The notes under the pieces were generated by a model that saw nothing but the letters and a program-made list of their open reading frames with translations, was not told where the DNA came from and did no database searches. From Nitrospiria bacterium (GTDB taxonomy: Bacteria > Nitrospirota > Nitrospiria > SBBL01 > JAADHI01): a DNA stretch of 39,658 nucleotides. Below, in pieces: positions 1-39,658 of this stretch; the first letter of the stretch is position 1, and every line of letters begins with the position of its first letter. The position numbers and the translations under genes are program-made. The stretch lies in contig CALZIJ010000001.1 of NCBI GenBank assembly GCA_945787655.1, positions 65,726 to 105,383 of the forward strand. The letters run 5' to 3'.

Positions 1-180
1 GTTAACGATCATTTTCGTATACACCGTCCTGTCGGCCTCCATTACCGCATGCAGGGCATCCGCCATAACCTTCGGGCTGATCCCAAAGGGCGCGCTTTCC
101 ACCTTGGTGGTATTACAGGCTGTCGGCCCCAGAAATAAGATAAGCATTACACTCAATCCCCATTTAAGCTTTTTCTTCAT
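1..180 (-). CDS. Small secreted protein, possibly DUF3365 (Tll0287-like), 3' end outside window
   Basis: The first 60 codons are visible and the frame is still open at the window edge. The ATG at 180 has a strong ribosome binding site (GGGAGGAA) on its 5' side. The N-terminus is a lysine-rich head plus hydrophobic segment ending LGPTAC, a weak lipobox, so it is exported and perhaps a lipoprotein. The following residues (FGISPKVMADALHAVMEADR, then TVYTKMIVN) resemble the start of DUF3365/Tll0287-like domains, which often bind heme or act as sensors in redox operons. That assignment is from memory of the family and is tentative. It is the last visible gene of the cytochrome operon, 38 bp after the 11-heme cytochrome. 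Confidence 0.6.
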   Translation of the reverse strand, partial: MKKKLKWGLSVMLILFLGPTACNTTKVESAPFGISPKVMADALHAVMEADRTVYTKMIVN

Positions 181-218
181 TTTTTCCTCCCTTTTATTAA
201 TTCTTTCTTCAATTGCCC

Positions 219-1607
219 TTATAAGGCGTGCGATGGCTCACGCGCCGCTTTTTTTTCCTTCTTTTCATTATTTCGTTTTTTTGCCCAATCGATGCTTTCA
301 ACGCGGCGGCTCGGACGGCCTTTGAAATTTTTCTCAATCAGTCTTTTGTCTGCGAGCGCATCGATAGAAAATCGAAGCCCGTGGCAGTTCAGGCACACTT
401 CCCGAATCATTTTTTCGTTAGGACGTAAATTCCAGCTTTGATTGTGCTGTACACTGACGACCTCCATATCGTCTTTGTTCTTGGCAAAACGCGGCATATG
501 GCAGGTCGCGCAGGAAACCCCTGTTCCGGGTTTTTTGATGCCCTTAATTTCGTTTTGAAAAAGTTCATCGTGGGGTGACCCCGCATAGGCCCGGCTGTGC
601 GGGTCATTATGACACTGCATACAAGCCTGCACAGCGGCCTTAAGGGTATCGAACGCATGCGCACCATGACACGACACACAGCCAAGCGGCTTGTCCCCGG
701 CATCCGGTTTCATGTTTGCCTTGGCCAAAGCGGGGTTCATCCCTGGTAGATTACTGACCAGTCGCATGCCGTGTTTTCCAGAGAAAAACCCTTTGGCTTC
801 ACTTTCATGGCAAGATTGACACACAGATTCATCCGGCGTGTTTAACCAGTGTCCAGGCCCGTCTACATCCTTATTTAGAGTATGGCAATCACGACAATTC
901 ACCCCGTTTTTGGCATGAGAGCTTTCAAGCCATTCAGACATTAACTGAAGGTCTTCTGTCATTTCAGGTGGAGCATCAGCATCCTGAGGCGTTAATGGAC
1001 TATCTTGTCGATCCGAGACCGGCAGCACCCGGCGTGACCTTGTCCGTATTGCGACTTTAGGCATCGGCAACAAATCCGGAGCATCTGAATGCTTTAAAAG
1101 AAAGTCTTCATATAAGGCCCGGTTGTCGTGAAAATTATGGCAACCTGCTGAGGCACAGGTCTCAAAAGGGAGCGCGTTATGGCTGGGCCGGTCTTTTCCG
1201 ATGTCGGCGTGGCAGTGAAAGCAAAAATCGTCGGGCAAGGTCACGCCCATCGGGCCCGAAATCCGGGGCCGGTGCTCCCGGTGACAGGTTACACAGAGGC
1301 GGGCATCCAGATTGGCCACCCGCTCGGCATTGCGAGGATCTGTGAATTTGGATTTTGGGTGTGAATCGTCCACCACCTTCATCTCTTCCCCATGACAGTC
1401 CATACAGGCCTCTTGCAAAACATCTTCCCCGCCGAACGCTTTTTTGTGGCACACCTTGCATGCCATCTCGATTTGATGGTGCCCATGTGTGGTTTCACCC
1501 ACGAGGTAAATGCTTGATCCCGGCTCAGAAAGTTCAAACCCCAGATATACACTTGCAAACAGACTCATGACACTCCAGAAGACGATTGTTTTTTTCGTTT
1601 TCATCAT
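219..1607 (-). CDS. Periplasmic 11-heme cytochrome c
   Basis: The 462-residue protein has a short N-terminal hydrophobic segment (about residues 8-23) that is a signal peptide or membrane anchor. Ten CXXCH heme sites start at C50, C68, C105, C129, C238, C263, C310, C329, C366 and C405. An eleventh site at C151-H157 is CASAGCH (CX4CH). The sites fall in two blocks (50-157 and 238-409) separated by a Pro/Asp-rich linker. The C-terminus is highly basic. Multiheme cytochromes of this size carry electrons through the periplasm. The start codon follows directly on the stop codon of the upstream flavoprotein-cytochrome b gene, so translation is probably coupled and the two proteins may be redox partners. 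The exact subfamily is not recognised. Confidence 0.92.
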   Translation of the reverse strand: MMKTKKTIVFWSVMSLFASVYLGFELSEPGSSIYLVGETTHGHHQIEMACKVCHKKAFGGEDVLQEACMDCHGEEMKVVDDSHPKSKFTDPRNAERVANLDARLCVTCHREHRPRISGPMGVTLPDDFCFHCHADIGKDRPSHNALPFETCASAGCHNFHDNRALYEDFLLKHSDAPDLLPMPKVAIRTRSRRVLPVSDRQDSPLTPQDADAPPEMTEDLQLMSEWLESSHAKNGVNCRDCHTLNKDVDGPGHWLNTPDESVCQSCHESEAKGFFSGKHGMRLVSNLPGMNPALAKANMKPDAGDKPLGCVSCHGAHAFDTLKAAVQACMQCHNDPHSRAYAGSPHDELFQNEIKGIKKPGTGVSCATCHMPRFAKNKDDMEVVSVQHNQSWNLRPNEKMIREVCLNCHGLRFSIDALADKRLIEKNFKGRPSRRVESIDWAKKRNNEKKEKKAAREPSHAL

Positions 1608-3578
1608 TTAAAAAAAATACACCGACACAATGTGAAAGATGAGCAATACAGGTAACGGCCATGATGCAAATATATGGAGCGTATTACCCCAGCGCCGCGC
1701 AGTGGCTCCGACCTCCATGCCCAATTTCCTTTCCAGTGCCGCCGCGGCGCCCGCCAAAGTTCCCAAGAGGCTTGCACATAAAAAGGAGGTCATCAGTACG
1801 AAATTCAGATTAGAGCCCAAGGAAAACCCGGTGTGTAACACCAAAACCGCGAGCATCAATAAACCCATAATGGTATGGACTGTCCGCCAGCCGTTAAAAC
1901 TGCCTAATTTAAAAAATTTGATCCGTTTTTTGGCAGACAACAACAGACTGAGCAACAAAAGTCCTAACAAATGATAGCCGGTAACCTGTTTCCAAAAACC
2001 ATCGAGCCACAAGGTCTCCAGTCTCCAGCCACCCTGAACCGTTTCGGAAAACGGAATCGGGGGCACCATAAAAATCGTAAATGAAAACACCGCCGCAACG
2101 ATTGAAATGCCCATCAAAGGTTTTCGGATACAAGGGGCCGGGTTTACAATCCCTCCTCCCGTAAGGTCTGCCAAAAGCGGTTTGCACGAACCACAGACGC
2201 GCGATGCCCCGGTTTCTTTCGCCAGGGATTCAAGGCTTGTGCAGCCATTTTTTATCTTGTCGCTGAGCGTCCCGCGTGATATGCCGAGACACTGGCACAC
2301 CAGGGTATCGGCGGGCCAGTTTGCTACGCGGCTTCCTTGCGGGTCTTTAAAAACATTCCCGGTTAACATAAAACGGATGCGCTCCAAAATCGTCAGATAT
2401 CGATTTTTTATGAGCGCATTTTGCAATCGGCTCAACTCATCCCATTCCCCAATCACAATCAAACCGCTTAAATGTCCGTTTTTTAAAACCAGTTTCCGGT
2501 AAAGTTTTTTTTCCGTATCCTCGTACATGGGATTACCCATCCATAAACGGCTTTCTGCGTTTTCAACCGCGCCCATGCTAAACACATTGGTTTCAATATT
2601 TTTAAGACGTGTGGCGGTTACAGAACCCTTATAACGTATATCCCTATTCAGAATTACAGAGGCCGCGACATCCGCCTGCGCCAGGCCTGGCGCGACCAGA
2701 CGGTAAACCCGGCCCCGATGCTGGGCGCATTCCCCTACGGCATAGATGTGTTCGGCCGATGTTTCCATCCGGTCATTCACGAGAATCCCTTGCCCGATTT
2801 TCAAACCGGCGGGCTTTGCCAATCCGGTATTGGCCTGTACGCCGGTCGCCAGAATTACGGTATCGCAATTCATGGTCCCACCCTGCCAGAACTGGATGCC
2901 GGAAACCCGTTTCACCCAAAAAATCGTTTTGATTCCTTCTGAAAGATGAAAATGGATTCCCAACGCCATCATTTCTTTTTGAAGCAGTCCACTGGCTCTT
3001 TTGTCCAACTGCGGACCCATAAGGCGAACATTATGATCAATGACCGTCACTTCCGCTCCACCGCGTCTCATTGCCAGCGCCGTTTCAAGCCCCAGTGCGC
3101 CGCCGCCCAGAATGACAATACGGCGGCCGGCCTTTCTTCTTTTCATCAGTTCCTTGGCATCCTGTAAATTTCGAAAAGTAAAAACGCCCGGCAAGGACAT
3201 ACCGGGAATATAATAGCGGCGCACTACCGAACCCGTTGCCAGCACCAGGGCTTTGTAATATTCAGTTCGCCCGGAGGCATCTGTCACCGTCTTTAATTCT
3301 GGATTCAATCGGGTCACGGCACATCCACGTCGTTCCACAAGCGAAGCCTGTTTCAGCGAATGTTCTCCAAGTTTTAATGAGGCTTCTCCCGCATCGCCTG
3401 CAAGAAATTCGGAAAGTCTCGCACGCTGGTAAGGATGGACCGCTTCATTGCCATAAATCAGGATAGGAAGACCCGAATTGCCTTTTAACAGCGATTCTGC
3501 CGTTCGCATCCCCGCTGGACCGGACCCAACAATAATCACCGGCCATATTTTTTGTGGATCTGACTGATTCGGCCTCAA
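1608..3578 (-). CDS. NirB-like FAD/NAD(P) oxidoreductase fused to BFD [2Fe-2S] domain and C-terminal membrane cytochrome b-like domain
   Basis: The 656-residue protein has three parts. Residues 1-410 are a pyridine-nucleotide:disulfide-type flavoprotein, with an FAD dinucleotide fold at VGSGPAG (17-23), an NAD(P) fold at ILGGGALGLE (156-165), and ATG/VGE motifs near 245 and 281, as in NirB or rubredoxin reductases. Residues 425-475 are a BFD-like [2Fe-2S] domain with C428-x-C430 and C462-x2-C465. Residues 488-656 hold four or five membrane helices with candidate heme b ligands H536, H568, H582, H635 and H649. No siroheme-binding region of true nitrite reductase is present. It probably passes electrons from NAD(P)H through FAD, the cluster and heme b across the membrane, or the reverse. 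The TTG start overlaps the stop of the upstream gene (TTGA) and has a GAGGTG ribosome binding site. Confidence 0.85.
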   Translation of the reverse strand: MRPNQSDPQKIWPVIIVGSGPAGMRTAESLLKGNSGLPILIYGNEAVHPYQRARLSEFLAGDAGEASLKLGEHSLKQASLVERRGCAVTRLNPELKTVTDASGRTEYYKALVLATGSVVRRYYIPGMSLPGVFTFRNLQDAKELMKRRKAGRRIVILGGGALGLETALAMRRGGAEVTVIDHNVRLMGPQLDKRASGLLQKEMMALGIHFHLSEGIKTIFWVKRVSGIQFWQGGTMNCDTVILATGVQANTGLAKPAGLKIGQGILVNDRMETSAEHIYAVGECAQHRGRVYRLVAPGLAQADVAASVILNRDIRYKGSVTATRLKNIETNVFSMGAVENAESRLWMGNPMYEDTEKKLYRKLVLKNGHLSGLIVIGEWDELSRLQNALIKNRYLTILERIRFMLTGNVFKDPQGSRVANWPADTLVCQCLGISRGTLSDKIKNGCTSLESLAKETGASRVCGSCKPLLADLTGGGIVNPAPCIRKPLMGISIVAAVFSFTIFMVPPIPFSETVQGGWRLETLWLDGFWKQVTGYHLLGLLLLSLLLSAKKRIKFFKLGSFNGWRTVHTIMGLLMLAVLVLHTGFSLGSNLNFVLMTSFLCASLLGTLAGAAAALERKLGMEVGATARRWGNTLHIFASWPLPVLLIFHIVSVYFF

Positions 3579-4438
3579 AATTTCACCTCACCCTGGTCCT
3601 TGTCCTTTTTTTGATCGGGTTTGGCTTCTGACAAAATCACCGCCTCACTTACCGTGGGTCCCGGCAACAAGTCATCGGGCATCCGTGCGTGCTGCTCCAA
3701 AATTTCATAGATGCGCTTAAACCGGGATACCTCTTCCAGGGAGAACATCTTCTTCCCGTAATAAATCCCGAATAAGGGACTACGAAGAATGAGTGGACCT
3801 TCGTCAAACAGCACAAAGTTAATCGGCATCTCGACTTGTTCCGTCCCCGAAAGATGGACGTCATCCCACATGGCAATACGTACATCAATACCGTCGTTCA
3901 CCTGATTACGAATGGTCATGAGAATCTCCGCGTTCAGCAAATCCAGGGGGCGAAGGACAAAAATACGTCGAATGGCAATCCCTTTTTTCCGGGCTCGGAC
4001 CTGGCCCCGGTAATAGTTTTCTTTTTGGACTTTCCCCATCCAATCTGCGATCTCGATGGAATTCACCGCCCGGACTTCCTTTTTACAACGGGCAAGAGAC
4101 TGACTGGCTTCGTAATAATATTCACTTTCAGTCAGTGGAATGGCCCCTTCACTCAGCATTCTAAGCAGGCTTTCGGTCATGGCCATAAAACTGCGGCCCT
4201 TGGCAGCAAGCCTGGGTTCTTTCAACTGGTTCATCAGTGAATCGAGCGGATGTGCCCTCATAAATAAACGCTCGAAGCGATTTTCGATCTGGTGTAATTT
4301 GCGCATAATCAAAAATCCACTCAGGGCAAGCAGCATGCCGACACCAAAAACCGTGTAGGCCTCTTTATCGAGGTGAAGCCCGAAATGAAAAACAAGCGCA
4401 ATACCCGAAGCCAGAAGAAATTCAATTAAACTGTGCAT
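3575..4438 (-). CDS. Membrane-anchored protein of unknown function
   Basis: The predicted 287-residue protein has two N-terminal hydrophobic helices (about 4-20 and 29-46), then a soluble domain. An upstream in-frame TTG exists at 4456, but the ATG at 4438 is preferred because GGAG lies 8 bases before it. The soluble part begins with a basic, coiled-coil-like stretch. It has an alternating strand/helix pattern (IRRIFVLRPLDLL, then VRIAMWDDV) that recalls phospholipase-D-like or nucleotide-binding alpha/beta folds. No HKD motif is visible, so I assign no enzymatic function. The C-terminal 30 residues are charged and probably disordered. The gene lies between the porin and the flavoprotein-cytochrome b gene and overlaps the latter, so it belongs to the redox operon. 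Confidence 0.75.
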   Translation of the reverse strand: MHSLIEFLLASGIALVFHFGLHLDKEAYTVFGVGMLLALSGFLIMRKLHQIENRFERLFMRAHPLDSLMNQLKEPRLAAKGRSFMAMTESLLRMLSEGAIPLTESEYYYEASQSLARCKKEVRAVNSIEIADWMGKVQKENYYRGQVRARKKGIAIRRIFVLRPLDLLNAEILMTIRNQVNDGIDVRIAMWDDVHLSGTEQVEMPINFVLFDEGPLILRSPLFGIYYGKKMFSLEEVSRFKRIYEILEQHARMPDDLLPGPTVSEAVILSEAKPDQKKDKDQGEVKF

Positions 4439-4517
4439 ATGACCCGCTCCATACAAAAATGCGTTCTTTGATGGACCTGTTCGTCCTCATCAGAAAACAA
4501 CCGTTTTTTTCAAAGAC

Positions 4518-5759
4518 CTAAAACGTGACTTGTGCCGTCAGCCAGAGTTTTTCAACGTCAACTGCTGTACCGCCCGTGTTATTCATATCGCTGTCCGCAT
4601 CGTAGTGGGCATATTTAATACCGACGAGGTAATGGTCCGAAAGTTTTTTCACGGCGAGCAAGTCAAGCTCCGTCCCGTAATCGATATTGGCCTTGTCGGA
4701 GGTAAAAACATGGTATACCGCCACAAACTTTATACCGGCGACCTTGGCAGATGCGGCGGCATAAAGGTCTTTTACGCCATTGGCCGGGGTCACTAGGAAT
4801 TTATCTGCCCATCCCTGAAAGGCATGCAGGGTCGCCAAAGGGGTTTGAAAGCCATAAACCCCATCACCTCCCAACCATTCAGCGCCGGCTTTGACCGACA
4901 CACCGGATCCCGATAAACCAATTTCTCCAAGAAAATATTCCGCATCGTTCGTAGAAAGCCCGCCGGCATAATCACTTTGATCGGCGTATTCCGCCGTATA
5001 CTGCATTTTCAGACGGCCTACCGGAACAACCCCGTTTAAACGAAGGCCCAAGGTCTGATTAGATGCGGTGGGTGCGTCGTCAAAATCAAGCCAGTAGCCA
5101 TAGACCGAAACCTTCAATACCGACAAGCGATTGTAAGCCGCATGCGCCAGGTGTGATTCCATACGGGAATTCGCATTGGCGGGATTTGGATGATGCGCCC
5201 CGAAAATCCGGTTGACGTTTTCAAGATAAATATAGGTTCCAGTCAACCCCTCCATCGGACTGAAGACAAAGCGCACTGCATCGAAGGTTTGTTCATTTTG
5301 CCGCCAGCCTACATTTCCTATAAACCGGTCGTTATCCAGCTTGATTCGCTGCCGCCCGCCTGTGACTGACAAGTGCTCTACCCCGGTGAATTTCAGATAG
5401 GCCTGATTGATTTCCGTATCTCCCGGATCTGCGACAACGGGATATTGTCCCATGCCATTGGCTGTACTGTTGTATTGCTCATTCCCAATCACCGTGACAT
5501 CCTCAAATTCGAGAAAACCCGAAACGCCCATGAAAACCCCGGTTGTGTATCCCAATCGGCTCCTCAAGGTTGAAGCATGTGCCTTTTTGCCGAGATTGGC
5601 CTGATCCACCCATTCGTAACGGTAACGGACATCCAGGCTGACTTTTCCCGTCGTGAGGGCCTCCGTCAGACGACTTGCCGCGGCGGGCTGGGCCGGTGCC
5701 CATGCAAGGGCCGAAAACATTAAACTGAAAATCAAAATTCGAAACTGCCTTGTGTTCAT
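4518..5759 (-). CDS. Outer-membrane beta-barrel porin (alginate-export/OprD-like)
   Basis: The 413-residue protein has a clear signal peptide ending about ...AQPAAAS. It then has many alternating amphipathic strands rich in Tyr, Gly and Asp, and ends LTAQVTF with a C-terminal Phe, the usual signal for barrel assembly. The ATG at 5759 is chosen because it opens a proper signal peptide and follows AGGAGG by 11 bases. The frame stays open upstream to a GTG at 5864, but that extension crosses a terminator hairpin. Barrels of this type let small anions, organic acids or polymers cross the outer membrane; the substrate is unknown. It is the first large gene of the redox operon, with only 79 bp before the next gene. 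Confidence 0.82.
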   Translation of the reverse strand: MNTRQFRILIFSLMFSALAWAPAQPAAASRLTEALTTGKVSLDVRYRYEWVDQANLGKKAHASTLRSRLGYTTGVFMGVSGFLEFEDVTVIGNEQYNSTANGMGQYPVVADPGDTEINQAYLKFTGVEHLSVTGGRQRIKLDNDRFIGNVGWRQNEQTFDAVRFVFSPMEGLTGTYIYLENVNRIFGAHHPNPANANSRMESHLAHAAYNRLSVLKVSVYGYWLDFDDAPTASNQTLGLRLNGVVPVGRLKMQYTAEYADQSDYAGGLSTNDAEYFLGEIGLSGSGVSVKAGAEWLGGDGVYGFQTPLATLHAFQGWADKFLVTPANGVKDLYAAASAKVAGIKFVAVYHVFTSDKANIDYGTELDLLAVKKLSDHYLVGIKYAHYDADSDMNNTGGTAVDVEKLWLTAQVTF

Positions 5760-5788
5760 ACGATGTGCTTCCTCCTGTAAAGTGAAAG

Positions 5789-5845
5789 TAAAAAAGGCGT
5801 GCTCTCCGCCAATACAGTCCCACAGCATTGTGGAGAGCACGCCTT
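5789..5845 (-). terminator. Attenuator-like intrinsic terminator in the porin leader
   Basis: A perfect 14-bp inverted repeat (5794-5807 with 5832-5845) encloses a 24-nt loop that can add a CAAT/ATTG pairing. On the minus strand the stem is followed by six T residues, then the porin ribosome binding site. Only about 30 bases separate the T run from the start codon, so no promoter fits downstream. Any porin transcript must therefore read through this structure. This placement fits transcription attenuation rather than simple insulation. Confidence 0.75.
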
Positions 5846-5855
5846 CGCGCACCAG

Positions 5856-5924
5856 CAAATACACCCACGTATTTGTGATTTAAAATTTTACTGGTGGATC
5901 ATTTTGAGCATCCCTCCAGTAAAA
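5856..5924 (-). promoter_or_regulatory. Two further stem-loops in the porin leader
   Basis: Directly upstream of the attenuator lie two more inverted repeats. One has 7-bp arms at 5856-5862 and 5869-5875 with a 6-nt loop. The other has 9-bp arms at 5886-5894 and 5916-5924, with an inner GGAT/ATCC pairing. Neither is followed by a T run, so they are not terminators. They could be the sensing or antiterminating part of the leader. No known riboswitch class was recognised. Confidence 0.5.
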
Positions 5925-5929
5925 ACCAT

Positions 5930-5970
5930 AAAAAAAGCCGGGTGCGACTTTCATTGTTCACACCCGGCCT
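5930..5970 (-). terminator. Intrinsic terminator after the DUF2292 gene
   Basis: On the minus strand an 8-bp perfect GC-rich stem (GCCGGGTG at 5961-5968 pairing with 5937-5944), extendable to 10 pairs with one wobble, is followed by seven T residues. It lies about 85 bp after the stop of the DUF2292 gene. It should end most transcripts starting at the sigma-54 promoter, unless they read through into the porin operon. Confidence 0.85.
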
Positions 5971-6053
5971 CCAGTCTTCTGGTCAGCCCATTTTATCTGC
6001 CCCTCAAACATCACAACCGCTTAAGGGATGGAAATGGTCAACGCCCATTTGTC

Positions 6054-6272
6054 TTATTTCAAACGGGTCTTCTCAAGGGTATCGATCTGGACAATTCTGG
6101 CATCCTGAATTTTAATTTCCACCGAACCGTGACAAACCCGACCGATGTTTTCAATCACCTGGACAAGCACCTCTGAACTCAAGTGACGCGGCCACCGCTC
6201 AGTTTCAATCCCTCTGCTTGTTTTGCAATATGCGCATTCTGCCCACGCTTGCACGGCACTTTTATCATTCAT
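6054..6272 (-). CDS. DUF2292 (YezD-like) small protein
   Basis: The 72-residue protein has a C-terminal half (residues 32-70: helix LSSEVLVQVIENIG, then strands GSVEIKIQDARIVQIDTLEK) that matches the layout of the DUF2292/YezD family. Members are small cytosolic proteins often found near sulfur-assimilation or metal-related genes; their role is unknown. The N-terminal half carries a CAYC pair that could bind metal. The ATG lies 26 bases after the start point predicted from a perfect sigma-54 promoter, and an intrinsic terminator follows. It may be transcribed alone or as the first gene of the porin/cytochrome operon. Confidence 0.75.
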   Translation of the reverse strand: MNDKSAVQAWAECAYCKTSRGIETERWPRHLSSEVLVQVIENIGRVCHGSVEIKIQDARIVQIDTLEKTRLK

Positions 6273-6307
6273 TTCTTGTGAACCTCAGCTTTTGTTGAAA
6301 GTTAATT

Positions 6308-6324
6308 AGCAACCACCGTGCCAA
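6308..6324 (-). promoter_or_regulatory. Sigma-54 (RpoN) promoter of the DUF2292 / redox operon
   Basis: On the minus strand the bases read TTGGCACG-GTGG-TTGCT, an exact match to the sigma-54 consensus YTGGCACG-N4-TTGCW. The -12 GC is at 6309-6310, so transcription should start near 6297, about 25 bases before the DUF2292 ATG. An enhancer-binding protein should be required for its activity; none is encoded in the window. Confidence 0.88.
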
Positions 6325-6428
6325 AAATACGCATCCCGGAAAAATCCACGCAAGTGTTTGTAATATCAAGTTTTTTATAAAAAGAAATGAAGGAGGAAAA
6401 ACCAAGGAATCGGGGAGAAGCATTCAAC

Positions 6429-6448
6429 TTTGTCGTTTTTTCGACAAA
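6429..6448. promoter_or_regulatory. Inverted repeat, candidate enhancer site for the sigma-54 promoter
   Basis: A perfect repeat, TTTGTCG-N6-CGACAAA, lies about 105 bp upstream of the -24 element. Bacterial enhancer-binding proteins usually bind such dyads 80-150 bp upstream. The six-base centre is all T/A. It could instead be a weak terminator-like hairpin, but no transcript is expected to end here. Confidence 0.5.
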
Positions 6449-6748
6449 AATATTTTAAAGCATCTCCTCTGAACAATACAGATTCTCCCAAACAAGCGCG
6501 GCGAATCTCTCGAATAATCGCCCATCCGTGATGGTGCGGCCGGAGCTTGTCTCAAAGGGATGAACCTTCGTGCTTTTCTTTTATCGGGATAAATGACTGG
6601 GTCAATAATTTCAAGAAAGATTCAAAACCCAGACTTCTGAAAACGTATAAGCTTAAAGGCCACCGTTTATTTTGTCTGAAAACCATAAGTTGGAACCATA
6701 CACTGAGAACAATTTGGAAAGATCATTAGATTAGCATAAAATAAATTC
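6449..6748. other. Gene-poor upstream flank of the nuclease-like gene
   Basis: No convincing gene is present. The sequence becomes steadily AT-richer towards 6749. A possible sigma-70 promoter lies at 6714-6742 on the plus strand: TTGGAA, 17 bases, TAAAAT. It would start transcription at or next to the ATG at 6749, which has no ribosome binding site, so a leaderless mRNA is possible. A short dyad CCATC-N3-GATGG is at about 6521. Confidence 0.4.
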
Positions 6749-7936
6749 ATGAAACTTGCTTCGGTCGATTTGAATGTTCAATCCTTTGGTAGGGAAATAA
6801 AACGATTTCTCTCAATAATAGATCGCAAACATTGGGAGAGACAAATAGAAAAAATAAAAGCGTCTGAAGGGATATTCTTCAAGAATTACTATCTCTTAAA
6901 AAGAAATCCATTACTAGAAGGTATTGAGCAGTATAATCTTTTAAACAACCAGGGGAAATCAATCTGGAAACACCGATCTCCCGAGATAGACTTCCTGGCA
7001 AGAAATGCCTTCATAATTAATCGGGTAGTTCATTCTGCCAATGCTTCTGTAAAGAAACAAATATTGGGGAAACTTAGTTGTGATGATATCAGACCAATTT
7101 TACATGAGCTGTCCATTGCTATTAGTTTTCTAAGTAATGGATTCGAGGTCGAATTTTCTGAATACGAAGGCAATACAAGGTATGACTTTAACGTAGTGAG
7201 GGATTCTATTGAGGCAGAAGTTGAATGCAAATGGAAAAGTGTTGATGCTGGAAGAAAAATAAAAAGAGGAGCATTCTATAGCCTATGCGATGAGATTTTA
7301 AAGCAGTGCGGTAAATATAAAATTAAGTGTGTTATTAAAATCCAATGCAAAAGAAGCATCGTCAAGAATCGGGACGCTTTAATATCAATCGTTGAAAAAT
7401 TGACCTCAGGAATTCGCAATAGAGCTGAAGAAATAGATCTTAATCAAGACCTTTCAGTAACGATTAACTACTTACCGAAGGAACTGGAAATAAAATCTGA
7501 CCAAGACTTCAGATCGGCGATAGAGCCATTTTTGGCACCGAACTCACATTTGGGAATCCTGAGTAACAATGGGACAACAATAGGAATAGTAGTTGAGAGT
7601 GAGGATAAAGATAAAGTATTGGCTTCTATATACAAAGAGCTCAAACAATCCCTAGATCAATTTTCAAAAACCAGACCTGGATTGCTCTCTTGCAATATTG
7701 AAGGCATCTATCCTGAAGAATGGGAAGCGCTACAAGGTGAAAATGGCCTTACTACAATGACATCGCGCTTGCTCAATAAAAATGAGGCTGTTCACCTTCA
7801 TACAATTTCCTATTTGTCAGAAGCCGAAGTCACTAAAGAGGTAAACAGTACGGACTATACATTTCCCACGTTATTTTTTAAAAATCAAAATTGTTTATTT
7901 CACAAAGGGGAGGATATTTTTTCTTTAAAAAAATGA
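6749..7936 (+). CDS. Orphan protein with PD-(D/E)XK nuclease-like motif
   Basis: The 395-residue cytosolic protein is unlike its neighbours: the gene is visibly AT-rich, uses AT-ending codons and stands alone on the plus strand. I do not recognise the family. Residues 117-161 show the pattern of a PD-(D/E)XK endonuclease core: a helix with E120 (LHELSIAISFL), strand GFEVEFSE, D146 in YDFNVV, and E159-C-K161 at the end of a strand (EAEVECKWK). A helix (about 171-187) and strand KIKCVIKIQC follow. The N-terminal 110 residues are helical, and the C-terminal 200 residues match nothing I know. No methylase or second subunit is nearby, so a classical restriction system is unlikely. A lone nuclease in phage defence or element maintenance is possible. 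No ribosome binding site precedes the ATG. Confidence 0.65.
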   Translation: MKLASVDLNVQSFGREIKRFLSIIDRKHWERQIEKIKASEGIFFKNYYLLKRNPLLEGIEQYNLLNNQGKSIWKHRSPEIDFLARNAFIINRVVHSANASVKKQILGKLSCDDIRPILHELSIAISFLSNGFEVEFSEYEGNTRYDFNVVRDSIEAEVECKWKSVDAGRKIKRGAFYSLCDEILKQCGKYKIKCVIKIQCKRSIVKNRDALISIVEKLTSGIRNRAEEIDLNQDLSVTINYLPKELEIKSDQDFRSAIEPFLAPNSHLGILSNNGTTIGIVVESEDKDKVLASIYKELKQSLDQFSKTRPGLLSCNIEGIYPEEWEALQGENGLTTMTSRLLNKNEAVHLHTISYLSEAEVTKEVNSTDYTFPTLFFKNQNCLFHKGEDIFSLKK

Positions 7937-8049
7937 CGAATGTCAATATTAAACATTATAGATTTTCTATACGACCTTTAGTCTATCCCTTCAGTCACTC
8001 CCAGAAACCTTCATATTCTAATTTCATGAAGAGGTGACAGATTCCACAG

Positions 8050-8112
8050 GGTATCTGGTGTGTTTGAACGGAACCATATTGCGCGATCGCGTTCACTTCT
8101 GGACCGGATACC
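8050..8112. repeat. 63-base inverted repeat / hairpin
   Basis: The arms 8050-8059 (GGTATCTGGT) and 8103-8112 (ACCGGATACC) pair over 10 positions with one G-T wobble. An inner TGAACG/CGTTCA pair extends the fold. No T run follows on either strand, so it is not a simple terminator. Confidence 0.5.
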
Positions 8113-8145
8113 AATAGTATTTCCACGACCTCTTTATAATCCCGT

Positions 8146-8262
8146 TGCACAGAGAGATGCCCGGCAGTTCCTTCAAATTAAGCGTCAGCTGTAGTAATCA
8201 GATCGATTTTTTATTAATGTCCCAGCATGTCCAGCCCAAGAGGGATCGCATTTCCCTGTGCA
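8146..8262. repeat. 117-base element bounded by 15-bp imperfect inverted repeats
   Basis: The outer arms 8146-8160 (TGCACAGAGAGATGC) and 8248-8262 (GCATTTCCCTGTGCA) pair with 13 Watson-Crick pairs, one wobble and one mismatch. The size and layout fit a MITE-like remnant or a structured RNA. No flanking target-site duplication was identified. Confidence 0.45.
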
Positions 8263-8368
8263 GTGTACCCTTCACAGCTCAGGGAAAAGGCAAACAAACA
8301 ATCTATAAGCTGGGCGCTCAAAATTCGTCCCGGTTGACATAGCGTTTATAACAAGTTGTTTTTGAAAG

Positions 8369-8441
8369 TAGCGGCGGAGGGACTTGAACCCCCGACCCGA
8401 TGATTATGATTCACCTGCTCTACCAACTGAGCTACGCCGCC
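8369..8441 (-). tRNA. tRNA-Met (anticodon CAU)
   Basis: A complete 73-nt cloverleaf is on the minus strand. It has a GGCGGCG acceptor arm closed by G1-U72, a D arm GCTC/GAGC, an anticodon stem GGTGA/TCATC with loop ATCATAA (anticodon CAT), and a T loop TTCAAGT. The discriminator is A and CCA is not encoded. The G1-U72 pair and GGCGGCG start fit elongator Met more than initiator tRNA. A tRNA-Ile2, whose C34 is modified to lysidine, also has a CAT gene anticodon and cannot be fully excluded. The 3' end faces the AT-rich insert. Confidence 0.93.
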
Positions 8442-8458
8442 ATGAAAATTGGGAACCT

Positions 8459-8488
8459 TATATACCATCTTTTCTTTTCAGCCGTCAA
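8459..8488 (-). promoter_or_regulatory. Sigma-70 promoter of tRNA-Met
   Basis: On the minus strand TTGACG (8483-8488) and TATATA (8459-8464) are 18 bases apart. The predicted start is about 10 bases before the mature tRNA 5' end. Confidence 0.7.
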
Positions 8489-8563
8489 TCGAAGGGACAA
8501 TGCATCCGTTGGCTTTTTTATTTTTAAAAAGTGGTAACGGCGGCTTTTTTATCTCGCTAAGAA

Positions 8564-8592
8564 TTGACAAGGTTTCAGGATTGGGCTATCTT
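8564..8592 (+). promoter_or_regulatory. Sigma-70 promoter of ndk
   Basis: A consensus TTGACA (8564-8569) is followed after exactly 17 bases by TATCTT (8587-8592). Transcription would begin near 8599, about 39 bases before the ndk start codon. Confidence 0.78.
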
Positions 8593-8637
8593 TATGCCCG
8601 ATTTATCAGGGGTTTTTAATCAAAAAGGAGCGACATT

Positions 8638-9039
8638 TTGGAAAGAACATTATCAATTATCAAACCCGACGCGGTCAAAAAGAACGTCATTGGTGCGATT
8701 ATTTCACGGTTTGAAGACGCTGGATTAAAGGTCGTACAGGCCCGAATGCTCACTTTGACAGACGAGAGTGCCGGCGCATTTTATCAAGTCCATAAAGAAC
8801 GTCCGTTTTTTAAAGATCTTGTCGCCTTTATGTCCTCCGGTCCTTGTTTTGTGATGGTCCTTGAAGGTGAAAACGCGGTTTCTAGAAATCGCGAACTCAT
8901 GGGAGCAACGAACCCCGCAGAAGCAGAAAAAGGCACCATCCGCGCAGACTTTGCGGACAGTATCGATGCCAATGCTGTACACGGGTCCGATTCATTGGAA
9001 AATGCAAACATTGAAATTCAGTTTTTCTTTGGTCAGTAA
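8638..9039 (+). CDS. ndk: Nucleoside diphosphate kinase
   Basis: The 133-residue protein is full length for bacterial Ndk. It transfers the gamma-phosphate of ATP to other (deoxy)nucleoside diphosphates through a phospho-histidine. The signature ANAVHGSDS places the catalytic histidine at H115, and the N-terminal [10 protein letters not shown] and FMSSGP motifs are intact. The start is TTG, with AAGGAG 9 bases upstream; the family alignment begins exactly here. A sigma-70 promoter precedes it. Confidence 0.98.
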
Positions 9040-9086
9040 CACGTTTTTATCCCCTGTAATTTGATGATGAGGTCACCCCTGTTGTT

Positions 9087-10496
9087 ATGGCAGACCAGCA
9101 TTACGATGCTATTTTTGTAGGGGAAGGACTCCTTACACTCGCCGCCGCAGCCACCCTTTCCAAACAGGGCAAGTCAGTACTCCTGCTACGTGGACAAGCT
9201 GAAACCGGTCAAGAAATTCCAGGTGAAGCCTTTCAATACTCCCTCGGCCCGTTTATTTATTTCGGATTTGAAAAATGGGGCGCAATGGAGGGTTTTTTTT
9301 CAAAGCTGGCGTATCCCATCCCTAGTCTGAAGAAAAAAGGCTTGTTGTTTCATCCGCTTGAAACCTTGCTTCAAGTGGTTTTGCCAAACAACCGGATTAG
9401 CCTTCACTCCGATGAAGACGCCTATTATGACGAACTCAAGCGGGAGTTTTCCTCACGCTCGGAAAACCTGAAAACCCTTTTAGGACATATGGCCCGCGAA
9501 GCCGCTTTTTATTACCCCTATGTCGGGCAATTTCCTCAGATTGAAACCGAAGGGGTTGCGGAACGCATTAATGAGTGGAAAAAATACATTGATTATTCCC
9601 AAGCCATTCAGCAACACCAAAAAAGCCGCGGCATTGAATTGCTGGACACCCATGGCATCAGCCCGCAAGTCCGTGAATATATTAACCTTCTGTTTTTATG
9701 TGCTTTTCAAAGGCCGCTTGAAACCAGCTCTGCTTTTGAACTGATGCAATTATTTTCATCTTTAAAAAAGGGCGGTGTCCGGTTTTTTGACGGGCTTCCA
9801 ACCCTGGTCAATTTTTTTCATCAATTGATTAGATCCTGGGGAGGAACGATTTTATCAGAGGGCGGAACCTCAAAACTGGATACTCGAAGGGCTGATATGG
9901 AACAGCTTGTTCTCCTCAAAGATGGAAAAGTAGTCACCAGTCCGCATATCGTGATTATGAAGCCAGTCAATAAAAGCCGGATTAATTTTTATTTCACACT
10001 ACCGAATCACATCATTCCAAAACCGATGAACGACGTCCTTTTAATGACCTGGGATAAAAATCCGCCGAATACCGTTGAAGACTTGATCACTATTCGCCTG
10101 AACCCATTGAAAGAAGATGAAACCGCATCAACCAATGAACGCTTCATGACCGTTTCATTATTGATTCGAGGGGAAGAGCAGATTTCCGAACTATCAAGAA
10201 AATACCTTCAAAACCGGGTCATGGAAAGACTGCACTGGCTGATTCCTTTTTCTGAAAAGAAGATCAAAGCAATCACCCTGCCTTTTAAGGCCAAATCATC
10301 AGCGGCCTATTTTTTATCCCAAAATGAATGGTCGGGGACAACAAAGGAAGTCATGAAAGGGGTCTTCAGCTACCGCCAACCCAGAGGCCGGAAAAATGTC
10401 TACGTGGTGGATTCGGACCGCTCAAATTTTATGGGTTGGGGTACGCCGTTTCTTGCGGGGCACCGTCTCGCGCGCCTGATCGACAAATCAATATAA
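9087..10496 (+). CDS. FAD-dependent oxidoreductase (phytoene-desaturase/GDI-like fold)
   Basis: The 469-residue protein opens with a dinucleotide-binding fold: strand YDAIFVGEGLLTLAAAATL (G12-x-G14, Thr at 17 rather than the third Gly), followed by the strand KSVLLLRG. The C-terminus, VYVVDSDRSNFMGWGTPFLA then GHRLARLI, is the typical FAD-contacting end of the phytoene-desaturase/amine-oxidase superfamily. The middle 350 residues are weakly conserved and give no substrate clue. It is cytosolic, with no signal peptide or membrane segment. The gene follows ndk by 47 bp and could share its promoter. It converges with the site-2 protease gene, 6 bp apart and with no terminator between them. Confidence 0.75.
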   Translation: MADQHYDAIFVGEGLLTLAAAATLSKQGKSVLLLRGQAETGQEIPGEAFQYSLGPFIYFGFEKWGAMEGFFSKLAYPIPSLKKKGLLFHPLETLLQVVLPNNRISLHSDEDAYYDELKREFSSRSENLKTLLGHMAREAAFYYPYVGQFPQIETEGVAERINEWKKYIDYSQAIQQHQKSRGIELLDTHGISPQVREYINLLFLCAFQRPLETSSAFELMQLFSSLKKGGVRFFDGLPTLVNFFHQLIRSWGGTILSEGGTSKLDTRRADMEQLVLLKDGKVVTSPHIVIMKPVNKSRINFYFTLPNHIIPKPMNDVLLMTWDKNPPNTVEDLITIRLNPLKEDETASTNERFMTVSLLIRGEEQISELSRKYLQNRVMERLHWLIPFSEKKIKAITLPFKAKSSAAYFLSQNEWSGTTKEVMKGVFSYRQPRGRKNVYVVDSDRSNFMGWGTPFLAGHRLARLIDKSI

Positions 10497-10502
10497 GATT
10501 TT

Positions 10503-11534
10503 TTAAATCACCATGAAGGGATTGGGCATGAATGTGACGATGAAAATCAGAAAAGACGTAAACGCCACCATGCGATGTTTAAAATCAAGTGGTGTGGGAC
10601 CATCGATAACGGGGGGATGATTCACTCCGATGAAAGCGGTGAGCACTGCCCAAAGGTACCATCCCTTCCAGCCATTTAATCCCAGCATTAACAAGATCAC
10701 AATCGCCGCCATCGAAATATAACGGTGTTTATTCCCGAGCAGGGCATACATGATATGGCCGCCATCGAGTTGACCAATCGGAAGTAAATTCAAGGTTGTG
10801 ACAAAAAACCCAATCCATCCCGCGAAAGCCACCGAATTGAGGGCAATATCATACCCTTCCGGCGGCATCTTTCCCAAGGCTTTGGCGATCATAGTGAAGA
10901 TCAGCGGATCCCCCAAACGAATCAATGCGATGCCATGCGGGATTTGAACAATTTGGGAAGAGTGTAAGCCGATCGCCACAGCAAAAATAGAGACCACAAA
11001 ACCGGCAATCGGGCCGGCGGCACCAATATCCAACAGTGCCTTTTTCTTAAAAATAGGGGATTTGATCCGAATAAAAGCCCCAAACGTTCCAATCCCAAAA
11101 GGGAACCACGGTCCGGGTACAAAATAAGGCGGGGTCACCTGAACCCCATAACATCTCGAGGCAATGTAATGTCCCATTTCATGACAAAAAAGAATTAAAA
11201 GCAGGGTAATCGCAAAAGGGCCTCCCGCCAGCAACTCAACGGGATTCTTCAAAGGGTTGGCACCTTCCTGATATGCGCCCGCCAAAAGGGTCGTCAACGC
11301 GGTTAAAATAAAAAGGGTGATGGGAACCAGCAAGGGATGCCGCTTTTTTTTCTTTTCGGAAACATCTGTTTCAGAATGGGGAGGGGGTGGAACTAAAGGC
11401 CCATGATTTCCTGCATTTGAATCTTCAGGCGAAATCGGGTTTCCGTTTTGCTCAGCCTTTTGTCGGGGGTTGGTGATTAAGAGAGCTTCGGCATCATCTG
11501 TGTTTGGATGTTCTTCTTTTTCATCAAATGCCAA
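10503..11534 (-). CDS. Site-2 protease family (M50) membrane metalloprotease
   Basis: The 343-residue protein has a proline- and charge-rich disordered N-terminus (1-65), then about six or seven membrane helices. The zinc-binding motif HEMGH (118-122) lies in a helix. The second motif NLLPIGQLDGGH (249-260) gives the third ligand D257. Members cut transmembrane anchors of signalling proteins (regulated intramembrane proteolysis). No PDZ domain is visible. The form resembles the long-loop, EGY-like branch of S2Ps. The start is a TTG with GGAAAGG 7 bases upstream, and it begins three bases after the upstream small gene ends. The likely substrate (an anti-sigma factor or membrane regulator) is not encoded nearby. 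Confidence 0.88.
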   Translation of the reverse strand: MAFDEKEEHPNTDDAEALLITNPRQKAEQNGNPISPEDSNAGNHGPLVPPPPHSETDVSEKKKKRHPLLVPITLFILTALTTLLAGAYQEGANPLKNPVELLAGGPFAITLLLILFCHEMGHYIASRCYGVQVTPPYFVPGPWFPFGIGTFGAFIRIKSPIFKKKALLDIGAAGPIAGFVVSIFAVAIGLHSSQIVQIPHGIALIRLGDPLIFTMIAKALGKMPPEGYDIALNSVAFAGWIGFFVTTLNLLPIGQLDGGHIMYALLGNKHRYISMAAIVILLMLGLNGWKGWYLWAVLTAFIGVNHPPVIDGPTPLDFKHRMVAFTSFLIFIVTFMPNPFMVI

Positions 11535-11537
11535 GGG

Positions 11538-11744
11538 CTAACCTTTCCGTTCAGGGACTGCACGTATCCGCGTCACGCCAGACATTGGCAATTCGACCTG
11601 ACCTGAAGTGGTTTGTAAATAAATTTCTGCGACTCCAGCCCCAATCAAAGTGCCTTTATAATGAATCCCCTGGTAGGTCACCTCAACTTCTTTGTTTTGG
11701 AGAGATTGCAGATCATCCATTATTTTATTATAGTCTCGTTCCAT
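11538..11744 (-). CDS. Small beta-rich protein of unknown function
   Basis: The predicted 68-residue protein (four residues longer if the TTG at 11756 is used) has a short N-terminal helix and then five short strands (VEVTYQG, YKGTLIGAG, AEIYLQTTSG, QVELPMSGV, TRIRAVPE). The layout recalls an SH3/Sm-like small barrel, as in Hfq- or RimM-like folds, but no family signature is present. The ATG is preferred because the longer form lacks a ribosome binding site. It is almost contiguous with the site-2 protease gene, so the two are probably co-transcribed. Confidence 0.6.
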   Translation of the reverse strand: MERDYNKIMDDLQSLQNKEVEVTYQGIHYKGTLIGAGVAEIYLQTTSGQVELPMSGVTRIRAVPERKG

Positions 11745-11815
11745 GTCATCCGGCAAGGTTTAAAACCGGGCCGCCATGATGACAACTCTAAAAATGTGTA
11801 CTTATAAAAAGATGT

Positions 11816-12106
11816 TCAGGCAAGATTTTTACGTCGGACAGAGCGTTCCGCATCCAAAACCGCCGCCGCGCGAAACAGAACAAGGCCAAGAATTCTGAGG
11901 TATAAATTCAAGGTGAGATCAACCTGACCACGGATAATATCCCAATAGCCCACACCTTCAGGAAGCAAGAGGACATCGAGCATCATAGACGCAATAAATA
12001 ATGCAACGCCTTTCGCCCAATCCTCGTTATATATTTGTCCGGCACCGGGAAAAATCCCGGAAAGAATAATGGCAATCTGAACTGATTTTTGCTTGTGTGG
12101 CGGCAT
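11816..12106 (-). CDS. Small TM2-like membrane protein
   Basis: The 96-residue protein has three hydrophobic helices. The first contains LSGIFPGAGQIYNEDWAKG, which matches the Pro-Gly-x-Gly-x-x-Tyr pattern of TM2/DUF5683-like membrane proteins. The function is unknown. The ATG at 12106 is chosen because GGAG lies 6 bases before it; an in-frame TTG at 12118 overlaps that site. The gene sits between the TraF-like gene and the small beta-rich protein on the same strand. Confidence 0.65.
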   Translation of the reverse strand: MPPHKQKSVQIAIILSGIFPGAGQIYNEDWAKGVALFIASMMLDVLLLPEGVGYWDIIRGQVDLTLNLYLRILGLVLFRAAAVLDAERSVRRKNLA

Positions 12107-12152
12107 GAGACGCTCCAAAAATGCGAATCATAACCAAAAACCATACTTTCTG

Positions 12153-13646
12153 TCAAAAAAGCATGGAGATGGCAAAAGCCGCTCGTGCTTCTTCCCAGAT
12201 ATCGGATCCATCCAGTTTTGTTTTATCTTCAGAAACCGCCGCACCGACATCAAGGTTAACCACCCAAAGATTCAAGCCAAGTCCGGCGGTATACACCATA
12301 CCAATATCATTTTCTGCAAGATTTTTATAAAGTCCGCCTCTTAATTGAAGGAACTTGAAAACCTCAAGCTCAAGCCCGGCCCCGATATTCTGCGACTTCA
12401 GGGTGTTGCCTGCGCTGGCATCGTTTTTGGTTAAATCTATATCCGCGGCCAGCGTGATATTGTGACGCGGCTTATAAGCAATCCCGGTACGGAGTTTCGC
12501 CTCTTCCTTTATGCTGCCAAACTTTGGGGCATTCAGGTTTCTGCCAACCAGACCAAAACGAACGGAAGGGCTTAAACGATAGAGTATTCCCAAGTCGATT
12601 CCAAAGTTACTTTTTTCTTCGTACCGATCCAAAGCATCGTCCAGTGCCTCCTCAAAATCCTGACGTAAAATTTCTACGGTACGGTCATAAACCCTGGCTT
12701 TCATATATTTTAAGTTGCCCCCGACGGAAAACTTGCTGGAAAGCGCACGGCCGTAAGTCAGCGGAACCTCAAATAGTGCAATGCCTCTGAATCGGAGTGT
12801 CGAATTGTTTTGAGAAAGCGGTCCACCCGAACCGGAAGCCGTATTCGCAAGCGTTGCCGCATTGACCGTTTGTGTCACGATATCTGAAGGAGCTGGCACA
12901 CCGGCCTGAGTCAAGCCATTATCGACGGCATTAATATAGCCGGTTCGTTGTGCGGACGTCCATCCCAGGCCCGCAAGCTGGGTGTCGATACTATTTGCCT
13001 GACTGCTCGATAGCGTACTGACACTCAGTGCTGTTGTACTACAGCTTGGACAACCCAAATTGGCTGGATCTGAAAACTCGTTGATCGTAAAGGTGGTGGT
13101 ATTGTCCGGACCCAGATTATCAAAATCAAAATTGGGTGTCGCGGTCACATCCAATACCAGTTGACCTCCAATCCCGAAATGTCCGGCCTGCACACTCGTA
13201 CGGGCACTGGCCCTGATACTGGCCGACTGATTGTCCTTTCCTCTGAATTCTTCCAAGGCGCTGAGCAATGCCACAAAATCGGATACTTTCCCCGCAGTCA
13301 GGTTGTCATCATCAATTCCGTTAAAATCGATGTCTGTAAACTTGCTCAGTGTTTCTCCAAAAGCATCGTGAAATTGCGCCCCTGCGCCCACTTCAGCCAA
13401 GGTTGCGCTCCAGCGTCTTTTGCCATAATCATCTTCTTTTTCATCTTTAAAAAAACCAAAGGCGCCGGGGTTCCAGTAGGCTGCCGTATGGTCATTGGCC
13501 ACAGCCACATTGGCCCCGCCCATTCCCAATGCCCTTGGACCAACGATTTCCCAGCCGCTGGCCTTAACGGCGGAATCCGGGATAAAAACCAAGAAACTGG
13601 CGAACATTATGATCACAAATCGGGTGTTGATGCATCTCATCATCAT
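12153..13646 (-). CDS. TraF-like / FadL-like outer-membrane protein
   Basis: The 497-residue protein has a signal peptide (about 1-29) and then the motif ALGMGGANVAVANDHTAAYW-NPG, typical of the 'conjugal transfer TraF' family of outer-membrane barrels related to FadL. The C-terminus AAFAISMLF ends with Phe, as expected for barrel insertion. A low-complexity Thr/Ser/Asn-rich insertion with a CPSC pair (around 205-285) is probably a surface loop. The name comes from distant plasmid relatives, and there is no conjugation locus here; it is probably a porin or hydrophobic-substrate channel. Three consecutive ATGs follow AAGGAG; the second or third (13643 or 13640) has the better spacing. Confidence 0.8.
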   Translation of the reverse strand: MMMRCINTRFVIIMFASFLVFIPDSAVKASGWEIVGPRALGMGGANVAVANDHTAAYWNPGAFGFFKDEKEDDYGKRRWSATLAEVGAGAQFHDAFGETLSKFTDIDFNGIDDDNLTAGKVSDFVALLSALEEFRGKDNQSASIRASARTSVQAGHFGIGGQLVLDVTATPNFDFDNLGPDNTTTFTINEFSDPANLGCPSCSTTALSVSTLSSSQANSIDTQLAGLGWTSAQRTGYINAVDNGLTQAGVPAPSDIVTQTVNAATLANTASGSGGPLSQNNSTLRFRGIALFEVPLTYGRALSSKFSVGGNLKYMKARVYDRTVEILRQDFEEALDDALDRYEEKSNFGIDLGILYRLSPSVRFGLVGRNLNAPKFGSIKEEAKLRTGIAYKPRHNITLAADIDLTKNDASAGNTLKSQNIGAGLELEVFKFLQLRGGLYKNLAENDIGMVYTAGLGLNLWVVNLDVGAAVSEDKTKLDGSDIWEEARAAFAISMLF

Positions 13647-13961
13647 TTACTCCTTGGTCAGAAAAAGCCTCTGGTTTTTGTTATATCATTACGTACATTC
13701 AAAAATTTTTATCATTTCCATATATGAGGGGGGTCACCACCCAAACAGTAATAAATTACCACCCTGGGTTCTGCTGTCAACACTCTCAACGAATACAATC
13801 TGTAGACATGGATCGCTTTATCGATTCACAGGATGCACTAACAAGCAATGTCCACAGCCCTGTTAAAATCCACTATTTTAGTTTGTCCATGTATTGTTGA
13901 CCTCTGTCAATGCTTCTACTATCCTTCAAAAGAAGGGACAATCCATTAAAAAGGAAATCAT
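13647..13961. other. Divergent intergenic region, TraF-like gene / glycosyltransferase
   Basis: No gene is present. It holds the plus-strand promoter of the glycosyltransferase (13897-13925). On the minus strand a consensus TTGACA (13775-13780) could be the -35 of the TraF-like gene, but no good -10 lies 16-18 bases beyond it. Nothing else was recognised. Confidence 0.5.
13897..13925 (+). promoter_or_regulatory. Sigma-70 promoter of the glycosyltransferase with overlapping dyad
   Basis: TTGACC (13897-13902), 17 bases, TATCCT (13920-13925), with a predicted start near 13932. The -35 element lies in a perfect dyad, TTGAC-N4-GTCAA (13897-13910), positioned like an operator for a repressor. Confidence 0.6.
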
Positions 13962-14684
13962 TTGGCATCCTACTCTATAATTATTCCTGCATATAATGAG
14001 GAAGCCTTGCTTCCTCACTCACTTCAAGCCATCAAAGAAGCCATGCGGGCAATAGATCTGCCGGGTGAATTGATTGTGACCGATAATCATTCAAGTGATC
14101 AAACGGCGGCCGTTGCACGGCAGCACGGGGCAACAGTTGTTTATGAAGCCGTGAATCAAATCTCTCGTGCTCGCAACACCGGAGCACGGGCAGCAACAGG
14201 CCAATACCTGATATTCGTGGATGCGGATACGAAGATATCCGAAGATTTGTTACGCACAGCCATAGAAAACCTTCAGAGTGGAAAATGCGTCGGCGGAGGC
14301 GCGTTGGTTACTTTCGACCGGGAAACCGGATGGATGGGGAAATGGATGATCCGGTTTTGGATGTGGGTTTCCCTGAGGTATCAACTCGCAGCCGGAAGTT
14401 TTATCTACTGTCTGCATGCCGCCTTTGAAGACGTGGGCGGGTTTAGTCAAGCCGTTTATGCGGGTGAAGAAATTCTCCTGACCAGTGCACTCAAAAAATG
14501 GGGACAGCACCACCGGAAACATTTTGAGATCATCACTGACTTTCCCGTGCTGACCTCTGCCCGAAAACTCGATCATCCCGCCCGTGTGGTTTTAGCGACA
14601 CTGATCTGTATCTTCTTCCCTTTTTCAATCTACTTTAAAACCCTCTGTGGATATTGGTACAAACGGGCAGCAACCCGGTCCTAA
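13962..14684 (+). CDS. Family 2 glycosyltransferase
   Basis: The 240-residue protein has a GT-A fold. It opens with SIIIPAYNEEALLPHSL, followed by the nucleotide-sugar strand LIVTDNHSSDQTA (38-50) and the metal-binding DAD at 87-89. The C-terminal part has a conserved GGF and a single hydrophobic segment (about 208-228) that may tether it to the membrane. Such short GT2 enzymes transfer sugars to lipid carriers or other acceptors; donor and acceptor cannot be inferred. The start is TTG after AAGGAAA. Its 3' end overlaps by 4 bases the convergent TPR/barrel gene. Confidence 0.85.
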   Translation: MASYSIIIPAYNEEALLPHSLQAIKEAMRAIDLPGELIVTDNHSSDQTAAVARQHGATVVYEAVNQISRARNTGARAATGQYLIFVDADTKISEDLLRTAIENLQSGKCVGGGALVTFDRETGWMGKWMIRFWMWVSLRYQLAAGSFIYCLHAAFEDVGGFSQAVYAGEEILLTSALKKWGQHHRKHFEIITDFPVLTSARKLDHPARVVLATLICIFFPFSIYFKTLCGYWYKRAATRS

Positions 14685-16231
14685 AACTCCGCACTGACAA
14701 ACACCCCAAAAATACTGCGCTGGTAATCATAAACGGGAACATTCGAGTGATTGTTCTGGTAGAGATATTGGGCGGATAGGGTTAAAATCTCCGTCATGGA
14801 CCTTGAAACCATTCCTATAAAAAGAAAATCATTATCTTCCCGCTCCACCTGGGGAGTGGCGGCACTGTTTAAGTCTGTATAATCCCGGCGGACCAGGTCC
14901 GTTTCAAAGGAAAAAACCAGCGTTTTCCATGAGGGCAGAGTCAGTCCAAGATTAATACGGTGACCATAATAACTCCAATCATCCTCGTCCGCACTGTTTC
15001 CTGCGTCTTCTATTTCAAACTGATATCCCCCAAAAAAATGTCCTTTGTCTCCAAACAACACAATGTGATTCGCCCCGAACTGGTGGATATCGGCATCCCG
15101 ATTGGTATTCCCCGCAAACAGCGGCTCGATATTCTCAAAACTTTTATGACCATATCTGTAAACAAACTCACTGTAATGATTGTTTTCATGTTTGACAGCG
15201 AAACGAGGGCCAATCCCGTGATGTTTTAAATAACTATCCCCTCCCAGTGAAACATATTGAAACTCGTAAACCAGACTCAGTTCATGCACACCGATTTGAC
15301 GTCGTCCCGTCAGAATGAGCTGATGGTCCTGGATATTAAAATCGTCCAGATTGCTTTCAAAATGCACATTTTGAAAAAACCGATATTCAATGGTGCTGCT
15401 CCACTGGTCTTTCTTCAGCCAATCATATTGCCCTTTTAAATAAAAGACTCCCAGGAAATCATCCTTATCCGTAATACCGGAAGAGACCGCGCCGCCCCCC
15501 GGATCAAGCACCACATTGTCATCGTATTGAAACCCGAACGAGGTCAAAATCTTCCAGGGCTTTTTATCTACGGATTCGCTTTCGATCAGCCGAATAAAAT
15601 CCTGGGCCGGACCCGAAAACTCCCCCTGAGGCTCCAGAGCCAGCACTTCCTGAAATTTTACTTTTGCCGAATCCGCAGCACCCGCTTCATATTCAGAAAT
15701 ACCCGTCTGGAAACTCACAAGGGTCGCAAGGTCCGGATCAAGTTGAACGGCTTTCTGAAGCTTGAGATCGGCCTCTTTCGGTTTTCCATTTCGACGCAGA
15801 ATCAGCCCCTGATAATAATGAACACGGGCCCGTCCCGGATCGACCGATTCTACAATTTGAAGCGCCTTCATCGCGTCCTCATCTTTTCGAATTTGAAAAT
15901 AGAGCACCCCCAAATCAAACCGGGCCGGGATGAAGGTCCGATCGATGGACAGCGCTTTTTTAAACTGGGCTTCTGCTTCGCGATCCCGGTTAGACCGTGC
16001 CTGCACGACACCCAGATAATAATGCGCTTCCACTCCGTTGTTGTCCTGTGCAATCGCCGATTCAAATTGCTCCAATGCCGCATCAAGATTGTTACGATTC
16101 AGTTGCGCCACACCGGTCGAAAGAAAATCATAGTATGGCCCATTAACTTCGGCCTTTAGCACTGCGGGCATGCTGAATATGAACAGAACGGTCAGAAAAA
16201 AAAGTCGACTTCCAGGCTTGGACAATAACAT
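14681..16231 (-). CDS. TPR plus outer-membrane beta-barrel protein
   Basis: The 516-residue protein has a signal peptide (1-27), five or six TPR units (about 33-215, e.g. VEAHYYLGVVQARSNRDREA), and then a roughly 290-residue stretch of alternating aromatic strands ending VFVSAEF, typical of a C-terminal barrel. TPR-plus-barrel proteins include exporters of polysaccharide (PgaA, BcsC) and of surface lipoproteins (Slam). Its length and the two large lipoproteins encoded just upstream make a Slam-like role attractive, but the barrel sequence was not recognised. It is the last gene of the 13-gene minus-strand cluster, and no terminator follows before the convergent glycosyltransferase. Confidence 0.75.
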   Translation of the reverse strand: MLLSKPGSRLFFLTVLFIFSMPAVLKAEVNGPYYDFLSTGVAQLNRNNLDAALEQFESAIAQDNNGVEAHYYLGVVQARSNRDREAEAQFKKALSIDRTFIPARFDLGVLYFQIRKDEDAMKALQIVESVDPGRARVHYYQGLILRRNGKPKEADLKLQKAVQLDPDLATLVSFQTGISEYEAGAADSAKVKFQEVLALEPQGEFSGPAQDFIRLIESESVDKKPWKILTSFGFQYDDNVVLDPGGGAVSSGITDKDDFLGVFYLKGQYDWLKKDQWSSTIEYRFFQNVHFESNLDDFNIQDHQLILTGRRQIGVHELSLVYEFQYVSLGGDSYLKHHGIGPRFAVKHENNHYSEFVYRYGHKSFENIEPLFAGNTNRDADIHQFGANHIVLFGDKGHFFGGYQFEIEDAGNSADEDDWSYYGHRINLGLTLPSWKTLVFSFETDLVRRDYTDLNSAATPQVEREDNDFLFIGMVSRSMTEILTLSAQYLYQNNHSNVPVYDYQRSIFGVFVSAEF

Positions 16232-16268
16232 GTGTACTCCTAAAATTTATTGATTATCGGCCTTTGCA

Positions 16269-19200
16269 TCAAGGCACTTTAAAGATTTCTATTTGGTCTA
16301 TTGCAAACCCCTGTGTAGACGGTCTGTTGTTTGTCATATCAATTGAAATTTCAGACAAATCACAGCTTGTTTCCGTATCGGGCCCGGGCACGCAAATTTC
16401 GAAACCCTCGTAAATGTCTTTCCCGTCAACACGCAAACTGGAAACTTTTTCATCAAAATCGAGTGTAAATTCAAATAATTGAGAAACCCCCGCTTGCCAC
16501 GGCACGACGCTTTGATCAATAAAGGAGACACCTTCTTCATCATAGATAAGGCCTGTCATGAACGCGCGAATACTGTCTCGAACAATGATCGTGACATTCG
16601 CATTCGTCAAGGTACTCGTCACCAGTGACCGCCATCGGATCAGATAAACACCGGTATTCGGCGGCTTTCCAGCCACCAAGCCATCCAAACCAAAACGGCC
16701 TTCATCGGAGACATTGAGAACAAGCGGTTTTTCGCCCAAATCACCCGCCTTCTCCTGTACCAGAATGGTGCCGTCCAGGTCCGGGTTTAAGCGTAATTCA
16801 AGCTGGTCCCCCTCAGGGTGTCCGGGAAGTGTTGTGTTTGGCGGTTTCGCCACATCGTCCTGATCAAAGAACGCACGAAAAATAGCAGTGGACCTGAAAT
16901 TGGCTGTCACCGTTTTGTTCGCATCCATCGTAACATTGCACGACGTAAAGCCCGCGCCGTCACAACCCGACCAGTCCGTAATCGTAAAATCGGAATCCTC
17001 GGCAGGCTCCGCTGTAAGCGTGACATTCCGGCCGAACGGAAAATTGGCCGAAACCCTGGTGCATCCACTGCCGCAATCAATGCCCCTCGGTGTGCTAAAG
17101 ATGCGTCCACTGCCTGTCCCCGTTTTAATCAGGGTTAAGGTTCGCGTATCCAGGGTAAAGCTGGCTGTACAGCTTTTGTCCCGATTCATCGTCACTGACC
17201 CGCCTTCGCATTCTGCGGCATCCGGCCCGCTCCAGCCCGAAAAGGTTGAGCCGGGACTCGGATCAGCACGCACCGTCACGACACTCCCAAAATCATACGT
17301 CCCCGCACCACTTATTGTCCCCGAACCCGTGCCTGCAGTCGGCAGGCTTAAGCTGTGCCTGACCGTGACATCGTCATCCTGATTGGTCACAAAAACAGTG
17401 GCTCCCTCACTGCCATAATCCGGATCGCTGCTTGTTGCCGACAAGATAATTTCATAATTCTGAGGACCATCCACAATCGTGTCGTTTACACCGGTAACGA
17501 CGACCGGTTGGGGTGTTTTCCAGTTTGATGCATCAAAACTGAGGGATGCAGGAGAGGCGGTGCCTTCTGCCGGTCTGTTTGATGTCAGCACGATGGACAC
17601 GTCGCTTTCGGGTTGTGTACCGAGGGTGACCATAAAGGTATCAAAACCGCCTGCTTCCGTGGTCACCAGTCCGGTGTCCGGTGTCGCGCGGATACCGATA
17701 TTGCATGCGCCATCGGGGGTTTGTGTGGCGCCGCCATCATCTACATCGCTATCAATTTCTAATAAAATATCGACACCCGGAATGGTGTCCGTATACGTGC
17801 CCACGGTGGGCGGCTCATGATCCCATTGATTATTCTGTGCGAAAAGAAGCGTCCCCGTATTCACAAACAGATCTGCATCGATATTACAACTCAGGATGTT
17901 TTGTCCGATACTCCCGCCTTCGCTTCCCAAATCCGGGGCCGCGGTATCGAATACGGACACCCCGGTCAGATTATCGGAGATGATATTGCGCTCAAGCACG
18001 GGGGCGGCTTCATCCATGATTTCGATGCCTGTAACGTTTCCAACAAAGGTGTTTCCTGTAATGCGGGGCATTGCGGTTCCGCTGACCCGGATGGCCTGAG
18101 AAAATCCCCTGAAATCATCTTCCCCAAAAACGTTGTTCTGAATCAGAGGCGCACCGGCATTATTCGCCAGGATGGCGATTGGCGATAAACAGTCTCCCGC
18201 GCAGGTGGTCTTAAAGATATTGTTTGTAATGATGGGCGCGGTCCCGTTGGTTTCAATAATGCGTTCAAATGAGGGGCTGCTTTGAATGGTAAATCCAGTC
18301 AACGTGGCATTGTCCGCACCCTCTATCGCCGTGCTCGTTGTTGAACCCGGAAGCACAAAATCAATGATCGCCGGACCATCCGGCCCTGACGCACTGCTTA
18401 AAATGACTCCTGATTTTAATGGGAGCGGGGCAATTTCACTCCCGGTACCTGAACCAAAAGCATAGACACCCGGCGCGGCCAGAACCATTTCCCCCGGCGC
18501 CGCCAAGCGCATCGCATGGGTCAAGGTTCTACAGGGCGCCGTTTCGGTCCCGCAGTCCGGGGTGTCCTCACCGATGGACACACTCACATGACGAACCCGA
18601 CCAAACAGGGTCACAGCGGATTCATCAAAATAAAGCGCAGGATCGGTATCACTGGCCCCTTTGACGATGATGGGCAAGGTAGAGGGCAATCGGTCCGGGG
18701 CTGTATAAATCGCCGTATTCACATCGGATGGCGTGATTGTGCCGACTATTTCGTTTCCGTTTGGTTCATTATTGACAAACCATTGCGTTTCATTATGGTC
18801 AAGGAGGGGGTGAATTGTGGTGCTGAAGGTTTGAGTCTCCCCTATGGCGACAGCGACTTCTTCGGGGTCCAGTGCAACCGGCGGTGAAACCGTGATGGGC
18901 AAAGTGATTTGTGGGCCCACTTCCAGATCGGTGACTGCCCGGCCGTAAAACTGGACCTTCCCTTCTGCATCAAAAGCATCCACAGTGAATGTGCGGTCTT
19001 CGCCAGCCAAGACATTTAGCGTCAGTGCTACAGGCTCACCCGGCGTGACTTTGGCGGCATCTCGCGCCAATTCAGTGTTGTTGGCATTGGTCACCACAAC
19101 CCGGACTTCCTGGATAACCGGAGGTGCGCCTGTCGCCATACGGGTTTTGGTCGACCCTTTCTGTCCCACATTGCTGATGTCGATTGAAATCCCGACAGCC

Positions 19201-19337
19201 GTTGTGTTTTCAGAACCTGCGTTAGGGGCAGCCCCTTCCTGACCGCAAGAGGACATTAAAAAAAAGAAACACAACAATAAAACAGGGAACAGGCTTAAAG
19301 CAGGTTTTTCAAAAACTTTTTTGTTCGCAATGCGCAT
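16269..19337 (-). CDS. Very large surface lipoprotein with right-handed beta-helix and Ig-like/InlB-B-type repeats
   Basis: The 1022-residue protein has a lipoprotein signal ending LMSSC (C31). Residues 45-150 are a beta-sandwich domain shared with the 728-residue lipoprotein nearby. An Ig-like unit with WFVNNEPNGNEIVGTI and AIYTAPDRLP follows (about 155-240). A right-handed parallel beta-helix of the DUF1565 type (about 250-530, repeated N-N-x-F/I turns such as ITNNIF, IQNNVF, ITGNTF) comes next. A Calx-beta-like region (about 565-660) precedes two InlB-B/'bacterial repeat' units ending TASFTLD and TVTANFRS. A C-terminal jelly-roll-like domain closes the protein. This is the build of a surface adhesin or glycan-binding protein; no catalytic residues were identified. 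Confidence 0.8.
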   Translation of the reverse strand: MRIANKKVFEKPALSLFPVLLLCFFFLMSSCGQEGAAPNAGSENTTAVGISIDISNVGQKGSTKTRMATGAPPVIQEVRVVVTNANNTELARDAAKVTPGEPVALTLNVLAGEDRTFTVDAFDAEGKVQFYGRAVTDLEVGPQITLPITVSPPVALDPEEVAVAIGETQTFSTTIHPLLDHNETQWFVNNEPNGNEIVGTITPSDVNTAIYTAPDRLPSTLPIIVKGASDTDPALYFDESAVTLFGRVRHVSVSIGEDTPDCGTETAPCRTLTHAMRLAAPGEMVLAAPGVYAFGSGTGSEIAPLPLKSGVILSSASGPDGPAIIDFVLPGSTTSTAIEGADNATLTGFTIQSSPSFERIIETNGTAPIITNNIFKTTCAGDCLSPIAILANNAGAPLIQNNVFGEDDFRGFSQAIRVSGTAMPRITGNTFVGNVTGIEIMDEAAPVLERNIISDNLTGVSVFDTAAPDLGSEGGSIGQNILSCNIDADLFVNTGTLLFAQNNQWDHEPPTVGTYTDTIPGVDILLEIDSDVDDGGATQTPDGACNIGIRATPDTGLVTTEAGGFDTFMVTLGTQPESDVSIVLTSNRPAEGTASPASLSFDASNWKTPQPVVVTGVNDTIVDGPQNYEIILSATSSDPDYGSEGATVFVTNQDDDVTVRHSLSLPTAGTGSGTISGAGTYDFGSVVTVRADPSPGSTFSGWSGPDAAECEGGSVTMNRDKSCTASFTLDTRTLTLIKTGTGSGRIFSTPRGIDCGSGCTRVSANFPFGRNVTLTAEPAEDSDFTITDWSGCDGAGFTSCNVTMDANKTVTANFRSTAIFRAFFDQDDVAKPPNTTLPGHPEGDQLELRLNPDLDGTILVQEKAGDLGEKPLVLNVSDEGRFGLDGLVAGKPPNTGVYLIRWRSLVTSTLTNANVTIIVRDSIRAFMTGLIYDEEGVSFIDQSVVPWQAGVSQLFEFTLDFDEKVSSLRVDGKDIYEGFEICVPGPDTETSCDLSEISIDMTNNRPSTQGFAIDQIEIFKVP

Positions 19338-19372
19338 TTTTAAACTCTTTAATTTTGTTAACTTACTCCGGT

Positions 19373-20623
19373 TTATGGAAAATCAATCACAACCTCGACA
19401 GGAACTGTGGTGCCGCCGGCACCACAGGGGGGTGTGCAGGTCGGCGGCAATACAATTGGACGCTCGATATCGGGAAACCGCGTTGTCGGAATACGCACTG
19501 CTGCTTCAAAACGAAAGGGAAGCTCCCGGGTTTTATCAATGGACTCCGCTCCTGAAATAATTTGATCCATCGGCAATAACAACAAAGGGGTTTCCAGCAA
19601 GGCTTTTCTTGCAATCTCAAAATTCGGGTCTTCCTCAAGGGCCAACACAAAAGAACGGGCGGCTTCCCGGTAATTGTCTTCATCGAAATGTTCCAACCCT
19701 TCGGAAAAATGCTGAAAGGCCACAAAGTTTTTGGTGTGTATCTTTTCAATGGCCAAACGGGTTTGATCATCCAGGCTTTCCGGGCAATACCCAATACCGC
19801 AAAGCAATTTAAAAACAAGCATTTTTTCCAGCGTATAAAAAGAAGCCAACTCCCCCGTGGTATCCACTGTGGAGACATTCTTTCCACTTTCGGTTTGGGT
19901 CACCGTGGCGTCGATCCGCATTTTTTCATCGTCCAGGTCTAACAGGCTGCCAGAGGTAAAACGGGCCGCGCCCACGAGTTTACCCATTCGGGGAGCGCTT
20001 AAATCACTGACAAGACCGGACTTCGCAAGCTTGAGTTCATTCAGAACCGCCTGAATCTGAATACGCTCAACAACGGTCAAGCCCTTCACTTTTGCAAGAT
20101 CCGTAATAATCATCGCCGCAAGGCCCTTCGAGAGCGGGGCATAGGTCTCCGATCCTTTGTTTTCAAAGGGATAGACTGCAATCGCCTTCGGATCCAACTG
20201 CGTTGCAAGTTGTTTTTCCTGACTAATTTGTTCTTTGGCCACCCGTTGGGCTTCCTGTTTTAAAAGCTGGGTTAAATATTGTGAAATCTGACGTCCGCTT
20301 TCACTCCCTTCTTCAAGCTGAACATAATTTTGCCAGGCCTGAATGGCCAGGGATTGATTCCCTAATCGAAGGTGGCTCAACCCCAGATAGAGGGATTGTA
20401 TGGCGCTCCAATCCTCAGAACCTCCAAGCGCCGAAACCACGTCATTGTATTGGCCGGCACTGTAAAGTTTTTTAATCTCTTGGTCGTCAATGCCGGGAAT
20501 CGCCCAACTGCGGACGGGCATGAACACCATGATCAAGATAGACGCGGTTAACAAGCGCCGTAAAAACATGTCTTTTTTAAGCAGATGAAAACCGCCTTGC
20601 ACTGTATTATTTTTCTGGAACAT
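19373..20623 (-). CDS. Secreted TPR / CsgG-like protein
   Basis: The 416-residue protein has an N-terminal signal (hydrophobic core about residues 25-37, cleavage near WAIPG), a TPR-like helical section (45-125), then a CsgG/FlgO-type alpha-beta domain (about 145-275). That domain begins AIAVYPFENKG and contains TDLAKVKGLTVVERIQIQAV, the family's hallmark VVER region. A second TPR pair follows (about 300-345), then a proline-rich tail with a CTPPCGAGG pair. CsgG domains form or assist outer-membrane secretion channels or bind peptidoglycan-side partners. The ATG at 20623 has AGGAG 10 bases upstream. It is one of four CsgG-type proteins in the cluster. Confidence 0.75.
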   Translation of the reverse strand: MFQKNNTVQGGFHLLKKDMFLRRLLTASILIMVFMPVRSWAIPGIDDQEIKKLYSAGQYNDVVSALGGSEDWSAIQSLYLGLSHLRLGNQSLAIQAWQNYVQLEEGSESGRQISQYLTQLLKQEAQRVAKEQISQEKQLATQLDPKAIAVYPFENKGSETYAPLSKGLAAMIITDLAKVKGLTVVERIQIQAVLNELKLAKSGLVSDLSAPRMGKLVGAARFTSGSLLDLDDEKMRIDATVTQTESGKNVSTVDTTGELASFYTLEKMLVFKLLCGIGYCPESLDDQTRLAIEKIHTKNFVAFQHFSEGLEHFDEDNYREAARSFVLALEEDPNFEIARKALLETPLLLLPMDQIISGAESIDKTRELPFRFEAAVRIPTTRFPDIERPIVLPPTCTPPCGAGGTTVPVEVVIDFP

Positions 20624-20645
20624 AATGACTTCGCTCCTATTATTT

Positions 20646-20662
20646 AATCCTTTTAAAGGATT
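20646..20662. repeat. Short palindrome between two cluster genes
   Basis: AATCCTTT-T-AAAGGATT is an 8-bp perfect dyad in the 90-bp gap before the TPR/CsgG gene. No T run follows. It could be a regulator site or an mRNA hairpin. Confidence 0.35.
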
Positions 20663-20713
20663 AGCTCACTTCTATTTAAAACTTAAAGTTCCCATTCCTT
20701 TTATTGAGAGGCA

Positions 20714-22900
20714 TCATTCTCCCCATGCAAACCACACGAGATTTCCGGATTCATTATCTTTCGGTCCGTTCCATACCGAGAAAACCCGGCCCGCGCGGTC
20801 AACTGCGATGGAGGCATCCAATTTCGGGAAACCTGCCACATCACTGATTCTTGAAAATGAAAACGGCGCACCCTCTTCCGTGCTTTTGGCCAGATAGACC
20901 AAGTCATCTGACCCCTCTTCCACAAAGGCGATGTATATGCCGCTGGCCCCATCCCACGCAATGCTGGGGGAATGTTGCAAAGGCAAAGATTCCTGATCTA
21001 GACGTCGTACTTCTTGATCAAGGCCAAAAGAGAAACCTGTGGTGTCTATTTTCCCGATATCAAAAACAAGTTCAATACAGCCGTCTCCGCAACTGTCATT
21101 TTCCCAGACAATGTAAAGAGTGCCTGGAGGGCCGGGCGCTAATGAGGGACGCATGGACATAATGGCATCAAAACCGCTGAGGTCGTTGACTTGAACACCA
21201 CTTGAAAAAGACCCTCCGCCATCCACTGACGCGGCGGAAAAAAGTGCGGTTTCAGGCGGCATAATAACGGCTGCACTTTCAATTGCTTCATCAGCGTGCT
21301 CTGTCCAGGCCGCAAAGACAACACCCCCTTCCGAAATACTTAAGACTGGAGATTTTTCAGCGAGTGTTTTCTGTGAAAGCGGTTTCGGATTTTCATCGAT
21401 CACGGTGCCATCGGCTTTCAAGCGCTGATAATAAATATCGTAGTTTGTTAATTCCGCCTTTTCCGCCCAAGCCGCAAAAACCGTCCCATCAGGCGCCACT
21501 GCAATGCTGGGGTTCGGTTCAGGGGCGCCATTTTTCATCAGTTGTGTTGCCTGAAAAACACTGTCTTCCTGGTCTTGAATCAAAAGCCACACGAATGTGC
21601 CCTGCCCCGGGATGGTTTCTTCGAGAATAATATAAACCTCGCCCTGGGGTCCGATCGCAATCGCCGGTTTTTCTGCACTCCCCCCGGTACAGGAAAATAT
21701 CAGTTCCGGGTTTGTCCAGTTAAACCTGTTCTGGCTTTTGGCAAAGAAGATGTTGGTGCCGTCACTCCACGTGGCGTAAACAGTGCCCTGATAAAAGGCG
21801 GTGCTCCTTTGTCCCGAAGAACGGGTTGAGGCTTCTGGGTCTGAAATCGGCACATTCTCAGAAAAGCGGATTTGTGGTCCGGTCATCACCCTGACCATAG
21901 CCATGTCACTTGAAACAGGGTTGGTTTGACTCCGTGCCTCAATACGGAGTTCAAACGGAACGCCGATCAATGCCTTGCTCGTATCCACCGGGATTAAAGA
22001 CGGCGCAGTATAAAGGCCCTCTGAGTCAATCGTTCCCAGAATATTATTTCCACCGACCACGTCATTGATCGTCCAAGACACACCGGAGGGATCAATCCCA
22101 TTTAAAGTAAACAATTGACTTTCCATTTTAGGAACAACGGCCGCCCGGGGCGATATTTGGAATTCAGGATTTTTAAGGTTGATCTTCGCCGTTCCAAAAA
22201 CCGTTGAATCTGAGCGACTGACGGCTTTGAGTGTCAGTAAATTAGCCTCCGGGAATGACGCAGGCGCTGTGTAGATTGCGGTGTTCCCCTGAATCACGAG
22301 CACACCTAAGGCTTCACTGCCTCCAACAATATCATTCACCGACCAGGTCAATTCGGGATCGGAAAGCTGGCTGACATCGGCTGTAAAAGTCATTTGACTT
22401 AAAAGCTCTACCGTTGCATCTTTGGGAGTAATGATGATGGACTCTTCAGGGGGAGCGGGGGTCGTCCGGCTCATCTCGATTGTAATCGAAACAGTCGTCC
22501 CCGGGAAAAGATCAACGGTTTTTTGACCTTCGAAAATCAGATCCCCTTCTCCATTGGTTTTTGAAAATGCTTCTACGATGAAAATCCGGTCGAAGCCTGC
22601 TTCCACTTCCAGGGGGACAGAAAGTGATTCTCCCGGAATCACATTGACCAAAGCGGTCTCTGCTGCGGGAGCGCCTGTCGATGTGGCCACTTGCACCCGA
22701 ACGGACTGTACCTCTTCGCTCGGTGGTTTTGATCTTTTTAATGACGACGCGGTCTTATTGTTTCCTGCCGTCGTCAATTCCAATGTCACTCCCGCAGAAT
22801 GATTACCGGCAGCAGGTTGTTCTTGACTGCACCCACTTAAGGAGAAAAACGCGAGAACGCATGGCAACAATAACCTGTATCCCGTTTTCTGAATTTGCAT
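20714..22900 (-). CDS. Large lipoprotein with Ig-like units and sialidase/BNR-like propeller
   Basis: The 728-residue protein has a canonical lipobox LSGC (C24). Residues 35-145 match the N-terminal beta-sandwich of the 1022-residue lipoprotein (PGESLSVPLEVEAGFDRIFI against its PGEPVALTLNVLAGEDRTFT). Two Ig-like units follow (about 150-245 and 248-340), each with a W-S/T-V/I-ND-VGG core and YTAP. The C-terminal half has repeated blades such as AIAIGPQGEVYIILEE, SIAVAPDGTVFAAWAE and SIAVDRAGRVFSVWNG, typical of BNR/sialidase-like propellers. It is probably displayed on the cell surface and binds a ligand. AAGGAT lies 6 bases before the ATG. Confidence 0.8.
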   Translation of the reverse strand: MQIQKTGYRLLLPCVLAFFSLSGCSQEQPAAGNHSAGVTLELTTAGNNKTASSLKRSKPPSEEVQSVRVQVATSTGAPAAETALVNVIPGESLSVPLEVEAGFDRIFIVEAFSKTNGEGDLIFEGQKTVDLFPGTTVSITIEMSRTTPAPPEESIIITPKDATVELLSQMTFTADVSQLSDPELTWSVNDIVGGSEALGVLVIQGNTAIYTAPASFPEANLLTLKAVSRSDSTVFGTAKINLKNPEFQISPRAAVVPKMESQLFTLNGIDPSGVSWTINDVVGGNNILGTIDSEGLYTAPSLIPVDTSKALIGVPFELRIEARSQTNPVSSDMAMVRVMTGPQIRFSENVPISDPEASTRSSGQRSTAFYQGTVYATWSDGTNIFFAKSQNRFNWTNPELIFSCTGGSAEKPAIAIGPQGEVYIILEETIPGQGTFVWLLIQDQEDSVFQATQLMKNGAPEPNPSIAVAPDGTVFAAWAEKAELTNYDIYYQRLKADGTVIDENPKPLSQKTLAEKSPVLSISEGGVVFAAWTEHADEAIESAAVIMPPETALFSAASVDGGGSFSSGVQVNDLSGFDAIMSMRPSLAPGPPGTLYIVWENDSCGDGCIELVFDIGKIDTTGFSFGLDQEVRRLDQESLPLQHSPSIAWDGASGIYIAFVEEGSDDLVYLAKSTEEGAPFSFSRISDVAGFPKLDASIAVDRAGRVFSVWNGPKDNESGNLVWFAWGE

Positions 22901-23008
22901 ATTGATCCTTTATTCCGGCTTATAACCCACACCAGAATGACAAATCTTACAATGAATAGGGTTCATATCAGCTCGGCCTGGACTCTCCGAGTGCACTTTT
23001 TGCAGACA

Positions 23009-23725
23009 TCATTCGATGGCCATCATCATCAAGGTTTCCATTCGTATCTTTGCGCGCTGGTTTTCAGGGTTAATTGAAAGGGCCTTTTGGTACGCCATCA
23101 TCGCTTGGTCAATATTATTTTCCTGTTCATATTTCAAACCAAGCTGCAAGTAATCTTGGCTGCTCTTGGGTTCAAAAGTGGTTTTCCCGGTTTTTTTTAG
23201 AAAAAGGCGGCTCGTTTTTTCCGAAAAAGAGCGCTCCAGAATCGGCCTTTCCGCGACTGTACCGTTCATTGAATACGAACCGACAATTTCCCCGCTCTGC
23301 ACTTCAACGAAACGTGCATCAAGCCGAAGGTTTCCAAAAATTTCACTGTATTCCCCCATCAGCAGGTAATGCACCCCCAATAATTGCCCCAGTTGAAGAC
23401 GCCCTTCTTCATTGGTGATGCCTTTGCTCGATAGGGAAAGTTCGCTTAGAAGCTGATCAATGGATTCCCGGTCGATCAGTGAAATCCCCGAAACCCCAAA
23501 AAGTTGTTCTGAAATACGATCCGCCACGGTTCTTGCCAGGCCCAGCGTTTCGGGTGAATGGCTGATACTGTGATCCTCAAAAGGTAACACGGCCACAGTG
23601 AGCACTTGTGGCGGTTTAGGCGCTGGACTGATGCGCGTAGATTTTCCGGAACACGCAGGTACCATACTCAATGTCACGGACAAAATCAAAAGATGTTTAA
23701 AAATTTTTAGACCCTTTTCCCACAT
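23009..23725 (-). CDS. CsgG/FlgO-like lipoprotein with TPR tail
   Basis: The 238-residue protein has a signal peptide with lipobox-like MVPAC (C25). It contains a single CsgG/FlgO-type domain (about 40-180) beginning LTVAVLPFEDHS, with the signature ISLIDRESIDQLLSEL followed by QLGQLLGVHYLLMGEYSE. One TPR unit (about 190-225) follows. FlgO and CsgG relatives sit in the outer membrane; lipidation here fits that. The start lies inside the upstream gene (29-base overlap) and has only a weak ribosome binding site, so translation is probably coupled to the upstream thioredoxin/TPR/CsgG gene. Confidence 0.8.
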   Translation of the reverse strand: MWEKGLKIFKHLLILSVTLSMVPACSGKSTRISPAPKPPQVLTVAVLPFEDHSISHSPETLGLARTVADRISEQLFGVSGISLIDRESIDQLLSELSLSSKGITNEEGRLQLGQLLGVHYLLMGEYSEIFGNLRLDARFVEVQSGEIVGSYSMNGTVAERPILERSFSEKTSRLFLKKTGKTTFEPKSSQDYLQLGLKYEQENNIDQAMMAYQKALSINPENQRAKIRMETLMMMAIE

Positions 23726-25622
23726 TCTCGAGTACTTTTTGATCCTTTAGAATGGGTGCGTTTTTTTCAGTCAGCTTCCCGTAAGACATCCCTTCTTCAA
23801 CAGAAACAATCTCAAGCAGTCCGACTTTTTTCTTGCGATGGCCAATCACTTTTCCATCAATAATAATGGCCTCTCCATCTGCGATAATTTTCATCACGGT
23901 TCCGGTCTGAAGACCATGCTTTCGGCCCAGATTAACGATCACCTGTTGACCTTCTTCAACCAGCGCAATCTTTCCCCGCAGCGGATAGGAGTTTTGAATG
24001 CGTTGATTCAACGATTTTCCGGTAGACTCGGCCAGCGCCATCAGGTTTTTATTCGGTCCCATTTCATCGGCATAGGCAATCTTGACAGCAGAGGTTTCAG
24101 GGTCGATGACACGAAGGCTGAGCCGAATACCGTTAGGAATTTGCACCAGTTTTCCAGTGACGATCAGCCGTGCGGCAAGAATTTTACCCAGTTTCAAGGC
24201 CGTTTCAGGGTCGGCCAAATCCGAAGAACCCAGTTTGAGTTCGAGAAGAAGTTTCTCCAGTATTTCACGCTCCACAACAGAGACACGCGAGTTGGACATC
24301 ATTTGTTGTGCAATTTCCTGTTGAAGGACTTCCGCCATCCCTTCCCGCAGTAAACCGCCGCCAATGGATTTCAGCCCTAAAAATGCGATCGTCATCGGTC
24401 GGGAAGACCACCTATCCATCATCGTTTCTGGCTGCTTATCCCCTTTTTTAAATCGGTCGGCCAGTTCATTCACAAGCTCATCCACTCGTTTCTGCCGGGC
24501 CATGTCTTCTTTAAAATCAAGGTGTTGCACAATCCGTTTTGTCAGCAATTGCGCGACTTCGTCGGCCGGGTTTGCGGTCAGTGCTTCCTGATAAAAAGCC
24601 AATGCCTTTTGGGGCTGCCCCTGTTTTTCATAAAGAGCACCCCGATTGGTCAATATTTCAGAGGAAAACGGGTTTTGGTTCACTGCTTCCTGGTACATTG
24701 ATTCGGCCTGATCATATTCCCCGCGTTCCGAATGAATGCGTCCGGCCTGGTTATAAGCTTCTGCGCGCTGCCAGTCATTGCTTAATTTTCCTTCAATGGC
24801 TTCGTTATATTCAGACAAAGCCCCATTTTGATCTCCACGGCTGGCCAGGACGTTGGCCTTGATAAGATGAACCAGGCCATTTTCAGGGTCATCTTTTTTT
24901 ATTTCCTCAGCCACCGCGATGGCTTGAGCCGTTTCTCCTTTTTCAAGGTGTATTGCAGCCAAACCTTCTTTCCCTAAAAGGGCCTCTGGTGTATTTAATG
25001 ACACGACCTTTGAAAAAGCATCTTCAGCCCGATCGAGCTTGCCTTCTTTTAAAAAGACTTCCCCTAAACCGGTTTGTGCGGCCACATTCTCTGGGTCTTT
25101 CTCCAAAACCTTTGCATAGAGGTTTTTGGCGAGCGCATTCTGTTTTAACTGCATACTTCTCTGCGCGACCGTGGTCATAAACTGTTTTGAAGAAGGGCCT
25201 CCACCTTGAAGCGTATCGGTCACCCGGCCGCCAGGGCCAAGAATAACCGTGGTCGGAAGAATAATCTGGATATCGTAATCCTTAAATATTTTTCCCTGAT
25301 CTTCGATGACCGGGAAAGGCAAGTCCGCTTTTTTTAAATATTGGCTTAACCCTTTTGACGACCCTTTGCTAATGGCAATCACCTTAATCCCGGCTTTTTT
25401 GTAGAGTGAATATTGGGTCTTGATTTCTTCCAGCCCGCGTACCGAAGGTTTGGAGGGGTGTGTAAAAAAATAAAGGATCGTCATCGGGGATTTTTCACCG
25501 GATTTCAGTGCGTTGAAGGCCGGGGGGACACTTCCTTTATTAAGCGCAGCGTCGACCGTCGAATAGCCCGAAAAGCTAAGAAGAATCAGAGCAAATATCA
25601 TCCAATTTCTATATTTTTTCAT
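23697..25622 (-). CDS. Cysteine-free thioredoxin-fold / TPR / CsgG-like fusion
   Basis: The 641-residue exported protein has three parts. Residues 28-150 are a redoxin/TlpA-like thioredoxin fold: strand MTILYFFT, then SKPS (57-60) exactly where CxxC should be, and the cis-Pro loop ILPTTVIL near 123. Residues 155-360 are five or six TPR units. Residues 405-545 are a CsgG/FlgO domain (MTIAFLGLKS..., VSVVEREILEKLLLEL), followed by a C-terminal beta domain (about 548-630, VNLGRKHGLQTGTVMKI) like the end of FlgT. I find no cysteine in the whole protein, so it cannot do thiol chemistry; the thioredoxin fold is probably a binding module. It overlaps the kinase gene by four bases (ATGA). Confidence 0.8.
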   Translation of the reverse strand: MKKYRNWMIFALILLSFSGYSTVDAALNKGSVPPAFNALKSGEKSPMTILYFFTHPSKPSVRGLEEIKTQYSLYKKAGIKVIAISKGSSKGLSQYLKKADLPFPVIEDQGKIFKDYDIQIILPTTVILGPGGRVTDTLQGGGPSSKQFMTTVAQRSMQLKQNALAKNLYAKVLEKDPENVAAQTGLGEVFLKEGKLDRAEDAFSKVVSLNTPEALLGKEGLAAIHLEKGETAQAIAVAEEIKKDDPENGLVHLIKANVLASRGDQNGALSEYNEAIEGKLSNDWQRAEAYNQAGRIHSERGEYDQAESMYQEAVNQNPFSSEILTNRGALYEKQGQPQKALAFYQEALTANPADEVAQLLTKRIVQHLDFKEDMARQKRVDELVNELADRFKKGDKQPETMMDRWSSRPMTIAFLGLKSIGGGLLREGMAEVLQQEIAQQMMSNSRVSVVEREILEKLLLELKLGSSDLADPETALKLGKILAARLIVTGKLVQIPNGIRLSLRVIDPETSAVKIAYADEMGPNKNLMALAESTGKSLNQRIQNSYPLRGKIALVEEGQQVIVNLGRKHGLQTGTVMKIIADGEAIIIDGKVIGHRKKKVGLLEIVSVEEGMSYGKLTEKNAPILKDQKVLENVGKGSKNF

Positions 25623-27085
25623 GGCTTCTCCTCCAGTAATTTCAGGTTAAGTGGCGTTTTTTGACCAGAGGGCACATCAATTGTCGCTTCCAGGGCATGG
25701 TATCCTTTTTTAGAAACAACCAGCTCGTGAGAACCCGCAGGCAAGGCCAGCGACACAGGACTCGTACCTTTGTGAATGCCATTAATCTCGATATCCGCCC
25801 CGGTGGGTGACGTTGCAAAAATGACCTCGCCCGTCAGCATTAAAGGCGGCGTCTTTTCCAATTTCTGTTCTTTTAAAGTATTGGATTTTACTTCAATATC
25901 CGATTTTGGGGCCTGCCCCTTACGCGCGGGTTTCAGAAGGGGAGAAGGCTTCGTCAACTCAGGCTGTGAAAGAGGGGAGGGTATTTTTGAAACTGAACCG
26001 GCAGAACGGGGTTCATCCTTCACCGGCCTTTGGATGACAAACAATATCGCAAAAACCGCAAGTACGGCCACCGGCAACACATATATTACCGGCCTCTTCC
26101 ACAAAACCCTGCCCCTGTTTTTCGGAGATATTGCGGTTTTCGGGGAGTCACCAGCCCCCTCTGAAGAAAAAGTGTTCGCCACCACTCGGGTTTCAAGCAT
26201 TTTTTCCAGATCTGTAATTTCTTCAGTCATCGATTCGCTTGTGGATTGATCAGAAGAAAACTCGGCTGTCTCTTCAAGTGATAGTAATAAGGCATCCGCC
26301 ATCTCCAGGCCTGAAGAAAAACGGGCATCGGGTTCTTTTTCCAGAGCGCCCATGATGACGGCACTTAAAGATTCATTGGTGGTATCGGTCACCAGATAGG
26401 GCGCATAGGGCGTATGATTTAAAATCTGGTGCATAATGCTGGTCACTGAATCCCCATGAAACGCCTTTTGTTGTGTCAAAAGTTCATAAAGTAACGCGCC
26501 CACGGCAAAAAGATCAGAACGTCCATCCAGTATCTCTCCCCGGCATTGTTCCGGGGACATGTATTGAGGCGTACCCGCCAAGTGATTGCTTTGTGTCAGA
26601 CCGATGCTATCCAGGCGTGCGATACCGAAATCTGTAATTTTAACCGTTTGCAGATCTTCTGAAAGCAGGATATTTCCGGGCTTAATGTCCCGGTGGATCA
26701 CATCTTTCGTATGGGCAAAATGAAGCCCCTTACAAACTTGAATACCGATGTGAACAATTTGCTCCGGCGTGAAGCGGGTTTCTTCTTTGATCAGTTTCGC
26801 CAGGGAAGTGCCTTCAACATACTCCATGACGATGTAGGTGTTATTTGATGAAGTATCTTCCCAGACATCAAAAATGGTGACGATATTGGGGTGGATCAAT
26901 CGTCCGAGCGCACGAATTTCCTGTTCGAACCGGCGGCCTGCACTTTCATGCGCTTCCAGAATATGGGGCCTTAAACACTTTAATGCCACATCACGATTAA
27001 TTTTCGGATCTTTCCCGCGAAAAACGATTCCCATCGCGCCGCGCCCGATTTCTTCAATCATCTGATAACGCATTGGTGTTTCCAT
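25619..27085 (-). CDS. Transmembrane Ser/Thr protein kinase with periplasmic PEGA domain
   Basis: The 488-residue Hanks-type kinase has all key residues: glycine loop GRGAMG (14-19), K36, E56, HRDIKPGN with D133, DFG at 152-154, and GTPQYMSPEQ in the activation/P+1 region. It should be catalytically active in the cytoplasm (residues 5-270). An acidic linker leads to one membrane helix (about 333-351), a Lys/Pro-rich periplasmic spacer, and a C-terminal PEGA domain (about 418-485, with the family's GTSPVSLALPAGSHELVV-type core). PEGA domains are surface or envelope binding modules. The gene lies 9 bp after the protease gene and overlaps the thioredoxin/TPR/CsgG gene. It probably senses the state of the envelope or of the secreted proteins. 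Confidence 0.92.
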   Translation of the reverse strand: METPMRYQMIEEIGRGAMGIVFRGKDPKINRDVALKCLRPHILEAHESAGRRFEQEIRALGRLIHPNIVTIFDVWEDTSSNNTYIVMEYVEGTSLAKLIKEETRFTPEQIVHIGIQVCKGLHFAHTKDVIHRDIKPGNILLSEDLQTVKITDFGIARLDSIGLTQSNHLAGTPQYMSPEQCRGEILDGRSDLFAVGALLYELLTQQKAFHGDSVTSIMHQILNHTPYAPYLVTDTTNESLSAVIMGALEKEPDARFSSGLEMADALLLSLEETAEFSSDQSTSESMTEEITDLEKMLETRVVANTFSSEGAGDSPKTAISPKNRGRVLWKRPVIYVLPVAVLAVFAILFVIQRPVKDEPRSAGSVSKIPSPLSQPELTKPSPLLKPARKGQAPKSDIEVKSNTLKEQKLEKTPPLMLTGEVIFATSPTGADIEINGIHKGTSPVSLALPAGSHELVVSKKGYHALEATIDVPSGQKTPLNLKLLEEKP

Positions 27086-27094
27086 TTTGATCCC

Positions 27095-28561
27095 TTATTG
27101 TTCAGCTTCCACGGCACTCAACCACTGACCAACCTGAACGGCATCCGCTGATCTGGGTTTTAATTCCAGATATTTCCGATAATGCATGGCCGCCTGCTTT
27201 CGTTTATTCAAATGATTATCATACAGAATACCCAGATTGTAGTGCGCCTCGGCATACCCTGGATTACTTAAAACAGCTCTTAAATATGCCGTTTCCGCGG
27301 CTTCATACTGTTTAAGTCTGCGATACACCTCGCCTAAATTATTCAGGGCCTGAGGCGATTCCGGCCAAAAATTACTACTGCTTAAGAGGGCATCCGCCGC
27401 GTCATTATAGCGTTTTGCCTCGGCAAACAAGTTTCCTATTTGCAGGAACGTTTCACCGAGAAAATGCCGGACTTCCCGCGCAGGCAGCGCAAAAGCGATC
27501 CCCTGCGCATGTGGAAGCATGCCAACAATGACCCCCAGGACTTCTCCTCCTTTGTTCAATAAGGGCCCGCCGCTGCTTCCAGGATTAATGGCCACATCGG
27601 TTTGCAAGAGGTATTTATCACCAATTCTCCGTTCCGGGGCACTGATAATCCCTTGTGACGCAGTGTGATTAAGGCCAAAAGGACATCCCACAGCCAAAAC
27701 AGGGTCGCCCGCCTGGGGAGATTTTTCGCGATTGAAACCCAACGGTTCCATACCTTGAAAGGGAATTTGAAGCAGTGATAAATCAAGCGCATCACTCACT
27801 GAAAGCAATGTTGCCGGGTAAGTGCTCCCGTCCTGAAATTGCGCGGTCAGACGGATTGCACGTTTTACCTGATGACCGCTGGCTAAAATGTAGCCGCCTT
27901 TCCCGACCATGAACCCACTGCCTTCAACTTTTTTTCCACCTGCCGTGCCGGTAATGCAAACAACCTGGGGGAAAACACCTCTTTCCACAGGGCGGCCGGC
28001 AGACGACTCCGGCACGACTGGGGAAACTATGGGTGGCTGCAAGAGTTCCCCGGCCAAGGGATCAGGCGCGGTATGAGATAAATTTCGACGATTAAACGAC
28101 CCTTTTTCACCTGCGATCCGGGTTAATTGGGCTAACTTATTTTGGGCCTTGGGGGCAAGCGGGTGGCCGGGGGCCATTTTTAGAAAGCGCCGATAATGAA
28201 AAATGGCCTGAACGGTGTCTTTTTTTTCAAAAGAATACAGATTTGCAAGATTATAATGCGCTTTGAAGTGTTTCCTGTCGATACGAACCACCTCACGGTA
28301 ATTCATAATGGCATCGTCTATTTTTTCCATACGCTGGTAAATCACACCCCGCTTAAAATAGGCTTCCGTATTTTCGGGGTCATGTTGAACTGCTTTATCC
28401 AGATGAGAAAGGGCTTTTTCCCAATTTCCCTGGTCATAGGCAATCAACCCCTCTTCGAGGTCAGTGGGCCCTGTGCCAGTCGGCGCAACGTGCCGAAAAC
28501 AGCCCGTGAGTCCGGTTAAGGCAAAAACAAAGATTACGGTATTGAGGATATTTTTAGTCAT
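27095..28561 (-). CDS. TPR / trypsin-like (HtrA-type S1C) protease / TPR lipoprotein
   Basis: The 488-residue protein has a lipobox GLTGC (C21), three TPR units (about 33-135), a Pro-rich linker, a trypsin-fold protease (about 195-370) and two or three C-terminal TPRs (about 375-475). The catalytic triad is intact: H230 in ASGHQV, D260 in DALDLSLL and S330 in NPGSSGGPL. No PDZ domain is present; TPRs take its place on both sides and may present substrates. A lipid anchor puts it in the envelope, where it could process or check the cluster's secreted proteins. It has its own sigma-70 promoter and is the first gene of a tightly packed run with the kinase and CsgG-type genes. Confidence 0.88.
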   Translation of the reverse strand: MTKNILNTVIFVFALTGLTGCFRHVAPTGTGPTDLEEGLIAYDQGNWEKALSHLDKAVQHDPENTEAYFKRGVIYQRMEKIDDAIMNYREVVRIDRKHFKAHYNLANLYSFEKKDTVQAIFHYRRFLKMAPGHPLAPKAQNKLAQLTRIAGEKGSFNRRNLSHTAPDPLAGELLQPPIVSPVVPESSAGRPVERGVFPQVVCITGTAGGKKVEGSGFMVGKGGYILASGHQVKRAIRLTAQFQDGSTYPATLLSVSDALDLSLLQIPFQGMEPLGFNREKSPQAGDPVLAVGCPFGLNHTASQGIISAPERRIGDKYLLQTDVAINPGSSGGPLLNKGGEVLGVIVGMLPHAQGIAFALPAREVRHFLGETFLQIGNLFAEAKRYNDAADALLSSSNFWPESPQALNNLGEVYRRLKQYEAAETAYLRAVLSNPGYAEAHYNLGILYDNHLNKRKQAAMHYRKYLELKPRSADAVQVGQWLSAVEAEQ

Positions 28562-28614
28562 TTTCTCGATTATGTTTTGAATAAAGGTTTATTTTTCGTC
28601 CATTTACTAAGGGC

Positions 28615-28643
28615 ATTCTAGGACAGCCCACCTATATCGTCAA
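28615..28643 (-). promoter_or_regulatory. Internal sigma-70 promoter before the TPR-protease gene
   Basis: On the minus strand TTGACG (28638-28643), 17 bases, TAGAAT (28615-28620), each 5 of 6 to consensus. The predicted start near 28608 leaves a 47-base leader. It would uncouple the protease/kinase/CsgG genes from the sigma-54 promoter upstream. Confidence 0.75.
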
Positions 28644-28663
28644 GGGTTCTTATGAGACTGTTT

Positions 28664-29722
28664 TTACTCAAGGACTGCATAGGCTTTATCACTATGATTT
28701 AAACGTGTGATCTCAGCTCCAGTCGGACTTCCATTGTTCAATCCCGGTTGAGTCACAGGTCGGGCAAAGCGTACGATATCGCCTTTTTTCGGCAGCACAC
28801 TCCCCCGGACCATCCGCGCCTGAGAAAACTTTTCTTTGCTTGAAATGACCCCCAGTTCCCCAATCGGGTTTTCGATTAAGCCGACGACCTGATTGGTTTC
28901 TGGATCGGTCAATACTTTTTTTATGGAAAAAACAGAGAGGCGGTCACCGACCTGCACATGCGCATTTGTCCCTGCATTAACATAAACAACCTGGTTTTCC
29001 ACGTGAATGACTTTCCCCAGCCAATTTGAATAAGATTTCAGCCGCTCCTGAACGGCACCTAAAACAAATCGAAGGGATTCTCCAATCACTTTTCGGGTCG
29101 CTTTTCCCAACGGTGTTTTGTGAAATGCATCCCCGCCAAAAGTAAAAAGCGGAAAACTGAAATCTACAGCGAGCGCTTTTTCCCAGGATCGTCCTTCCGC
29201 ACGGTGTGAACTTAAGATCTCTCCTGTGGACGTATCAATGATTCTTAAATCAATGCCCACATGTGCGGCAGTGAATTCGCCTGAAGCTTTCGGGAAAATA
29301 CCAGCCAACCAGCCTGCCCGTGCGCCGCCGCCGACGGCTTTTTGCTCAAACTCGGTCACTTGACCCACAATTAAATAATCCACGCCAAGCAACTGGCCGA
29401 CTTGGGCCGCGGTCTCTTTCGTGACCAGTTTGGAATCCGTCAATTCCTGCTCCCGTAAAATTTGAGAAAGGATGGCCCGTTCCACCACAATCACCTGACC
29501 GGAATCAATGAGTTCCGTGACCAGTTGCGCAGAAAGCCCGCCACCAATATCCCAACCGCCGTAAACTTGCGCAAAACGGTCTGTCGCGCCAAAACGGGCC
29601 ACCGCGACCCGCACCTTGGCGCCCCCGGCTGCCTCTGCTGGCGATACCCATACGGGAAAAGTAGAAAACAACCCGACGATAATGAAGAGGATGACGGAAT
29701 ATATTTTTTGTGTCTTTTTCAT
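28664..29722 (-). CDS. CsgG-family protein (curli-type export/assembly factor)
   Basis: The 352-residue protein has a signal peptide (about 1-32, cleavage near AEAAGG) and a full CsgG domain: VRVAVARFGA, DIGGGLSAQLVTELIDSGQV, VVERAILSQILREQEL, and GQLLGVDYLIVGQVTEF. It also has the strand block AAHVGIDLRIIDTSTGEILS that forms the pore in true CsgG. A C-terminal extra domain (about 245-320) with beta strands and VQVGDRLSVFSI looks like an OB/FlgT-C-type fold. Unlike E. coli CsgG there is no lipobox Cys. The ATG at 29722 is chosen for GGAG at 6 bases' spacing. It is 26 bp after a small secreted protein gene and is the best candidate exporter for the small proteins encoded upstream. Confidence 0.85.
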   Translation of the reverse strand: MKKTQKIYSVILFIIVGLFSTFPVWVSPAEAAGGAKVRVAVARFGATDRFAQVYGGWDIGGGLSAQLVTELIDSGQVIVVERAILSQILREQELTDSKLVTKETAAQVGQLLGVDYLIVGQVTEFEQKAVGGGARAGWLAGIFPKASGEFTAAHVGIDLRIIDTSTGEILSSHRAEGRSWEKALAVDFSFPLFTFGGDAFHKTPLGKATRKVIGESLRFVLGAVQERLKSYSNWLGKVIHVENQVVYVNAGTNAHVQVGDRLSVFSIKKVLTDPETNQVVGLIENPIGELGVISSKEKFSQARMVRGSVLPKKGDIVRFARPVTQPGLNNGSPTGAEITRLNHSDKAYAVLE

Positions 29723-29748
29723 GACATTCTCCTCGCCTTTAAATGTTT

Positions 29749-30225
29749 TTAACATCGTTTTTCCGTTTGATTAATAATATTGACATTCACTTCGTTATTG
29801 ATACTGCCGTCATTGTCTTCCACATTTGCCTCATTGCTGGAATCGATCACAACATCTCCCAGAATGACGACACCGCCTTCTCCAGTCACTTTTTCCAGGC
29901 GGGAGCGCGCGCGGTCCGCCGCCGTACACTCCACATCGGGCGGAGTAGACGGGAAGACATTCGCACGAACGCGGATTTGTTTTTCAACACGTTCCTGACG
30001 TTGCCGCACCCCGCGCAATTCTTTGGAAAATGCTTTTGCTTCTTTTTCTTTTTTAAGTTCTTCCGGTGTTTTTTCTTTTTCGTCTTCCTTTTCGGCCTCA
30101 GCCGATTCCTGTACTGCTGCCTCACTAATAATGGGAGGGGCCGCAAGACTTTGTCCTGTCCGGCCTCCAAATAAGACTGCTAAAAGGAGAAGAAATATCG
30201 TTGTCATGATTGGCTTTGTTTTCAT
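29749..30225 (-). CDS. Secreted charged coiled-coil protein with beta-rich tail
   Basis: The 158-residue protein has a signal peptide (cleavage near SLAAPP), a strongly charged Glu/Lys helix (about 38-85, probable coiled coil), and a C-terminal Asn/Val/Asp-rich tail (VVILGDVVIDSSNEANVEDN, then NEVNVNIINQ). That tail resembles the beta/Asn-rich style of the three small proteins encoded upstream. It ends with a Cys, and another Cys lies in the middle. No known family is recognised. The ATG at 30225 follows GGAGAG. Its position directly before the CsgG-family gene suggests it is a substrate or co-factor of that exporter. Confidence 0.7.
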   Translation of the reverse strand: MKTKPIMTTIFLLLLAVLFGGRTGQSLAAPPIISEAAVQESAEAEKEDEKEKTPEELKKEKEAKAFSKELRGVRQRQERVEKQIRVRANVFPSTPPDVECTAADRARSRLEKVTGEGGVVILGDVVIDSSNEANVEDNDGSINNEVNVNIINQTEKRC

Positions 30226-30275
30226 AAATGCTCTCCTTTCAGATGGACTTAATATTTTGTTTGCCGTATTTAACA

Positions 30276-30629
30276 TTATCGATTGCTCGTCGTGGTCGTA
30301 TTGTTTGTATTATTGTGACTCTTGTTCACACCCATGATGATCGTGCTCGACGTGGTGTTAATGTCCCCGGAGTTGGAACCACCGACAGTTACCGAATTAG
30401 AGGTATTCATTTCAACACCGCTTACGACCACACTGTCTCTTAAGTTTCCAAAGTGCTGGGTCCGCTCTTCATTTTGCGCCTCTTCATTCGGCAGTTCTTC
30501 ATCATCTTCCAGATAGGCCTCGGAAGTGTCTTCCTCACAGGACATCAGGCATCCTGCTTCAATGAAAGAGACATTCCCCAAAAAGACCAGTATTCCAAGT
30601 ATGAATGCGATAAATCTTTTTTTGTCCAT
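30276..30629 (-). CDS. Small secreted protein, third and divergent member of the EAGC/GV-x-KSH family
   Basis: The 117-residue protein has a signal peptide ending ...IEAGC, with a C-x3-C pair (CLMSC) just after it, then an acidic segment rich in Glu. Its C-terminal half is Asn/Ser/Thr-rich. It shares with the two tandem proteins the DSVVV strand and the terminal motif MGVNKSHNN followed by a Thr run. The ATG at 30629 has AAGGAG 9 bases upstream. It is probably a structural or matrix-forming secreted protein, judged from composition only. Confidence 0.7.
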   Translation of the reverse strand: MDKKRFIAFILGILVFLGNVSFIEAGCLMSCEEDTSEAYLEDDEELPNEEAQNEERTQHFGNLRDSVVVSGVEMNTSNSVTVGGSNSGDINTTSSTIIMGVNKSHNNTNNTTTTSNR

Positions 30630-30674
30630 TTTTCCGGTCTCCTTAATCAAATATCGACAGGGTTTTCATCTCAT

Positions 30675-30707
30675 CTCCGGGAGGAGGGAAATCCCTTCCT
30701 CCCGGAG
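30675..30707. repeat. Strong intercistronic hairpin
   Basis: An 11-bp perfect stem (30675-30685 with 30697-30707) plus an inner GGG/CCC pairing lies between two small-protein genes. No T run follows on the coding strand, so it is unlikely to terminate transcription. It could protect the 3' end of the upstream message. Confidence 0.7.
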
Positions 30708-30719
30708 GAGAAATCCTGA

Positions 30720-31082
30720 TCACGACTGGTTTACGTTAAACTCGGTGGTTGTCCGGGAAAAGTTATCATGGCTTTTGTCTACACCCTGCATCAGGGCTGT
30801 GGAGTTGGCCTGAACCTGGCTACCGACAACATCCCCTCGGACGTGGGCGTGGGTATCCCCGGCTTCGACAGTGACGTCTTTGACCACGACACTGTCAGTC
30901 GCATTTTGCCCCATGTTGTCAATTTGATCGCCACCGATATTATCGCTGTCGTTACGGAAGTTGTTTGTGACTGATTCGTCATCGCCGCCGCAACCGAAAA
31001 GGCATCCGGCTTCGCTGATTCCCGCTGATCCTAAAATGAAGGCCAATCCTAAAAACGCTGCAATCATTGTCATCTTTTTCAT
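30720..31082 (-). CDS. Small secreted Asn-rich protein, tandem paralogue A
   Basis: The predicted 120-residue protein has a signal peptide ending ISEAGC, a C-x3-C pair (CLFGC), then an Asn/Asp/Gln-rich stretch (SVTNNFRNDSDNIGGDQIDN), a repetitive Val/Thr strand region (DSVVVKDVTV, HAHVRGDVVGSQVQ) and the terminal MQGVDKSHDN motif followed by Thr-rich residues. About 80% of residues are identical to its neighbour at 31167. Composition and small size recall curlin-like or beta-solenoid secreted proteins, but no curlin repeat is present and no family is recognised. The second ATG (31082) is chosen because GGAG is only 2 bases from the first. Confidence 0.75.
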   Translation of the reverse strand: MKKMTMIAAFLGLAFILGSAGISEAGCLFGCGGDDESVTNNFRNDSDNIGGDQIDNMGQNATDSVVVKDVTVEAGDTHAHVRGDVVGSQVQANSTALMQGVDKSHDNFSRTTTEFNVNQS

Positions 31083-31117
31083 TTTCATTTCTCCTTTTTT
31101 TTATAGTGGTTTTTTAG

Positions 31118-31150
31118 GCTGGCAGAGGCGGTAAAGCCGTCTCTGCCAGC
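31118..31150. repeat. Strong intercistronic hairpin between the tandem paralogues
   Basis: The arms 31118-31127 and 31141-31150 pair over 10 bp, with further CGG/CCG pairing towards a short loop. The minus-strand message continues with CCTAAAAAA and not a T run, so the structure probably stabilises mRNA or lowers downstream expression. Confidence 0.7.
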
Positions 31151-31166
31151 AGGACATTTCACGCTC

Positions 31167-31526
31167 TTACTGATCCACGTTAAACGTGGTCGTTGTGGTT
31201 GAGATATTGTCATGGCTTTTATCCACACCCTGCATCAGTGCCGTGGAGTTGGCTTGGACCTGGCTTCCGATCACATCGCCGCTGATGTGTGCATGGGTAT
31301 CACCAGATTCAATCGTTACGTCTTTTGCGACCACACTGTCGACTGCAAACTGTCCCATGTTATCGATTTGGTCGCCGCCAATGTTGTCACTGTCATTTCG
31401 TCTGTTATTGGTAACAGACTCGTCATCACCGCCGCAGCCGATGAAACACCCGGCTTCGCTGATTCCAACAGACCCAACAACCATAGCCAATCCAAAAACC
31501 GCTGCAAACATTGTCATTTTTTTCAT
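31167..31526 (-). CDS. Small secreted Asn-rich protein, tandem paralogue B, first gene of the cluster
   Basis: The predicted 119-residue protein has the same plan as paralogue A: signal peptide to ISEAGC, C-x3-C pair (CFIGC), Asn/Asp/Gln-rich segment, DSVVAKDVTI strand, HAHISGDVIGSQVQANSTAL, and terminal MQGVDKSHDN. Differences from paralogue A are mostly conservative. The frame is open further upstream, but that part spans the sigma-54 promoter and 5' leader. The ATG at 31526 has GGAG at 8 bases' spacing. As the promoter-proximal gene it is probably the most highly expressed of the cluster. Confidence 0.78.
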   Translation of the reverse strand: MKKMTMFAAVFGLAMVVGSVGISEAGCFIGCGGDDESVTNNRRNDSDNIGGDQIDNMGQFAVDSVVAKDVTIESGDTHAHISGDVIGSQVQANSTALMQGVDKSHDNISTTTTTFNVDQ

Positions 31527-31561
31527 TTTCATTTCTCCTTTTTTTATTGTTATTAGCGAAG

Positions 31562-31589
31562 GATGAGATTGCCCTATTGCTTTCTCATC
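31562..31589 (-). promoter_or_regulatory. 5'-leader hairpin of the secreted-protein cluster
   Basis: GATGAGA (31562-31568) pairs perfectly with TCTCATC (31583-31589) in the predicted 84-base leader. No T run follows. It may protect the 5' end or modulate translation. Confidence 0.45.
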
Positions 31590-31619
31590 TGCCAGCATCG
31601 CGTTACGGTATGGGTATGT

Positions 31620-31636
31620 AGCAAGGCGCGTGCCAA
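31620..31636 (-). promoter_or_regulatory. Sigma-54 (RpoN) promoter of the secreted-protein cluster
   Basis: On the minus strand the bases read TTGGCACG-CGCC-TTGCT, again an exact match to YTGGCACG-N4-TTGCW. The predicted start is near 31609, leaving an 84-base leader before paralogue B. This is the only good promoter found between guaA and the small secreted proteins. Confidence 0.88.
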
Positions 31637-31739
31637 AACTAAAAACACCTTTAAGAGGCATAAATCGCTCCTTTTTTTGGTATATAAGAAAGATTGATAT
31701 TAATTTTTTAATTTCTGGAAAGTGATTTTCGGAATTCAG

Positions 31740-31760
31740 AAAATGCGAGGGGATCTCGCA
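31740..31760 (-). terminator. Probable terminator of guaA
   Basis: TGCGAG (31744-31749) pairs with CTCGCA (31755-31760); on the minus strand the stem is followed by TTTT. It lies 54 bp after the guaA stop. The same dyad is about 108 bp upstream of the sigma-54 promoter, so an enhancer-site role is an alternative. Confidence 0.5.
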
Positions 31761-31813
31761 GTATTGAGAAACAGTCTAATCGTTAGCGGAGTTTTACTGG
31801 CGCTTTAATGTGC

Positions 31814-33346
31814 TTATTCCCACTCTATAGTACTGGGAGGTTTTGAGGAAACGTCGTAGACAACGCGGTTGATGCCTGTGACTTCGTTAATAATGCGGTT
31901 AGCGATGCGTTTCATAACATCATGAGGAAATTCATACCAATCCGCAGTCATCCCATCCTGGCTCGTGACCGCCCGGAGGGCAATGGCATTTTCATAAGTG
32001 CGTTCATCACCCATCACACCGACACTTTGTACTGGAAGATAAACCGCAAAGGCTTGCCAGATTTCATCATAAAGACCCGCCACCCGAATTTCCTCATCAA
32101 AAATGGCATCGGCTTCGCGGAGGCGATCAAGCCGCTCCGTCGTGACTTTCCCCACAATACGCACTGCCAGGCCAGGTCCCGGAAAGGGATGACGATACAG
32201 CAACTCACCGGGAATACCCAGCGCCACACCGAGTTTCCGGACTTCATCTTTAAACAGGGACCTAAGCGGTTCAACCACCTTCATGCGCATTCGCTTGGGC
32301 AGGCCGCCCACATTATGATGGGTTTTGATCGTGGCGGACGGACCGTTGACTGAAACGGATTCAATCACGTCCGGGTAAAGCGTGCCTTGCACCAGAAAAT
32401 CCACTTCGCCGACCCGGTGCGCGGCCTCATCAAAGACAGAAATAAAGGTTTTACCAATAATTTTTCGTTTTTTTTCAGGATCTCTGGTTTTGACCAGTTT
32501 TGAAAGAAACTGTTCAGACGCATCAACTTTCTTGATATTGAGCTTCAGTTGTTTTTTAAAGGTACGCATCACCGTTTGCGCTTCATTTTTCCGAAGCAGA
32601 CCGTTGTCCACAAAAATACAGGTCAACCGTTTTCCTATCACGCGCTGCACAAGGACTGCGGCAACCGATGAATCCACCCCGCCGCTCAAGGCACAAAGGG
32701 CTTTGCCCTTTCCAATCGTTTGGGCGATCTCTTCTTCCGCCAAGTGGATAAACGACCCCATATCCCAAGTCGGGTGACAACCACATATCGTATAGAGATA
32801 ATTTTGAAGAATCTGAAGTCCATTCGGAGTGTGCACTACTTCAGGATGAAATTGCAGGGCATAAAAATGGCGCTTAAGATCCTGGATTGCAGCGGTCGGG
32901 GAATTCCCTGTTTTGGCAATGGCCCGAAATCCCGCCGGAACCTTTTCGATGCGGTCTCCGTGACTCATCCAGACAGGCACCGCCTTGGGCAAATCCCTGA
33001 ATAAGGGAGAGCGATGGTCCAGGGTTAAGTCCGCCCGTCCATATTCCCGTTTTTGTGATTTCGCGACCACGCCTCCGAGTACATGGGTCATTAATTGCAT
33101 CCCGTAGCAAATACCCAAAACAGGTATCCCTAATTCAAAAATACCGGGATCACAGCGGGGCGCCTGCTTTTTAAAAACAGAAGAGGGCCCACCGGAAAGG
33201 ATTATGCCTGCTGCACCATACTGTTTGATTTCATTTAATGAAAGATGATAGGGGACAATTTCCGAATACACTTTACTTTCACGGACGCGTCTCGCAATCA
33301 ACTGGGTGTATTGAGATCCAAAATCAAGTATCAGTATTTTCTGCAT
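31814..33346 (-). CDS. guaA: GMP synthase (glutamine-hydrolysing)
   Basis: The 510-residue protein converts XMP, glutamine and ATP to GMP. The N-terminal class I glutaminase has the nucleophile C80 in LGICYGMQL and a HPEV histidine/glutamate pair. The ATP pyrophosphatase domain follows, with the P-loop [11 protein letters not shown]. The C-terminal dimerisation domain has the typical ending [18 protein letters not shown]. The ATG at 33346 is chosen because the family begins at this Met ([11 protein letters not shown]); an in-frame TTG 27 bases upstream gives an atypical extension. The gene follows guaB, its pathway predecessor, by 176 bp with no obvious terminator, so the two may be co-transcribed. 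Confidence 0.97.
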
Positions 33347-33522
33347 GGGAATAAAAACAGACCTTTCTATCAACTATATTGAATGTAAAATAATAAGGAG
33401 TGGAGGCAATGTCATAAAATTGTACGGCAAAAGATAAAGAGCGGTTCAGCCTTGATTTCAGCGCCTAAACAGATTTTTTTGCTCAAGGCAAACGCGGTAA
33501 ACAGAGGGATGGGATGAACACA

Positions 33523-34989
33523 TCAAGGCCCACCCATTTCATAGTTGGGTGCTTCTTTTGTGATAATGACATCATGCGGATGGCTTTCCCGGATGCCCGA
33601 AGAAGTAATGCGGACAAAACGGTCATATTCGCGCAAGGTATCAATTGAAGGCGCGCCGCAATACCCCATCCCCGCACGAAGCCCGCCTAATAATTGAAAA
33701 ACCACGCCGGACAGGCTGCCCTTTGCGGGAACGCGGCCTTCAATCCCTTCGGGCACCAGCTTTGAAACCGGTTCAAATTCTTGAAAATAACGGTCTTTTC
33801 CGCCTTGCTCCATCGCGCCAATCGATCCCATGCCCCGATAGACCTTGTAGGTCCGGCCTTGGAGCAATACTGTTTCACCGGGACTTTCATCGGTTCCGGC
33901 AAACAAGCCGCCCAGCATTACGGTATGGGCCCCAGCAGCGATGGCCTTAACGATGTCCCCGGAAAATTTAATGCCGCCATCCGCAATAATAGGAACCTTG
34001 TAACGTTTTGCCGCCCGGGCGCAGTCCGATATGGCTGTCAATTGCGGCACACCCGCCCCTGCGATCACACGCGTGGTGCAAATTGATCCCGGACCGACGC
34101 CGACCTTCACGGCATCCACTCCGGCTTTAATCAAATCCAGAGTGGCATCACTGGTGGCCACATTCCCCCCGATCAGGTTTAGTTCGGGATAAGCCTTTCG
34201 AATGGCCTTGACGGTATCAAGCACCGCCACCGAATGCGCGTGCGCGGTATCGACAATGACCACATCCACCCCGGCCTGCACCAGCCGTTCCACCCGCTCC
34301 TTCGAATCCCCTCCAATTCCAACAGCGGCACCCACCCGGAGTCGGCCTAAGTGGTCCTTACAGGCATTGGGGAACTTGATCTTCTTTTCGATATCTTTAA
34401 TCGTGATCAAGCCTCTTAACTCATAATCGTCATTAACAACCAGAAGTTTTTCAATCCTGTTTTTGTGCAAGATTTTTTGGGCTTCCTTTAGGGTAGTGCC
34501 TTCTGGCGCAGTGATGAGGTTTTCCTGGGTCATGACCTTTGAGACCTTCAAACTCATGCGCGTTTCAAAACGAAGATCCCGGTTGGTCAAAATACCAACG
34601 AGTTTTTTTCCCCGTGTCACGGGAATGCCGGAGATACGGTACTTCGTCATAAGCGCAAGTGCGTCCGCCAAACGACGGTCCGGTGAAATTGTAATGGGAT
34701 CGACAATCATCCCGCTCTCGGACTTTTTGACCAAGTCGATTTGCGCCGCCTGATCTTTTGGAGGAAGTGCACGATGAACAATACCGATCCCGCCTTCACG
34801 GGCAATGGCAATCGCCAGCCCGGATTCTGTAACGGTATCCATCGCGGCGCTGATAATAGGAATCTGAAGCTTGATATTTCGGGTCAATTTCGTTTCGAGA
34901 TTAACATCCCGCGGCATGACCTCGGAGCGCGAGGGTGCAAGCAATACGTCATCAAATGTCAGTCCCTCTTGAAGTTTGGCCGGCAGCAT
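33523..34989 (-). CDS. guaB: IMP dehydrogenase
   Basis: The 488-residue protein is full length for bacterial IMPDH, which oxidises IMP to XMP with NAD+, the committed step of GMP synthesis. The TIM barrel is interrupted by two CBS domains (about 93-205). The active-site loop [13 protein letters not shown] has the catalytic C304, and the flap and C-terminal regions ([20 protein letters not shown]) are intact. Its own sigma-70 promoter lies upstream, and guaA follows. Confidence 0.98.
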
Positions 34990-35023
34990 CTGCTCTCAAT
35001 CACCCGAAAAAAGAATAACCCCA

Positions 35024-35052
35024 GTTCTACCATACGAAATTTACAAGGTCAA
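35024..35052 (-). promoter_or_regulatory. Sigma-70 promoter of guaB
   Basis: On the minus strand TTGACC (35047-35052), 17 bases, TAGAAC (35024-35029). Transcription would begin near 35017, 28 bases before the guaB ATG. Confidence 0.65.
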
Positions 35053-35082
35053 CAAATTGAACCGTGCAAAACCACTTTAATC

Positions 35083-36561
35083 TTATGCCCGGTTTTCCAG
35101 GTCTCCCGCGTATCGGATCATTTTTTTCACCCAGGGCAACAACAAATAGGCCGGAAACGCCAGAAAAAAGGTCAATAGAAAATACGCGCCGTACCCAAGG
35201 GTTTCCGCGCCAAAACCACCCGCCCATCCGGCCACCGAACGACTGAGCGCAAAAACGGAGGACAAAAGCGCGTACTCTGTCGCCGAGTGGCGTTTGTCCA
35301 CAATCGCCATTAAAAAGGCCAAAAAGGCGGCCGTACCCAATCCCCCCGTGAAGGACTCCATTGCGCTGGCTGAATACATCATCATCTGATGAGTAACGGG
35401 GATAACGATATTGACCACCCCCGTTGGCAGGATAAAAGCGGCAAAGGCATAGCCCAGGTTTGAAAGTGCCTGAAAAAGGCCGAGCACCCAAAGGGCTTTA
35501 AAGATAGAGGTCCTGTCCGTAATCCATCCACCGACAATCCCGCCGAGTATCGAAAGCACGAGACCGATGTTCACCGAAACGAGGCCGATTTCGGTCGCGG
35601 TGAATCCGGCATCGACCCAAAAGGGTTTAATCATAAAACCCATTGAGCTGTCGGCCAGTTTAAAGGTGAGGATGAAGAGAATGACCGGTGCGAAATAAGG
35701 CCGACGCACCATGCCCATCAAAGTACCAAACATCGGCCCTTCCGTAACGGCGGCCAGAACCTTTGTTTTTTCTTCTTTTTTAAAGATGGACTTCGCAGTA
35801 AGGCTTAATCCTAAAAAAATACCAGCGATTCCCCAGGCCAACGGCCAAAACGCCGGGAAAGATGTTGACCATTCAGTCGCCTGGTTGATCAGCCAAAACG
35901 TGCCCAAAAAAAAGAGCAGGACGGTCGCAAAGGCCGGGGGGTGATGAAAAATGGATTTCATCTCCTGTGTAAATGCAATTGATTTTTGGGTTTTTAGCGC
36001 ACGTTCTTTCGGCGCACGGAGGCAGGCCGCGCCCACCAGAAACAGGAGTATGGCCGTACACAAATACGCGCCGGACCATTGAATATAGTCACTGAGAATC
36101 AGAACAAAACCGGAGGCCAGCATCCCCACGCGGTAAAACCCGATGCGAAGCCCATTGGCCAGCCCCAGCTCACCTTTTTCCAGCAGCTCGATGGTATAGC
36201 CATCAATGGCAATATCGTTGGTGGCGGAAAATAATGTAAACGCGCCGATGGCCACCCACACCCAGGGACCGAAACCCGACTTGACGGCAAAAACCAGCAG
36301 CACCAGGCCCATCAACACATTAACGGCAAACATCCAGCGGCGATGAGACCTGTAATGGTCAATGGCCGGCGCCCAAAGAAATTTCAAGGTCCATGAAAGC
36401 CCCAAAAGAGACATAAACCCGATCTGCCAAAGCGCGACGCCCTGCTGTCTGAAATGCACCGGGAACAGGTCATAAAAAATACCGAGCGGAAACCCTTCGG
36501 CAAAATAAAGAATCCCGATCCAGAACATCTTTTCCTTAAGGAGCTTCGGTTGTGCAGCCAA
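35083..36561 (-). CDS. AmpG-like MFS permease (PAT family)
   Basis: The 492-residue integral membrane protein has about twelve hydrophobic helices. The N-terminal motif ILYFAEGFPLGIFYDLFPVH and the loop LSWTLKFLWAPAIDHYRSHR are the signature of AmpG/PAT-family transporters, which import anhydromuropeptides (AmpG) or acetyl-CoA-like substrates. An insertion with the charged linker SIFKKEEKTKV lies between the two halves. A recycling role for cell-wall fragments is the most likely guess, but no other murein-recycling gene is nearby. It has its own predicted promoter. Confidence 0.82.
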   Translation of the reverse strand: MAAQPKLLKEKMFWIGILYFAEGFPLGIFYDLFPVHFRQQGVALWQIGFMSLLGLSWTLKFLWAPAIDHYRSHRRWMFAVNVLMGLVLLVFAVKSGFGPWVWVAIGAFTLFSATNDIAIDGYTIELLEKGELGLANGLRIGFYRVGMLASGFVLILSDYIQWSGAYLCTAILLFLVGAACLRAPKERALKTQKSIAFTQEMKSIFHHPPAFATVLLFFLGTFWLINQATEWSTSFPAFWPLAWGIAGIFLGLSLTAKSIFKKEEKTKVLAAVTEGPMFGTLMGMVRRPYFAPVILFILTFKLADSSMGFMIKPFWVDAGFTATEIGLVSVNIGLVLSILGGIVGGWITDRTSIFKALWVLGLFQALSNLGYAFAAFILPTGVVNIVIPVTHQMMMYSASAMESFTGGLGTAAFLAFLMAIVDKRHSATEYALLSSVFALSRSVAGWAGGFGAETLGYGAYFLLTFFLAFPAYLLLPWVKKMIRYAGDLENRA

Positions 36562-36621
36562 TGCGGTCTTTCTTTGTTGGAATGATTTAAATCAACGCTT
36601 ATTGAAAGTATACAGAACGGC

Positions 36622-36650
36622 ACGATAGCCGCAATCAAAGAGGCTGTCAA
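36622..36650 (-). promoter_or_regulatory. Sigma-70 promoter of the AmpG-like permease
   Basis: On the minus strand consensus TTGACA (36645-36650), 17 bases, TATCGT (36622-36627), with a leader of about 54 bases. Confidence 0.6.
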
Positions 36651-36661
36651 CAATGTCATCA

Positions 36662-36691
36662 TTTTCATTTGTTCTACGATTTAGTTATAAT
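36662..36691 (+). promoter_or_regulatory. Possible sigma-70 promoter of rluD
   Basis: A perfect -10 TATAAT (36686-36691) is preceded after 18 bases by TTTTCA (36662-36667). It is divergent from and partly adjacent to the permease promoter. The leader would be about 89 bases. Confidence 0.45.
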
Positions 36692-36786
36692 ATCCGGATG
36701 CAAATTGATTCCAATAGGTTCTGCTTCCGTCGGTCAATTACTTGATTTTAGATGGTGCCAATACCGCCTAAGCTTTTTTCCTCATT

Positions 36787-37719
36787 ATGCCCAAATTTCC
36801 CACATCCCCCATTCTTGTGCCCGATGAAAAAAATCCAGAGCGACTGGATCTTTATCTCATCAAAAAAGGGCTGTCACTTGCGCGCGCTCAAATTCAGCGT
36901 TTGATTACGGAAGAGCAGATTCTTTTAAACGGCAAACCGACCCGCGCCAGTTACAAAGTCAAAAAAGGGGACCGGATTGACATTACGATTCCTCCCCCGA
37001 CCCCGCTGGAGCTTATTCCAGAAAATCTTCCACTGGATATAAGGTTCGAAGATCATGCCCTGCTTGTTCTGAACAAAGCGGCGGGCATGGTCGTGCACCC
37101 CGCGCCGGGGCATTACGAAGGGACAATGGTGCACGCGCTCTTGCATCACTGTAAAGACCTCACCGGCATCGGGGGGCGAGAGCGCCCGGGCATCGTGCAT
37201 CGATTGGATAAAGAAACCTCCGGGGTGATGGTTATCGCCAAAACAGACGCGGCCCACCGCTTTCTTTCAAAACAGTTTAAAGACCACAGCATTGACCGGA
37301 TGTATTGGGCGCTGGTATGCGGCAAAGTCAAAAAACCGGGAAAAATCGATCTCGCCATCGGACGCGACCGCATTCATCGTAAAAAGATTTCGGCACGCAC
37401 GGCAAGCCCACGAGAGGCGGAAACCCGCTACCTCATTAAAGAACGCTTTAAAACCGCGACCTGGTTAGAGGTATCCCCGCAAACCGGCCGCACGCATCAG
37501 ATTCGTGTGCATATGGCGCACATCGGGCACCCGATTATTGGCGACAAGGAATACGGCGGGAAAACCGCGAAGTCCCTCGGACTTGAAGCCGACCGCCAAA
37601 TGCTGCACGCCGCAATGCTGGGTTTCGTGCATCCGACCACAAAAGAACGGCTGTCTTTTTCGACGCCCCCGCCACCGGACATGACGGTGATTTTAAACCA
37701 CCTTCGAACCAAGTCGTAA
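36787..37719 (+). CDS. rluD: 23S rRNA pseudouridine synthase, RluD type
   Basis: The 310-residue protein has an N-terminal S4 RNA-binding domain (about 18-70) and a RluA-family catalytic domain (about 85-305). The catalytic aspartate is D141 in HRLDKETSG. VVHPAPGH and QTGRTHQIRVHMAHIGHPI are both conserved. RluD makes the pseudouridines of helix 69 of 23S rRNA; separation from RluC-type paralogues rests on overall resemblance. No ribosome binding site is evident before the ATG. Confidence 0.88.
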   Translation: MPKFPTSPILVPDEKNPERLDLYLIKKGLSLARAQIQRLITEEQILLNGKPTRASYKVKKGDRIDITIPPPTPLELIPENLPLDIRFEDHALLVLNKAAGMVVHPAPGHYEGTMVHALLHHCKDLTGIGGRERPGIVHRLDKETSGVMVIAKTDAAHRFLSKQFKDHSIDRMYWALVCGKVKKPGKIDLAIGRDRIHRKKISARTASPREAETRYLIKERFKTATWLEVSPQTGRTHQIRVHMAHIGHPIIGDKEYGGKTAKSLGLEADRQMLHAAMLGFVHPTTKERLSFSTPPPPDMTVILNHLRTKS

Positions 37720-37787
37720 CAAGCCGATTGTCAGCCTCTTCTATCACATGATAAAATCAGGGTTTTCTGAACAGACTGGAAAAAGCA

Positions 37788-39658
37788 ATGAATGAACGTA
37801 GAATCCATATCAAAGGCGCGCGTGAGCACAACCTGAAAAATATTGACCTGGACATCCCGCGCGACCAACTGGTCGTGATTACCGGGCTTTCCGGCTCCGG
37901 CAAGTCCTCGCTGGCCTTCGATACGATTTACGCGGAGGGGCAGCGGCGCTACGTCGAATCCCTCTCCGCCTATGCCCGTCAGTTTTTGGACAAAATGGAC
38001 AAACCGGATGTCGATGCGATTGAAGGTTTGTCTCCCGCCATTTCCATCGAACAGAAAACCACGAGCAAAAACCCCCGTTCGACCGTCGCGACAGTGACGG
38101 AAATTTACGATTATTTCCGGCTGCTTTTTGCCCGAATCGGCCGCCCCACCTGTTATCAGTGCGGCAAGGAAATCACCGCGCAGACCATTCAGCAAATGGC
38201 CGATGCCATCATGCAATTCCCCGCCGGGGAAAAGATTCATCTGCTTGCACCCATTGTTCGGGGACGGAAAGGGGAATACAAAAAAGAGCTGCGCGCCGTT
38301 CGGGAGCGGGGTTTTATCCGCGTGCGGATCGACGGCAAAATCATTGATTTATCCCAGGAAGAACAAGCGCCGATGCTGGAAAAAAACAAAAAACACGATA
38401 TCGAAGTGGTGGTGGACCGTCTCATTGTGAAAGCCGGGCTGGAACGGCGTTTGGCTGATTCTTTGGAATTGGCCGCCAAAATGGGCGACGGCATCGTACT
38501 CGTTTTAAAAGGCGAGGAACTGGTCCTTTTTTCGGAACATCTGGCCTGTATCGACTGCGGCGTGAGTTATCCCAAAACCGAGCCGCGTTTGTTTTCCTTT
38601 AATTCTCCGCACGGCGCGTGCCCGGACTGCGACGGACTCGGCACGACGCTGGATGTCGATCCCGACCTGGTCGTACCCAATCCATCCCTTTCTCTTCGGG
38701 ACGGGGCAATCAAACCCTGGGCGCGGCGCGGATCGATTTTTTACGATCAAGTCATGGAAGCCATTTCGGATCACTACCAAATGGACCGGATTGTCCCCTT
38801 TCACAAACTTGCGCGAAAGCACCAGCAGGTTCTGCTCTATGGTTCCGGCAACGAGCGCATTACCTTTACGGGCATGCGCGACGGAGAACAGGTCAATTAT
38901 CGGAGACCCTTTGAAGGGGTGATCCCCAATCTGGAACGCCGATACAAAGAGACGGATTCGAGTTACATCCGGCAGGAGATCGAGTTGTACATGGCCAAGC
39001 ATCCCTGTGGCAGCTGCAGAGGCAGCCGCCTGAAACCGGAGAGTCTGGCCATTAAAGTTGGCGGATTATCCATTGCTGAACTGAGCGGCCTTTCCATTAA
39101 AGCCGCGCTGGGCTTTGTGGATGAACTCAGCTTGAGCGAGCGGGAGGCCTTGATTGGCGAGCGTATCCTCAAAGAAGTTCGGGAACGCCTCGGATTTTTA
39201 GTGAACGTCGGCGTGGATTACCTGAATCTGGACCGGACGGCGGGCACACTTTCCGGCGGCGAGGGCCAGCGTATCCGTCTCGCAACCCAGATCGGGTCAT
39301 CCTTGGTCGGCGTGTTGTACATTCTGGATGAACCGAGTATCGGACTGCATCAGCGGGACAACCTGCGCCTTTTGGAAACCCTTCGGCATTTGCGTGATAT
39401 CGGAAACACGGTATTGGTTGTTGAGCACGATGAGGAGACGATTCAAACCGCGGACTGGGTGATTGACATGGGCCCCGCCGCCGGTATTCACGGCGGGGCC
39501 GTGGTCGCAGAGGGCACGCCTGCGGACATCATCGCCCATCCGGATTCCGGCACAGGGCAGTATCTTTCCAAAAAAAAGACGATTTCCCTTCCGCCGAGAA
39601 ACCGCAAGCCCAAAGGATTTATCAAAATCAAGAAAGCCGCAACGCACATCTTGAAAGA
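37788..39658 (+). CDS. uvrA: Excinuclease ABC subunit A, 3' end outside window
   Basis: The first 623 codons are open to the window edge. UvrA is the damage-sensing ABC ATPase of nucleotide excision repair. The first Walker A, GLSGSGKS (33-40), is followed by the usual [20 protein letters not shown]. Zinc ligands occur as CIDC...CPDCDGLG and CGSC. The first-domain ABC signature [16 protein letters not shown] and Walker [16 protein letters not shown] are intact. The second ATPase domain lies beyond the window. The ATG at 37788 is 68 bp after rluD and matches the family start. Confidence 0.97.

Follow-up and report, generated by a model that had tools for sequence, protein, structure and literature searches.

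The window analyzed here, a stretch of 39,658 nucleotides that is part of a 3.04-Mb metagenome-assembled genome (G000), contains a run of thirteen genes on the minus strand (14681 to 31532; all cluster coordinates below refer to this strand), which we name A (at the 14681 end) to M (at the 31167 end). The genes are closely packed, with gaps and overlaps from M to A of +78, +69, -1, -7, +102, +9, -4, -29, +108, +90, +35, and +37 bp, and the run is bounded by a convergent GT2 gene (13962 to 14684). The longest ORF for M (from 31661) would take in the promoter, and the real start is the ATG at 31532 or 31526. A first-pass annotation of this DNA had described a minus-strand run with short gaps or overlaps behind a perfect sigma-54 promoter, and both descriptions hold (gaps of -29 to +108 bp; zero mismatches). 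Its list of parts also stands for the small secreted proteins, the lipoproteins, the protease, the kinase, the thioredoxin fusion, and the TPR/barrel protein, but not for four full CsgG-type proteins. A role as a defense system was ruled out: the PADLOC matches are to generic kinase and trypsin domains, and most of the cluster proteins have signal peptides.

The promoter (31620 to 31635, minus strand) is a sigma-54 (-24/-12) element, TGGCACG-CGCC-TTGCT (TGGCACGCGCCTTGCT), that fits the pattern TGGCACGNNNNTTGCW throughout. A site with zero to two mismatches and intact GG and GC precedes the first small gene in all 10 cluster genomes that keep the small genes, against a chance level of an equally good match in 0.25 to 4% of random 250-bp windows per genome. 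In one relative, G007, each of three small genes has a perfect site of its own, and two of the three are followed by an obvious terminator (judged without shuffles). G005, which has lost the small genes, has no sigma-54 site with up to two mismatches in the cluster region. Wherever a genome of family f5 extends over this flank, a sigma-54 activator lies directly upstream, and a different one occupies the upstream position in G008; no sigma-54 activator adjoins the cluster in the window. The conserved -24/-12 element and the upstream activators together lead us to predict a sigma-54-dependent operon. Intergenic hairpins follow M (31089 to 31166; MFE -26.2, z about -4.3), where relatives have one at the same place, and L (30651 to 30719; MFE -36.2, z -3.7 to -3.9), and three other intergenic gaps of the cluster have z values of about 0 to 1. 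Most relatives have hairpins behind their subunit genes, with z ranging from -1.4 to -5.7, so that the signal is unequal in strength.

The window has a second perfect sigma-54 site (6308 to 6323, minus strand), located before a short ORF resembling DUF2292. The genes that follow downstream on this strand encode an alginate-export-like porin (4518 to 5864), a pyridine-nucleotide-disulfide/BFD oxidoreductase (1608 to 3578), and a multiheme cytochrome (219 to 1607).

The genes nearest to the promoter encode small secreted proteins that are candidate subunits. M (31167 to 31532; 121 aa) has a translation with a mature GC-xx-GC start and a GVDKSH motif, and L (30720 to 31088; 122 aa) is its paralogue; both belong to family A2, which among the 247 genomes of the class occurs only in those with this cluster. 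K (30276 to 30650; probable start at ATG 30629) is a more divergent member of the same family, and all three carry an invariant Cx3C immediately after the signal peptide. J (29749 to 30276; alignment A3; start codon uncertain) is also secreted, with a charged middle and an Asn-rich C terminus, and has two invariant Cys, one of which is the last residue (KRC-end). Disulfide links between subunits, formed through the Cys of J and the Cx3C of K, L, and M, are possible. Six true matches to J occur among 396 genomes of the phylum, all of them in the order Manganitrophales. BLAST and HMM comparisons of K, L, M, and J with Escherichia coli CsgA and CsgB gave no significant similarity, a profile match between the small proteins and J reached a 10% probability over 39 columns, which is a lead only, and an AF2 model of L from 18 sequences was uninformative (mean pLDDT 42.5). 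Rich in Asn, Ser, and Thr, the subunit proteins match none in the protein-family libraries searched and appear to form a previously unnamed family.

One gene, I (28664 to 29755), encodes what appears to be a complete CsgG-type outer membrane pore. The protein matches PF03783 above the cut-off (E value of 2.6e-30, 105.8 bits, positions 9 to 204 of 210) as well as CsgG in the PDB, it has an FlgT_C-like C terminus, and its alignment with E. coli CsgG (alignment A6) includes both membrane-hairpin regions. It scores 25 bits against the NCBIfam CsgG model (cut-off, 505). Our tree separates it from the curli clade, to which the CsgG proteins of E. coli, G005, and G012 belong (100/100), and places it among other Nitrospirota CsgG-like proteins, from which the cluster I proteins split with moderate support (70/84). 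The closest of these outside relatives have FlgT/LPP20-like neighbors (named by eye), not secreted subunits, and we found no small genes, no J, and no sigma-54 site with zero to one mismatch beside the outside relatives. The other three proteins, C (19373 to 20623; secreted, with TPR; 7.2e-10 over 10 to 103 of 210), E (23009 to 23725; a lipoprotein with TPR; 4.2e-8 over 4 to 96 of 210), and F (23697 to 25622; a Trx-like domain, TPR, partial CsgG, and FlgT_C-like region), exceed the PF03783 score cut-off over the N-terminal half or less only, without the membrane hairpins. The four CsgG-type proteins announced in the first-pass annotation are thus a single complete pore and three partial matches. 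F was correctly described as a cysteine-free thioredoxin fusion, with 0 Cys in nine orthologues (F and the eight aligned to it). Weak matches to FlgT_M/FlgT_C are present in I and F and to FlgO/LpoB in E.

CsgG proteins with an FlgT_C-like tail are found in many Nitrospirota families, in FlgT/LPP20-like neighborhoods (named by eye; L108 to L123). The only other CsgG match of the window's genome lies in an operon on contig C30 (18838 to 22389; L002) with genes for a small TPR-like lipoprotein and a GNA1162-like lipoprotein, neighbors that we take to be the DUF4810 and GNA1162-like lipoprotein families.

The protease and the kinase had been recognized as an HtrA-like TPR protease and a PEGA Ser/Thr kinase, and closer analysis agrees. 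H (27095 to 28561) is a TPR-HtrA-TPR lipoprotein serine protease (PF13365, 5.6e-27; lipobox LTGC; no PDZ match), and G (25619 to 27085) is a Hanks-type Ser/Thr kinase (PF00069, 2.9e-54) with a TM segment and a PEGA domain (PF08308, 4.1e-14). The H/D/S catalytic motifs of H and the VALK/HRD/DFG motifs of G are conserved in all complete copies. G005 retains intact motifs in both, as well as F at 65% identity, without the pore. The system had been called self-monitored, which the findings do not support beyond a kinase and a protease that look active and are conserved; F, G, and H are a putative surveillance module. Our literature search found no paper with both "CsgG" and "PEGA domain."

At the far end of the run, A (14681 to 16231) had been annotated as a TPR/barrel protein, which is accurate as far as it goes, but its Slam-like nature had been missed. 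SlipAM (PF04575) is the sole barrel family above the cut-off, with a modest score (28.3 bits, cut-off 22, over 274 to 512), and the AF2 model has TPR helices followed by 14 strands (mean pLDDT 80.6), with a pTM of 0.51 that leaves the domain orientation unsure. The best two-domain match in Foldseek is BcsC, with CymA and OmpG as further structures similar to the barrel. In having an N-terminal TPR region and a predicted 14-strand barrel (DUF560/SlipAM), A conforms to the Slam architecture in this model, and a second outer membrane export route, for lipoproteins, may therefore be present. The two large lipoproteins, B (16269 to 19337) and D (20714 to 22900), share an N-terminal region as first described. 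B has a DUF1565 beta-helix, variable repeats, and a constant C-terminal domain, and D has possibly propeller-like repeats. Among B-type proteins, the N- and C-terminal domains are kept and the repeats between them vary (InlB-type, one to six copies, or other kinds), a pattern that resembles surface adhesins. PDB sequence searches gave no match for D or for the C-terminal domain of B, which has no known relative, and no 8-strand cargo barrel was recognized in B or D.

Homologues of A are present in 143 of 396 Nitrospirota genomes. Four of the 15 neighborhoods sampled have a nearby B/D-like protein (by BLAST), and two more have large secreted look-alikes (by eye). In Nitrospirota (L144 to L158), FecR-like and CHASE2-like genes (named by eye) are frequent neighbors of these homologues, and large lipoproteins are occasional ones, which constitutes a widespread, apparently unnamed gene neighborhood.

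A scan with the F alignment of 84,980 species genomes returned eight relatives, all Nitrospirota MAGs, and the more specifically titled carriers are "Candidatus Manganitrophaceae" or "Candidatus Manganitrophus." We read 11 further genomes around F (four from the window's genus, two more from its family, and five from a second family), and the comparison of gene order that the first-pass annotation had proposed came out in favor of co-occurrence: the cluster order recurs in all 11, which belong to one Nitrospirota order. As far as each contig extends, this order is A-(lipoproteins)-C-(D)-E-F-G-H-I-J-small genes; the exceptions are G005, from which I, J, and the small genes are missing, and G007, where a lipoprotein lies beyond A. 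The chromosomal flanks vary, with guaA upstream in the window, G001, and G003 and other genes upstream elsewhere. The convergent GT2 gene adjoins the cluster in the window and three relatives and is not conserved. Of the 247 class genomes, 12 have the small proteins, and every one of these 12 has F (Fisher P of about 1.6e-19, uncorrected for relatedness). Orthologue identities are 66 to 84% for I, 61 to 77% for F, 55 to 77% for H, and 49 to 72% for C, compared with 48 to 62% for the kinase, 42 to 81% for J, 31 to 61% for the lipoproteins, and 31 to 89% for the small proteins. A conserved core with fast-evolving, presumably surface-located parts would fit a surface system.

Two genomes show the modules apart from each other. 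In G008, from another family of the order, a minimal set consists of the activator, a sigma-54 site with one mismatch, a small secreted protein, J, and I, and no other cluster genes lie beside I, J, and the small gene. G005 belongs to the same family as the window, has a completeness of about 99%, and carries its cluster locus within a contig of 156 kb. Of the cluster, A, one lipoprotein, C, E, F, G, and H are retained, and I, J, the small genes, and the promoter are missing, which indicates that the accessory genes are not strictly pore dependent. G005 also has a second A-lipoprotein-C unit, duplicated as a unit, and a canonical curli operon with CsgE, CsgG (42% to that of E. coli), and three curlin-repeat proteins (contig C43, 6377 to 12175; L124). 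G012 has curli csgG and csgF beside a gene for a large secreted protein with InlB-type repeats (L125). Curlin repeats (PF07012) had no matches in the window's genome or in any cluster genome with I, being limited to G005 and G012. Across the order, 13 genomes have I, 2 have curli, and 3 have neither, a mutual exclusion that is not significant alone. The situation in G005 is suggestive, as a link from one genome, of curli replacing the pore and subunit part.

The architecture of the cluster, its conservation, its promoter, the separable modules, and the loss of pore, subunits, and promoter in a curli-bearing relative are all documented at the level of sequence, and they give strong support to a conserved sigma-54-linked surface export or adhesion system. 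The surface fiber, adhesin, or matrix system proposed in the first-pass annotation is strongly supported to that extent, and the fiber itself, like the cargo and the function, would be a further step. Our favored reading, which we hold with somewhat better than even confidence, is a sigma-54-switched export system for new small Asn/Ser/Thr-rich proteins, built around a CsgG-type pore and curli-like without being curli; probably, it builds a surface coat or fiber through this pore. A sigma-54 activator would switch on K, L, and M and the genes behind them, with the hairpins after the subunit genes favoring a high ratio of subunit to pore. Unfolded subunits, together with J as an accessory protein or nucleator, would cross the periplasm and exit via I to form the fiber or coat. 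C, E, and F, with their partial CsgG-like and TPR regions, may surround the pore or pores as periplasmic rings or adaptors, H could clear stuck subunits, and G could report the state of the envelope to the cytoplasm. B and D, the giant modular lipoproteins, would be flipped to the cell surface by the Slam-like A and may anchor or decorate the coat there.

A bolder version, to which we give only tentative credence, is a composite secretion system in which the CsgG pore and Slam-like routes work as one assembly with non-pore CsgG-like rings, policed by H and G, that holds mineral or matrix, such as manganese oxide nodules, and in whose fiber part curli has taken over in a close relative. The integration with the Slam-like route is the least certain part.

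The genes could also encode an envelope scaffold similar to FlgT/FlgO/FlgP or LpoB, with the CsgG-like proteins as rings and the small proteins as envelope components that are not exported. The weak FlgT_M/FlgT_C and FlgO/LpoB matches, the FlgT/LPP20-like neighbors of the closest outside relatives of I, and the lack of membrane hairpins in three of the four CsgG-type proteins are in keeping with such a scaffold. However, I retains both hairpin regions of E. coli CsgG, its outside relatives all lack the small genes, J, and a sigma-54 site with zero to one mismatch, and the minimal module in G008 is exactly subunit, J, and pore, and we consider a scaffold unlikely.

We regard as rather improbable that two or three unrelated systems merely adjoin, namely, a CsgG/subunit system (I to M), a Slam-like lipoprotein system (A to D), and a stress-response system (E to H). 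The isolated I, J, and small gene of G008, the A-to-H genes of G005 without I to M and with the extra A-lipoprotein-C copy, and the wide distribution of A homologues point in that direction, but two families share the order and adjacency of the genes in differing chromosomal contexts, the co-occurrence of F and the small proteins is nearly perfect, and CsgG-type domains are common to C, E, F, and I. Export of an exopolysaccharide of the Pel/Bcs type, with A as the exporter, E as a PelC-like ring, and the small proteins and lipoproteins as matrix proteins, is quite improbable. It would account for the BcsC match of A, for the parallel with the TPR-and-barrel PelB and the lipoprotein ring PelC (PMC12141448), and for the adjoining GT2 gene in the window and three relatives. 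However, the barrel of A is predicted to have 14 strands and not the 16 of PelB, BcsC, and PgaA, SlipAM is its only barrel family above the cut-off, and the cluster has no polysaccharide synthase, the GT2 gene being convergent and not conserved.

If the favored reading of a non-curli CsgG-pore export system is true, CsgG-type secretion would no longer be confined to curli and holdfast anchors. It would include a new subunit family and have ties to a lipoprotein route of the Slam-like kind and to a module of kinase and protease. G005, which has lost exactly the pore, subunits, and promoter and has true curli, makes functional equivalence testable. The hosts are uncultured relatives of the manganese-oxidizing Nitrospirota (Manganitrophales), and the system would be a candidate surface matrix for a lineage that includes chemolithoautotrophic manganese oxidizers, whose cultures form oxide nodules. 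A paper on tunnel biofilms with Manganitrophus-like bacteria describes manganese oxidation, nodules, and biofilm settings, and a term search of the main text of a comparative Manganitrophaceae genome paper found no mention of CsgG, curli, secretion, or adhesion.

Among known systems, the CsgG-DUF4810-GNA1162-like operon has a CsgG domain in common with the cluster and differs in its other neighbors, in having no subunits, and in lying far from I in the tree. PelB, BcsC, and PgaA share the TPR and barrel architecture with A, and Pel also has a lipoprotein ring partner, PelC, but their barrels have 16 strands (PMC12141448) compared with 14 in the AF2 model of A, and synthase genes are missing from the cluster. 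With Slam, or type XI, the common features are TPR and a 14-strand barrel (PMC5449769), the SlipAM match, and neighboring large lipoproteins. It differs in that B and D have no recognized 8-strand cargo barrel and the score of A is modest, and the Slam papers cover Proteobacteria (PMC5449769, PMC8406197). The first-pass annotation had named curli and the HfaABD proteins as nearest analogies, of which the former is supported, and G005, which has lost the pore and subunit genes, bears true curli. The Caulobacter holdfast anchor consists of the CsgG-like HfaB, the small CsgA-like HfaA, and the adhesin-like HfaD (PMC6707917), and the cluster likewise combines a CsgG-like protein, a small secreted protein, and an adhesin-like protein. 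However, the gene content differs and I scores 29.1 bits against the HfaB model NF037935 (cut-off, 300), and membership was rejected. With curli (type VIII), the cluster shares a CsgG-type pore, small secreted subunits that are rich in Asn, Ser, and Thr and poor in Pro, and, adjoining these, another secreted protein that is divergent. Membership in curli was rejected all the same, since the cluster has no curlin repeats, I falls outside the curli clade, the subunits are unlike CsgA and CsgB, no cluster protein matches CsgF (PF10614), and CsgE (PF10627), which is absent from some known curli systems too (PMC3521004), was found within the order only in G005. What the cluster has beyond curli is a sigma-54 promoter, a kinase, an HtrA protease, partial CsgG proteins, a Slam-like barrel, and giant lipoproteins.

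Follow-up and report, generated by a model that had tools for sequence, protein, structure and literature searches.

Our analysis of a 39,658-nt stretch of a Nitrospiria bacterium genome (hereafter, the window) revealed a site on the minus strand, at 31636-31620, that very probably (roughly 0.9, judging from sequence comparisons) serves as the working sigma-54 promoter of a gene cluster for small secreted proteins and a CsgG-family protein. The promoter type itself is ordinary, that of a classical sigma-54 promoter, and we infer that its activity depends on RpoN. The promoter, its upstream element and the genes that follow, all on the minus strand, are listed below.

31726..31743, minus strand: upstream palindrome 1, TTTTCTGAATTCCGAAAA, conserved in 12 of 12 promoters (sequence model R1, E = 2.5e-8)
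31705..31722, minus strand: upstream palindrome 2, CTTTCCAGAAATTAAAAA, weaker and 21 bp from palindrome 1
31620..31636, minus strand: predicted sigma-54 (-24/-12) promoter, TTGGCACG-CGCC-TTGCT, from direct reading and the genome-wide pattern; core invariant in 12 orthologous promoters
31167..31532, minus strand: small secreted protein, paralogue B, 121 aa, with signal peptide and conserved CxxxC; first gene of the operon
30720..31088, minus strand: small secreted protein, paralogue A, sharing 82% identity with B
30276..30629, minus strand: third, divergent paralogue
29749..30276, minus strand: small secreted acidic protein, with a C-terminal pattern also present in distant CsgG operons
28664..29755, minus strand: CsgG-family protein (PF03783, E = 2.6e-30)
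27095..28561, minus strand: trypsin-like/TPR protein (PF13365 and TPR), syntenic in relatives
25619..27085, minus strand: Ser/Thr protein kinase with PEGA domain (PF00069, E = 2.9e-54; PF08308), syntenic in relatives
14681..25622, minus strand: remaining co-directional run of TPR/CsgG-like, DUF1565/InlB-repeat and TPR proteins, largely syntenic in Ca. Manganitrophus

Read 5' to 3', the minus-strand 17-mer TTGGCACGCGCCTTGCT is an exact -24/-12 consensus, agreeing at every position with both GG-N10-GC and the fuller TGGCAC-N5-TTGC. The site precedes the first ATG of paralogue B (31532) by 88 nt, and the -12 C at 31621 predicts a transcription start near 31609. The first-pass annotation, which had described a perfect consensus on the correct strand about 90 bp ahead of paralogue B, with a start expected near 31609, is borne out in these respects. 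Just past the predicted start lies a leader stem-loop (GATGAGA...TCTCATC, window ~31594-31562, minus strand), which folds better than mononucleotide shuffles in several relatives, not in all; leader hairpins of differing sequence occur in several relatives and are missing from others, and no Rfam family was found within 28000-33500.

The same annotation had considered exact chance matches in an intergenic gap rare. Within the window, the 16-nt core TGGCACGNNNNTTGCW is matched exactly twice, starting at 31620 and 6308 on the minus strand; these are the only matches in the whole genome (3,042,780 bp, 168 contigs), and a reversed-pattern control gave 0 matches genome-wide. Simple arithmetic predicts about 0.7 exact chance matches in 3 Mb, both strands counted, and the match is therefore weaker evidence than had been claimed; conservation, rather than the match alone, must carry the argument. 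Two sites against an expectation of this size would fit an accidental match, with the cluster transcribed from a sigma-70-type promoter, but no sigma-70-type site was matched in the gap upstream of paralogue B on the same strand.

Conservation was examined in 58 related genomes, this one counted. Twelve of them (Nitrospirota, including Ca. Manganitrophus) encode relatives of paralogue B, and each of the 12 carries a high-scoring sigma-54 site before the cluster (the scoring matrix represents the published consensus, and its scores are relative only). At 11 core columns of the promoter alignment identity reaches 99%; applied elsewhere, the same column pattern gives at most 85%. The flanks, the G/A position preceding the spacer and most bases of the four-base spacer are variable. 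A two-strand scan of the window and cluster loci (217 kb) gave 14 sites scoring at least 15, and 11 of these are promoters of small secreted-protein genes. A thirteenth genome (G008), found independently via CsgG and with no other cluster gene detectable, has TTGGCACGGTTATCGCA ahead of a His/Asn-rich secreted gene of its operon. Moreover, one relative (G007) encodes three paralogues, the first two separated by aquaporin-like and ArsC-like genes, and all three have a tandem upstream element and a sigma-54 site of their own. Retention in 13 genomes and at three separate promoters of G007, in surroundings that have diverged, leaves the accidental match strongly disfavoured and, in our estimate, very improbable. 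As the site is kept in every cluster-bearing relative, it is convincing despite the expected number of chance matches; its invariance across orthologous promoters with changing spacers and flanks also supports the earlier view that it is placed to drive the secreted-protein cluster.

Two distant CsgG operons (L106 and L107) have a sigma-54-like site before the first secreted gene, without the upstream element. Other CsgG homologues in the phylum have no such site within the fetched flanks. In the two distant loci (L106 1713-3076 and L107 4582-5940, in MAGs labelled Bdellovibrio and Deltaproteobacteria), Asn/Ser-rich low-complexity secreted proteins precede the CsgG relatives, and we assign them to a wider family of CsgG operons.

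The 17-mer could also be coding sequence, if paralogue B began at an ATG at 31661 and carried a 43-residue extension. The stretch is open in frame, and a Shine-Dalgarno-like GGAG precedes this ATG, but the codon is absent from the sister genome G003, and a strong ribosome site and the signal peptide start at 31532, in keeping with paralogue A and all relatives. As ATG 31661 is not kept in G003, the stretch is most likely non-coding, and we give the longer gene hardly any credence, even less than the accidental match.

The genes downstream of the promoter are co-directional and separated by short gaps from 31532 to about 14681, in an order largely kept in relatives; the run 14681..25622 probably belongs to the same transcription unit. 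The small secreted proteins matched no Pfam or NCBIfam family, and structure prediction for paralogue B gave no usable fold (pLDDT 49). The CsgG-family protein suggests secretion to the cell surface. Strong hairpins without a T-run were seen on the minus strand between paralogues B and A (window ~31150-31105) and between A and the third paralogue (~30715-30670), and in a relative (G001) intercistronic hairpins occupy similar positions; they are possibly mRNA-stability elements that raise the output of the small proteins. A literature search on CsgG with Nitrospirota or Manganitrophus returned nothing on point, and the CsgG-type operon is apparently undescribed.

Two palindrome-like sites are common to the promoters of the 12 genomes: TTTYCNGAATYCCGAAA and TTTCCRGAAACCRAAA, the latter weaker, with 20-23 bp between their starts. 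In every one of the 12, this tandem element occupies the region 66-133 bp upstream of the -24 box, with the downstream palindrome starting 66-112 bp before the box; in G008 the element is matched only partially (TTTTCCGGAAATTTCAGG). Here, the tandem palindrome would be located ~96-134 bp before the predicted start, within the 80-150 bp typical of a sigma-54 activator site. Its dyad form, tandem spacing and distance resemble those of an enhancer-binding protein (EBP) site, and the element is likely to be the binding site of an activator. The helical phasing of the element-to-promoter distance (p ~0.08, four classes) is suggestive only. Within the literature searched, the element is previously unreported.

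A sequence-only model of the upstream element (R1) was run on six genomes. All its confident matches, in this genome (2.5e-8), G003 (7.5e-9), G001 (7.0e-6) and G007 (5.5e-9, 1.7e-8 and 2.5e-7), fall at cluster promoters, and every one of these has a sigma-54 site at a distance of 88-108 nt from the element start. The training sequences match by construction, and the informative part is the scarcity of other matches: the next best score in this genome was 0.05, and the best scores in the cluster-less genomes G005 and G006 were 0.0024 and 0.116, respectively. Two weaker R1 matches accompany sigma-54-like sites, one in this genome (L068/L302) and one at a small gene of G001 (L290). The former (G000:C3:39252) is an exopolysaccharide sugar-transferase gene, where a related palindrome, TTTTTCCGAAATTCGGAAAAA, occurs together with CTGGCACG-GATT-GTGCT; a G003 homologue also has a sigma-54-like site, and co-regulation of this gene with the secretion operon is possible.

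Further sigma-54 sites were found in the genome. The second exact site in the window, TTGGCACG-GTGG-TTGCT (6324-6308, minus strand), is followed after 35 nt by a small DUF2292 gene (6272-6066), and no tandem element was seen there. The pattern TTGGCACNNNNNTTGCT has four exact matches genome-wide, each ahead of a plausible gene start. Two of these are additional to the window sites (L052, G000:C2:57198; L053, G000:C143:3098), of which one precedes a membrane-protein gene and has a different, long palindrome upstream, and the other precedes a secreted-protein gene; they are further sigma-54 units, probably with other activators.

The genome contains rpoN (PF04552, E = 2.7e-58, contig C21) and 17 full Sigma54_activat proteins. 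Together with the invariant site and the tandem palindrome, they support the proposal of the first-pass annotation, and the cluster is very probably switched on from this site by an enhancer-binding activator. The best candidate for this role is an EBP with two FHA domains, Sigma54_activat and HTH_8 (FHA-EBP, L043; contig C10 of this genome, ~10439-12100), to which we give a little under an even chance on genomic evidence. Within the order, 13 genomes have a clear orthologue of its sensor part (>200 bits); none was found among 40 other genomes of the class. Among 18 genomes of the order, 12 have both cluster and FHA-EBP, 4 neither, one (G005) FHA-EBP without cluster, and one (G016, 72% complete) cluster without detected FHA-EBP (Fisher p = 0.008, a value that ignores relatedness, the genomes being related and the counts not independent). 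In four Manganitrophaceae genomes (G011, G013, G014 and G017) the FHA-EBP gene adjoins the 3' end of the operon convergently; in this genome it is unlinked to the cluster. Its sigma-54 contact loop reads GSYTGA here and GSFTGA, GAFTSA or GAFTTA in relatives, all variants of GAFTGA.

It is an even bet that the sigma-54 promoter is real and is activated by another EBP, e.g., a shared two-component NtrC-type regulator. All six cluster genomes compared share nine of the genome's own EBPs, one of which is FHA-EBP (orthologue table, seven other genomes). In Manganitrophaceae the gene of an unrelated 682-aa EBP lies immediately upstream of the promoter, which makes this protein a possible activator there, and in G008 an EBP gene, a paralogue, occupies the same position. 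However, linkage to the operon across several genomes is not known for any other EBP, and the majority of the non-FHA EBPs also occur in both cluster-less relatives, G005 and G006. Two specific alternatives were rejected. First, the 682-aa EBP (L074 16952-19000, minus strand; L075 794-2860, plus strand) has no counterpart of its sensor part in this genus despite the same upstream element; its 370-aa N-terminal part matches no Pfam family and has distant homologues elsewhere in the class. Second, PrsR is encoded in this genome, but its published motif ends in TTTACA (PMC1569441), unlike the element here, and no orthologue was found in G007 with its three such promoters.

With FHA-EBP as the activator, regulation might proceed as follows. 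RpoN-RNA polymerase would sit at the promoter as a closed complex; the activator, most likely FHA-EBP of contig C10, would bind the tandem palindromes (31743-31705), the DNA would loop, and the activator ATPase would open the promoter. Transcription would then start near 31609 and run into the long minus-strand operon for three secreted paralogues, the acidic secreted protein, the CsgG-type protein, the trypsin/TPR protein, the Ser/Thr kinase and further envelope proteins. FHA domains bind phosphothreonine, and as the operon encodes a Ser/Thr kinase, a kinase-to-activator link is plausible. FHA-EBP might be switched on when its FHA domains bind a threonine-phosphorylated protein, perhaps phosphorylated by the operon's own kinase; such a phosphothreonine trigger is a tentative proposal with the odds against it, and a literature search on FHA found no paper on the mechanism. 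The dedicated circuit as a whole, in which the operon kinase phosphorylates a partner and FHA-EBP reads the phosphothreonine, binds the palindrome and activates the operon, is similarly doubtful. If true, an undescribed curli-like secretion system in relatives of manganese oxidisers would be under the control of a sigma-54 switch that is driven by a kinase and reinforces itself.

These results extend a consensus match to a defined regulatory unit, comprising the predicted -24/-12 site, a putative tandem activator site, a candidate activator and a candidate kinase. The unit would control a CsgG-type surface operon that is conserved in Nitrospirota, the Ca. Manganitrophus lineage among them, and is apparently undescribed. 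Metal oxidation is extracellular, hence the interest in surface proteins of this lineage.

The arrangement resembles that of PEP-CTERM genes regulated by PrsK/PrsR, in which a 17-nt upstream activator motif, sometimes repeated, precedes a -24/-12 site (Haft et al., 2006, PMC1569441); RpoN dependence has been reported for one gene in Aquincola (PMC9850573). In both cases an upstream motif and a -24/-12 site precede genes of secreted surface proteins in environmental bacteria and were identified by phylogenetic profiles. However, the element here, TTTYCNGAATYCCGAAA, differs from the PrsR motif; PrsR is not found in every genome with the site; the genes encode CsgG-linked small proteins without PEP-CTERM; and the best activator candidate has FHA domains in place of a receiver domain.

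As in the curli (csg) system, small secreted proteins are encoded together with a CsgG-family protein (PF03783), a putative pore. Curlin repeats gave no Pfam match in the small secreted proteins P0001, P0002, P0003 and P0006, and membership in the curli family is therefore not claimed; unlike curli operons, the one described here carries kinase, protease and TPR proteins and is predicted to be under sigma-54 regulation. Finally, FHA-domain enhancer-binding proteins are tied to Ser/Thr kinases in Myxococcus. The content of the Nitrospirota operon differs, and the kinase-activator pairing here is putative, but the candidate activator shares with the Myxococcus proteins the combination of FHA, sigma-54 ATPase and Fis-type HTH domains, with a Ser/Thr kinase encoded in the target operon.
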